From assembly GCF_964275005.1 (NCBI RefSeq), contig NC_092686.1, forward strand, positions 14,046,431-14,110,430: DNA of 64,000 nucleotides, written 5' to 3'. This document shows, one piece after another, positions 1-64,000 of this stretch; positions within the stretch are counted from its first letter, which is position 1, and every line of letters begins with the position of its first letter. The notes under the pieces were generated by a model. It had not been told where the DNA came from and did no database searches. It saw nothing but the letters and a program-made list of their open reading frames with translations. The DNA is from Diadema setosum (taxonomy: Eukaryota > Echinodermata > Echinoidea > Diadematoida > Diadematidae). Position numbers and translations under genes: made by a program.

Positions 1-810
1 TACACCAAAAGGACAGAGAGGTGAAAAAGAGCAACACTTCCACATGATTTTTCTTTGTGCGTCAGTGTCTCACCACTTAATGCCAAGTTTTCCGACAGAT
101 ACGTTACCACATAATCAAAATGCTGAAAAGAAATTGTAAATGTTTTTACAAACAAATCGTTGTGTGCTCATAAACTCCAAAGTTCTATTCTATAAAACCC
201 AACCACTTTCATATTCTATGCAACAACTTTGAAGGTTTATTTTACAAGACGAAGCTAAGATTCAGCATATCAGTTTTTTGCTTTTCAGATTTAGCAGATA
301 CGTTACGTATAATTCAGGGCACCCACAGTGACAAATAATGTTATGTAAAACAAAGTGTTCATAAAACAATTCTGCATAGAATGACGCTTCCATAAAAAAT
401 TAAAGTTATGTTCAAATGAAGAATATTCAGTAGAAATTGCTCTGTAACTTCACCGACAGATTCATTTACGGTACGCCAGATACGTTACCAAACTTTGAAA
501 GAGTAAAAAGTAGTTTATGAAACGCTTCCGAGAAAAGTTTCAGTGTTCTGTTGCATATTTATTTTAGTGTTTTTCAACATATGAAGAACTACTCAAGATT
601 CATTGATAAGTTGAACAATTATTTATTCATTTTCATTAAAAGGGATGAGCCAAACACGTTACCATAGGTCAAACAACTGTTTAGCATATCGAGTTCATAG
701 AGACTGTACCTACTTCCTTCTAAGTGCCTGCAAAAATATATTTTTTAAACCTTGTTTGCATTATCCATCAAAACTTAATGAATATTTATAGTCAGATGGA
801 TAAATACATT
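1..810. repeat. Diverged satellite with CAGATACGTTACCA box
   Basis: No gene is visible here. The 14-bp box CAGATACGTTACCA occurs at 96-109 and 477-490, with variants at 295-307 (ends CGTTACG) and 651-664 (CAAACACGTTACCA). Spacings are 199, 182 and 174 bp. Sequence between boxes is only loosely alike (short shared pieces such as CATAAA and CGCTTCC), so this looks like an old tandem array of about 185 bp with one conserved box. The LINE at 811 interrupts it and it resumes after the LINE. The left end lies outside the window. Confidence 0.5.
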
Positions 811-1175
811 GTTTGTTTGTTTGTTTGTTTTATTTTATTTTATTTAATCACGGGATAAAATGCCCTCGATCAGCCAGATGAGGCTGTTTTTCAGAGAGGC
901 CGTGAGTACAGTGTTACAGCAACAACAAAAACAACACAACAGTTAACAAATCAATCAAAGTAGATTAACAATAAAAAAACAACATAGAAAACAACAAGCA
1001 TAACATAATGAAATACATTACAATATAGCAGAAACTAGATACCAAGAACAAAAAAAAGAAAAGAAAAGAGGAATATAAACGTAACCACTAAACACAAACG
1101 CTACAAAAGAGGGTGACACAAACAAGTTCACGTAAATTCAGACAAATTAGCTCAATCATAGTTATGAAATCCACA

Positions 1176-2252
1176 CTATAACACATACTCTAACATTCTT
1201 TCAAAAGCCTTCAAATTACTTAGTATTCTTACATTTTCGGGGAGGCTATTGAATATTTTAACACTGGAATAAATGCATCCAAATTTCATGAAATTTGTTC
1301 TGGGTTTTGGAAGTATAATGATATTACGTGAATTACGTAAATTATATCTATCTATTTTGATAACTACTTTTTTACAGATAAATAATGGCAATAACTGGTG
1401 TAATAATTTAAAGATAAATATTGCCGCGTGTTTTTCCCAACGATTCATAATTGCTTCTACGCCAGATAATTCATATAAGGCTCGACTACTGAAACGATTA
1501 TCTACTAATAGAATGGTGCGGAGAGCCCTCTTCTGCAAAACACTTATTTGATTTACTAAACTTTTACTGGCGTTCCTCCACACAATTGAACAATAATCCA
1601 AATGGGGCTGAATAAGGAACCCTTTGTATAAAATAAGGGCGGTGTCTTGCGGAATATATGGCCTTATTCTCTTGAAGCAGTACAACGCAGAAGAGAGTTT
1701 GGCCTTTACATTGGCAATGTGATTGTTCCACGTCAGGGTGTCGTTTAAGGTCACACCTAAATACTTACAGGAGCTTTTTTGTTGCACGCTAAAATCATTC
1801 ACCGTAACCTTAACGTTATCAAAGAGGTGTTTTTTCCGCATAGGTGTGACAATCATGTATTCACACTTTTTCTCGTTTAGCAGTAGTCCATTGTACCTCA
1901 GCCAGTTCGTTATCGCCCTTAAATCATGATTTACACACTTTTCTAAGTCATGGGGATTGTTTGATGCGTAGTTAAGGCAAGTGTCATCAGCGTACAAAGA
2001 GACAGTACAATGTTGTACAACTTCAACAATGTCATTGATAGTTATCACGAACAGAAGCGGTCCGAGGATACTCCCCTGGGGAACGCCACACGTAACGAGA
2101 CGTTGTTCAGACATATTTCCGTTAACAACTGTGACTTGCTTCCTAAACGCCAGATAATCTTTGAACCAGGCTAAACTGTCGGATTCTACACCGTATTTTC
2201 GCAGCTTCTCAATTATCACATCATGAGGTATTAAATCGAAGGCTTTTTTCAA
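1176..2252 (-). pseudogene. LINE ORF2, 3' part: reverse transcriptase palm and thumb
   Basis: The piece opens at KKAFDLIPHDVI (RT motif A, catalytic Asp), then has GVPQGSILGPLLF (motif B, residues 56-68), SLYADDT (motif C, catalytic YADD at 87-90), and SSCKYLGVTLND (motif E region). The thumb and C-terminal part follows with SALYCFKRIRPYIP and LDYCSIVW, typical of CR1/Jockey-group elements. It ends in a normal stop at 1176, about 330 bases from the simple-repeat tail. The RT core is fully conserved although the element is frameshifted upstream. Confidence 0.88.
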
Positions 2253-2253
2253 G

Positions 2254-3684
2254 TCAAGTGTAATGAGTGCAACTACACGCCCTTAATTCATCTAAAGCCT
2301 TCCGGATATTTTCTGTAATTGTTACAAGAGCAAGCAAAGTTGAATACTTAGGGAGAAATCCAAATTGATTATTTGTTAAAAGATTATTTTCATTGAAATA
2401 CTTGTATAATTGCTTAAAAACAACCTTCTCGAGGACTTTCGAAAGGACTGGAAGGACCGAGATGGGTCGATAACTTTGTGGGTCGGTCATGTCGCCTCCT
2501 TTGAAAATTGGCGAAACTCGAGCTAGTTTCCAGGCTTCTGGTATTCTACCCTGAGCCAGAGACAAGTTTAATACATGACATAATGGTTTCACGATCACAG
2601 GCAGAGTATCTTTCAACACACTTGTTGGTAAATTATCTAAACCGGCTGCCTTGTTTCTCGGAATTGTATCAAAAGATTTCATGATTTCACATTCGGTGAC
2701 AGGATCAAATGAAAATTTGCAGGTTACTTGTTTAATGTACTGAGCGGAACTGCGATAATCTTCTTTCGGCAAACTAGACTTAAGACGTTTTGGCGCATCC
2801 ACAAACAAATTATTTATAACATTGGCTATTTCTTTGTAGTTGTGAACGTCCTTTCCTTCGGATTTGACATGGTACAATACATGTCCCTTTCTCCTAGGTA
2901 ACAGTGTATGAAGAAGCTTCCAGAGAACGGACGAGTCACCCTTATTTTTCAAAATACTTTCATTTATATATTTTCTTTTACATTTACGAATCAAAGAAGT
3001 TACATGATTTCTCAATTGCTTATATCTATTCCAATCAGATATCTGTTTGGTCTTCAATGCTATCTTTTTACTCTTATCTCTTTCAAACATAAGCGACTTA
3101 ATGTCATCATTCATCCATGGGGCTGATTTCTGCTTAACCCTTCTGCGTTTCATTGGAGCAAATTTATCTAATACAGTCACATATTTAGAAACCATCATCT
3201 CGTAGGCGGTATTGATGTCTACTTCACAAAACACCTCATCCCAACATTCACTGCGTAGCTCATTACAAAATGTGTGAAAATCCAAAGTTGCTAAATTGCG
3301 AGAGTTAACATATTTATGATTTGATGTGGCTGTTTTCACTCTACCAATAGCTGATACCACCATATAATGATCACTGAGTGTGATTGGTGCCACGTCACAA
3401 TACTGCATATGTTCATGGTTAGATGAGAACAGTACATGTAAGTCAATGGTTGTGGCAGAGAGTGGTGTAATTCTAGTGGGCTTGATTACAAATTGTTTCA
3501 GACCATAATCCGAGGCAATGTTTAACAGCTTCCTACTATGATTAGATAACACAGGCTTCGTTACATCACAATTCAAATCACCGATCACAATATAATCAAA
3601 CGGTTTAGCATCTAAACACTGAAGAATATTTTCAAATTCTTCAAAACATTTCACTGGAGCATCTGGGGGTCTATACCACACCAC
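2254..3684 (-). pseudogene. LINE ORF2, middle part: endonuclease C-half and reverse transcriptase N-half
   Basis: This frame continues the endonuclease: WYRPPD near its start, GDLNCD at residues 35-40 and LSDHYMVV with the catalytic SDH at 104-106. A basic linker (RRRVKQKSAPWMNDDI and a RKCKRKYI segment) follows. The reverse transcriptase begins around residue 340 with NKAAGLDNLPTSVLKD, then SPIFKGGD and YRPISVLPVLSKVLEKVV. The frame ends in a spurious tail (LRACSCTHYT) because of a one-base shift near 2270; in the next frame the sequence reads VVALITLDLKKAFD and continues. All catalytic residues of this part that I can check are present. Confidence 0.85.
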
Positions 3685-3716
3685 AATACACAGTGGCTTC
3701 TGCCTAAGAGTAACTT

Positions 3717-4283
3717 TTATACATAGAAGCTCGATATCACAAACGATTTCTGTATAAATCGTATATATGCTATTGAATCTCGTACATATATAAGTATACC
3801 CCCTCCTTGTCTATTCCTATCACGACGTATTACATTATAACCGGCTATCTCTATCTCAGTGTCAGATATAGACCCATCAAGTCTGGTCTCGCACAAGGTA
3901 AATATATCAAAATGATTATTGGTCAGTAAATTTTCTACTTCTTCTAAGTTCTTCATAAGAGAACACACATTTAAATGACAAAGTTTTAAACCACGGTGTG
4001 ATTTGAGATTGCGAAATATTGTCTCGCAGTCATCATATTGAAATGTGTTAGTCGATAAGGACAATGCTGTCTGCGTGGGTTCATTTGGCTCAGGCAAGTT
4101 ATTGAAAGGCAATTCGGTGAAGATGCACTTACTACATAACCAGTCAGCTGTTGAATGACAGAAATCGTCGTCCACGTTTGAGCATGAGAGATGAATCCAG
4201 TTGTGGCATGAAACACATAATATAGCGTTGTGATTAGATTTGACGGGCTTTGAACATTGAATACATGGGAACTTGTGTAACAT
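3717..4283 (-). pseudogene. LINE ORF2, 5' part: PHD-like zinc finger and start of endonuclease
   Basis: The frame opens MLHKFPCIQCSKPV and shows a Cys/His ligand series (CxxC, then CVSCHNWIHLSC, then WLCSKC) fitting a PHD-type zinc finger in the first 55 residues. Near residue 100 comes LKLCHLNVCSL, the usual start of the APE-like endonuclease of CR1-group LINEs, followed by DIFTLCETRLD (catalytic Glu) and RRDRNRQGGGILIYV. The frame is lost near 3755, where a one-base shift moves to the frame reading EIVCDIELLCIKV, which leads into the next piece. A finger fused to the endonuclease start is less common than a bare endonuclease. Confidence 0.8.
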
Positions 4284-4330
4284 AACGGATGATCCCGCTG
4301 TTTGCGATACTCAGTGTTGACAAAACTGAG

Positions 4331-5167
4331 CTAGAGCTTTTCAAGGTCATGCTCACTGTTGATTTTCACCTTCCTGTTGTCTATTGTGAGGGCGGTGATT
4401 TTGAAGTCGCTTGTCCATGCTTTTCTGACGCTTCGGCTGCTCCGAACTTTGCCGAACAGGGCTTGACGGTCTCTCGTGAGGTGTTCGTTGACGAAGATAC
4501 TGGTCCCTCGCAGCTTGCTCCGAGCACGGTAGATCTTGTCCCTCATGTTGTATCTCGTAAACTTGACTAGCAGGGGGCTGGGACCACGAGATCCCTCTGT
4601 GTGCTTGACCTGCAGACGATGTGAGCGATCGATGTCTTCTGGGGTGAGTTCGATCCCCAGCTTTTCTTTGACGAGATCCATGACAACTGCATCGGTGTCC
4701 TCGTTTGCGGATTCGGCAAGTCCGTAGATCCTCAAACAGTTCCGACGACTGTAGAGTTCAAGATCTTTCATCTCATCGGCAACTTTGGACAGCTTGTGCT
4801 CGAGATTACCGATGTGTTTTTCGAGGTCCTGGATCATTTTGAGTTTTGCCTGGAGGTCATGGTCCAGTGACGCATACACTCGCTGCGTGACAGAGTCCAA
4901 GATGGCGTCCGATACCGCTTTTGTTATGACGTCTACTACTTCAGCGGTACACAATGCTTCCACAATGCGTTTTTGAAGGGTGCCATTGAACTCTTCCATA
5001 GAAAGGCCAGGGGGCACAACGCTCGAATGACCAGCAGCAGTGGCCGCAGCTTCATCGGAATTCGTCAACGGGGAAGCTTGCCCAGGGTCCATCGACTGGG
5101 GTGCGTTGGTGTCTTCGGCGTTTTCTGCCTTCTTTTTGGCAGACTTGCCACCGTTTCTGGGGGCCAT
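4331..5167 (-). CDS. LINE ORF1 protein (coiled coil and RRM-like, L1-ORF1-like)
   Basis: This is an open frame of 278 residues from the chosen start MAPRNGGKSAKKK at 5167. An in-frame ATG exists at 5218, but the downstream one begins the basic, disordered N terminus expected of such proteins. Order: basic lysine-rich start, Ser/Ala/Pro-rich linker, amphipathic helical stretch with heptads (DLEKHIGNLEHKLSKVADEM), then LYSRRNCLRIYGLAE, which is the typical entry to the RRM-like domain of L1-type ORF1 proteins, and a basic C-terminal domain. In this family the protein trimerises and coats the element's RNA. It lies directly upstream of ORF2, about 50 bases away. No stop interrupts it, in contrast to ORF2. 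Confidence 0.85.
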   Translation of the reverse strand: MAPRNGGKSAKKKAENAEDTNAPQSMDPGQASPLTNSDEAAATAAGHSSVVPPGLSMEEFNGTLQKRIVEALCTAEVVDVITKAVSDAILDSVTQRVYASLDHDLQAKLKMIQDLEKHIGNLEHKLSKVADEMKDLELYSRRNCLRIYGLAESANEDTDAVVMDLVKEKLGIELTPEDIDRSHRLQVKHTEGSRGPSPLLVKFTRYNMRDKIYRARSKLRGTSIFVNEHLTRDRQALFGKVRSSRSVRKAWTSDFKITALTIDNRKVKINSEHDLEKL

Positions 5168-5340
5168 TTCCAAGAACGGGATATCATCCAGGAGAACGAG
5201 CCAGGGTATTTGTAGCAACAGTTCCGTAACAATATGATGAAAATGTCAAGAACTCGCTAAATTTCGGAAATTTTATCAACTAAATGAGAGAGCGATTCAT
5301 AAGATGTGTTACGTCGTTGGTGGCGCTATAAGGCGCATTC

Positions 5341-6690
5341 AGACGTAAGATGAGAATATTCTGTGAATGAAGAACTCAGCTTTCACATTTAGGGCTCTTT
5401 TCCACTACATTTCATAGTTTAAATATTACGTACAATGTTTAAAATTGTTAATTTGGGCTTACATCATTCATTTTTACATCAATTCATGAGGTAAATAATT
5501 AAACAGGTGATAATTATTAATTCATACACAACTAAAATTATTACTTCCACTTTACCAGATACGTTACCAAAGGTGATTCGATGTTTTTCAATAGTTATTT
5601 CCCCAGGAAAGCAATTCATATTTGTTTCCTGTGGAAATTCCAGATTGGATCGTTCCCTTCGCATGATTTGTGGGATTCGAAACTTTATTTGTACGCGAAA
5701 TTTGCTAAAAATACAAAGTGAATCTTAAGGTTATATTTCATTTCAGCAAAAAGCATATTTCAACCTACCACACAGAAATAACTTCTACCAATTCCAAAGG
5801 GATGACAACATCTTTACCTCTTGAAAAACCCCAATATCTTTAAGGGGGACAGATGTCTTTTCCTGAACAGAAATTGGATCAAAACAATAAATTTAATTCA
5901 GAGTTGGGAGTCCATTACAACATGTAAATTTGCGGTAACGTATCTGATTGGTGATCAAAAATCATATATGATGCTCTATTTCAATTCATTTTTACTCAAT
6001 GAATGGCCATCATTTAGAATGTTCCACTTTTTGTTTCGTATTTGACCGGTTTTGAAGTTTCCGAAAACACATCTTTGAATGTATTACTTTGTGGTTGATT
6101 TTTCGGTTTTACTCACATGGAATTGAACACTTAATCTGAGAATGACCCAGCCATCCCCTTTATCCACTTTACATTCCATGGAATGTGTATTACATTTTTT
6201 GTTTTATATTTTGGAAATGGAGGGGTGTTCTAAAGTCCAGATGTTTTTTTTTTTTTTTTTTTTTTCTGGAAACTTATCAACCATTACGGTAACTTTATTA
6301 TATCAGTCTCCTTAACATAACGCAGTAAGTCATGACTATCGATGCACAATTACAGCTAAAGCAAAGTTTGTCTATTTCATGACTGTAATTTATTTGTTGT
6401 TACTCTATTGTTTAACTTATCGATCTATATTATATTTTATTTGTGGTATAATTATGCTATGTATACTGGACAATGATGATGTATATATTCATATTTGAGC
6501 TGCACAAAATCAATTCAAACTTAGAGTTCAAAATGTCATTTTTCCTCTATTGCTGTAAAACAAATTAAAGGAATGCGAAAAGTCGTCACAAGTTGTACGT
6601 GACATAACTTCAGCTTTTCCCTAGTGTACAATATAAGACAGTCCGATATGTGATAACCTTGCCATGATACACTAACTGAGCAGGGATCGT
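5341..6690. repeat. Continuation of the boxed satellite; no gene
   Basis: To the right of the LINE the box CAGATACGTTACCA recurs at 5566-5579 and in reverse orientation (GGTAACGTATCTG) at 5934-5946, 368 bp apart, about twice the spacing seen left of the LINE. A T-run lies at 6245-6265. No open frame here looks like a protein. The segment after about 6000 shows no structure I can name. Confidence 0.4.
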
Positions 6691-7008
6691 CAGAAAAAAA
6701 AAACCACATTGTCCATAATTATTCATAACAATCTGTAATTATGCGTAACTCTCCGCAAGTATTCAGAAGTATTCGGAAGTTTACGCAAGTCGAAAAAACA
6801 AATAAGATGTCAATTCGTAAGATTATCCGCAAGTGGACGCAGGTGTCCGCATCTGATCGTATCTGTCCGTATCGCCTGCATTTTTCCGTATTTTTTTGTA
6901 ACAAATTCTTGTGACGGCAAGGGATCCGTGAGAGTCCGCAGGAAAAAAATGATTTTTTTTTTTGGACGTAACGCCGGACGCAGAGTATTATGTGACTGGG
7001 GCCATAGT
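6690..7008. other. Unclassified insertion-like segment with CCGCA/CCGTA motifs
   Basis: This block separates non-array DNA from the first array unit, which begins at about 7010 with GGATCCATAAAAGC. It holds many short related words (CCGCAAGT, GTCCGCA, GTCCGTA, TTCCGTA) in both orientations and ends GTGACTGGGGCCATAGTG. It resembles a short non-autonomous transposon, but I could not define inverted ends or a target duplication. Confidence 0.3.
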
Positions 7009-7594
7009 GGGGATCCATAAAAGCTTAGAACAAAATGTAAAACTGAGACCAACTATCAACTTACTGAACTTAGGGGCTGTTCATCCAAGCACCAATGTGG
7101 GTCTACTTGATTTTGGATGCTGCGGCACCAGCTCGTATAACAATTCATAAAGTTCGATCTAACGGAGTTAATTTAAGTTAATAAAGAGTGCAATTGCCCA
7201 TTCGCAATTCAGTTACGTTTACAGGGTAAAACATTCATATGATTTACGGCATTCGCGTAAAATCAACAACTATTTCCTTTCCCTTTCTTTCCCTTTGGTC
7301 AGCTCTCAATAACTGACTCAATGAACTTGGCACTGTATAAACACATGTATTCTGTGGGAAGATTTTGTTGGGTAAACGATTGAATGAAATTCGTTGAATC
7401 GTCTTGTAGTCTACAAGTTGTAGGGGTATTCAAGAAGTCTGATGTTTACACTACTGATGTTTGTACTTCATTACATACAGTATTTGTGTCAACTCGTTTT
7501 TCCAGAAATGAAATATATATTATCATTATTGACTAAAGTATTACGATAGATATTGAGAAATAAATTTTCTTTCCAGTGAATAAATGCTTTTGAG

Positions 7595-7739
7595 TGACAA
7601 ATTACCCTACATCGACGTAAATAGATCAGTGTTTCAGTAGTGGCCATGATAAAAGAAATCATGGGCGTTCGCAGGATTCGAACCTACGAGCTCCTGATCA
7701 ATTCAGTGCTTATTTACGTTGATGTAGGGCAATTTGCCA
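7595..7739 (-). repeat. Foldback element with tRNA-like loop (locus 1 intron)
   Basis: Arms related to TGACAAATTGCCCTACATCG at the left and the inverse at the right enclose a loop containing GGATTCGAACC, the reverse complement of an RNA polymerase III B box. The left arm is shorter than in the paralogous copies, lacking the AAGCACTGAATTG part. Four more copies sit at the equivalent place in loci D, E, F and G. Confidence 0.7.
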
Positions 7740-8355
7740 ATCACTTGCTCAAGTCGTGTGTGGCCACATGGTTTCTAAATGGCCTACAGTACTCACAGCC
7801 TTTTCTTTTTTCTTGGGCAATGAATTTCATTTCTCACTAAATTATTGATGGGAATATACACAAGAGAGTAAAAAGTAGTTAGAATATAGTCCTGTAGAAG
7901 TATTATAAAGGCAAGGTTATGTGGAATAAAGGATGGGTGCTATATGAAAAACAACTATATTCAGATATATAATCTTACAACAGTCAGTCACACGATATGC
8001 TCTGACAATAAGGGATTTACTAATCCCATATACAATATAGATAGCAAGAAGTGCAGTCATTGAGAACGTTTAAAGCGGATTGCCGTCGAGGACAACATTA
8101 TCTAACTGTTTTTCTAGTGAAATGCTAATGAACATAAAGATATAATTTTGGAGATTGAGAGATTATTTTCTGGCTCGTATCCACTATCTTGTAAATTTTA
8201 TTGATAATGTGAAGAGGAATAGGGGGTTTCTATGGGAATAGAAAGGAAAGAGTCATCCGCAAAAAAGGGGGAGAGAGAGAGAGCTTTCAACATAACATGT
8301 ATGAAAACCGTAGATGTAATTAATATGAAAAAATTGACATAACAGACTACCTTAA

Positions 8356-8741
8356 AGGGACTGTACAGTACTGGTTAAGGTAAGGGATTCATGTTTTGAA
8401 CATTTCTAAGTGAGATAATGAGAAACCTCATGAAATATGAAAGAGCATGTAATTTCAAGAAGAATTCAACGTTTATTTGATGAGAATTGGTTTTCAAATG
8501 GCTGAGATATCCAAAAAAGTGATAATGATAAAAGGCTACAGGCCACAACTTTATTAGGATCTCTTTGTTTCACCTTGTTTTTGGATATCTCAGCCATTTC
8601 AAAACCGATTTTCATCAAATAAACTTTTGATACCCTTTAGAATTGCATGCTCCTTGACATCTCATATATAGAGTGGTTTCTGAATATCTCGCAAAACGTT
8701 AAAAGCTAAATCCTCACCTCGACCAGAACTGTACACACCCT
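8356..8741. mobile_element. TTAA-target palindromic MITE
   Basis: The element is flanked by TTAA on both sides (8352-8355 and 8742-8745). It begins AGGGACTGTACAGTACTGG and ends with the inverse-related CCAGAACTGTACACACCCT. The middle is a further large palindrome (GGCTGAGATATCCAAAAA against TTTTTGGATATCTCAGCC). The empty site is seen in locus D near 32510, where the same flank reads ACCTTAATGG with one TTAA. The target suggests a piggyBac- or Kolobok-type source. There is no coding sequence. Confidence 0.85.
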
Positions 8742-9596
8742 TTAATGGTGTATCAAAAAAAAAATGGCATCCAAAGTGGATGCGTATTGTCAACAGTCAC
8801 AAAATATTGTCTGTTGGTTAAGTAATTCCTGGACCACTCCAAAGCATTTCAACGAGGCTGTAATGCTGTGACTTTTTTTTAGCAAGAACTCATGGTTTAT
8901 TATATCAACGGATGTGGAAAAGTTCAGATATTTACAAAATTTTCTTAAGGAAGTGGTTACCCTTTTAATAAAAGTAAGAAATGGGTGGTACTGAAAGTCA
9001 GGTTGAAGATCGATCAAAAAAAAAACAACGATTTAAGAACCAGTATTGCTCTTTAACAAAATGAAAAAAAAAGTTTAAATTGAAAACTTGGCGTATATAC
9101 AATTACATAATCTTTGTATTAGAATAACTTTTGCGATCATTGTCCAGTGGGTACCACATCAGACATGCACTCTATATGGAAAATAAATGAAACTCTGCAT
9201 GTTACAAGGTCGAATGTATGAAAGTGCAAGATGCACCTTCAAAGATGTTCAGATTGTGACACTGGTCGTAAAGGTGCAAAGTAGCACTTGGGTGTGATAT
9301 TGCTCATGATGGAATGTTGAACCAATTTTTCTGAGATTGTAAGTGACAGACTATTAGTTTATGCACAAGAGGGTTCGCAATACAATCCATTATTCTCAAT
9401 AAATGATTTCCACTACGATCATAGTCCATGCTCTTTTATCTGTTAATTTTGAAACAATATCTAATCAAATGATATTTTTTCTACAATAAAGAAAAATATG
9501 ATTTCCGGGCTTGGTATTCACAAAATATTAAAGGGATCTCTAATTTACATTCTCCTGATATCATACTGCTCATTTTCTTTATATATTACTCTCTAG

Positions 9597-12408
9597 GTGG
9601 TAAGGGTCTAGGAATTCAACGGCTGTTAGGATCATCGAGAGGCGGTAGGTGATATTATCCTCATATTTTTCTAATCATGCGTGTTGGCAGGATTTCATAC
9701 CTTGTCTACATAAAACACGCGAAAATTGCCGTTTGAAGTACTCTTCCAGAATTCCCAGATAGTGTAAGCGCTCACCATTTTACCGAGTCTCTCGGGAGTT
9801 GTGTTTCTTCTATTTTAAATCTGTATATGGACAAGTTTAGATCAATCAGAAACTCTACTATATACTAACTGAATTGTACTGACTGTATAACAAAACAAAA
9901 ACCAACTCTTGTTTCATACAATATAATCAAGTTGGTTATAGTGTAGTTGTTATTAAGAAACAATATTATTCTCTATAGTAAATACATACTTTTGAGTGAG
10001 GTAAAATACTTGAGAGCCTTTTTTTTTTGGCATTAAATGCATTTTGTAACTCAAATATCAATGGGTGTTTCCCCAAATATGTACAACTTGATGCCATAAT
10101 AATTCCATGAACTTTACTGTTTACATGAACTACAAGGAATTTAGTAAATGACAGCATTTTAATCGGAGTGTCATCAAGTACAATATTACCTGACCGTACT
10201 TTCAATTACATTGTTAAAAAAACATAAATTTAGTACTTTGCACACCAAGAGATAGCTTCCTAGGACACATCCACAAGTAGCATTATTGTAACATGAAATT
10301 AAAAAATTGAAGAATTTTGGGGTCTTCGTGAGACCGAAAAATAGAGGTATTGGCAAATACAAGGAGGAGCTTAACAGAAGACACATGGATATCGTTGACC
10401 TAAATTACAGATAGTGTAGAATGTAGCATGATAGGCTACATTGGGGTACACTACAAACAGTTGTCACGCGTAACACTTGCATAATGAATGCGTTTTATAA
10501 TAGTATAGCGAGGAGTTTTACATCTACGACGCTAATTAGAAATATGTTATTGTCTTCTGCGCCTGACACGTTCACGGCGTCGAACGCTCACTATTTTCCG
10601 CAGAATCAAACTGTTGACTCGAAATTGTTGTTTCTTTAAAAAGAGTGTTTTGCTGCGTTATGAACACATTATCCTTGCTGTCCTTTCTTCGGATTGTTAA
10701 TAAAAGTTTTATTCATCAATTCTCTGCTCTAGGTGGAAATCGTGGAGGTATTCAACGGCTTTTGGGCATTCCTGGTATTATTATTATTATTATCATATTA
10801 TTCATATATACATGCGTGCTGGAAGGTTTTCATGCATTGTCTACTTGTCAATTTCTGGTTTGAAGTATTTTTACATAATTTCCAGGGGTTTTTTGTAACC
10901 GTTTCCCTTATCTTCACCCAGATTCTTGGGAGTTTTGTTATTGCAATATCAAATGTTAACCCGTTAAAGAATTTAGTCCCGAATATACTCGGGCAGGTGG
11001 GAAAAGCGTGTTGTAGGAAGATCAGCCCGTCCTCAATGGGTTTAAGAAATAAGGGTATTATGCTCTTAATACATCATTCACAAAATCTGCTACTGCGAGT
11101 AGGGCCTTTACATGTACTACATCCCGTCACCGCCGTCATGATTTGTCACCTTCTGGTCAACTGGGGACTAAAGAGCATGAATTATTATGAAAATTACAGT
11201 GATGATAATGAAACACAAAAACGGAGAAACAAAAATCGAAAATGGTGACAGATTCATCACTATAAACACTAGGAAGGAAATGAATTGTATATTTGATGAT
11301 TCTACAATGCAACCAATAGGTAGGTATTGCACCATTTTTGATAGTGTTTTGCTGTATTGTGAATATATCCACTATCTGACTATGCTGTTCTTACTTTTGA
11401 TGATTATCAATCACATTTCACCGATTCTCTTCTCTAACTGCTCCCCCAGGTATTCGACGGCAGTGGGAATCCTCTAAAGGCAGTAGGTGATAGTATCATA
11501 TCATTTTCCTATAATACGTGTTGACTGGGGTTTTTATCCTGACTTGTGGCCAAAATTGTTGTTTGAAGTACTTTTCCACTATTTACAGATATTGCATTGA
11601 AAGCACTCTCGATATCTCTACCCTTTGGAATTAACTCCCTCTTCATATTCAGAATGCCTTATCTATTGAATAAAACTCATTTGTTCAATCAGTTGTATTT
11701 TTTTTTTTCTGGAGCCGCACACAGTTATTAATGATTGTAACACTGAATCACTGAATTTTGGTTTTGCATTGTCCAAATGTTGTTGTGTCTTCCAGTCTGT
11801 TCTGTATGAATAGCAACAGTGCGCTAGAAACACCAGTATAAAGCGCCACATAAATGTATTTATTATTATTATCATTATTAGTAGTAGTAGAAGTAGTAGT
11901 ATTACTATTATCATTATTATTAGTAGTAGTAGTAGTAGTATCACCCAGTCTATTCAGAGTTGTGCATTTTCAGGTTTTCCTATTACCTACATCAATCAGA
12001 AAATCTGCTACTGAGTTTCTAAAATGGCAAAAAGCAATACCAATTCAACGTCTATCGCACGTGAATTTGCCCTACGTCGTGCAATTGATATAGAAATGAT
12101 TTTGTCACGTGTTAATTTTCACTTAACGCACACAAGCGCTCTCACACACTTTGACAGCTTGTACACATGCACATAATTATCTTGCTACATCATCAACGAC
12201 GTTTATCTCTCATGACACCACAACGTCTTTCAATGAAAAAGAGAAGAGTGTCCGGTAACATTTCGGATCTGTCTCGTTGCCCTCCTGTTCTCTTGTAGTG
12301 CGACTGCAAGACATCATGAAACGAGAAGTGCATGATGCTCCGTAGATGTCGAAAATGCAGAATGCCGACCTCACCAAACGTGACGTCAATGGTGTGGGCA
12401 ATGACTGA
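9597..12408 (+). pseudogene. Locus 1: peptide gene relic with three different exon 3s and one exon 4
   Basis: Array DNA homologous to intron 2 of locus D starts at about 7010, but no exon 1 or 2 is present. Three exon-3 cassettes lie in series, each with an AG acceptor, phase-1 ends and a GT donor: 9597-9644 (GGKGLGIQRLLGSSRG), 10733-10774 (GGNRGGIQRLLGIPG, donor running into an ATT repeat) and 11450-11482 (GIRRQWESSKG). Exon 4 is 12299-12408; it reads VRLQDIMKREVHDAP, then a TAG at 12343-12345, so most of the acidic tail is lost, although the ancestral reading continues to TGA at 12406. AATAAA is at 12595. Without a leader it is probably dead, unless an exon 1 further left is spliced in. All three cassettes could in principle be joined in frame. 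Confidence 0.65.
11857..11944. repeat. Trinucleotide repeat (ATT/AGT)
   Basis: Runs of ATT and AGT triplets follow locus 1 exon 3c. They produce low-complexity leucine/isoleucine or valine reading frames on both strands that are not genes. Confidence 0.9.
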
Positions 12409-12761
12409 GGTGACGTGTCCATTGCACATTGGGCTTGAACCGCGTTGCAAAGCCCGCCACCGCCGTTATGCCTTGTCTCCTCCTGATTAATTATGACTTA
12501 CTAACAGCGTGAACAAAAAAAAAAAAAAATCACACAGTGTTGATTATTATAACTTTTCTTATGAATCATGTGATATTTTAGTACTTACGTAATCAATAAA
12601 CGAAAGTAAACTGCAAAACTTGTACTTCTGTTTTGTTTCTTTGTGTAGCATGTTGTTTCATGTCATATGCAGCAGCTGAAGTGTGAGATCTTATCATTCG
12701 TATAAACACTCATATTATCTTATGCTCTCAGTGTGTTTCGTGAAAAGAGTATGAAGAAGAA

Positions 12762-13001
12762 CATCCGATACTCTATCTATTAAGGGCAACCATTGTCACA
12801 TGTTACTTTAGTAACATAGGGAAACAGTACTATTTTAGAAACGAATAGGGTGAAAGGAAAAGAAGATTGAAATTCTCTTAGCATCCGATACTCTGGGTAT
12901 CTATTAAGGGTAACCATTGTCACATGTTACTTTAGTGACATAAGGAAACAATAATTTTTGAGAGACGAATAGGGTGAAAAGGGAAATAGAAAAGAACACG
13001 A
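12762..13001. repeat. 120-bp tandem duplication in the 3' flank of locus 1
   Basis: The block beginning CATCCGATACTCT at 12762 is repeated at 12882, exactly 120 bp on. Both contain a block (CACATGTTACTTTAGT, then AGACGAATAGGGTGAAA or similar) related to the 3' flanks of loci D-G, so the duplicated piece is array DNA. It was duplicated only here. Confidence 0.8.
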
Positions 13002-13257
13002 TGACACTGTATTATTAGCAATTGTTAAAATCAACATCTCAAAAGTATACAGAAAGGAGAATCAATGGTTTGTCGTGTGGACGCTTCTGCTAACTTGCGA
13101 ACGTGTGAATTAAACCGATATGTACTGCGAGTATTGAAGTTCAAGTCAGAGTTCCCTCTATTCCCATTGGTCCTATGGATACAGCTAAATACACTGTATA
13201 ACCAAAGATAATGGCCTAATTATATCATATTAACCACACACACATTATATATATACA

Positions 13258-13288
<31 letters not shown>

Positions 13289-13305
13289 GTATATATGTAT
13301 ATATA

Positions 13306-13550
13306 TGAAGAGTTTGTTTGCAAAAACCGATAAGTCCATTTTTGAAGATTTTGAAGTACGGTCTCTGTCATAAAGTACAAAATAATACCTTTTAAATGAT
13401 ATATTGGTCACTACATATAAAGGTATATTTTTGAAGTTATGGTCAAAAGAAGCAAAAATTTTCTTATTATTCTCTTTATATTTCTTGACATTTAATCGCA
13501 AATATCTCCATTTGACAAATATGGACTTATCGGTTTTTGCAAACAAATTC

Positions 13551-13554
<4 letters not shown>
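13306..13554. mobile_element. 249-bp MITE with 35-bp inverted ends, in a TA repeat
   Basis: The ends are TGAAGAGTTTGTTTGCAAAA and its inverse, continuing through CCGATAAGTCCATTTTT. It sits inside a TA microsatellite (about 13243-13305 and 13555-13592), consistent with a TA target. A second, nearly identical copy is at 37357-37605. It has no coding capacity; open frames across it on either strand are chance. Confidence 0.85.
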
Positions 13555-13597
<43 letters not shown>

Positions 13598-13599
13598 CT

Positions 13600-15260
13600 A
13601 TTCATTTATATATTCCAATCCGTCGTCGGTGGAGGGGTATCACATCGAAAGAAAGATTCACTAAGGTCTTGTTTGGTCACGTGTCTTGTATCTTGTAGAT
13701 ACGAACATCAATTTTAAACAATCGATTGCTGTATTTTGCTGCTCCATGTTACTGATGAAAAAAAAAAAGAAATTTAAGTATTCTTGAGATCCAAAGATTA
13801 GAAAGATATACAAAACTACCGAAGCAATCGATATTTGTCTCCTTATGCTCACTTTAGAAGGTAGGTTATTCGAGGATATTATGTATGGTTGCTGTCCATA
13901 ATCGAAAATCTCGCTTCTACCCGGAAACTTGTTCTTTAAATAGTTGTGTAGAAAGAAAAAAGATTTGGAAGTTGGTTGCATACCTTCATTCAACGGGTGG
14001 TGGTCACATGTATGACTGTGTCTGTTGAAACAGATAATTAAATATAAATTTGATGATTGTATACAACACAAGATGATTGTACGCAAGCTTCAGGAGAAAT
14101 CCTAGTGCCTAAAAGCCACCAAGGAAAGCAATAGAAAAAATGTTCTAGGAACATTTTCAAGCAGAGAAAAAAAAAATTAAATGAGATGAGATTTAATAAC
14201 ACACACAAAACTTATGAAATGATACAATACAAAAAAAAAGGAACCACACACATGATCAAAGATAAAAAAGTATAGCAACATTTCTCTATTTGCATTAAGA
14301 ATCAAATCAATAAACTGTTGACAAATCATGCCATACACTATTAAACCACAGCACACTATCTTCTTAAAGTGAACGCATGCCCTTTTAGATTATAAAAGCT
14401 GGGATTGTTTACTTTTAAAATGTATGTGTTGTCCTGAATAAATCAATTTATATGAAAATGAAATAGAGAATGCATTATTGATATTGTACAATTTAGGTAA
14501 GGGTTGTAACTGTTTTTTGTTTTTTGTTTTTTTAAACAAGACACCGACGGGTAAAAGAGTCAGACATACATTCATATATTTCTGTTAACAAGAAAGCACT
14601 TAGAGACTCCCAAGAGGTTGATCAAGGTTCGACAAAATGAGTTTTCTGCTAAAGCAACCAACCCTAGGCTTTCGTTAAGAGGGCACAGATCACATGACTG
14701 CAGTTCGACCCCTTCAAATCATCATGAAGAAATACACCAAGGTCCTACATACATGGCATAGCCATGTGTCTACACCAGTGAAGTTCACAGTTATATACAC
14801 GTCGCTGTTGTCATAATGATATGAGACACAGAATGTAATGGAATTGGTTCGTATTCTTTTAAACGAAGTAATCTGGTTTCAGGCTCTGTCAATTTAAAAA
14901 ATGATATGCTAGACGAGAATTTCGTCTGCCATTTCATTTAATGTTGATTTTGCTGTTATACATGCTGTTAAATAAAGTCGCAGAGATTTTGAAGTATTCG
15001 CCACATAAAGCAATAGCATGGGTATGTGTGAATTAACGAGACCGTCAACAACCTTTCAATGAGGTTAACCATTATACCATTGATATCTTTCTTTTTGAAA
15101 TGCCATTGTATATTGCTTGAAAAAAAAAAAATGCTCTGAATATCAACCATTATAGTCCGTTCGACGAAGTATGAAAGCCCGTGTTTATTTTGCAGAAAAC
15201 CACCCCGTTCTCCTTTCTTGTCTGGCATTCTATTATCATACTATTTCGGTAGGAGGGAAA
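13600..15260. other. Intergenic DNA and 5' flank of locus A
   Basis: No gene is recognised. The last 600 bp resemble the upstream flank of locus B (shared words include TTTGTTTTGCAG-like and CCACCCCGTTCTCC). Short open frames are AT-rich and unlike any protein I know. A T-rich tract lies at 14513-14533. Confidence 0.5.
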
Positions 15261-15461
15261 AGGGCATCACTGTATAGTTGTATACAGAGTTGACAGTTAG
15301 CTTTAGTAAACTTGCATTACATGTGTTAAATGAATACGGTGTCTGAATAAAACCGTGAGCTGCTCGTAGGGATCTAAAGAATCTAAATTGGCTGTTATAC
15401 CAGAAGACACGTTTTGCCGAAAAGAATTTCTGCTTACTCGCTGAGAAAAATGAAGAATTTT

Positions 15462-17463
15462 GAAAGTGTGTGTATAGTGTCAGCTCTTGGCTCTGAGTAG
15501 TCTGGCTGACGATAGATTAAGTCCTGTTACAGTGGTATAATGGTATAGATTATGAACTCCGAAGAAAAGCGGCGTTGCACAAATGTATTCCGTGAAATAA
15601 ATTGTTTATTATTGACGAAGCTCGGTACTTTCCGGCTCGTCAAAATGAAATAAAAATCAAGTAGTACAAAAAATGAACAATTCAAAGGGTTACATAAACG
15701 AACAGTATTGCTGCAAAAATTACTATCCTACCAAATCACATTGTGGCAGACATACACACAATCATGGAGTTTAAATGGTTAAATAGCACCTGGAAAAGGG
15801 GGGGGGGGGTGTGCGGATCGAGCCACCGAGTCCTTCAGTTCACTCGCGTGAAGTTCACAAAGTTGGGGTGTCCAAGGGTCTTACACGCGGGAGAGCGGAC
15901 GACGGGCAGGTGCGTCACCCTGGAGGACGAGGACGGTGAGTGGGTCCGAAGGCGGGGCTCCGAGACCTGACCAGTAACGAACGACGCCGACAGATGCCGA
16001 ATAATGACGAGTGTTTGGCGAGTGGCGTGATGCCGAGTGCCGGGATGCTGCGTGCTGAATAGCAGCTCGGGATTGATGAGTGCAGGATGTCGCGTTATAT
16101 AGCGATGCGGGCTGGACGTTTGTCGTGAGCTTTGTCGTGAGCTTTGTCATAAGCTTTGTCATAAGCCCAGCTCATCCCTGAAATAATCAAAATATCGGGT
16201 TAAGCAATTAAGGGGTAATTCTAGCGTTCATACCTTTAAACTTCCCTCTGCCATGTGTCTGCCACATTCATCTTATCAACAAAAGGTTTATACCTGTATA
16301 TATATAATCAGTTCAATTACACACTTATCTATTACAACGGATCACCATCTCAATCATACATAATTATGACTTCTATATACTGTAACTTCATAGGCCAACA
16401 TATAATAACTCGGTTAAAACAATAATTTCCTCACATTCAAACCGCCTCTTCCTGTTATTATTCTCGCTCAGAAATGATACATATATGCAACTCGAAATTA
16501 CTGCGGACGGTAATAATAATACCTCTCAGAACATCAAGTAATTACGTGTAAACAAAATTAATGGTGGTAGCTCACCATAATGTGCATTTCTTCTGCCTTG
16601 CTATAAATTAAAACCCAACCTTATCAATAATTGGGATGCAATAAGCAACGCACATCTTTCTCATATTACAACAGTTATCTTCTTTACATTATAAATATCT
16701 TCCTTCTTGGAATTCAGTTTCTATACAAAACTTGGAACATTATTATATGAAAATTGATTACACTTCTGCTCGCTGGATATTACAATTCTTCAGACTTTTC
16801 AGAAGCAGAAAATTACTTTTACTCAATTAATGCAGGCAATTAAAATTTTCCTCCACCTTGAGTTGGAGATACAAAAATACTTAACAAATTGCAATTAATA
16901 TAACTACTTACAGTTCATGAAAGGGGTGAGTCGAGCTGGGGGAAGTTGGGGGCTTCTCCTGGCCTGTGCTGCCAAAAGTTGCGCTGAAATGGGCTCCTCC
17001 TGGCCTGTGCTGCCAGAAGTCACGCTGCCTGCAAATCTGTGTTTTTGCCAGCCATGCTAAAACCACCTTGCAAATTATAGGGCGTGCCTCAGCCTCAGTG
17101 CCTTCCCAATTCCCTATAGCTACACACACATAGGAGCCTGGGTTGCAGCTCCTCAGCTCTTCATCCTTCTGCAAGGAGCTCTTGGTATCATCTGTCTACT
17201 CTCACACCCTCTCTCTCATAACTGGGCTCTCTCATACTCACTTGCATACACAAACACAAAGGATTTTGCATCCTACCCAATTAAACCCACCTGTCTGAAC
17301 TATGCTAAAACCCTGGGATATGTGTTATTGACCCGCTAGTCAGACTGGTACCTTATCCTATTCCTTATAATAATCCCTAGCTAATGTGTTCAAAATAAAG
17401 CTAAGATGTGAGCATACATGATCCTAATGCAAATGAGAGGAGAAGGGGGGGGGGGGAAACTGG
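15462..17463. mobile_element. About 2-kb insertion of unknown type inside locus A exon 1
   Basis: The insertion is inferred because the two halves of exon 1 fit the intact exons of loci B and D on either side of it. Inside there are G runs at 15799-15808 and 17446-17457, a GC-richer stretch at 15830-16110 with tandem GTGAGCTTTGTC-like words at 16122-16160, and two copies of CTCCTGGCCTGTGCTGCCA at about 16955 and 16990. No transposase, reverse transcriptase or clear inverted end is visible, so the class is open. Confidence 0.5.
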
Positions 17464-18751
17464 TCGCATTGTGACATATAGTCCTTCTGGTCGTCGGAGT
17501 TCTGTTCGCGAAGGAAAGTGGTAGATCAAATGGATTTGTAGATTTTATCGTCCCTTTTATTCCTTTCGCATAAATTCATACCTTCAGCTGTCTATCAGTG
17601 TTTTCTTTTTTTCGGAGGGGGGTGGGGGACACCCTCTGAAATATCGCCCTTGCGAAATTCCAAACAATCTACACTAGAAAGGCAATACATGTATGGTAAT
17701 AAATAGATCCATTTTGTATATAGTCTAGGCCTACTTTAGACCTCTTCTTGATGTAATCTTCTGAGAACTGAGAGTATATGTATGACCACAATGTACAGTA
17801 CGTTCGTTCCTCTTTTAACAATAACTATTTTACTTTTTCACCCTCCGTTTCAACAGATGCACACCAGGATGGTTTTGGAGGTAGGTTGTCAACTTTTACA
17901 GTGAATTTTGTTTTTGTGCATAATATATCTTAAATCTTTACCAACGCTCATAAACGTAATTCACTTATGTTACTTTGGTCTAACGTTCATGTTTCCCCAC
18001 AAAGTCTTCGATTCAAAAAGTTTTTAACTTCTTTTTCTCTAGAATTTTGCTTGCCTTTTCGTCCCCCTATTTCGTTAGTCAAACACGTAGAAACGTAAAA
18101 TGAAGGATGCTTAAAATATGCACAAGCATTTGATTTGAGTGGGTGCATGACAGTTTTCTCGTGTAATTTCTCGTGTGGTCAATGTAGCATGAAAAAAAAA
18201 AGTGAATTGGAGAACATACTAGATAAGCATATACATGTAGGATATTTGGAGATGCTGTGTTGCCAATTTGGGTAATATCACAGTGCGCATGCTCCGCGTC
18301 AAATACATGACATTTTACGACTTGGTATACATGACACGTTACCCCCTCCTAAAAAAAAAAAAAAAAATAATAATAATAATAGTAATTGATTACCTATGAT
18401 GAATATGTGCTTAGACTGATAACCATGAACGCAAATTATCAAGCAGTCATGATGTAAAGGAGTTCATTGTCATTATAAGTTGAATAAAAATCCAAATTCC
18501 GATTTTATAGGTTTCCGGTGTAATTCAGATTTTTAATTCAGAATCTATCTTCACTTCGTTTTTAGCGTTCAACACATTCTTGCTTTAAGAGTTGACGTAG
18601 ATTAATTTGTTTGTCCAAAATTCTTAACAACAAAACAGTTGACTATAATAAACGTTTATTGTTAGGATTGTTCAAATGCATAACATGCACGTTTCTTCGC
18701 TGATGCTGCTGCATGGTTGGCAGACGTTGCTGGGGACACGACCTTTTTTTA

Positions 18752-18863
18752 TCATGGCTACTACCAAAACACTGATCAATTCAGTGCTTATTTACGTCGA
18801 TGTAGGGCGATTTGTCAATCAGTTGCAATGAAAACATCTCGACGGAAGAATTTCATGAATTTG
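18752..18863 (+). repeat. Direct duplicate of SINE body
   Basis: About 112 bp from TTATCATGGCTACTACC through GAAGAATTTCATGAATTTG are repeated at 19015-19127, 263 bp downstream, with almost no differences. Both copies are headed by a T run. The second copy is attached to the tRNA-like head; the first is not. Confidence 0.75.
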
Positions 18864-18920
18864 AATAATAAAGCAGTACCCGCTGCATGCTATAAGGATT
18901 GAGAACCAACACTTGCTGTC

Positions 18921-19087
18921 GGGCGAAAGCCCGGTGGTCTAGTGGAGATGACTCCTGTCCGGTGATCAGGAGGTCGTATGTTCGAATCTTGCTCGAGTAT
19001 GTACGCCCATGATTTTTTATCATGGCTACTACCAAAACACTGATCAATTCAGTGCTTATTTACGTCGATGTAGGGCAATTTGTCAAT
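18921..19087 (+). mobile_element. tRNA-headed SINE, full-length form
   Basis: The head (18921-19009) has a box-A-like GGTGGTCTAGTGG and a box-B-like TGTTCGAATCT, with a CCTG/CAGG anticodon-arm pairing. Next comes the short dyad CATGATTTTTTATCATG, then the body CACTGATCAATTCAGTGC and GATGTAGGGCAATTTGTC. The body is the same sequence that forms the arms of the foldback elements in the array introns, so this looks like the parent form. Part of the body is duplicated upstream at about 18752-18863. Confidence 0.65.
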
Positions 19088-20283
19088 CAGTTGCAATGAA
19101 AACATCTCGACGGAAGAATTTCATGAATTTGGACACGACCTTGTTCTGCATTTTCCTGAACACTATCATAATTATGACTAAGACTAACCTGTGCTGCGTT
19201 CTAACCACAAAGACAAGAGATTACAATGTTCTCAGAAGATTACCTCGAGTTTGTGGTCGGTTACCTCATGTCTGCTAAGACGCGATGTGCCATAACTAGT
19301 AGTATTGCGTCCGAACGGACAAGAGTTAACAATGTTCTCCAGGGCCTTATTTATGAAACTTTCAATAACAAGTTCCCATAGTTGTTATAAGCTACTGAAA
19401 TCCTTGCATCTGATTGGCTGAGAGCAAATTTGTCATAGAAATTCGGCATTAACTAATGTCCATTCAGTGGCTTCGAATCAATGTGTTTTTTCGGAGATGC
19501 AGACATCGGAACTTGCTCACTTGCTCTCTACGTACCAAACATGTTGTCCTTACGTCGGATTACTGACAAAATTTGTTTATCATGATTGTTTTCATCGCGT
19601 CCCTTCTTTAGGTGCGAGTATTCTACGACCCCGATGTCCTCCGAATTGCGGTAGGTTATGGAATGTTATAATTTTATTACCCTACATACGTTAAGCCAGA
19701 ACTGCCCGCTAAAATGGTCGTTTGAATAATGTGTTTCAGATAATGATTATTCACACAGTTTAAGTGTTCCAAATTTCAACATCAATCTCGTCGGAGTTGT
19801 ATATTTATGTCATGTGGAGACTACATTAGAATACGAGGCGACTCCATGTACTATACGAAGCGAATCAAGGCATGTTGATGCAAACTGACGCTAAATTTCC
19901 CTGCATGGCGAAAATGATGTACGAAAAAAAAAATGGTGCCAAAAGTGGGAGTGCACTCTGGATGGGTGTAAAATTAATTCTCTTCCCAACCTGATGGAAG
20001 TGATGTAACAGAAACTTAACTTGGCCCCTATACTTAAAACTTCTAAACAAGCATCCACATATCAGCAGCATCTTTTTCATTATGAGACAATGTTTCTAAG
20101 CATGATGAAGCATTTCATTAAACAAACGTTTCCTAAGTCCTCAACTTTGGCTTGTCTTTGCATCTCTCTTTAGAGCCTTTACGTGACGCTACAAAACGTG
20201 AAGTGAAGGAGGCCCTACAGTTTCTCAAGATTGAGAATGCCCAACGCACCAACTATGACGTCGGTGGTATAAACGATGACTGA

Positions 20284-21160
20284 AAAGACGGCTGCTTTGT
20301 CTTTTAGATCTTAATTATATCGTATCTCTGTGTTTGTAAGCATGTATTCTCTGCTAAGCAATCACATCACTAAAAAGTGAAAGCGGAATGTTTAAAACAA
20401 GTATTTTCCTCATACTGTTGTTAGAAGCAATAAATGCAAGAAAGCTATAGCACTCACTTTGTTTCTCTTCCTTTGAGTGACGTGTTCTGCTCCTTGTCAT
20501 TATATATTTTGTACGTCTTTTACAACAAGCAACGAGATGTTGAGTGTATAGTGGGTTTTCAATCATCACTTTTCTGTATCCATCAAAAAGGAATCGGAAG
20601 GGGAATTGTTTTTAGTACTGTATTGTTATTCAGTCCCACATAACACATGTGCAAAGACTTATCGACAACCTCTGGGAATCCAAAACCCGAAATTTTCATC
20701 TGCGACTTAGTTCCACCGACCGGTTGCCAAATGTTTGCAAACCTATTGGTTGAGAGCGGCTTGCGAAAGTTTTTCGAACAACAACAGCAGCAACAACACT
20801 ATTCGATGACGAAAAGGCTGTTGGTCGTCTCATAGGTTAGAAAGCATGTACTGTGAATATTACTGAAGGATGACTAACAAAGGACTGCTCACAGTACAGT
20901 GTAATCAAAAGTAGAAGTAGTCAGTAGGAAACCAAGGGTCAGCATGGTTCTACCTTACAGACAAGTCAGGATCATGGATTTTGTTGTTTAATAAGAAAGA
21001 AGAAGAGGAAGCAATAGTTCTCTCCCTTCTGTTAAATTGAATGAAGAGGAGGAGCTAGAGGAGGATACAAAGGCATGTGGGTAAGGCCACTGTATCTACG
21101 ACTTTAGTATCTGAATCTCTGTCTCCTACTACAATGGTCAGCTCTGAAATGCGACTCCGA
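20284..21160. other. 3' flank of locus A
   Basis: No gene is recognised. The block at 20648-20830, from TGCAAAGACTTATCGACAACC to the CAG/CAA repeat, recurs in the 3' flank of locus B at 24322-24490. The two flanks therefore come from the same duplication. A CAACAG-type repeat lies at 20780-20796. Confidence 0.5.
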
Positions 21161-21162
21161 AA

Positions 21163-21950
21163 ATGTCGCCCGAATTAAAGGCCAAACGCAAGCATGTAAT
21201 GCAAGCCATCGATGACTGTGGTAGCGGCAATCGGCGGCTGTTCTCTATTGCAGACGGTCTTTTACATCGCATACTCCAATCTCCCCTTCTAGTAAACATC
21301 AACATTTCATGGAATATCTGCCTCACGCTTTCAGCAACTTCTTCAAAGCAAGGACTACACACATTTAGAGCAACCTATCCAACAATAAAACACCTCTTTA
21401 TATTTACACCTCTGGCTGCTTGGATCTTTTCTACTCACTGATGCTAACGATAATGAGTCACTTCTTCGATTAACTCACAGCCAAATCATGTAAGTTGAGT
21501 CCCATTCCTACTACACTACTTACTGATTATATTCACACCTCTGTACTAATTCTGGCCAAAATAATCAACATAATCCTCGAGCGTGTTGTTTTCTCCAGGC
21601 TCTCAGAATATATCTCTGACAACAGCCTCCTTCACCTCAACGACATGCTCGAGACTCTGCTTGCCAACATCACCGTAACCATATTATTCAAATAAACAGC
21701 AGCATTATCGTTTTTCTAATGTTTTCTTTTATGTGATATTCAATCATCATATCTAGTATAGATCATGATTGCCATTCTGACGACATACATTTTGTAGGCA
21801 TACGGGTCCTTTTCTCCAACCAAATTGATGCTACAAATACATGTACCCTCAAACGACTCCAGCTATGTGTTGATGACATGCGGTCATGGATGAGCTCTCG
21901 TCCATTGCAGTTCCTCTTTCTGACACAAATACAGCGATGAAAACACACTT
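21163..21950 (+). mobile_element. Decayed LINE fragment (reverse transcriptase region)
   Basis: Degraded pieces translate as a CR1/L2-type LINE: CGSGNRRLFSIADGLLHR (the linker before RT, around 21215-21270), ILAKIINIILERVVFSRLSE and YISDNSLLHLND (RT motif region, 21550-21640), then LCVDDMRSWMSSRPLQF (downstream RT, 21860-21910). Several frame breaks and deletions separate them. A homologous but shorter relic lies in the B flank at 24965-25250, so the insertion predates the A/B duplication. Confidence 0.65.
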
Positions 21951-22690
21951 ATTCCTTCTGGCATATTATTGATTACTACAATTTTCTTTCCATCATATTA
22001 TTTTTTTCTTTTCTATGTCTTTGTCTCCTTATACCAAACAAAAATACCCTGTATTATTATTATTGTCATTATTATTCTTATTCTTTTCAGTAGTAGATAG
22101 TAGTACAATGACTAACAATAGTTAGAAGTAGTGTTAATGTTAACATCATCATCATCATTTAAATGTTACAGAATTTAAGACTGTAGTTCTAAATAAAGAC
22201 GCCAAAACACACTTTGCAACGCGACGTATTCCTGTATTGTGTCCACAGCAGATACGACGTGAGACACGAAACTTGATGGGACGGCGTGGTTTGTCCCACT
22301 TAATAGAATATAGCGCACTGCTTTCAGTTCTGTCAAGTGCATGATAACCTTATGGACGAAAATTTGAAAGACCATTCCATTCAATTTCGTGTTTATTGAA
22401 CAAAGGAGGCACCGAGGTTTTGAAGCTTTGTTCTCTTGAAGCAAAAACGCGGTCATACGCGTAAAGAATAAACAAGACAGTCAACAGGCTATCAATCCGT
22501 ATACCTTTTATATTTTGTTTTGAATTATCATTGCAGCTTACATGGCTTTCTTGGAATTCCAGCCATATTGTCCGGTTGAAGAAACATGAAAGGGCTTTAT
22601 TTATTTTTTTACAGGACCATTCCATTCTCCTTTGACGTCTGAACCTATAAATTCGATAGGAGGCCGGGCAAAAGGCATAAATATCACTGT
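21951..22690. other. 5' flank of locus B; short repeats, no gene
   Basis: It contains an ATT-rich tract at 22050-22085 and then about 500 bp resembling the upstream flanks of the D-H genes (a GGTTGAAGAAACATGAAAG-like block and an ACAGGACCA.TCC block). I see no coding sequence. Confidence 0.5.
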
Positions 22691-22697
22691 CCAGCTG

Positions 22698-22706
22698 TAT
22701 AAGAAG
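22698..22706 (+). promoter_or_regulatory. TATA box of locus B
   Basis: TATAAGAAG lies 182 bp before the ATG of locus B and aligns with TATAAAAAG at the same place in loci D, E and F. Confidence 0.6.
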
Positions 22707-22879
22707 TGCATAATTTGCAAGCTTGCATCAGACGTATTTGGTTTGAACGGTGAATCAATAAAACTGTGAGCTGCTTGGAGGGGTCAAGAGTGTCAACCTC
22801 GGCTGTCATATATATCAGAAGATACATCTTGCTGTACACTATTCAATCACAAAAGGGTTTCTGCTCATTCGGTGAGAAA

Positions 22880-23973
22880 ATGAAGAACTTTCGACTTGCG
22901 TTTCTATTCCTTTTGGTGGTCGGAGCTCTGTTCGCAAAGGAAAGTGGTAGGTCAAATGGATTTATCGATTTTATCATCCTTTTCACCTCTATCCAATATT
23001 TGCATACTTTCACCTGTCTACTAGTTGTCCTACTTGGGAATAACATCTGAAATATTACCTTTGTGGGTAGCATGTAAGCAGTTTTGTGCACAGTGCACTA
23101 CAAATGGACTTGGGTGATTAGTAGATTTATTATTGTATAAATACCTACTTTAGAAATTTTCTTGATGTAATCTTTCGAGAACCCAGTGTTTCTCTATTCA
23201 GCACATAATGAACACTGACATATTAGTTTATTTATTATTTGCGCTCTCTTCTTCGAATAGGTGGGAGTAGAGTTCGAAGGAATCGGTGCCCTCCGTTTTG
23301 CGGTAAGGTTATGAAATGTGAAAATTCTGTTCTGGTTTCTTTATGCTTTGATTTCCTGTTTGAATTGGATTTTGAATAACGTGTTTCACATAATATCCAC
23401 ACAGTTTAAGTGTTCCCCATCTCAAAAGCAATCTCGTCGAACTTGTATATTTTTCTCTGAAATAGAAAAGTAGTTTATGTCATGTGGAAATCCCGCTAGA
23501 ATACGAGGCAACTAAGCGTGTACTGTCATACAAAGGAAATCAAGACTTGCTTGATGCAAACTGACGCTAATTTTTCCTGCAAGGCGACAATGATGTACAA
23601 TTAACATAATGGTGCCAAAAGAGAGAGTACACTCAAGATGGATGTAGCATTAATCCTCTTTCCTACATGATGGAAGTGACGTAACAAAAACGTATCAAGA
23701 TCCTTATTGAAAACCTCTAAATACGCACCTTGATATCAACAACATCCTTTTCATCATAAGACAATGTGTCGAAGCATATAAAGCGTTTCATTAGATCAGC
23801 GATATATAGATAAGTCCTCATCTTCGGCTCGTTTTTATATCCTTTCGTTAGGGCGACTGTCCGACATGTCCGACATAGCAAAACGGGATGTGAAGGAGGC
23901 TACCCAGTTCTTTGAGATGGAGAATGCCGACGGTACCAACAACCGTGACGTCGGTGATATAAACAATGACTGA
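22880..23973 (+). CDS. Locus B: secreted Cys-type peptide precursor (76 aa, three exons)
   Basis: Exon 1, 22880-22946, encodes a signal peptide (MKNFRLAFLFLLVVGALFA, then KES) and ends in phase 1 at GTAGGT. Exon 2 of the other loci is missing; the next exon is 23261-23302, GGSRVRRNRCPPFC, with a TAG acceptor and GTAAGG donor. Exon 4, 23852-23973, reads RLSDMSDIAKR, then the acidic tail DVKEATQFFEMENADGTNN and onward to TGA. AATAAA lies near 24098. I infer secretion, cleavage at KR, a basic peptide with one small C-PP-F-C loop, and an acidic tail that may neutralise it, as in antimicrobial precursors. A neuropeptide-like signal is the alternative. No known family is recognised; strongylocins, with six cysteines, differ. 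This is the only apparently intact gene of its subtype here. Confidence 0.7.
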
Positions 23974-24321
23974 AGAGATGTCTCTTTTGTCCATAGAGCT
24001 TGAATTGTGTCTCTGAGTTTGTGAACACGTATTCTCTGCAAGGCGGCCATATCATAAAAAAGAAAATAAGAACTTTCGCATGTTGTTGTTACAAACAATA
24101 AATTCAGGAAAGTTATCAAATTATAAAGCACTCATTTTGTTTCTCTTTCTTTGTGACACTCGTTCTGTTTCTTGACATTATGATGTAAGTCTTTTACAAC
24201 ATAAAATGATTGCTTGAGGGTAGTGTGGGATTTTTAATCTTCTCTTTTCTGTTTTTGAAGAAAGGAATAAAAACGCGGGAATTGTCTGTAGTGTTGTATT
24301 GTCATGCAAGCCCCGATAACA

Positions 24322-25255
24322 CACATGCAAAGACTTGTCGACAACCTGTAGGAAACCCTAACCCGAAATTTTCACCTGCGACTAATTTCACCGCCGGTTG
24401 CCGACTGTTTGCGAGCCATTTGGTTTCAGAGCTGCTTGCGAAAGTTTTTCGAACGACACCAACATCTACATCAATGACGAAAAGGCGACAGTAGTGGTCG
24501 GCAATGGTCAGTAACTGGTCGGCAACTTAACACGCTTAATGAAGACCACTACCATGACAGTTGATCGCATGTTGGTTGCTGATGTTAGCATAGGCTCGGC
24601 AAGCATCTACAGTAAATATTACTGAAGGATGACCAATAAACATGATAATGGGCTGTTCAGTATAGCGTAGTAAAAAGTACAAGTAGTAATAAAGAACCAA
24701 ACGTCAGCATGGTTCTGCCCAGACAAGTCCGGATCATGGAGTTAGTGTTTAAATAAGAAGGAAGAAGAGGAAACAATTGCACTCTTCCTTCTGTTAAATT
24801 AAAGGAGGAAGAGGATGGTACAAAGGTATTACTAAGTGAGGCCTCTGGATCTATTCAAATACGGCTTCTAAAGCATTTTTAATTTCTGTATGCCACCGTC
24901 GGAAGAATTGTCTCTAACTAGAATGTCTAGCTCTGCAATATCCTTGACGACCTTGCTTCAACCGAAATGCGACTCACTAAACGTCGTCCCAACCAAAGGC
25001 CATATACGAGCATCTATTGCAAGCCATCGATGACTGTGGAAGCAACAGATGGCAGCTGTTTTCCAATGCAAACGGCCTTTTACATCGCAAACTCCAATCT
25101 CCCCTTCCAGTGAAAATCAACATTTCATGGAATATCTGAATCACACATTCAACATCTTTCAAAGTAAAGACTACACATGTTTAGAGCAACCTATAAATAA
25201 ATCACCACTTCATGTTCCCACCTCTACCTGCTTTCAACTCACTGATCTGAACGAA
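24322..25255. other. 3' flank of locus B with LINE relic
   Basis: The region from 24322 to 24490 matches the 3' flank of locus A. From 24965 to about 25250 lies the same decayed LINE piece as at 21163 (CGATGACTGTGG and TTTCATGGAATATCTG are shared). No functional gene is seen. Confidence 0.55.
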
Positions 25256-25268
25256 AATGAGTGGTTAC

Positions 25269-25475
25269 AGTTCGTTTTTCCGAAGGTTCGTTATTCCGCA
25301 GGTTCTTTAGTCTGAAGGTTCGTTATTCCGAAGGTTCATTATTCCGAAATTTCGTCATTCCCAAGGTTCGTTAATTCGAAAATGTGATTAGGTTTGTTAT
25401 TCCGAAGGTTCATTTATCCGAAAATGAAATAAGGTTCGTTATTCCGAACGTTTCGTCAATCCGAAAATGAAACAA
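25269..25475. repeat. Minisatellite GGTTCGTTATTCCGAA
   Basis: About a dozen imperfect copies of a 16-bp unit, GGTTCGTTATTCCGAA with variants ending CCGAAAATG, run right up to the orphan exon 4. The unit is partly palindromic (TTCG and CGAA). This is not a CRISPR array: there are no unique spacers. Confidence 0.85.
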
Positions 25476-25482
25476 TCTGCAG

Positions 25483-25592
25483 TGCGAATGCAGAACATCG
25501 TGAAACGTGAAGTGAAGGATGCTTCAGAGGTGTCGAAGATGGAGAATGCTGACCTCACCAAACGTGATGTCAGTAATGTGGGCAATGAGTGA
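25483..25592 (+). pseudogene. Orphan exon 4 of the peptide family
   Basis: An intact exon 4 reads VRMQNIVKR, then EVKDASEVSKMENADLTKR, then DVSNVGNE and TGA, and is followed by the usual 3' flank with AATAAA near 25779. Only about seven bases of the normal upstream intron (TCTGCAG) remain before the minisatellite. With no exons 1-3 nearby, it is a truncated relic, though its acceptor and frame are preserved and it could still be used as a 3' exon by locus B. Confidence 0.8.
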
Positions 25593-26349
25593 GGTGACGT
25601 CTCCGGTGCAGATGAAGTTTGAACCGTGTTTAGGAGTTTGGAAGCCCGCCACAACCGTCATGCTTTGTCTCCTCCTGACCAACTAGGGCCTACCTACAGT
25701 ATGACTTATTATGAAAATCACATAAGTACGGCCTATAACTTTTCTTATAAATTACTTCTGTTTTTTGGTACTTATATCAATAAACGTAAGCAAACTGTAA
25801 AACTTCTCCTTCGGTATTCTTCCTTCGTGTTGCGGGTTGTTTTTCCTTATGACGTGCAGTGTGAAATTGTCTCATTTGTATCACAAGTATGTTGGGCGTT
25901 TTTTATCCTCTCCCTGTGTGTCGTAAAAATGAGAAATCAAATTCGCTGTTCACGTAACATCCCTTGTTGTATTATACGGTATATTAACACTAATGGCAAC
26001 CAGCGTCATATAACATGTTGCTTGGTGACAAAAGGAGCTATTGAGAGACGAATAGAGTCAAAAGGAAAATAAAAAGGAGCATGGTGAGCCTGTATTTTTA
26101 GCAATCGAGATGTTTTGCTATCAATTGAGCCAAACATAATTCCTACCCACAATCAAAGTAGTAACCTAATCCTAATCAGATCAAACTAAACTTAAAACCC
26201 TACCACAACTCTAATCCTAACCCTAAGTCCTTGGAGAGAATAAGACTGGAGCACTGTCGCTGAAAAATGGCGTGTCAAGTCCAAGTTCAGTTTATTCCCA
26301 TTAGTCATATAAATAAAGCTAGATGTCATCGTTACGAATTAACTATGAA

Positions 26350-27830
26350 CAAGCGCGCCGGAACACTTCTGTTTTTGTTTTTGCTTTTTTTTTTTGTTTT
26401 TGTTTTGTTTTTTTTGTCTTTTTTGGGGGGGGCAAAATCTCAACGGGGGCACATTGTGACGATGTGAGATCCTCGTCGCGGGAGCGAAGCGAGAGGGGGG
26501 TGGAAAGGGGGATTCCCCCCCCCCCCCCCCCCCACTGTAGGGAGCTTTTGTAAGACAGGGTACAAAGGTCGCGTTTATAGACCATTTAAAAGCAAATTTC
26601 TAAGGAATTAAACATAGTGAAAAATAATCAGTGCAAAGGGCTATGATTATTACATATACGGGAGTATACATAATAATGTGATGGTGTGAGATCCTCGGCG
26701 AGGGAGCGAAGCGACCAAGCGGGGGGAGGGTGTTGGAGGGGGGATATCCCCTCCCACGGTAAGGATTTTTTTTTTTTTTTTTGTAAAAACAGAGTATAAA
26801 AGTCGCGTTTATAGAGAATTTAAAGCAAATTTCTAGGGAATTATCATATTGAAAAAATCAGTTGGAAGGACTATGATCATAACATACGGGAGTACATTAA
26901 TAATGTGATGGTGCGAGATCCTCGGCGAGGGAGCGAAGTAACCGAGTGGGGGAGGGTGTGGGAGGGGGGACACCCCCTCCCACGTTAGGGACTTTTGTAA
27001 AAACAGAGTATAAAAGTCGCGTTTATAGAACATTTAAAAGCAAATTTCTAGGTAATTAACATATTGAAAAAAAAATCAGTTTGAAGGACTATTATGATCT
27101 TAACGTACGGGGGTATATCATGTGATGGTGTGAGATCCTCGTCGAGGGAGCGAAGCGACCGAGCGGGGGAAGGTGTGGGATGGGGATACCCCCTCCCACG
27201 ATAGGGACTTTTTGTAAAAACAGAGTATAAAAGTTGCTTTTATAGAGCATTTTAGATTAGATTTCTGAGGAAATAAACACAGTAAAAGAAATCACGGCGA
27301 AGGACTATGATAATAACTTATGAAGACTTTTCATTTTGCTATAAGTACGGGCAGAACGAGCGAGCCACTTTCACTTTGCAAGCTTAAACATGATCGCATC
27401 ATTGGAACAATAAAAAATATTCTTATACTGCTAGAAAGCAAAGAAGAAAATGAAAAATGTAAGGTTTACTAAAGGTATGTTTCAGCGGGCACACTCGAGG
27501 ACACGAGGCTACCATCTACATACTAAATTTACTCATAACTTATTATTAGTGTATAGATACAATAATGTACGTTTTTAGTGTATTATAATTTTCGCCCCGT
27601 TAGGGGCGAAAAATTTTGCATTTTCAGTTATGAAATTACAACATTTACACAAGAAATATGCCTTTATTGTTCATTTTGGTCTTTAAATCAGTGATTAATT
27701 ATTTGTTACAGGGGGCACTTGGGGGGGGGGGGGGCAAAAACTCGTTTTGCCCCCCCCCCCCAACATTTTGTTTGGGGGGGCAAGTGACACCCCTGCCCCC
27801 CCCCCCCCCCCCCCGCTTCCGGCGCCCTTG
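26350..27830. mobile_element. Non-autonomous hAT-like element, 1481 bp, 8-bp target duplication
   Basis: The target duplication ACTATGAA is exact (26342-26349 and 27831-27838), and the empty site is intact in locus E near 35153 (ACTATGAATAGACAAC). The ends are CAAGCGCGCCGGAA and the inverse of CAAGGGCGCCGGAA, 14 bp with one mismatch. The inside is a four-unit satellite plus long G and C runs; there is no transposase. Eight-base duplications and CA-starting ends fit the hAT superfamily. Confidence 0.88.
26460..27330. repeat. Satellite of about 220 bp, four units, inside the hAT-like element
   Basis: Units start at GAGATCCTCG at 26466, 26688, 26915 and 27132 (periods 222, 227 and 217). Each has GAGGGAGCGAAGCGACCGAG, a G-rich then C-rich inverted pair, and AAAACAGAGTATAAAAGTCG, which contains a TATAAAA word. 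Unit 1 has an expanded C run. Confidence 0.88.
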
Positions 27831-28458
27831 ACTATGAATAGACAACTTCTGCAGAGGAAACAAGTATTATGACAAAAAGTATGTAGGTCATACACTGATA
27901 TGATTTTGTATACAAAAAAAAAGCTTACAACTGCAGTTTGATAGCAAACACTTAAACAGAGAAACAAAAAAAAAAAGGCATAGTACATGCGATTATGACA
28001 GGGACCAACAAGAAGAGCAATGGACCTTGTAAAACGATAACACTGTTCGTTTATACACACTTATATCTGTTGTTAGGAAGGAAAGGAAAGAGAAAAAAGA
28101 GAAAAAAACGACAAGGAAAATCGAATGGCATATTTCAGGGGGAAAGTTATAAAAAAGATAGTGGATGACTGAATGCAGCAGTACTACTAAAGCACTTCAG
28201 CTGATGTTTCAGGGAAAAGTGTCGGTTACGCCATGGCTATAGACGCTCAATGAGGAGTCTGCAACCATTCGTTACTGGAGGACATGGACAAAAAGAAAAT
28301 GTCTCCAAAAATATTGAAATTCAAGGTATTTCAACCTTTCTTTAACACCATGGAAGAGCACTTGACTAGCTTCTTTGAGAAAGAAAAGAGGTACAACAAT
28401 GATAATACTGCCCCGTTAGCATGCTTATGTTAGTAACAAGTAGAGATCCTTCTACTTT

Positions 28459-29740
28459 TTGTCTCGCCCACCGGAGGTGAAGGCGAGACTAAGGGATCCA
28501 AATGGCGTCCGTCCGTCGTCCGTCCGTCGTCCGTCCGTCGTCCGTCACAAATGTTAAAGTTTACTTGCAAGACTCTCTTATGATGCATAACTTGGCAACT
28601 GTTACAGCAATGGCAGCAACACTTGGGTGATAGAAGCACTAGGGGTATCTTCATGTTATGGTGTTATCGGAGGTCATGTGATGATGTCAAAGGTCATTTG
28701 AGGTCATATGTATTAAAGAGTATGTGCAAGACTCTCTTTTCTATGTTAAAGTTTACCTGCAAGACACTCTTTTGACAAATAACTTCACATAAGTTGCTTG
28801 GATTACACCCTAACTTGGGTCATAGATGCACTGGGGTACCTTCATGTTATGGTGCCGTTGGAGGTCACAGGATAAGGTCAAAGGTCATTTGAGGTCATAT
28901 GTTAGTTTACTTGCAAGACTCTCTTATCACACGTAACTCGAAACATGTTGCTACAATGGCGATCAAACTTGGGTGATGGATGCACTGGGGGTACCTTCAT
29001 GTTATGGTGCCGTAAGAGGTCACATGATAAGGTCAAAGGTCGTTTGAGGTCATATGTTAAAGTTTACTTGCAAGACTCTCTTATCACACGTAACTCAGCA
29101 CATGTTGCTACAATGGCAATCAAACTTGGGTGATGGTAGATGTCTCTTGGGAAGTTGAAGGTTACCACAAGGTCAAAGGTCACAGACAGGGGTCAACAAA
29201 CTTTTAGGGCCCAATGTTAAGTTTTTAGGGCGCATTTCGTTTATGGCTCATAACTTTTGATCCCTTTCTCCGTTTGTGATCAAACTTGGATGGAAGATGT
29301 CCCTTGGGGAGGTGAAGGTCGTCACAAGGTCAAAGGTCACATACAGGGGTCAACAAACTTTTAGGGCCCAATGTTATGTTTTTAGGGCGCATTTTGATTG
29401 TGGCTCATAACTTTTGATCCCTATGTCCGTTTGTGACCAAACTTGGACGGTAGATGTCCCTTGGGGAGTTAAAGGTCATCACAAGGTCAAAGGTCACAAA
29501 AAGGGGTCAACAAATTTTTAGGGCCCAATGTTATCTTTTTATGGCGCATTTCGATTATAGCTCATTACTGTTGATCCCTTTGTCCGTTTTTGACCAAACT
29601 TGGATGGTAAATGTCCCTTGGGGTGCTGAAGGTCACCACAAGGTCAAAGGTCATAAGCAGGTCAATTATCTTCTGGGAGTTATAAAAAATATTAATTCCT
29701 TGTACCCGAATGGGCGAGACACAATTTGGCACTTGCCTTG
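28459..29740. mobile_element. Insertion carrying repeated AGGTCAAAGGTCA-type sites
   Basis: The insertion separates two pieces of flank that are continuous in loci E and G (CTTCTACTTTTTATTT at about 35760 and 55955). It opens with a hairpin, GTCTCGCC and GGCGAGAC around CACCGGAGGTGAA, then a CGTC/CGTCCGTC repeat. Four units of about 160 bp (TTACTTGCAAGACTCTCTTA) are followed by four of about 150 bp (AGGGCCCAATGTTA), and it ends near GGGCGAGACAC. At least seven copies of GTCAAAGGTCA lie inside. No protein is encoded and I cannot name the class. Confidence 0.65.
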
Positions 29741-30198
29741 TTATTTAAAAAAGAAGAAAGATTTCATGAATTTGTCTTTATTTCAATTGCTAATGTATAG
29801 TTGCAACAGAGGAGATGTATATGTGTTAAACTTAAGTAAAAGTTGGATTTTTTTACCAATCATACATAAATACAAAATTGTAAAGACAGTCAAAGTTTTT
29901 TTTTTATTTCTATTTTTGAAGAATTATGATTATGAAACAGTAACGCGGTCATTCGTCTGTAGTTATTAGCTAGGCAGTCAACAGGCTTTCAGTCCCTATT
30001 CCTTTTATATATTTTTTTTTTTGGACAATAAGCGCTGTTTGTATGAGTAGTTTGGAATTTCAACCACGTTGTCTGGTTGACTAAACATGAAAGCCCCATA
30101 TTTGTTTTGCAGAGGACCACCCTACTTCTAATTTGTTGTCCAGCACAATGACACTATTTCACTAGGAGGGAAAGAAAAGACTCATCATTGTATGGGCT

Positions 30199-30207
30199 TA
30201 TAAAAAG
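30199..30207 (+). promoter_or_regulatory. TATA box of locus D
   Basis: TATAAAAAG lies 162 bp before the ATG and is conserved at the same distance in loci E (36235) and F (42225). The flanking GGGCT and GTGCACGGATAG are shared as well. Confidence 0.75.
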
Positions 30208-30257
30208 TGCACGGATAGTAAATTCTCAATAGATGTATTTGGTGGATCAGCAGGTAA

Positions 30258-30356
30258 ATGAAACCGAGAGCTGCTAAGAAGGATCCAGAGAGTCTACCGT
30301 GGCAGATAGCAGAAGACACTTGCCTTCAAAAAAGTCTCGGATCTATCACTCGCTAG
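30258..30356 (+). other. Upstream open frame in locus D 5' leader
   Basis: An ATG within CAGGTAAATG opens a 32-codon frame beginning MKPRAAKKDPESLPWQ and ending five bases before the main ATG. The same frame, of the same length, is present in E (36294-36392) and slightly shorter in H (60520-60606). In F the ATG is changed. It may damp translation of the main frame. Alternatively CAG/GTAAAT is a 5' splice site, in which case the frame would be intronic. Confidence 0.4.
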
Positions 30357-30360
30357 AAAA

Positions 30361-33300
30361 ATGAAGAACTTTCGGATTGCGTGCCTAGTCCTTCTAGTTG
30401 TCGGATCTCTGCTCGTGAAGGAAAGCGGTGGGTAGAATGGATTTACAATTGTATTTCTTTCTAGTGAATGAATAATTTCACAGATCATTGTATGTGGTAA
30501 CATTACCTTAAATAGAGTCAATATAAAATTTCAAATATGCGTATCAATGCAATCTTACACCACATACATCTTAATCCCCACCGACCATAATAAGAAAGCC
30601 ACACACATGCAAAGAGGTGAATTGTTTCATTGTATTATTTCATGGCAGTGTATAGATAGTTTTAAGCGCGGTGTACTTAAAAACTATTAAGGTACTGTGT
30701 TAGTTGATCCATTATTGTAGATTCTTTAAGCCTACTTTTCATGTCATCTACTGAAGATTAATTGTTTATGTGACAATTGGGTTGTTACGTGGAGACTTTT
30801 ACTGTCTTAATTCTCACCGCTCCTAACTTATAAGATTCACCACTCCTCTATTTTTGCTCTGGGGAACGCGAATTTGGAGAAATCTGTTAAATGTCCATTA
30901 CGTTCAATCCTATTTTGATATTCTTGCTCTTCTCCTTTTTCAACAGATGCACAAGGCAGAGGTGGTAGAGGTATGTTAGTGTTATCAACTTTCATAGTGT
31001 ATTCGTTTTACACAGCCACCTCACAAACTCATTATTTTAACGTTACCCTCTGATGAAGCTTGTTACTTCATGTTTTTGCTGTTCGTAAATTCCTTTTCTT
31101 ATTTATTCTAATGAATTTTCGACAATCTTCAAGTCAGACACAACGTGTATGACAACGAAATCATGCATGGAACTCTGACCATAGATTCTGACCATAATTC
31201 TCATGTGGATCCATAAAAGCTTAGAACAAAATGTAAAACAGAGACCATACTATCAACTTACTGAACTTAGGGGCTGTTCGTCCAAGCACCAATGTGGGTC
31301 TATTTGATTTGGAATGCTGCGGCACCAGCTCAATTCAAAAAGTTCGATCTAACGGAGTTAATTTAAGTTGATATAAATCAATCACCATTTTCTTTCTCTT
31401 TCTTTCCCTTTGGTCAGCTCTCAAAGATTGACTCCATGAACTCGGTACTATATAAACGCATGTATTCTGTTGGAAGATTGTGCTGGGTAAAGGGATTGAA
31501 TGAAATTTGTTGTATCGTCTTGTAGCCTACAAGTTGTAGGGGTATTTATGAAGACTGATGTTTGCACTACTGATGTTTGTACTTCATCATAATGTTTGTG
31601 TCAACTCATTTTTCCAGAAATTGAATATAGATTATCCTTATTGACTAACATATAACGATAGTAATTGAGAAACAATTATTCATTAGAGTGAATACATGCT
31701 TCTGAGTGACAAATTGCTCTACATCGACTTAGATAAGCACTGAATTGATCAGTGTTTTAGTAGTGGCCATGATAAAAGAATTCATGGGCGTACGTACTCG
31801 AGATGGATTCGAACCTACGAGCCCCTGATCAATTCAGTGCTTATCTGCAGTACGGCGATGTAAGGCAACCACAATTTGTCAATCAGTTGCTCAAGTCGTG
31901 TGTGGCCACATTGCTTCTAAATGGCATTACTCACAGCCGTGTCTTTTTTCTTTGGCAATAAATGCCATTGTCTCCAAAATATTGATGGAATTTACCAAAG
32001 AGAGTACACAGTAGTTAGAATATGGTAATATAAGACTATTATAAAAGTAAGGTATGTAGAATAAAGGATGGGTGCTGTGAAAAACAGCTATATATTCAGA
32101 GATATAATCTTACAACAGTTAGTCACATGACATTCTCTGACAATAAGGAATTTACTGATCACGGTTATAGATACCAAGAAGTGTTGTAAATGAGAACGTT
32201 TCAAGCGGAGTGCCGTAGAGGACAACATTATCTAACAGTTTTTTCTAGTGAATTGCTGAAGAGCATGAAAATAGTATTTTGCAGATTGAGAGATAATTTG
32301 CTGGCTCGTATCCACCTAGTAACATCTTGTAACTTTTCATAACGTGAAGAGGAATTTGGGGTTTCTATGAAAATAGAAAGGTAAGAGTCATCCGCAAAAA
32401 AAAAGGAAGAGAGAGAGAGAGAGAGCTTTCAACACAACATCTATGAAAATCGCTGATGTATGAATAACATGTAAAAAATGGCATAACAGACTATACCTTA
32501 ATGGTACATAAAAAAAATTAAAAAAAAATGACATCCATAGTGGATGCGTATCGTCAACAGACACAAAATATTGTCTCTTGGTTAGGTAATTCCTGGACCA
32601 CTCCAAAACATTCCAAAGAGGTTGTAATGCTATGACTTCTCTTAGCAAGATCTTATGGTTTATTAAATCAACGGCTGTGGAAAAGTAGAGGAATGTACAA
32701 ATCGGACGTTAAAAAAAAATTGCTTAAGGAAGTGGTTACCTTTTCAGTAAAAGTAAGAAATGGGTGGTACTGAAAGTCAAATTGAAGATCGATCAAAAAA
32801 AAACAACACGATTTCAGAACCTATATTACTCTTTAAAGAAAAGAAAAAAAGTTTAAATTTAAATTGGCTTGTATAGAATTACATTGTACATAAGCTTTTC
32901 TTTGTATTAGAATAACTTTTTCAATCTTTGTGAAAGAGGGCACCACATCATGCATGCACTCTACGGAAAATAAGTGAAACTTTGCATGTTAAAAGGGCAG
33001 ATCTATGAAAGTGCTAGTTGCACCTTCATAGGACATGTTCCGATTGTGACACTGGTCGTGAAGGTGCAAAGTAGCGCCTGGGTGTGACATTGGTAAAGGT
33101 GGAAAGTTGAACCAATTTTTCTAAGATTGTAAGTGACAGACTATCTTTTAGTTTATGCAGAAGACGGTTCACAATACAATCAAGTATAAGTCTCACTAAA
33201 TGATTTCCACTACGATCAATCCATGCGCTTTTTATCTGTTGATCTTGAAACAATATCTTTTCCTTTCTCCTTTCAACTATCCTATCTCTATGCAAGTCAT

Positions 33301-34372
33301 CCCTCCCTCCTATTCTCCTTCCGATGTATATTATAATAATTATTATGTTATGTTATGCTACGGGGGCTGCACGCAAATCAAGCTACGCTTATGCTGTAGC
33401 CCCTCTGTATTATTCATTGTTGTATGTTTTGTTGTACTTTTGCTGTACATTGTACACAGGCAATGAACAAGAAAATACTTATATATAGTATTATATTTAT
33501 GATTGTACATGAATGTGTATATGTACAATGATGATACAGAAACCAATAAATCAAATCAAATCAAATCAAAACAATATGCATTCTATAATATAGAAAAATA
33601 TGACTTTCGGGCTTGGTATTCGCAAAATATTAAAGGGATTTCTAATTTACATTCTGTTTATATTATACTATCAATCTCTAGGTGGTGGAGGTGGTCTAGG
33701 AATTCACCGGCTGTTAAAACCACCGCAAGGCGGTAGGTGTGTTATTCTTTAATTTCGCTAATCATGCGTGTTGGCAGGATTGCATACCTTGTCTACATAA
33801 AACATGCGAAAATTGCCGTTTGAAGTACTTCTCCAGAATTCCCAGATAGTATAAGCGCTCACCATTATCTTCCCCAGTCTGTCTGGAGTAGAGTTTCTTT
33901 CATTTTAAATCTACATATGGACAAGTTTAGATCAATCAGAAACTCTAGTATATAGTAACTGAATTGTACTGATTATATAGCAAGACAAGACTCGACTCTC
34001 ATTCCATACAATGTAACGTTAATCGAAAACAGATGTCATTTTGCCCTACATCGCGCAAGTGGTATAGAATTTGTTTTATTACGTGTTTAATTAAACTTTC
34101 GTACATATGCTCTCTCACACGTTTTAATATGCTTGTGCACACACATATATATATCAATGATGTCATGTCTCTCACGGCACCACATCGGCTTTCACTGAAA
34201 AGACAAAGAGAGCCTAGTAACATTTCGGATTCTGTCTTGTTGCTCTTTTCTTGCCTCTGCAGTGCGAATGCAGAACATCGTGAAACGTGAAGTGAACGAT
34301 GCTTCAAAGGTGTCGAAGATGGAGAATGCCGATCTCACCAAACGTGACGTCAGTGATGTGGGCAATGAGTGA
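30361..34372 (+). CDS. Locus D: secreted Gly-rich peptide precursor (83 aa, four exons)
   Basis: Exons: 30361-30427 (signal peptide MKNFRIACLVLLVVGSLL, then VKES; donor GTGGGT), 30947-30970 (DAQGRGGR), 33682-33732 (GGGGGLGIHRLLKPPQG) and 34263-34372 (VRMQNIVKR, then EVNDASKVSKMENADLTKR, then DVSDVGNE and TGA). All introns are phase 1 with AG acceptors and GT donors; AATAAA is at 34591. I infer cleavage after the first KR, releasing a basic glycine-rich peptide, and perhaps after the second KR, releasing a 17-residue middle peptide. A host-defence role is the simplest guess from the charge pattern and gene amplification, but no known family is recognised. TATA box and leader are conserved with E and F. 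No defect is seen. Confidence 0.72.
31707..31881 (-). repeat. Foldback element with tRNA-like loop (locus D intron 2)
   Basis: The arms run from TGACAAATTG through GCACTGAATTGATCAG and the inverse. The loop carries CATGGGCGTACGTACTCGAG and GGATTCGAACC (inverse B box). It is the paralogue of the copies in the other introns and is closest to the one in F. Confidence 0.75.
33258..33568 (+). mobile_element. 5'-truncated LINE tail with (TCAAA)n end
   Basis: About 310 bp are present only in locus D, between GAAACAATATCT and AAACAATATGC, and absent at the same place in E and G. It contains a dyad (GGGGGCTGCACG and TGCTGTAGCCCC), TTGTTGTATGTTTTGTTGTAC, an AATAAA at 33545, and ends in repeated TCAAA. 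That is the pattern of a short 3' piece of a CR1/L2-type element. The target duplication is ambiguous because the flank itself repeats. Confidence 0.6.
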
Positions 34373-34399
34373 GGTGACGTCTCCCGTGCAGATGAAGTT

Positions 34400-36230
34400 T
34401 GAACCGTGTTTGGGAGTTTGGAAGCCCGCTACAACCGTCATGCTTTGTCTCCTTCTGAACAACTAGGGCCTACCTAGAGTATGAATTACTATGAAAATCA
34501 CAGTGATAATGATTAAACACTTCAACTGAAAATAATAAGTACGGCCTATAACTTTTCTTATAAATTACTTCTGTTTTTGGTACTTATATCAATAAACGTA
34601 AGCAAACTGCAAAACTTCTCCTTTGGTATTCTTCCTTCGTGTGGCGAGTTTTTTTTTTCTTATGACGTGCAGTGTGAAATTGTCTCATTTGTATCACAAG
34701 TCTGTTGGGGGTTTTTGTCCTCCCCCTTTGTGTCGTAAAAATGAGAAATCAAATGCGCTGTTCACGTAACATCCCTTGTTGTATACGGTATATTAACACT
34801 AAGGGCAACCAGTGCCATATAACATGTTGTTTTGGTGACAAAAGGAGCTATTGAGAGACGAATACAGTCAAAAGGAAAATAAAAAGGAGCACGATGAGCC
34901 TGTGTTATTAGCAATCGAGATGTTTTGCTATCAAATGAGCCAAACATGATTCCTACCCACAAGCATACTAGTAACCTAATCCTAATCCTCAGATCAAACT
35001 AAACTTAAAACCCTACCACAACTCTAATCCTAACCCTAAGTCCTTGGAGAGAATAAGGCTGGAGCACTGTCGCTGAAAAATGGCGTGTCAAGTCCAAGTT
35101 CAGTTTATTCCCATTAGTCATATAAATAAAGCTAGATATCATCGTTACGAATTAACTATGAATAGACAACTTCCGCAGAGGAAACAAGTATTATGACAAA
35201 AATTATGTAGGTCATACACTGATATGATTGTGTATACCAAAAAAGCTTACAACTGCAGTTTGATAGCAAACACTTAAACAGAGAAACAAAAAAGGCATAA
35301 TACATACAATTATGACAGGGGCCAACAAGAAGAACAATGGATTTTGTAAGACGATAACACTGTTCGTTTATACACACTTATATCTGTTGTTAGGAAAGAA
35401 AGGAGAAAAAAGAGAAAAAATGACAAGGAAAATCGAATGGCATATTTCAGGGGGAAAGTTATAAAAAAGATGTTGGATGACTGAATGCAGCAGTACTACT
35501 ATAGCACTTCAGCTGATGTTTCAGGGAAAAGTGTCGGTTACGCCATGGCTATAGACGCTCAATGAGGAGTCTGCAACCATTTGTTACTGGAGGACATGGA
35601 CAAAAAGAAAATGTGTCCAAAAATATTGAAATTCAAGGTATTTCAACCTTTCTTTAACACCATGGAGGAGCACTTGACTAGCTTCTTTGAGAAAGAAAAG
35701 AGGTACAACAATGATAATACTGCCCCGTTAGCATGCTTATGTTAGTAACAAGTAGAGATCCTTCTACTTTTTATTTTAAAAAAAAAGAAAGATTTCATGA
35801 ATTTGTCTTTATTTCAATTGCTAATGTATAGTTGCAACAGAGGAGGTGTATATGTGTTAAACTTAAGTAAAAGGTGGAGTTTTTTTTTACTAATCATACA
35901 TAAAAACAAAATTATAAAGACAGTCAAAGTTTTTTTATTTTTATTTTTGAAGAATTATGATTATGAAACTGTAACGCGGTCATTCGTCTGTAGTTATTAG
36001 CTAGGCAGTCAACAGGCTTTCAATCCCTATTCCTTTTATATTTTTCTTTTGGGACAATTGTAAGCGCTGTTTGTATGAGTAGTTTGGAATTTCAACCACG
36101 TTGTCCGGTTGACTAAACATCAAAGCCCCATATTTGTTTTGCACAGGACCACCCTACTTCTATATAATTTGTTGTCCGGCACAATGACACTATTTCACTT
36201 GGAGGGAAATAAAAGGCTCATCATTGTATG
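34400..36230. other. Intergenic part of the array unit between D and E
   Basis: This is non-coding DNA shared by all Gly-rich units: the 3' UTR end with AATAAA, then AGCTATTGAGAGACGAATA, CTAACCCTAAGTCCTTGGAG, the CACTTCAGCTGATGTTTCAG block and the proximal 5' flank. The copies before E and G are close to each other. No protein-like frame is conserved between copies, which argues against a hidden gene. Confidence 0.6.
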
Positions 36231-36234
36231 GGCT

Positions 36235-36243
36235 TATAAAAAG
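36235..36243 (+). promoter_or_regulatory. TATA box of locus E
   Basis: TATAAAAAG lies 164 bp before the ATG, in the same context as D. Confidence 0.75.
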
Positions 36244-36398
36244 TGCACGGATAGTAAATTCTCAATAGATGTATTTGATGGATCAGCAGGTAAATGAAAC
36301 CGAGAGCTGCTAAGAAGGGTCCAGAGGGTCTACCGTGGCAGATAGCAGAAGACACTTGCCTTCAAAAAAGTCTCGGATCTATCACTCGCTAAGAAAAA

Positions 36399-39300
36399 AT
36401 GAAGAACTTTCGGATTGGCTGCCTAGTCCTTCTAGTTGTCGGATCTCTGCTCGTGAAGGAAAACGGTAGGTAGAATGGATTTATCGATTATGTCCTCTTT
36501 ATTTCTTTGTCATGAATGAATAGTTTCACAGATCGTTTTATGTGGTAACATTACCTTCAATAATATAGTGGCAGTAAAATTTCAAGTAAGCGTATCATTG
36601 CAATCTTACGCCACATACATTTTAATCTCCACCAACCGCAAATACAAAACACACACACACACACACACACACACCCTTACATTTTTGAGGTGAATTTTTT
36701 CATTGCATTCTTTCATGGCATTGTATAGTTTTAAGCGCGGCGAACTTAAACATCATAAAGGCACTGTTTTAATTAGTTGATCCATTATTGTAGATTCTTT
36801 AAACCTGTTTTTCGTGTCATCTTCTGAAGATTTAGTGTTTCAGTGATAATGGGTTGTTACGTTGAGTCTTTTCCTGTCTTAATTCTGCCCGCTTGTATAA
36901 AGATTCACCACTCCTCTAGTTTTGCTCAGGAAAACACGAATTTGGAGAAATCTGTCAAATGTCCATTACATCCAATCCTATTTTGATATTCTTGTTCTCC
37001 TCCTTTTTCAACAGATGCACAAGGCAGAGGTGGTAGAGGTATGTTAGTGCTATCAACTTTCATAGTGTATTCGTTTTACACAGCAACATCACAAACTCAT
37101 TAATTTAACGTTACTCTCTGATGAAGCTTTTTACTTAATGTTTTTGCTGCTCATAAATTCCTTATTTATTCTTCTGTGTAGGACAACGTGTAGGACAACA
37201 AAAGCATGTATGGAACTCTGACCATAGACTGTTTTCTTGTGGTAATTCTCATGTGGATCCATAAAAGCTTAGAACAAAATGTAAAACAGAGACCATGTAT
37301 ACTATCAACTTAATGAACCTAGGGGCTGTTCATCCAAGCACCAATGTGGGTCTACTTGAAGAGTTTGTTTGCAAAAACCGATAAGTCCATTTTTGAAGAT
37401 TTTGAAGTACGGTCTCTGTTATAAAGTACAAAATAATACCTTTTAAATGATATATTGGTCACTACATATAAAGGTATATTTTCGAAGTTATGGTCAAAAG
37501 AAGCAAATATTTTCTTATTATTCTCTTTATTTTTCTTGACCTTTAATCGCAAATATCTCCTTTTGACAAATATGGACTTATCGGTTTTTGCAAACAAACT
37601 CTTCAGTCTTGATTTGGGATGCTGCGGCATCAGCTCGTATAATTCAATTCACAAAGTTCGATCTAACGGAGTTAATTAAACTTATATTAAGTTAATAAAG
37701 GATGCAAGAGCCCAATTTCCAATTCAGTTACTGTACGTTAACATGGTAAAACATTCATATGATTTCCGGCATTCGCGTAAAATCAACGACTATTTTCTTT
37801 CTCTTTCTTTCCCTCTGGTCAACTCTCAGTGATTGACTCCATGAACTTGGTACTATATAAACGCATGTGTTCTGTGAGAAGATTGTGTTGGGTAAATGAT
37901 TGAATGAAATTCGTTGAATCGTCTTGTAGCCTACAAGTTGTAGGGGTACTTATGAAGACTGATGTTTGTACTTCATCATATATTTGTGTCAACTCGTTTT
38001 TCCAAATATTAAATATAGATAATCATTATTGACCAAAATATTACGATAGTTATTGAGAAACAATTGTTCTTTGGAGTGAATACATGTCTTTGAGTGATAA
38101 ATTGCCCTACATCGACGTAAATAAGCACTGAATTGATCAGTGTTTCAGTAGTGGCCATGATAAAAGTAATCATGGGTGTACGCAGGATTCGAACATACGA
38201 CCTCCTGATCATTTCAGTGCTTATTTACGTCGATGTAGGGCAATTTGTTAATCAGTTGCTCAAGTCGTATGTGGCCACATTGTTTCTAAATGGCATAGAG
38301 TACTCATAGGCTTTTCTTTTTTCTTTGGCAATAAATGTAATTTGTCGCTAAAATATTGATGGGAATTTACCAAAGGGAGACACAGTAGTTAAAATCACGG
38401 TAATAATTATAAGACTATCTTAAAAGCAAGGTATGTAGAATAAAGGATGTGTGCTGTGAAAACAGCTATTATTCACTGACTTCACTGACTGACTTACAAC
38501 AGTCAGTCACTGACTTCACTGATTTCACTGACTTCACTGACTGACTTACAACAGTCAGTCACATGACATTCTCTGACAATAAGGGATTTACTAATCACAT
38601 AGATACCAAGAAGTGTAGTCAATAAAAACATTTCAAGCGGAGTGCCGTCGAGGACAATATTAACTAACAGCGTTTCTAGTGCATTGCTAAAGAGCATGAA
38701 GATTATTACATTGCAGATTGAGAGATAATTTGCTGGCTCGTATCCACTGAGTATAAAACATCTTGTAACTTTTTATTGATAACGTGAAGAGGAATTTGGC
38801 GGTTTCTATGAGAATAGAAAGGTAAGAGTCATCGCCAAATAAAGGGAGAGAGAGCTTTTAACACAACATCTATGAAAATCGATGATGTAAATAACATACT
38901 ATACCTTACTGATACATTAAAAAAAATTGAAATTGGCATATATACAATTACATAAGCTTTTTCTTTGTATTAGAATAACTTTTGCAATTTTTGTGGCAGA
39001 GGGCACCACATCAGACATGCACTCTACGAAAAATAAGTGAAACTTTGCATGTTAAAAGGTCGGATCTATGAAAGTGAAAGTTGCACCTTCAAAGATGTTC
39101 CGATTGTGACAATGGTCGTGAAGGTGCAAAGTAGCGCCTGGGTGTGACATTGGTAAAGGTGGAAAGTTGAACCAATTTTTCTTAGATTGTAAGTGACAGA
39201 CTATCTGTTAGTTTATGCACAAGAGGATTTACAGAACAATCAATTATAAGTCTCACTGAAAATGATTTCCACTACGATCATAATCCATGCTCTTTTTATC

Positions 39301-40129
39301 TGTTAATCTTGAAACAATATCTATAATCAAACAAAATGTATTCTATAATATAGAAAAGTATGGAGTTCGGACTTGGTATTCGCAAAATATTAAAGGGATT
39401 TCTAATTTACATTCTGTTTATATTATACTATCAATCTCTAGGTGGTGGAGGTGGTCTAGGAATTCACCGGCTGTTAAAACCACCGCAAGGCGGTAGGTGA
39501 TATTATTCTTTAATTTCGCTAATCATGCGTTTTGGCAGGATTGCATACCTTGTCTACATAAAACATGCGAAAATTGCCGTTTGAAGTACTTCTCCAGAAT
39601 TCCCAGATAGTGTAAGCGCTCACCATATCTTCCCCAGTCTGTCTGGAGTAGAGTTTCTTTCATTTTAAATCTACATAATTATGGACAAGTTTAGATCAAT
39701 CAGAAACTCTAGTATATACTAACTGAATTGTACTGACTATATAGCAAGACAAGATTCGACTCTCATTCCATACAATGTAATGTTAATCGAAAACAGATGT
39801 TATTTTGCCCTACATTGAGCAAGTGGTATAGAATTTGTTTTCTTACGTGTTTAATTAAACTTTCGCACATGTGCTCTCTCACACGCTTTAATATGCTTGT
39901 GCACACATTATGAATGATGTCATGTCTCTCACGGCACCACATCGGCTTTCACTGAAAGGGCAAAGAGAGCCTAGTAACATTTCGGATTCTGTCTTGTTGC
40001 TCTTTTCTTGCTTCTGCAGTGCGAATGCAGAACATCGTGAAACGTGAAGTGAAGGAAGCTCCGGAGGTGTCGAAGATGGAGAATGCCGATCTCACCAATC
40101 GTGACGTCAGAGATGTGGGCAATGACTGA
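36399..40129 (+). CDS. Locus E: secreted Gly-rich peptide precursor (83 aa, four exons)
   Basis: Exons: 36399-36465 (MKNFRIGCLVLLVVGSLL, then VKEN; donor GTAGGT), 37015-37038 (DAQGRGGR), 39442-39492 (same cassette as D, GGGGGLGIHRLLKPPQG) and 40020-40129 (VRMQNIVKR, then EVKEAPEVSKMENADLTNR, then DVRDVGND and TGA). AATAAA is at 40407. The second dibasic site of D (KR) is NR here, so only the first KR is common to both. A TATA box is at 36235 and an upstream open frame at 36294-36392. The unit is 6.04 kb from D start to E start. A 249-bp MITE and a foldback element lie in intron 2. Confidence 0.72.
36652..36674. repeat. CA microsatellite
   Basis: A run of CA lies in intron 1 of locus E. Similar short CA runs occur at 60016-60033 and in the two 547-bp units of locus H. 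Confidence 0.9.
37357..37605. mobile_element. 249-bp MITE, second copy (locus E intron 2)
   Basis: It has the same length as and is nearly identical to 13306-13554, with perfect ends TGAAGAGTTTGTTTGC. The empty site is visible in D, F and locus 1 (GGGTCTACTTGATTT). The right flank carries a few extra bases, so the target duplication is not clean. Confidence 0.88.
38095..38250 (-). repeat. Foldback element with tRNA-like loop (locus E intron 2)
   Basis: This is the most symmetrical copy in the window. About 46-bp arms, including CTACATCGACGTAAATAAGC and its exact inverse, surround a 64-bp loop with CATGGGTGTACGC and GGATTCGAACA. Confidence 0.78.
38477..38568. repeat. CACTGACTT minisatellite
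   Basis: Repeated TTCACTGA and CTGACTTACAACAGTCAGTC words, two rounds of about 50 bp. Paralogous introns have a single ACAACAGTCAGTCAC, so the expansion is specific to locus E. Confidence 0.8.
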
Positions 40130-40608
40130 GGTGATGTCTGCGGTGCAGATGAAGTTTGAACCGTGTTTGTGGGTTTAGAAGCCCACCACAACCGCCATGC
40201 TTTGTCTCCTACTGGCCAACTGGGGCCTATATACTTACAGCATGAATTATTATGGAAATTACAGTGATACTCATTAGACACTACAGCCAACCGGTGCTGA
40301 ACATAAGAACAGGGAGGTGGAAGAGAGAGCCCTTCCACCTTCCTGTTAAGAAGTAGAGCCTACATCACTTTCTTATGAATTACTTCATGTTTTTGCTACT
40401 TATATCAATAAACGAAAGTAAACTGTAAAACTTGTCCTTTGGTTTTCTTTCTTCGTGTGGCGTGTTGATTTTTCTTATGACGTGCAGTGTGAGATTGTTT
40501 CCGTATCACAAATATTGTATGTTATTTTATCCTCTGCCTTTGTATCGTAAAAATGAGAAATCAAATTCGCTGTTCACGTAACATCCCTTATTGTATTATC
40601 TACCGATA

Positions 40609-40749
40609 CACTCTAAAAACGCAAATGTTGCATCCAACATTTAAGATAACATTTTAAATGTTGAATCTAGCAGGAAAACCAACACTTTGAAAATGTTGTC
40701 ACTCCTCGGCCCTTTTAAATGCTAATTCAAAATTTGTGTTTTTAGAGTG
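40609..40749. mobile_element. 141-bp TA-target MITE
   Basis: The ends are CACTCTAAAAACGCAAAT and the inverse of CACTCTAAAAACACAAAT, flanked by TA on each side. The neighbouring units have the same flank without it (ACACTAAGGGCAACC). This fits a Tc1/mariner-type MITE. Confidence 0.8.
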
Positions 40750-42224
40750 TACTAAGGGCAACCAGTGTCATCTAACATGTTGCTTTAACGACAAAAGGAG
40801 CTATTGAGAGACGAATAGAGTCAAAAGGAAAATAAAAAGGAGCATGATTAGTCTGTGTTATTAGGAAACGAGATGTTTTGATATTAACTGAGCCAAACAT
40901 AATTCCTACCTAACCTAGATCAAACTAACCCTAAAACCCTACCACAACTCTAATCCTAACCCTAAGTTCTTGGAGAGAATAAGACCGGAGCACTGTCGCT
41001 GAAAAATGGCTTGTCGCCGCATCCGCCACTTAACGGACGTCTGAATAAACCCAAATTATCTGAATAAACCCAAATTATGTGGTGAGTATTGAAATTCAAG
41101 CCCAAGTTCACTTTATTCCAATTAGTCTATTATAACTAGATATCATCGTTATGAATTAACTACGAATAGACAACTTCTGCAGAGGAAACATTATGACAAA
41201 AAGAATGGAAGTTCTACACTGATATGATTTTGTATACCAAAAAAGTTTACAACTGCAGTTTGATTCCAAGCGCTAAAACAGAAAAACAAGAAAGGCATAG
41301 TACATGCGATTATGATAGGGGACAACAAGAAGAACAATGGACTTTGTAAAACGATAACACTGTTCTGTTATACATAGTTATATCTGTTGTCAGGAAAGAA
41401 AGGAGAAAAGATAGAAAAAAAGTAAAAAGGAAAATTGAATGACATGTTTCAGGGGGAAAATTACAAAAAGATAGTGAATGATTGAATGCAGCGGCACTAC
41501 TAAGGCACTTCAGGTGATATTTAAGGGAAAAGTGTCAGTTACGCCATCGCTAGACGCTCAATGAGGATTCTGCAACCATTCGTTACTGGAGGACATGGAC
41601 AAAAAGAAAATGTGTCCGAAAATATTGAAATTCAAGGCATTCAATCTTTCTAACATGATGAAAGAGCACTCGACAGGCCTCTTTGAGAAAAAAAAAATAA
41701 AAATAATAATACTGCCCTGTTACCATGCTTATGTCAGTAACATGTAGAGAACCTTGTGCTTTTTATCTTAAATAAAGAAAGATTTCATGCATTTTTTTCT
41801 TTCTTTCAATTGCTAATGTATAGTTGCAACAGAGGAGGTGTATATGTGTTAAACTTATGTAAAACGTGGACTTTTTTACCAATCATGAATAAAAACAAAA
41901 TTATAAAGACAGTCAAAGTTTTTTTTATTTTTATTTTTGAAGAATTATGATCATAAAACTGTAACGCGGTCATTCGTCTGTAGTTATTAGCTAGGCAGTC
42001 AACAGGCTTTCAGTCCCTATTCCTTTTATATTTTTCTTTTGGGACAATTGTCAGCGCTGTTTGTATGAGTAGTTTGGAATTTCAACCACGTTGTCCGGTT
42101 GACTAAACATGAAAGCCCCATATTTGTTTTGCACGGGACCACCCTACTTCTATATAATTTGTTGTCCGGCACAATGACACTATTTCACTTGGAGGGAAAT
42201 AAAAGGCTCATCATTGTATGGGCT

Positions 42225-42233
42225 TATAAAAAG
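42225..42233 (+). promoter_or_regulatory. TATA box of locus F
   Basis: TATAAAAAG lies 161 bp before the ATG. The upstream open frame of D and E is absent because its ATG is changed to AGG. Confidence 0.75.
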
Positions 42234-42385
42234 TGCACGGATAGTAAATTCTAAATAGATGTATTTGGTGGATCAGCAGGTAAAGGGAACCAAGAGCTGC
42301 TAAGAAGGGTCCAGAGAGTCTACCTTGGCAGATAGCAGAAGACACTTGCCTTAAAAAATATCTGATCTATCACTCGCTAAGAAAA

Positions 42386-44827
42386 ATGAAGGACTTTCGG
42401 ATTGCGTGCCTAGTCCTTCTAGTTGTCGGATCTCTGCTCGTGAAGGGAAGCGGTGGGTAGAATGGATTTACAATTGTATTTCTTTCTAATGAATGAATAA
42501 TTTCACAGATCATTTTATGTGGTAACATTGCCTTAAATATAGTCGATTCAAAATTTCAAATATGCGTATCATTGCAATCTTAGACCACATACATCTTAAT
42601 CTCCACCGACCATAATAAGAAAGCCACACACATGCAATTTTGAGGTGAATTGTTTCATTGTATTATTTCATGGCAGTGTATAGATAGTTTTAAGCGCGGT
42701 GTACTTAAAAACTGTGTTAGTTGATTCATTATTGTAGATTCTTTAAGCCTACTTTTCATGTCATCTACTGAAGATTAATTGTTTATGTGACAATTGGGTT
42801 GTTACGTGGAGACTTTCACTGTCTTAATTCTGACCGCTCGTAACTTATAAGAGTCGCCACTCCTCTTTTTGCTCAGGGAAATACGAATTTGGAGAAATCT
42901 GTTAAATGTCCATTACATTCAATCCTATTTTGATATTCTTGCTCTCCTCCTTTTTCAACAGATGCACAAGGCAGAGGTGGTAGAGGTATGTTAGTGTTAT
43001 CAACTCTCATAGTGTCTTCGTTTTACACAGCCACTTCACAAACTCATTATTTTAACGTTACTCTCTGATGAAGCTTGTTACTTAATGTTTTTGCTGCTCG
43101 TAAATTCCTTTTCTTATTTATTCTAATGAATTTTCGACAATCTTCAAGTCAGACACAACGTGTAGGACAACGAAAACATGCATGGAACTCTGACCGTGGA
43201 TTCTGACCATAATTCTCATGTGGATCCATAAAAGCTTCGAACAAAATGTAAAACAGAGACCATACTATCAACTTTATATTGAACTTTATAGGGGCTGTTC
43301 ATCCACGCACCAATGTGGGTCTGCTTGATTTGGGATGCTGCGGCACAAACTCGTATAAGTCAATTCACAAAGTTCGATCTAACGGAGTTAATTTAAGTTG
43401 ATATAGAGCGCAAGAGCCCAATTTGCAATTCAGTTACGTTTGCATAGTAAAACATTTATATGATTTCCCGCATTCGCGTAAAATCAATGACTATTTTCTC
43501 TTTCTTCCCCTTTGGTCAGCTCTCAAAGATTGACTCCATGAACTTGGTACTATATAAACGCATGTATTCTGTTGGAAGATTGTGCTGGGTAAAGGGATTG
43601 AATGAAATTTTTTGTATCGTCTTGTAGCCTACAAGTTGTAGGGGTATTTATGAAGACTGACGTTTGCACTACTGATGTTTGTACTTCATCATAATGTTTG
43701 TGTCAACTCATTTTTCCAGAAATTGAATATAGATTATCCTTATTGACTAAAATATTACGATAGTTATTCAGAAAAAATTATTCATTAGAGTGAATACATG
43801 CTTTTGAGTGACAAATTGCCCTCGACTTAGATAAGCACTGAATTGATCAGTGTTTTAGTAGTGGCCATGATAAAAGAATTCATGGGCGTACGTACTCGAG
43901 ATGGATTCGAACCTACGAGCCCCTGATCAATTCAGTGCCCATTTGCAGTACGACAATGTAGGGCAATTTGTCAATCAGTTGCTCAAGGCGTGTGTGGCCA
44001 CATTGCTTCTAAATGGCATACAGTACTCACAGCTGTCTCTTTTTTCTTTGGCAATAAATGTCATTTGTCTCTAAAATATTGATGAAATTTACCCAAGAGA
44101 GTACACAGTAGTTAGAATATGGTAATATAAGACAATTGTAAAAGCAAGTTATGTAGAATAAAGGATGGGTGCTGTGAAAAACAACTATAATTCAGAGGTA
44201 TAATCTTACAACAGTCAGTCACGTGACATTCTCTGACAATAAGGGATTTACTGATCACATAGATACCAAGAAGTGTAGTCAGTGAGAACGTTTCAAGCGG
44301 AGTGCCATCGAGGACAACATTATCTAACAGTTTTTCTAGTGAATTGATAAAGAGCATGAGATTATTATTTTGCAGATTGAGAGATAATTTGCTGGCTCGT
44401 ATCCACTGAGTATAAAAACATCTTGTAACTTTTTATTGATAACGTGAAGAGGAATTTGGAGGTTTCTATGAGAATAAAGAGGTAAGAGTCATAGCCAAAA
44501 AAGGGAGGGAGAGAGAGTTTTAACACAACATATATGAAAATCGTTGATGTGAATAAAATGTAAAAGTTGGCGTAACAGACTACCTTAATGGTACACCAAA
44601 ACAATTGTCATTCATCGTGAATGCGTATTGTCAACAGATACAAAATATTGTCTGTTAGAAAGCCACTCCAACGGGACTGTAATGCTGCGACTTTTTTTTT
44701 TTTTTTTTTTTAGCAAGATCTCATTGTGGATCGGACATGAAAATTTGCTTAAAGGGGAAGGCAGTGGGAATCAGTGGTAATCCTGGGGGTGATTTTTCCA
44801 ATCCTTGTGGGATTCATTTAAGAGTAC

Positions 44828-44866
<39 letters not shown>

Positions 44867-47800
44867 CCGTGCACCTCAAAACGAACATAAAGTCGCACAC
44901 ACTGATTTTGTGTGAGGACTGAAAATAAGTGAAGTGGGTCAACCTAGCCGAACTTGACTTTTTCATATTTTCTGAAAGAGAGGGGCTTCTTTTACATTAT
45001 GTTAAAATTTGGTATCATAAAACGGGCAGGAAAGTGTGTTTTTTTTAGTAGTTTATCTCGAACATTTTTAGTAGAATAGTGTGATTAGGTGTGTCTTTAG
45101 AATCCCTTTTTCATTTCTGAAAAAACCTTGTCCACACTCTTCACTTTCAACTCTAATAACTTTTGAAAGGATAGTGCTACTGCTTTTAAAGTTGGCAATA
45201 ATTATGGACAGAATGTGTTAATGAGGCATCCTTAATTTCAGGTTAATCTGATAATCCCTTCATTGTTGTTACTATGGTGGTTTACTTCCTGTTTTTTGTC
45301 CCATTCATTGCACAGCCAGCATGGTTTGGTAAAGATTAAGCGCTTGAATAGACACTGTACTTCAGAGCCTCTATTCTCAGTTCACACTTTTCCTGAGTGT
45401 GTGCTTTCTTTCCAATATTTAGATAGGTTAGTAGAGTCCATTTGATTTGAGTTATACATCATTTTAAAGCTTAAAGTCTGCTCTTTCAGAATATGGTCTT
45501 AACTAAAAATTCATGTCTGGCGACTTTTTATTTGTTTTGAGGTGCAGGGTCACATATATATATATATTGTTGTGAAAATTATTTGCTTCAGAATGGTCTC
45601 ATATTCAAGTAATGTGCAATTTAATGTTTCTGGGTTAGCATGCCTGTACAATGATGACGGGTAATTAAACTGCACATTACTAGTACTTGAAAATGAGTCC
45701 GTTCTGAAGCAAATAATTTTCACCCATTAATAGATATATAATGTACTCTTAAATGAATCCCACAAGAATTGGAACAATCCCCCAGCATTCCCACTGATTT
45801 CCCACTGATCAGTTACTAGAAATCCCTTTAAGGAAGTGGTTACCTTTTCAATAAAGGTAAGACATGGGTGGTATTGAAAGTCAGATTGAAAATCGATCAA
45901 AAAACACCGATTTAAGAACCTATATTACTCTTTAATAAAATGAAAAAAAAAAAGTTTGAATTGAAATTGGCGTATATACAATTACATAAGCTTTTTCTTT
46001 GTATTCGAATAACTTTTGCAATCTTTGTGACACAGGGCACCACATGAGACACGCACTCTATGAAAAATACGTTAAACTTTGCATATTAAAAGGTCGGATC
46101 TATGAAAGTGCAAGTTGCACCTTCAAAGATGTTACGATTGTGGCACTGGTCGTAAAGGTGCAAAGTAGCACCCGAGTGTGACATTGGAAAAGGTGGAAAG
46201 TTGAACCAATTTTTCTTAGATTGTAAGTGACAGACTATCTATTAGTTTATGCACAAGAGGGTTCACAATACAATCCATTATTCTCTCTATATGATTTCAA
46301 CTACGATCATAATCCAGGCTCTTTTAGCTGTTATTCTTGAAACAATGTCTAATAAAACAATATTTATTCAATAATAGAAAAATATGGAGTTCGGGCTTGG
46401 CATTCGTAAAATATTAAAGGGATTTCTAATTAACATTCTCTTGATATTATACTGCTTATTTTCTTTATGTACATGTATTACTCTCTAGGTGGTAGAGGTG
46501 GTCGAGGAATTCAGCGGCTGTCAGAATCATCGCAAGGCGGTAGGTGATATTATCCTTAATTTTTTCTAATTTTTCTGTTGGCAGGTTTCATACCTTGTCT
46601 ACATAAAACATGCGAAAATTGCCGTTTGAATTAAATTTCTAGAATTCCCAGATAGTGTCAGCGCTCACCATATCTTCCCCCAGTCTGTCTAGAGTTGTGT
46701 TTCTTTCATTTTAAATCTACATATGGACAAGTTTACATCAATCAGAAACTCAAGTATATACTAACTGAACTGTACTGACTATATAGCAAGACAAGAACCG
46801 ACTCTCATTACATACAATGTAATGTTCATCGAAAGCAGATGTCATTTTGCCCTACATCGCGCAAATGATAGAGAATTTGTTTTCTTACGTGTTTACTTAA
46901 ACTTTCCCACATATCGTCGGTGTTACCACGAACCGACGCTAATTCGTTTTTGAGCGAAAATGCAATTCTGAGAAAATCGCGTTTAAAGATCTCACAAGTT
47001 TTAGACAACGTTTTCAATGACTTTTCCTGTCTTGCGTGTGAAAATTTTGACAGGGTGATGAGAGTGGAAGTTGTTCTTCCTATCCATAGTGTAATTTTAG
47101 TGTGAATTCAAAAGAATTACGATATTTCTGTCTTCAAACTCACTGCGTCGGTTCGTAAATCCATCGTTTCTTGCGCGCACCATAGGTTATGTACTTAAGC
47201 GCGGGTCTCACGAACCGACGTAAGTTGTATTACGCCGGTTCGTGAGACCCGCGCTGTAGGGCCTGCACAATAGGTAACGTGCAATACGCGTGTATTTACG
47301 AACCGTCGCTATTTCATTTTCGTATGTGTTTACATACAAATACTATTAGGGCTATACCTGCTTGTCAACAATAACCTTATTAATTGAAATTAATTGTCAT
47401 GTAATGATTATTGTGATGATTATAATACATTAGGTGATAATTAAGATGATAATATAAGCCAGTTTCTCTTAATTGTTCTAAAAGCGTGTTGTCCTTGTTT
47501 TCATCTTCATTTAGCATTGTTATTAGAGCTGTCGTTGATCGCTCCAAAGATTTTTTTGCCCTCCCCCCTCCTTTTTTGTGTGGATATATTATTCAACACT
47601 TTTGCATGTGGACATTTATCATTTGGTAATTAATATGTACTCGGTATACTGTGTTTCATATTTTTTTACTTTTTACTGTTTTTTTTATACTTTTTTAACT
47701 TACTTTCTTTATTTTTCACATAATTTTTAATTCAAATTCAGTTCACTTCTTTCATAATAATTATGAATGTTTGTTCCAAGATGAAGGATACCGCTAAATA

Positions 47801-50800
47801 TAGGGAAAAAGATGTGCCAGTCAGTAATGATTACTTGCATTTACTCATCTTTCATACTCATGCACTCTGTTATTTCTTTCTCTGAAATAATCTATTAATT
47901 TCTTTATTTCTTATTATTCCACATTATTTGTGACTTTTACTTTGTCACAATTTTTATCGGTGTCATTATTGTCATTTGGCTTGCATGCGAATTCACTCAT
48001 AATTCCTCATTTTCCATCTTTCTCTTTCCTGCTCAACAGATTCTTTGATAGCTGCACTTGATCATATAAAAATATAAAACTCATCCTGCATGCACTCTTC
48101 GAAACTGATAAACTCCTAAAAATACATAAATATCAAAATTATCAGAATTTCAAGCTTCATTTTAAATATATAACAATGGTCATGTTTTATTATGCCTTTT
48201 GCAGCAATATATTGAAGAGGTACATTATGTAATCGAAGAAACATAGGTTCTCAATAAAGTATCAAATTTGAATTATTCAGAGATGAGTAATGACAATTGG
48301 AAGGATAACAATTGTGGAAGAGCTCCATAAATCAATAAATATCTAATGGCAAATAGAGATGGAATCAATATTAAAGAATATGCGTAATTCAAGTTCATTA
48401 TTACATCAGTTCTTGTGTGTTCACAAAAAGAGAAACACAGTTCGAACATGCGCACCAAATCTTACAATGTACATTTACATCTATAGAGTGCGGACGGAAC
48501 ATATACAAAAGAAAGAATAACATTCTCAAATTAATATATCAAGCATAATTATGTATATGAACATAAAAAGATGTTGCTGCATATGCATGAAGCTTGAGAG
48601 TGCTGCAACACACATTATGCTCAGATGGAAACTTGATGTATATCATACAAAAGAGAAGAGGTACTGCATGTACATGTAGTTACACTATTCACAGGACAGT
48701 AGAGAAAAAGCAAGAGAGAGAGAAGGAAATGGGTGTCTAAAATAGGTCGATGTAAGGAGTGCCAAGCCAATTAAGTCTCTAATAGAAGTCATACATATAT
48801 GAAAAGGAAACAAATTAATCACAACATAAATGATCGTGCTCATATTAACCAATAATTAGCATCTAAAAATGTGTGTAGAAAGCCCATAATATCAGCCTTT
48901 CGCCCCGTAGGCTTGTTACATATGAGAAAAGAGAAATTTTGGCCGACCCCCCCCCCCCCCTCCGAATCCTTAATCCACCAGTACTATAAACACATGTGCT
49001 AGCAAATTCACAAGAGGGGTGGGGAAATTCGGCCAAAATTGTGTGTGGTTAAGATAATTAAAAAGAAAGGTCATCAGCAAAACTACGGGGTGGATGCAGA
49101 CGAATTTTCATGTGATGACTAAAAAAAATGCAGCCAAAGGGGGGGGGGGGGGAAGGACGGTGGAGAGGGGCCAAGGCTAATTTGACTCCCCTCCCCCCCC
49201 CCCCCCAAAAAAAAAAAAAAAACACGCCACTGTTTTACAGCACCTTTAAAGGACTCTTAATTTTCTTTTGTAAAAAACAAACGTCTCGAAGTAAAGAATT
49301 CCATATTGTAGGCGAAATGTAGACCGATACAGTGTATGAAGTGTACATCCCAAGCTATTAAAGAAAAAAAAAACAGATTATGAATATTATTTAAAGTAAG
49401 AATTTCAGTGCGTTTAATCATCTTTAGTCGAGTTGCAAATGACATGTGCATATTTAATAAGAGCAGTTAACTTCGAAGCGCCCCCAAGCCCTTCTATATT
49501 TAATCATTCATGTCTAAAGGTAGTGCTAGGGCATCCCGGTGGTCTAGTGGTTATGGCGCTGGTCTAGTAATCCGGAGGTCGTGGGTTCGAATCCCGCTTG
49601 GGCTGCCTGTGATTTTTTTTTTTTTTCACAGCAGCCCACAAACTGCACACTGCAGTTGCATGTGTTACAACGGGTGGAGACAAATGAATAATCTATTATT
49701 TTAATATACAATGTTTGACATCCTTTTTGTAATCACTTTCTTTAATTGTACATTTAGAGATATAATGAATTATTATTAAAAGAAATCATATTTCTGTATT
49801 TTGTTGTGACTTTGCATGGGAGCATACACGTATCATAATTTACAATTTTAGTTAAATAAAGAACATCTCATAACAGAACTGTCTAGTGATGGTTGAATGA
49901 TTATGTCAATTTGTTATAAGTCCTATCAGTTATATGGAGTGCATTTCCCATGTTTATAAGAATCATACGTAACACATTCAAAGTGGGTTGAAGACAACAA
50001 AATAATAAATAAAAGAATAAAGGAGAATAGAATGAATTACAGTTTGAGGTGAGTTTGGCATGTCATTAACTGGATTAATATTATCATCTAGCAGAGATGC
50101 ATATTTGATTATTTGTTGCATTAATTTCATAAAAATACATACATGTATAACATGTCTCAATCAACATTCAGAATGTTTGCAAAATGTAGATGAACATGTA
50201 TCATGAACATGGTTGAAGATGAAGCTGGAACTTTTTGTTAATGGGTCTAAGCTACCATTTGTGACTCTCATAAATCTGTTTTCTGTGAAAATTCGTACAG
50301 CGAGCTAAAAGTTTCTGATATACACATTTTGACAGTGTGACACATTTGGTTATGCCCCCGACAATTTAGATTGACTCTCGCAATTATCACCGTTTACGAA
50401 AAATAAATCAGGGAAGGGCATGTTAATCCTCAGTCGATAACTATTACAACTATGCAATGATTATTCAACCATCTAACTTCATCTGATTACAGCATCATCT
50501 GAATATTGCCAATGTGCACTTAGAAATTTATCAAGATGTATCACAAGGTTATGATTACCACACAAAACCTTCAAGATTTATTATCATGAAATACATACCA
50601 ATGAACACTTAAAGAAAATCTAACATTCCATATCCACATGAAGCTTGCCTTGATATAAATGTCTCTCAGTAGTGTTATTAAAGTGTAGCAAAATTGTAAT
50701 TACGACATCACAGAATGGAATGCATGTTTTCACCTTCAATCTTAGAATCTTCTTTCATGTTTCCATTTTACAATCACATTTTAATGTAGATATACCGTCC

Positions 50801-53800
50801 TTATGTTGTCGCCCTTCATCCCAAGTTCTCCCTTCTATCCTATCTGTAGATTGTCTTCTTTCCTAAGCCATTGTATTCACATTCCTTGATGATAAGCACG
50901 ATGCTGTACTTTTTTTCTTCTCTGAAACAGTCCAGCTCTTCGCTACTGCATGGCATCAGTCATGTGAAAGAAAAGACAGAAATTAAGAACTTTCGATTAA
51001 AATCAAACATCATGATACAAGATACAACTTTCATTTTGAGAAAAAGAAATCAGCCAACTAAGCTGTAGTTGAAATCATTTTGCTCTATTTATATTAAACA
51101 TAAAACAAAATGGTATACAGGATCAAAGAATGTCAAAAAAATACTGCTGTTCGTCTTTGATGCATATTCAAATTGTCTCGCCTTTTACATATTTTAATGA
51201 TGCAAGATCTTATGTCTAGCACTTAGTAAGTCTCATGTAGAAATTAAATTATCATTCACATGAATAAATCTACATGTCCTTGTAAATAAGGCATTGCTTT
51301 GAAAAAGCTGAATATTACTAACTGCATTTGGGAAACGGTCTACGACAATCAAACTTCTTTATTATCAGAGACTTTAACATCTTGATTAGACCTAGACTCT
51401 AATTACCATTGTATTCACATCCGTTGATGATGTACACGACCCTGTACTTTTTCTTTTCTTTTCTGAGACAGTCCAGTTCTTCGCTACTACATGGCACCAG
51501 TCATCTGAAAGAAAAGAAAGAAATTAAGAACTTTTGATCAAAATCAAACATCATGGTACAAGATACAACTTTAATTTTGAGAAGAAAAAAAAATCAGCCA
51601 ACAAAACTGAAGTTGAAATTATTTTGCTCTATTTATATTAAACATAAAACAAAATGGTAGGCCTATGCAGGATCAAAGAATGTCAAAATATACTGCTGTT
51701 CGTCTTTGATCCATATTCAAATTGTCTCGTCATTTACACATTTTAATGATGCTAGATCTTATGTCTAGCACTTAGTAAGTCTCATGTAGAAATTGAATTA
51801 TCATTCACATGAATATAAATCTACATGTACTTGTAAACAAGGCATTGCATTGAAGTAGCTGAATATTACTGCCTGCATTTGGGAAACAGTCTACGACAAT
51901 CAAACCTGTTTCTTATCAGAGACTGTATCATCTTTATTAGACCTAGACTCTACATTATCATTCAGCTTTTAAAGGTATTAACCATTCACCTATAAAACAG
52001 TGGCATTGTCATGTGCATCATATTTCTTTCATACTGCACATATTTTCATGAAGTCTGTGCAAGAATGCAAATGAAACACGTCTGCTGTTTGGTATTTATC
52101 AAAAAAAAAAAAATCACTAACCCGGAAGTCCTTGGCCTTAGGAATAACACGTGGCGAGTTAGCAGGAATTGACATTAAAATAGAATAAGAATAGATCTAC
52201 TAAATAGGCCTTTGCCTCATGAATGTCTGGTCTAATTATAGACTAAGTGAAGTCTAGACCTTTCACTTTTAAGTTACACAGATTTCATATTACTTAGATC
52301 TAGACTACATCTAAATCTAGACATCTAATACTATTAGATCTTGGCAACTTTTGTCTTTGTGACACGAAATTAACACGTCACGGATGATATTTCGGCGATG
52401 TCCAACAGGATGACAGTACCACTATTACTAAATCAGCAAGTTGACATAGATAATTAACATCAACTTGTTAAAGTACGTTAGAGATGGCACCATATACAAT
52501 AACCGGTGACACTGACACTGACAGATCTAGCGACTACGTTTAGACTAACGTTAAAGAGTGAGCCTCGCCATCTCAGTAAGTCGGCCAAAGACAAAGTCAA
52601 TACAGGGCTAAGTCAGTGTTACTGTTATGTTAGGCCTAACAAACGTTAACGGTTACTCGGTAAGGTTAGGTTTACCAGGACTCAAGAGTCCTAGTTAAAT
52701 CAGTCGAGGGACATTTCTTAGGAAGTCCTTCGATTCCAAGAATAAAAAGAGTGAAAAAACAAAGGGAAAAAAGGAAAGAAGAAAGGACAAAAGATTATGT
52801 ATGGCTGCTGTGGAAATCGACAGCGCCACTGTATCACTATCAATCAAGCGTAAATATATAAACGCCATTTGGTTGGGCCACATTCACAAGTTTTAGGGGA
52901 AAAAAGCCCCACCGCTGTGCTTAGGTACTCCACTCGAACTAACGTTAGACATACACTACACACAGTACGGTACTAGGGCTGAATTCACAAGTATACTTTA
53001 ACACTGCACTGTACAGGAAAGCCACCTAACCTGTAGAGTACTCGTAGTGTTTAGGTAGTATCACTAGACCACATACTGTCATAGATGACATCTACACCAA
53101 CGCTGCACACTGGCACTGGTCCGACGGTCCCTGACCAGGAAAAATCACTGTTGGACACTGACCAGTAACTTTTTCAGGAATGGACCAGTAAAGATTGGGG
53201 GAAAAATGGGTGGACTCTACCTACTATTACCACTAGTCTAGATGTAGATCTAGAGCTAGACTACCGGTATGGCTCTGAACTGTGTTAATTTGACTTGGTC
53301 TTAGACTTCAGCTGATCTTAGTTTTAGTAACTGGTATCACAAGTAAAGTCTTAACTTAGACTTAATAGTTAGACTTGAAAGTAAAAGTCTAACATGTCTA
53401 ACTTTATTCTTTACTCTTCCTTTGAGTTTTACTGTTAGACTTTTTCTTCTTTTTTTTTTTTAGTTTAGTACGCCTACTTTGTCAATCTCATGATTTCATT
53501 TTCAACTCAAAAGTCAAGGCTTTTAGTGTCTTCGAGACTTTGAAATCTTGCAATCTGCATGTCTTGCACACAGACGTTACGACTACAGTACTCAGTAGTC
53601 TCAGAAGTAACGACATAAGTTGAAAAGAAACAATGAATAATATGATTTGGGATCTAATTTGAAATTGTATGGCGTTTACCGACTAGGCTTCATAAGCATC
53701 ACGCGATTGAATACATGGGACTACACACTACCGCAATTAATGGTTATGGTAGTCCAACTGAAACTGTTATTTTGAGCATGATTTTAATAGGATTATAGCT

Positions 53801-54496
53801 TACCATTCACTTCACTCGTGGACAGTGGGCTGGCTTAGGCCGTCATTCATCTTTCAGAAGGTTTGGTTCTCACTCTGAGATCTGGATTAGGGCCAAAACC
53901 TAATTCTAGGCCAGTAAGTTGAACAAAGCTCAAAGTAATGCAACTGCGACGGTTCGTAAAACCCGCATTGCTCTTCACCGTAGCAATTCGGGTTTTACGA
54001 ACCGGCGTATCTTTCGTGCGTCGGTTCGTGAAACTCCTTTTTCTCAATTTCTCGATATTTCGAGTACCGTCCTTTTTTTTCTTTCTTTGATAAAATTAAG
54101 AATAATTAATTTTGTGATCTAAAATTTTGGGATTTGGTAGAGTTTTGAAAGCACTTTCATTTGGTACCAATATCTCGATTTTGAAAATTTTGACCAAAAT
54201 CGAAATAGCGTCAGTTCGTGAAAACACCGACGATATGCTCTCTCACACGCTTTAATATGCTTGTGCACACATATATATCAATGATGTCATGTCTCTCACG
54301 GCACCACATCGGCTTTCACTGAAAAGGCAAAGAGAGCCTAGTAACATTTCGGATTCTGTCTTGTTGCTCTTTTCTTGCCTCTGCAGTGCGAATGCAGGAC
54401 ATCGTGAAACGTGAAAGGAACGATGCTTCAGAGGTGTCGAAGATGGAGAATGCTGACCTCACCAAACGTGACGTCAGTGATGTGGGCAATGAGTGA
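42386..54496 (+). CDS. Locus F: secreted peptide precursor with a 7.3-kb element in intron 3
   Basis: Exons: 42386-42452 (MKDFRIACLVLLVVGSLL, then VKGS; donor GTGGGT), 42962-42985 (DAQGRGGR), 46489-46539 (GGRGGRGIQRLSESSQG) and 54387-54496 (VRMQDIVKR, then ERNDASEVSKMENADLTKR, then DVSDVGNE and TGA). AATAAA is at 54716. Its cassette is arginine-rich where D and E have glycines, and loses their KPP. The first residue after MK is Asp instead of Asn. Intron 3 is 7.8 kb instead of about 0.5 kb because of the insertion at 46915-54232, and intron 2 holds a nested TTAA element. The frame is intact, but expression would require splicing over the large insertion. Confidence 0.6.
43809..43973 (-). repeat. 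Foldback element with tRNA-like loop (locus F intron 2)
   Basis: This is the same element as in D, with the loop containing CATGGGCGTACGTACTCGAG and GGATTCGAACC. The left arm has lost the CTACAT part, so the stem is shorter. Confidence 0.72.
44864..45558. mobile_element. Nested element with GTGCACCTCAAAAC ends
   Basis: The ends are GACCGTGCACCTCAAAACGA and the inverse of GACCCTGCACCTCAAAACAA, continuing with AAAGTCGC on both sides. It lies within the TA repeat of the TTAA element. Nothing inside looks coding. Confidence 0.72.
45572..45715. mobile_element. Palindromic MITE with GTGAAAATTATTTGCTTCAG ends
   Basis: About 50-bp arms (TGAAAATTATTTGCTTCAGA, then CTCAT and TTCAAGTA) surround a short centre with GCATGCCTGTACAATGATGA. 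It is the third layer inside the locus F intron insertion. Confidence 0.75.
47199..47254. repeat. Left sub-terminal hairpin of the 7.3-kb element
   Basis: Two 25-bp arms (GCGCGGGTCTCACGAACCGA start, inverse at 47230-47254) with one mismatch and a 6-bp centre. The core GGTTCGTGAGACC is related to the element's own ends. Confidence 0.9.
47260..49500. other. Interior of the 7.3-kb element, left part; no gene
   Basis: The DNA is AT-rich without long frames. C and G runs at 48947-48960, 49140-49152 and 49193-49206 form an inverted GC-rich block like that of the hAT-like element. T-rich tracts lie at 47655-47715. Confidence 0.5.
49531..49607 (+). tRNA. tRNA-Thr(AGT)-like gene or SINE head
   Basis: A cloverleaf can be drawn: acceptor GCATCCC with GGGCTGC (one mismatch), box A GGTGGTCTAGTGG, anticodon loop CTAGTAA giving AGT (Thr), T arm GTGGG TTCGAAT CCCGC matching box B GGTTCGAATCC. 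A T run from 49613 could end RNA polymerase III transcription. The acceptor mismatch, imperfect anticodon stem and lack of a normal T8 suggest a tRNA-derived repeat rather than a working tRNA. Confidence 0.5.
50868..51945. repeat. 538-bp tandem duplication inside the 7.3-kb element
   Basis: The block starting CCATTGTATTCACAT at 50868 is repeated at 51406 with roughly 90% identity (shared pieces include AGACAGTCCAG-like, CTTCGCTACT and GATCAAAGAATGTCAAAA). It is non-coding on both strands. Confidence 0.85.
51946..53940. other. GC-richer interior of the 7.3-kb element; possible captured promoter-like DNA
   Basis: It includes CCCGGAAGTCC (an ETS-site-like word) at about 52120, many TAACGTTA and TCTAGATCTAGAC-type words (52300-53260), and a short frame beginning MAAVEIDSATVSLSIKRK at 52801 next to a GTAAAT word. 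The base composition differs from the rest of the element. It could be a captured 5' end of a host gene, but I cannot name one. Confidence 0.25.
53947..54007. repeat. Right sub-terminal hairpin of the 7.3-kb element
   Basis: Two 26-bp arms (CGACGGTTCGTAAAACCCGC start) with a 9-bp centre and few mismatches. It shares the GGTTCGT core with the left hairpin. Confidence 0.9.
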
Positions 54497-55321
54497 GGTG
54501 ACGTCTCCGGTGCAGATGAACTTTGAACCGTGTTTGGGAGTTTGGAAGCCCGCCACAACCGTCATGCTTTGTCTCCTCCTGGCTAACTAGGGCCTATATA
54601 CAGTATGAATTATTATGAAAATCACAGTGATAATCATTAAACACTTCAACTGAAAATAATAAATACGGCCTATAACTTTTCTCATAAATTACTTCTGTTT
54701 TTTTGGTCCTTATATCAATAAACTTAAGCAAACTGTAAAACTTCTCCTTCGGTTTTCTTCCTTCGTGTGGCGAGTTGTTTTTTTTTTTTTTTTCTTATGG
54801 CGTGCAGTGTGAAATTGTCTCATTTGTATCACAAGTATGTTGGGCTTTTTTTTATCCTCTCCCTGTGTATCGTAAAAATGAGAAATCAAATTCGCTGTTC
54901 ACGTAACATCCCTTGTTGTATTATATATTAACACTAAGGGCAACCAGTGTCATATAACATGTTGCTTTGGTGACAAAAGGAGCTATTGAGAGACGAATAG
55001 AGTCAAAATGAAAATAAAAAGGAGCATGATTAGTCTGTGTTATTAGCAATCGAGATGTTTTGCTATCAATTGAGCCAAACATAATCCCTAGCCACAAGCA
55101 TAACCTAATACTAATCCTCAGATCAAACAAACTCTAATCCTAACCCTAAGTCCTTGGAGAGAATAAGACCGGAGTACTGTCGCTGAAAAATGGCCTGTCG
55201 CCGTATCCTCCGCTTAATGGAAGTCAAAATAAACCCAAATTATATGGTGAGTATCGAAATTCAAGTCCAAGTTCTGTTTATTCTGATTAGTCATATAAAT
55301 ATAGGTAGATATCATCATTAT

Positions 55322-55324
55322 GAA

Positions 55325-55355
<31 letters not shown>

Positions 55356-55380
55356 TATTATTATTATTATCATTATTAAT
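55322..55380. repeat. ATT microsatellite
   Basis: ATT triplets replace part of the ATGAATTAACTATGAATAGACAAC flank in the unit leading to locus G. Confidence 0.9.
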
Positions 55381-56218
55381 TCTGCAGAGGAAACAAGTAT
55401 TATGACAAAAAGTATGTAGGTCATACACTGATATGATTTTGTATACCAAAAAAGCTTAGCACTGCAGTTTGATAGCAAACACTTAAAAAGAGAAACAAAA
55501 AAAGGCATAGTATGCATGCGATTATGACAGGGGCCAACAAGAAGAACAATGAACTTTGTATAACGATAACACTGTTCGTTTATACACACTTAGCAGGAAA
55601 AAGAGAAAAATGACAAGGAAAATCGAATGGCATATTTCAGGGGGAAAGTTATAAAAAAAGATAGTGGATGACTGAACGCAGCAGTACTACTAAAGCACTT
55701 CAGCTGATGTTTCTGGGAAAAGTGTCGGTTACGCCATGGCTATAGACGCTCAATGAGGAGTCTGCAACCATTCGTTACTGGAGGACACGGACAAAAAGAA
55801 AATGTCTCCAAAATATTGAAATTCAAGGTATTTCAACCTTTCTTTAACACGATGAAAGAGCACTTGACTAGCTTCTTTGAGAAAGAAAAGAGGTACAACA
55901 ATGATGATACTGCCCCGTTAGCATGCTTATGTTAGTAACAAGTAGAGATCCTTCTACTTTTTATTTAAAAAAGAAGGAAAGATTTCATGAATTTATCTTT
56001 ACTTAAATTGCTAATGTAGGCGTCTTGTAGCCTACAAGTTGTAGGGGTACTTATGAAGACTGATGTTTGTACTTCATCATATATTTGTGTCAACTCGTTT
56101 TTCCAAAAATTAAATATAGATTATCATTATTGACTAAAATATTACGATAGCTGCAACTGATTGACAATGATAGTTATTGAGAAACAATTGTTCTTTGGAG
56201 TGAATACATGTCTTTGAG

Positions 56219-56373
56219 TGGCAAATTGCCCAACATCGACGTAAATAAGCACTGAATTGATCAGTGTTTCAGTAGTGGCCATGATAAAAGAAATCATAGG
56301 TGTACGCAGGATTCGAACATACGACCTCCTGATCATTTCAGTGCGTATTTACGTCGATGTAGGGCAATTTTTT
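56219..56373 (-). repeat. Foldback element with tRNA-like loop (locus G)
   Basis: It is very similar to the copy in E, with arms around CAACATCGACGTAAATAAGC and the inverse, and a loop with GGATTCGAACA. Confidence 0.75.
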
Positions 56374-57004
56374 CAATCAGTTGCTCAAGTCGTATGTGGC
56401 CACATTGTTTCCAAATGGCATACAGTACTCATAGGCTTTTCTATTTTCTCTGGCAATAAATGTAATTTGTCACTTAAATATTGATGTGAATTTACCAAAG
56501 GGAGACACAGTAGTTAAAATAACGGTAATAATTATAAGACTATTTCAAAAGCAAGGTATGTAGAATAAAGGATGGGTGCTGTGAAAAACAGCTGTAATTC
56601 AGAGGTATAATCTTACAACAGTCAGTCACATGACATTCTCTGACAATAAGGGATTTACTAATCATATAGATACCAAGAAGTGTAGTCAATGAGAACATTT
56701 CAAGCGGAGTGCCGTCGAGGACAACATTAACCAACAGCGTTTCTAGTGAATTGCTAAAGAGCATGAAGATTATTATATTGCAGATTGAGAGATAATTTGC
56801 TGGCTCGTATCCACTGTGTATAAAACATCTTGTAACTTTTTATTGATAACGTGAAGAGGAATTTGGCGGTTTCTATGAGAATAGAAAGGTAAGAGTCATC
56901 GCCAAATAAAGGGAGGGAGAGAGAGCTTTTAACACAACATCGATGAAAATCGATGATGTAAATAACATGTTAAAAAAAGGCATAACAGACTATACCTTAC
57001 TGAT

Positions 57005-57008
<4 letters not shown>

Positions 57009-57036
<28 letters not shown>

Positions 57037-57119
57037 CATGGTTAGGTAATTCCTGGAACACTCAAAAGCATTTCAACGAGGCTGTAATGCTATGATTTTT
57101 TTTTTTTTTTTTTTTTTTA
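57009..57119. repeat. A-run and T-run pair in locus G intron
   Basis: An A run at 57009-57036 and a T run at 57097-57118 flank about 60 bp. Paralogous introns have shorter runs at these places. Confidence 0.7.
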
Positions 57120-58539
57120 GCAAGAACTCATGGTTTATCATATCAACGGCTGTGGAAAAGTCTAGGAATGTACAAATCGGACGTAAAACAATTCCTTAAA
57201 GAAGTGGTTACCTTTTCAATAAAAGTAAGAAATGGGTGGTACTGAAAGTCAAATTGAAGATCGATCCAAAAAAAACCGATTTCAGAACCGATATTACTCT
57301 TTAACAAAATGAGAGAAAAAAAAGTTTAAATTGAAATTGACATATATACAATTACATAAGCTTTTTCTTTGTATTAGAATAACTTTTGCAATTTTTGTGG
57401 CAGAGGGCACCACATCAGACATGCACTCTACGGAAAATAAGTGAAACTTTGCATGTTAAAAGGTCGGATCTATGAAAGTGAAAGTTGCACCTTCAAAGAT
57501 GTTCCGATTGTGACAATGGTCGTGAAGGTGCAAAGTAGCGCCTGGGTGTGACATTGGTAAAGGTGGAAAGTTGAACCAATTTTTCTTAGATTGTAAGTGA
57601 CAGACTATCTGTTAGTTTATGCACAAGAGGATTTACAGAACAATCAATTATAAGTCTCACTGAAAATGATTTCCACTACGATCATAATCCATGCTCTTTT
57701 TATCTGTTAATCTTGAAACAATATCTATAATCAAACAAAATGTATTCTATAATATAGAAAAGTATGGAGTTCGGACTTGGTATTCGCAAAATATTAAAGG
57801 GATTTCTAATTTACATTCTGTTGATATCATACTATCAATTTCTAGGTGGTGGAGGTGGTCTAGGAATTCAACGGCTGTTACGACCACCGCAGGGCGGTAG
57901 GTGATATTATTCTTTAATTTCTCTAATCATGCGTGTTGGCAGGATTGCATACCTTGTCCACATAAAACATGCGAAAATTGCCGTTTGAAGTACTTCTCCA
58001 GAATTCCCAGATAGTGTAAGCGCTCACCATATCTTCCCCAGTCTGTCTGGAGTAGAGTTTCTTTCATTTTAAATCTACATAATTATGGACAAGTTTAGAT
58101 CGATCAGAAACTCTAGTATATATATACTAACTGAATTGTACTGACTATATAGGAAGACAAGATTCGACTCTCATTCCATTCAATGTAACGTTAATCGAAA
58201 ACAGATGTCATTTTGCCCTACATTGCGCAAGTGGTATAGAATTTTTTTCTTACGTGTTTAATTAAACTTTCCCACATATGCTCTCTCACACGCTTTAATA
58301 TGCTTGTGCACACATATATATCAATGATGTCATGTCTCTCACGGCACCACATCGGCTTTCACTGAAAAGGCAAATAGAGCCTAGTAACATTTCGGATTCT
58401 GTCTTGTTGCTCTTTTCTAGCTTCTGCAGTGCGAATGCAGGACATCGTGAAACGTGAAAGGAACGATGCTTCAAAGGTGCCGAAGATGGAGAATGCTGAC
58501 CTCACCAAACGTGACGTCAGTGATGTGGGCAATGAGTGA

Positions 58540-60450
58540 GGTGACGTCTCCGGTGCAGATGAAGTTTGAACCGTGTTTGGGAGTTTGGAAGCCCGCCACA
58601 ACCGTCATGCTTTGTCTCCTCCTGGCCAACTAGGGCCTACCTACATTATGAATTATTATGAAAATCACAGTGATAATGATTAAACACTTCAACTGAAAAT
58701 AATAAATACGGCCTATAACTTTTCTCATAAATTACTTCTGTTTTTTGGTCCTTACATCAATAAACTTAAGCAAACTGTAAAACTTCTCCTTCGGTTTTCT
58801 TTCTTCGTGTGGCGAGTTGGTTTTTTTTTTTTCTTATGACGTGCAGTGTGAAATTGTCTCATTTGTATCACAAGTATGTTGGGCTTTTGTTATCCTCTCC
58901 CTGTGTATCGTAGAAATGAGAAATCAAATTCGCTGTTCACGTAACATCCCTTGTTGTATTATATAAAATTATATTAACACTAAGGGCAACCAGTGTCATA
59001 TAACATGTTGCTTTGGTGACAAAAGGAGCTATTGAGAGACGAATAGAGTCAAAATGAAAATAAAAGGGAGCATGATTAGTCTGTGTTATTAGTAAACGAC
59101 ATGTTTTGCTATAAATTGAGCCAAACATAATCCCTAGCCACAAGCATAACTTTGTACTAATCCTCAGATCAAACAAACTCTTATCCTAACCCTAAGTCCT
59201 TGGAGAGAATAAGACCGGAGTACTGTCGCTGAAAAATGGCCTGTCGCCGCATCCTCCGCCTAAGGGAAGCCAAAATAAACCCATATTATATGGTGAGTAT
59301 CGAAATTCAAGTCCAAGTTTTGTTTATTCTAATTAGTCATATAGATATAGGTAGATATCATCATTATGAATTAATTATGAATACACAACTTCTGCAGAGG
59401 AAACAAGTATTATGACAAAAAGGATAAAAGTTTTACACTGATATGATTTTGTACACAAAAAAAAAAAAGCTTACAACTGCAGTTTAATAGCAAGCACTAA
59501 AACAGTACAACAAGAAAGGCATAGTACATGGCTTAATGCGATCATGATAGGGGCCAACAAGAAGAACGATGGACATTGCAAAACGATAACACTGTTCGGT
59601 TATATATAGTTGTATCTGTTGTTAGGAAAGAAAGGTGAAAAGAAAGGTGAAAAATGGAATGACATATTTCAGGTGGAAGTTACAAAAAAAAAAAGATAGT
59701 GGATGACTGAATGCAGCGGTACTACTAAAGCACTTCAGCTGATTTTGGGGAAAAGTGTCGGTTACGTCATCGCTAGACGCTCAATGAGAATACGCAACTA
59801 TTCGCTACTGCAGGACATGCACACAGAAAAATGTCTCCAAAAATATTAAAATTCAAGGTATTTCAACCTTTCTAATGCAATGAAAGAGCACTCGACTGGC
59901 CTCTTTGAGAAAAAAAAATGAAAAGGTTTACAATGATAATACAGCCCTGTTAGCACGCTTATGTTAGTAACAAGTAGGGAATCTTGTACTTTTTATCCAA
60001 AAAAAAAAAAAAACACACACACACACACACACAAATTGATTTGATTTACGTTATTTCAATTGCTAATGAATAGTTTCAGCAGAGGAGGGGTATATGTGTT
60101 AAACTTATGAAAAATGTGGATTGTTATCAACAATAGATAAAAACAAAATTATAAAGACAGTGAAAGTTTTTTATATGTTTATTTTTTTTTTGAAGAATCA
60201 TGATCATGAAACTGTAACGCGGTCATTAGAATTAGCTAGGCAGTCAAAAGACATTCAGTACATATTCCTTTCATATTTTCTTTTTTGGGAGAATTGTCAG
60301 TGCTGTTTGTATGAGTAGTTTGGAATTTCAACCACGTTGTTGGTTGACGAAACATAAAATCAATCTGTTTTGCAGAGGACCACCCCATTCTCCTTTGTTG
60401 TCTGACACTATCAAACTAGTTCCCTAGGAGGAAAATAAAAGGCTCACCAT
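58540..60450. other. Intergenic unit DNA between G and H
   Basis: It has the same flank blocks as between D and E, but more diverged after about 59400, in line with H being the most distinct Gly-type copy. No gene is seen. A CA run is at 60016-60033 and A/T runs at 60000-60014 and 60182-60190. Confidence 0.55.
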
Positions 60451-60461
60451 TGTCTGGGCTT

Positions 60462-60470
60462 ACAAAAGGT
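60462..60470 (+). promoter_or_regulatory. Altered TATA position of locus H
   Basis: The position aligned with TATAAAAAG in D-F reads TACAAAAGG, so the TATA box is weakened. The surrounding context (GGGCTTA and GTGTACTGATAG) is otherwise conserved. Confidence 0.5.
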
Positions 60471-60626
60471 GTACTGATAGCAAATTTTCAATAGAGGTAT
60501 CTAGTAGATCACCAGGTATATGAAACCAAGAGCTACTAAGAAGGGTCCAAAGAGTCTACCGTTGCAGATAGCAGAAGACACTTGCCTGACAAAAAAGGGT
60601 TTTTGATCTATCACTCGCCGAGAAAA

Positions 60627-62792
60627 ATGAAGAACTTTCGGATTGCGTGCCTAGTCCTTCTGGTTGCCGGATCTCTGCTTGTGAAGGAAAGCGGTAGATA
60701 AAATGGATTTATTTATTTTATTTTATTTATAGTACAGAGTATATCATTTAAAGATGAATTCAAAGTTTATTTGATGAAAATCGGGTTTGGAATGACGGAA
60801 ACATGCAAAAAACAAAGTAAACTAAAGCAATCGTAATAAAGTGTGGGTGCCACACTTTATTAGAATTGTTCTCTTTTTGGATATCTCAGCCATTTTTAAA
60901 ACCTGCTTGTGAAGGAAAGCGGTAGATAGAATGGATTTATTTATTTCTAAAATCAATGTATCACTTCATAGATCGTTGTATGTGGTAATAATACCGTCAA
61001 TATAATCAGTGTAAAATTTCATATATGCGTATCAATGCAATTTTACGACACATACATTTTAATCTCCTCCAACCGTAAACAGAAAACACACACACACACA
61101 GACACACACCCTTAGGAGGTGAACTGTTTCATTGCATATTTTCATGGCATTGTACAAATAGTTTAAAGCGCGGTGTACTTCAACATCATTAAAGGGACGG
61201 TACAGTATTGGTGGAGATGAGAATTGGGCTTTTAACTTTTTGTGAGATACCAAGAAAACACTTATGATTTTTGATATAGTACAGAGCATATCATTTAAAG
61301 ATGAATTCAAAGTTTATTTGATGAAAATCGGGTTTGGAATGACGGAAACATGCAAAAAACAAAGTAAACTAAAGCAATCGTAATAAAGTGTGGGTGCCAC
61401 ACTTTATTAGAATTGTTCTCTTTTTGGATATCTCAGCCATTTTTAAAACCTGCTTGTGAAGGAAAGCGGTAGATAGAATGGATTTATTTATTTCTAAAAT
61501 CAATGTATCACTTCATACATCGTTGTATGTGGTAATAATACCGTCAATATAATCAGTGTAAAATTTCATATATGCGTATCAATGCAATTTTACGACACAT
61601 ACATTTTAATCTCCTCCAACCGTAAACAGAAAACACACACACACACAGACACACACCCTTAGGAGGTGAACTGTTTCATTGCATATTTTCATGGCATTGT
61701 ACAAATAGTTTAAAGCGCGGTGTACTTCAACATCATTAAAGGGACGGTACAGTATTGGTGGAGATGAGAATTGGGCTTTTAACTTTTTGTGAGATACCAA
61801 GAAAACACTTATGATTTTTGATATAGTACAGAGCATATCATTTAAAGATGAATTCAAAGTTTATTTGATGAAAATCGGGTTTGGAATGACGGAAACATGC
61901 AAAAAACAAAGTAAACTAAAGCAATCGTAATAAAGTGTGGGTGCCACACTTTATTAGAATTGTTCTCTTTTTGGATATCTCAGCCATTTTTAAAACCACT
62001 TTTCATCAAATAAATGTTGAATTCCTCATAGAATTACATGCTCTTTCATATTTCAGAAGAGGTTTCACATTATCTCAAAAAAAAAGTTAGATTCTAAACC
62101 TGAAATTAGGTCTCAACCAAAACTATTAAGGCACTGATTTGATTAGTTGATATTCTTTGAAGCTAGTTTTCATGTCATCATTTGAAGATTATAAAGTGTT
62201 TCTGCGATAATTGGCTTGTTACGTGGAGACTTTTCCTGTCTTAAAGGGACTGTACAGTACTGGTTGAGGTGGGGATTCATGTTTTGAACATTCCTAAGTG
62301 AGATAATATGTAGAGCCTGTTATGAAATATGAAAGAGCATGTAATTTTAAGAAGGATTCAACGTTTATTTGATGAAAATTGGTTTTCAAATGGCTGAGAT
62401 ATCCAAAAAAGTGTTAATAATAAAAGGCGACATGCCACAACTTTATTAGGATCTCTTTGTTTCACCTTGTTTTTGGATATCTCAGCCATTTCAAAACCGA
62501 TTTCCATCGAATAAACTTTTGATACCCCTTAGAACTGCATGCTCTTCGACACCTCATAGAGTGGTTTCTGAATATCTCGCAAAATTTTAAAAGCTAAATC
62601 CTCACCTCGACCAGAACTGTACACACCCTTTAATTCTGCCCGCTCGTAAGTTACATGATTCACCACTCCTCTATTTTAGCTCAGGGAATCACGACTTCGG
62701 AGAATTCTGTGAAATGTCCATTACATTCACTCCTATTCTGATATTTTGGTTCTCCTCCTTTTCGACAGATGCACAAATTGGTGGCGATGGAG
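60627..62792 (+). CDS. Locus H: peptide precursor, exons 1-2 (continues beyond the window)
   Basis: Exon 1, 60627-60693, reads MKNFRIACLVLLVAGSLL then VKES with donor GTAGAT. Exon 2, 62769-62792, reads DAQIGGDG, between CGACAG and GTAAGT, and differs from the DAQGRGGR of D-F by losing both arginines. Exons 3 and 4 would be expected from about 65.5 kb on, outside the window. Intron 1 is enlarged by a MITE and a 547-bp tandem duplication that repeats the last 19 bases of exon 1 and its donor twice more (near 60903 and 61450). An upstream open frame lies at 60520-60606. Whether H makes a peptide cannot be judged here. Confidence 0.6.
60731..62000. repeat. 547-bp tandem duplication (2.3 copies) in locus H intron 1
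   Basis: AGTACAGAG starts at 60731, 61278 and 61825, exactly 547 bp apart. The two full units appear almost identical, so the event is recent. Each unit joins half of a TTAA MITE to the exon-1 end, donor and first part of intron 1. Identical 83-residue frames on the minus strand at 61059 and 61606 are a by-product of the duplication. Confidence 0.92.
61740..62115. mobile_element. TTAA-target MITE, diverged form
   Basis: The left end AGGGACGGTACAGTATTGG follows TTAA (at 61736, and duplicated at 61189). The middle palindrome TTTTTGGATATCTCAGCC is shared with the elements at 8356 and 62245, and a TTAA lies at about 62116-62119. The right end is degraded. Confidence 0.6.
62245..62629. mobile_element. 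TTAA-target palindromic MITE, second close copy
   Basis: TTAA occurs on both sides (62241-62244 and 62630-62633). The ends AGGGACTGTACAGTACTGG and CCAGAACTGTACACACCCT are identical to those at 8356-8741. The empty site is in D at about 30810 (CTGTCTTAATTCT). Confidence 0.87.
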
Positions 62793-62880
62793 GTAAGTTA
62801 GTGTTATCAATTTTCATAGTGCATCCTTTATACACAGCAACTTCACAAACTCACTATTTAAAGTTACCATCTGAGAAAGC

Positions 62881-63020
62881 TCAGTGACGGATCTAGAGCG
62901 GATCACACCAGGCGTGCTCTTTTTTTTTTAAACAAAATAAATTTAAAAAATGGGGCGCGTGCACCCCTTTAATTTTGTAAAGGCGCCTCCCCTTTACGGA
63001 ATTCATGGATCAGCTTCTGA
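62881..63020. mobile_element. Short hAT-like MITE, uncertain
   Basis: A block beginning CAGTGACGGATCTAGAGC and containing a GGCGCGTGCACCCC/AGGCGCCTCCCC pair is present only in H, between AGAAAGCT and TTGTTACT. The start resembles hAT ends; the right end is not clear. Confidence 0.4.
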
Positions 63021-64000
63021 AGGTTGTTACTAAATGTTTTTTGCTGCGCACAAATTGAACCTTTACTTTAAAGGTCTTATTTTTCTTTTTTATTCAAATG
63101 GACTTCGACAATCTTCAAATTAGACACATACCAAGCGCAACGCGTCGGACAACATGCATGGAACTCGGACCATAGACTGTTTTCTTGTGGTTATTCTTAT
63201 GTGGACGAATGCTTATAAAATGGAGCACTTACTATTTATAAACGTATTGAACTTAAGGGCTCTTCATCCAAACACCAATGTAGGTCTATTTAATTGTGGG
63301 ATGCTGTCGCCGCTGTGGCAATACAGGTTGTACATTCTGTATAATACATTTGACAAAGTTCGATCTTACGGAGTCCATTTAAAGGCATAATTTACCATTT
63401 TCAGATGAAACAATTAGTCAGCTATAGTGTTTCAAAATAGTTCTAAAATATGAGCTCGGGATAAAGACAACCAATGTGACAAATTTGAATCAGTATAACT
63501 AAAGTGAAGTATTGTTATATATACAAAATATGAACATAATTATGAAAATAGTTCTGGACTGCCTAACTAAAGTTGTGATTTAGTAAGAAAATAATAATAT
63601 CACTTTTTTTTTTCATTTTTATAAATCACCGATTTCAATCTTAACAGGACCTAATTAAGAGTGCAAAAGTCCAGTTTGCTGTTTATTTATGTTTTCATAG
63701 TAAAGCATTCATATGATTTCCGGCATAATACGTACTTCAGTAAATTCATTGACCAGTTTCTTTCTCTTCCCTTCCTTTTGGTCAGCTTTCAATGATTGAC
63801 TCCATAAACTTGGTACTGTATAAGCGCATGCATTCTGTTGGAAAATTGTGCTGGGTAAGGGATTTAATGAAATTCGCTAGATCGTCCTGTAGGGTATTTA
63901 TGAAGACTGATGTTTGCTCTACTGATGCTTGTACAAATACTTCAACAAATGTTTGTATCAACTCGTTTTTTCCAGAAATCAGATATGAATTATCTTAATG
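63021..64000. other. Intron 2 of locus H up to window end
   Basis: It matches intron 2 of D-F in blocks (CACCAATGTAGGTCTATTTAA, CATATGATTTCCGGCAT, GATTGACTCCATAAACTTGG) but is more diverged. No exon is seen. Confidence 0.6.

What the first reader, a model, noticed from the sequence alone, without database searches (positions are those of the whole stretch)
7010..64000. Tandem family of four-mini-exon secreted peptide genes, apparently undescribed
Eight loci plus an orphan exon share one architecture: a 67-nt signal exon, a 24-nt exon, a 33-51-nt cassette and a 110-122-nt KR/acidic exon, all joined in phase 1 with good GT/AG sites and an AATAAA. Seen directly: the repeated exons and splice sites. 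Known: antimicrobial and neuropeptide precursors use a signal, a basic peptide, a dibasic site and an acidic pro-part. Inferred: an amplified defence-peptide family. Exons this small are easily missed by gene finders.
Basis: partly seen in the sequence, partly recalled or inferred. Interest (0 to 1): 0.9.

Follow-up and report, generated by a model that had tools for sequence, protein, structure and literature searches.

The report
Sea-urchin cluster of mini-exon peptide genes
A sea urchin carries, at one spot on one chromosome, about two dozen related copies of a tiny-exon gene that appears to encode short, fast-changing secreted peptides, most likely host-defence peptides of a kind we could not find described.

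Summary
The window lies in a 912.7-Mb genome whose mitochondrial COI is echinoid-like and needs the echinoderm code. Eight loci plus an orphan exon 4 lie in the window. They belong to a same-strand array on contig C2, about 13.92-14.26 Mb; three genome searches found no copy elsewhere (lower bounds). I followed 25 loci: 15 give an intact spliced ORF, one stops early after the KR site, nine are broken, incomplete or unresolved. The signal exon is conserved (omega 0.50, below 1 at about p 0.003). Exon 4 is weakly constrained (0.67), and not in the youngest clade. The Gly cassette, part of the would-be mature peptide, shows no constraint (2.6, not significantly above 1). Several genes carry two or three homologous cassettes that nearly always stay in frame in any combination.

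Best reading: precursors with a signal peptide, a 23-42-aa mostly cationic peptide, KR and an acidic tail, probably a defence-peptide family. Expression, processing and activity are untested. No Pfam family above cut-off and no paper was found. It fails defining features of centrocins, strongylocins and SpTrf (the last recalled).

The parts
9597..9644 (+). locus g05, cassette exon 3a (GGKGLGIQRLLGSSRG); exons 1-2 lie upstream of the window (exon 1 at G000:C2:14041653)
10733..10774 (+). locus g05, cassette exon 3b (GGNRGGIQRLLGIP), weak donor gtatta
11450..11482 (+). locus g05, cassette exon 3c (GIRRQWESSKG)
12299..12345 (+). locus g05, exon 4 with premature stop soon after the KR site
15450..15477 (+). 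locus g06, 5' part of exon 1, interrupted by a 1,999-base insertion (15478-17476)
17477..17520 (+). locus g06, 3' part of exon 1 after the insertion (the first five bases are the repeated target TATAG)
17857..17880 (+). locus g06, exon 2 (24 nt)
19612..19650 (+). locus g06, Cys-type cassette (GASILRPRCPPNC)
20174..20283 (+). locus g06, exon 4
22880..22946 (+). locus g07, exon 1 (signal peptide MKNFRLAFLFLLVVGALFAKES)
23261..23302 (+). locus g07, Cys-type cassette (GGSRVRRNRCPPFC); no exon 2 found
23852..23973 (+). locus g07, exon 4 (122 nt, KR, acidic tail, stop)
25483..25592 (+). g08, orphan exon 4, open, with a cag acceptor; preceded by short tandem repeats
30361..30427 (+). locus g09, exon 1
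30947..30970 (+). locus g09, exon 2 (DAQGRGGR)
33682..33732 (+). locus g09, Gly-type cassette (GGGGGLGIHRLLKPPQG)
34263..34372 (+). locus g09, exon 4
36399..36465 (+). locus g10, exon 1
37015..37038 (+). locus g10, exon 2
39442..39492 (+). locus g10, Gly-type cassette
40020..40129 (+). locus g10, exon 4
42386..42452 (+). locus g11, exon 1
42962..42985 (+). locus g11, exon 2
46489..46539 (+). locus g11, Gly-type cassette (GGRGGRGIQRLSESSQG)
54387..54496 (+). locus g11, exon 4, assigned across an intron that carries about 7.3 kb of extra sequence
57846..57896 (+). g13, Gly-type cassette of a copy that lacks exons 1-2
58430..58539 (+). g13, exon 4
60627..60693 (+). locus g14, exon 1
62769..62792 (+). 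locus g14, exon 2; its cassettes and exon 4 lie past the window end (G000:C2 14115712-14117149)

Best explanation
This is a tandem array of genes for short secreted peptide precursors in a sea urchin. Each gene runs from a TATA-like promoter through a 67-nt signal-peptide exon, usually a tiny exon encoding DAQ..., one to three homologous cassette exons (cores like GIQRLL..., ILRHPPKG, ILRPRCPPNC), and a last exon encoding a short link, a Lys-Arg site and an acidic tail. Shown: exon structure, frame preservation, conserved signal and KR, variable cassette, single-locus amplification with decay of some copies. Inferred: after the signal is removed (possibly at SDA|Q, giving an N-terminal pyroglutamate), a furin/PC-type protease cuts at KR and frees a 23-42-aa peptide (one- or two-cassette forms), mostly cationic, rich in Gly/Arg or Pro/Arg, or with a CPPxC ring. 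The acidic tail keeps the precursor nearer neutral. The peptides act outside the cell, most likely as antimicrobial or other host-defence peptides; copy amplification and fast cassette change widen the repertoire. In multi-cassette genes alternative splicing could give several peptides per gene; this step is the least supported.
For: Confined to one locus as far as searched: exon-1 DNA 17 matches, exon-4 DNA 17 and exon-4 peptide 25 at E <= 1, all on C2 and all on the + strand (the tool calls its counts lower bounds). Coding: 15 of 25 loci give an intact spliced ORF (g04 only if its third exon, out of frame, is skipped), and g05 one truncated after KR. In the 15 exon-1 copies aligned there are 0 gap events against 47 in the 150-nt flanks; g19, not among them, lacks one whole codon. 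Divergence over all copies in exon 1 is 0.155 against 0.246 and 0.328 in its flanks, in exon 4 0.237 against 0.367 and 0.341. Exon-1 omega is 0.50, lnL -500.01 against -504.56 at omega 1, and pN/pS is 0.45 in frame against 0.86 and 1.19 out of frame. Exons 1+4 of 13 loci: omega 0.66, lnL -1116.67 against -1119.82. KR is invariant in 7 of 7 exon-4 types aligned; across the 18 it is KR in 17 and RR in one. A TATA-like block lies upstream of exon 1, 162 bases before ATG in g09 and 182 in g07. AATAAA follows 20 of 20 exon-4 copies. Variable mature part: in eight Gly cassettes changes at codon positions 1+2 run at 0.56 per site against 0.40 in introns (not significant). Charge: in 11 typed precursors the predicted mature part is 0 to +5 (0 to +6 after correcting one typing slip) and the tail -1 to -6. 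Conserved pre-region with diverse active chain is what PMC4805251 reports for centrocins (passages seen).
Against: No RNA, peptide or activity data could be reached. One Cys-type product (g16) has net charge 0 and g01 only +1, so not all are typical cationic AMPs. Exon 4's coding signal is weak: the frame control fails, omega is 1.07 in six young copies, and in five young copies exon 4 differs more (0.075) than the intron before it (0.027), though not more than the stretch after it (0.084). The cassette excess over neutrality is not significant (lnL -171.97 against -173.62), and its per-site difference (0.126) lies between its flanks (0.148, 0.088). Six of 46 donors other than 3b also score low, -0.5 to 1.1. 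Nine of 25 loci are broken, incomplete or unresolved. No relative in another species could be tested. Signal-peptide cleavage was judged by eye.
Confidence: 0.6

Rival explanations
1. The genes are real secreted-peptide genes but the peptides signal rather than kill: neuropeptides, peptide hormones or reproductive (egg/sperm) peptides.
For: Same precursor layout as neuropeptides: signal, short peptide, dibasic KR. CG-R in g07 and g17 could give a C-terminal amide; DAQ could give pyroglutamate. Sea urchins use many peptide signals, including egg-jelly sperm-activating peptides (recalled).
Against: About two dozen tandem copies whose Gly cassette changes freely (omega not below 1) is unlike a receptor ligand. 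Each single-cassette precursor holds one candidate peptide, not many copies of it. No consistent amidation motif: copies read ...VRMQ......VRLQ......MRLQ......GRLSD......RKLSD... or ...EPLRD... after the cassette. Papers on echinoderm neuropeptide precursors were listed (12 of 45) but only titles and abstract starts were seen.
Confidence: 0.2
2. The peptides are a chemical defence or venom-like secretion (epidermis, pedicellariae, spines), aimed at predators or parasites rather than microbes.
For: Fast-evolving cassettes under a conserved signal exon in a tandem array is also a usual pattern of venom and allomone peptides (recalled).
Against: No cysteine framework in most copies; only the CPPxC type has two Cys. 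No expression data.
Confidence: 0.12
3. A decaying or non-coding repeat array: the copies look alike because they were duplicated recently, and the frame is incidental.
For: Nine of the 25 loci followed are broken, incomplete or unresolved, and a tenth (g05) is truncated. The exon-4 frame control does not separate. Gly cassettes show no purifying selection.
Against: 0 gap events in exon 1 and 3 in exon 4 against 47 and 46 in flanks (15 and 14 copies); exon-1 omega below 1; divergent clades still share splice sites, KR, stop and AATAAA.
Confidence: 0.05

Closest known systems
Centrocins (SdCentrocin, EeCentrocin; sea-urchin heterodimeric antimicrobial peptides)
   Same: Sea urchin, short precursor with conserved pre-region and diverse active chain (PMC4805251, passages).
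   Different: EeCentrocins have a 20-aa signal, a 30-aa prosequence before the heavy chain, a 24-aa interchain and a light chain, with a disulphide between chains and brominated Trp (same passages). Here the candidate peptide follows the signal or a 4-9-codon exon directly, the acidic part is C-terminal, and most assembled copies have no Cys outside the signal.
Strongylocins (cysteine-rich sea-urchin antimicrobial peptides)
   Same: Small secreted peptides of sea urchins.
   Different: EeStrongylocin 2 has six Cys in three disulphides and a prosequence before the mature peptide (PMC4805251, passages); here none or two Cys in the assembled precursors.
SpTransformer / Sp185/333 gene family
   Same: Echinoid immune effector family with great sequence diversity (abstract starts); tandem and partly Gly-rich (recalled).
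   Different: SpTrf genes have two exons with the whole mature protein in the second and far longer proteins (recalled); here mature peptides of 23-42 aa are spread over mini-exons.
Pea-aphid cassette effector families KQY and KHI (miniature exons)
   Same: Conserved signal region joined to divergent sequence built from mini-exons, in a multigene family, with alternative splicing (PMC7495047, passages).
   Different: Aphid salivary proteins of 100-450 aa; KQY1a has 37 exons. No dibasic site or acidic tail was mentioned in the passages seen; no sequence relation was tested.
Linear Gly- or Pro/Arg-rich antimicrobial peptides such as apidaecins (recalled)
   Same: Compositional likeness of products such as QGPKRPPGRSGILRHPPKG (g18).
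   Different: No homology tested or claimed; no Pfam family above cut-off in four precursors.

Membership tests
Centrocins | prosequence between signal and active heavy chain | tested here: not met
   cassette follows the signal exon or an exon of 4-9 codons; centrocin layout from PMC4805251 passages
Centrocins | one Cys in each of two chains forming a heterodimer | tested here: not met
   of the 14 loci with ORFs, three (g07, g16, g17) have two Cys outside the signal, both within five residues of each other, and 11 have none; g19 and g24 have none
Centrocins | recognisable sequence match | tested here: inconclusive
   EeCentrocin 1 heavy chain gave 0 matches in this genome at E <= 1; a query of only 30 aa with no positive control, and it was not compared with the family directly
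Strongylocins | six cysteines in three disulphides | tested here: not met
   0 or 2 Cys outside the signal in each assembled precursor; the unassembled g21 cassette has one
SpTransformer (Sp185/333) | two-exon gene with the mature protein in exon 2 | tested here: not met
   three to six coding exons per gene here; the SpTrf layout is recalled
Secreted peptide precursor with dibasic processing | N-terminal signal peptide | tested here: inconclusive
   n-, h- and c-regions evident by eye and exon conserved, but no signal-peptide predictor was available
Secreted peptide precursor with dibasic processing | conserved dibasic site | tested here: met
   KR at the same place in 7 of 7 exon-4 types aligned and in 17 of 18 (one reads RR)
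Antimicrobial peptides | kills or inhibits microbes | not testable with these tools
   needs synthesis and assay
Antimicrobial peptides | cationic mature peptide | tested here: inconclusive
   net charge 0 to +5 in 11 typed precursors; one is 0 and one is +1
Known protein family (Pfam) | score above a family cut-off | tested here: not met
   0 families for 3 of 4 precursors; one hit of 12.2 bits against a cut-off of 30 for the fourth

The most novel reading that the evidence does not exclude
An echinoid defence-peptide system that builds its repertoire from interchangeable phase-1 cassette mini-exons: tandem genes with one to three homologous cassettes, each able to join the same signal and KR/acidic exons in frame, so that gene duplication, cassette duplication and splicing together give many peptides from one locus.
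Probability: 0.2. Interest if true: 0.75.

Novelty: new variant of a known kind. Interest (0 to 1): 0.5.

Why it matters
Sea-urchin immunity is known for huge receptor and SpTrf repertoires, but its short-peptide arm is represented by few families (recalled, and the reviews listed). A single-locus, fast-evolving family of about 25 peptide loci built from exons of 12-122 nt would add a new candidate effector family. Exons this small are easily missed in annotation, and the exact coordinates can be tested at once against existing urchin RNA-seq. If the cassette exons are spliced alternatively, it would be an unusual route to peptide diversity in an animal without adaptive immunity.

Tried and rejected
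Considered and rejected: membership in centrocins, strongylocins or SpTrf (see membership test); non-coding repeat array. Solved-structure search by sequence, one precursor only, gave 4 weak matches, best E 0.14, taken as chance. The text search for six family peptides found 0 papers. A centrocin heavy-chain search of the genome found nothing. Family searches of the genome for COI, bindin and 18S rRNA models did not complete, so the phylum rests on the COI protein. The longest ORFs over the 264 kb look by eye like mobile-element proteins (listing only, no family search), so no flanking host gene was identified. Species not identified.

Rows left out: exon assembly used 16 chosen loci; g00, g06, g08, g19-g22, g24 and g25 were not in it (g00, g19, g20, g24 and g25 were read, g06 and g08; g21 and g22 were not assembled). 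Two further exon-4-like places (G000:C2 near 14201573 and 13935946) were not counted among the 25 loci. Omega for exon 1 used 20 copies (g19 left out, it lacks one codon). Omega for exon 4 used 18 copies; g04, g05, g15, g19, g20, g22 and g25 were left out as shortened, truncated or broken. One search used 11 typed precursors. Two have a one-residue slip at a junction: g01 has D for Y outside the mature part, and g23 has G for R, so its charge is +6, not +5. The two-cassette string scanned lacks one G. In one search the third cassette of g02 was not resolved. The donor-site weights are recalled general values.
Full report
WHERE IT IS. The window is G000:C2:14046431-14110430 of a 912,680,840-base genome in 102 contigs. 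A sea-urchin COI protein recalled from memory matches contig C102 (15,708 bases) at 94% over 328 residues with seven TGA codons; read with table 9 it is an open echinoid-like COI. I take the organism to be a sea urchin; the species is not identified.

OBSERVATION. Self-comparison shows long direct repeats spread over the window with segments in the same order. Exon profiles searched over 264 kb (ten 10-kb stretches on each side of the window, cut-off E 2) found 22 exon-1 matches, 16 exon-2, 28 cassette and 25 exon-4 matches, all on the + strand. Of the 22 exon-1 matches 18 are whole, two are the halves of one split exon and two are fragments. Four more short stretches added three whole exon 1 and further exon-4 copies; the few - strand matches there have E 0.18 or worse. 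Genome-wide, exon-1 DNA gave 17 matches, exon-4 DNA 17, and an exon-4 peptide 25 at E <= 1 (best 4.6e-13, worst 0.13), all on C2 between 13.92 and 14.26 Mb and all on the + strand. The tool warns that its counts are lower bounds. As far as searched, the family is one tandem locus of some 340 kb.

GENE STRUCTURE. Exon 1 is 67 nt (64 in g19) and encodes a peptide like MKNFGLAFLVLLVVGALFVKES; exon 2 is 12-27 nt and encodes DAQ... or DAH...; cassettes are 33-51 nt; exon 4 is 104-122 nt in intact copies. The internal exons assembled are multiples of three with phase-1 ends, so subsets splice in frame; the exception is the second cassette of g04, 44 nt. Of 16 loci assembled, 14 give at least one open spliced frame; one of these (g05) stops soon after KR, and g13 and g15 are incomplete. 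Loci g19 and g24 are also intact, so 15 intact and one truncated among the 25 loci I followed (g00-g11, g13-g25). Decay is of several kinds: insertion in exon 1 (g06), loss of exons 1-2 (g13), lone exon 4 (g08), lost acceptor (g15 exon 4; g20 exon 2), altered end of exon 4 (g25).

CASSETTES. Three cassette classes recur: Gly-type (GGGGGLGIQRLLGPPQG), an Arg/Pro type (GRSGILRHPPK, GGAGVLQRRISPKG, GGRTGIMRPPPSG), and a Cys type (GGSRVRRNRCPPFC, GASSRRRQCPPLC, GASILRPRCPPNC). By eye many share a core like GI-[LQ]-R. In one search genes g01, g02, g04 and g14 have two cassettes and g05 and g15 three; g02 may have a third that one search did not resolve, and g25 has two. Cassette 3b has poor donor sites in six of six copies, -5.8 to -1.4; of the 46 other donors scored, 40 lie at 2.4 to 8.8 and six at -0.5 to 1.1; the 95th percentile of background GT is 1.3. 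So 3b may be skipped or dying.

SELECTION. Exon 1: pN/pS 0.45 over 190 pairs, against 0.86 and 1.19 in the wrong frames; omega 0.50, lnL -500.01 against -504.56 at omega 1 with the best kappa on a grid, about p 0.003. Exon 4: pN/pS 0.71 in frame and 0.70 and 0.82 out of frame for 15 equal-length copies, so this control does not separate; omega 0.67 over 18 copies, lnL -901.73 against -903.99, about p 0.03. Exons 1+4 of 13 loci: omega 0.66, lnL -1116.67 against -1119.82, about p 0.01. In six young copies exon-4 omega is 1.07. Gly cassette, eight copies: omega 2.6, lnL -171.97 against -173.62, about p 0.07, not significant; changes per site 0.56 at codon positions 1+2, 0.44 at position 3, 0.40 in introns, no significant difference. 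Trees were re-used for the fixed-omega runs, gene conversion was not modelled, and p values are from a one-degree chi-square worked by hand.

DIVERGENCE AND GAPS. Over all aligned copies exon 1 differs by 0.155 (flanks 0.246, 0.328) and exon 4 by 0.237 (flanks 0.367, 0.341). Exon 2 differs by 0.241 (0.275, 0.341) but has more gap cells (0.224) than its flanks (0.113, 0.112). The Gly cassette differs by 0.126 (0.148, 0.088). In the young clade exon 4 differs by 0.075 (0.027, 0.084) and exon 1 by 0.037 (0.051, 0.120). Exon 1 has 0 gap events against 47 in 150-nt flanks (15 copies; g19 with its missing codon not among them), exon 4 has 3 (lengths 1, 3, 6) against 46 (14 copies). The picture is a constrained signal, a weakly constrained tail and an unconstrained or diversifying cassette.

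TRANSCRIPTION SIGNALS. The 280 bases upstream align across 18 copies with conserved blocks that include a TATA-like stretch, weaker in the distant copies; it lies 162 bases before ATG in g09 and 182 in g07. AATAAA follows 20 of 20 exon-4 copies examined, 14 of them as CAATAAA.

PRODUCTS. If the signal is cut at SDA|Q and the chain at KR, the N-terminal product is 23-42 aa with charge 0 to +5 (+6 after correcting g23) and the tail -1 to -6 in 11 precursors. Two precursors (g07, g17) place CGR after the CPPxC ring, which could be an amidation signal. These cuts are inferred.

WHAT IS KNOWN. Pfam: no family above cut-off in four precursors. PDB sequences, one precursor: best E 0.14. Seven literature searches brought up centrocins, strongylocins, SpTrf and echinoderm neuropeptides, not this family; only search listings and abstract starts were seen, except passages of PMC4805251 and PMC7495047. 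Subscription papers, preprints and gene annotations of urchin genomes could not be searched, so 'undescribed' is provisional.

CONCLUSION. A real family of small secreted-peptide genes; most likely host defence (0.6), with signalling or chemical defence as live rivals. The novelty lies in the family and in the cassette mini-exon build, not in the general plan of signal, peptide, KR and acidic part, which is common.

Noticed in passing
15478-17476: A 1,999-base insertion splits exon 1 of locus g06; it begins TG, ends CA and is flanked by a repeated TATAG, like a solo LTR (judged by eye).
   Followed up: partly
1176-5245, - strand: Long ORFs that look by eye like a non-LTR retrotransposon (endonuclease and reverse transcriptase) lie in what would be the long intron of locus g05 (no family search run).
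   Followed up: no
60720-62113: A 547-base unit in tandem (98% between the first two copies) carries fragments of the end of exon 1 at 60902 and 61449.
   Followed up: no
18071-18112 and G000:C2 near 14138401: Short, weak exon-4-like relics (E 0.03 and 0.0015) lie inside loci g06 and g18, upstream of their cassettes.
   Followed up: no
28742-29661 and 26545-27317: Tandem repeats of 157-base and 217-base units.
   Followed up: no
49533-49605, + strand: A lone tRNA match (Rfam RF00005, 43.1 bits) inside the extra sequence in the third intron of locus g11.
   Followed up: no
G000:C2:14255025-14255126: The outermost weak exon-4-like match (E 0.13, one stop) may mark the far end of the array.
   Followed up: no
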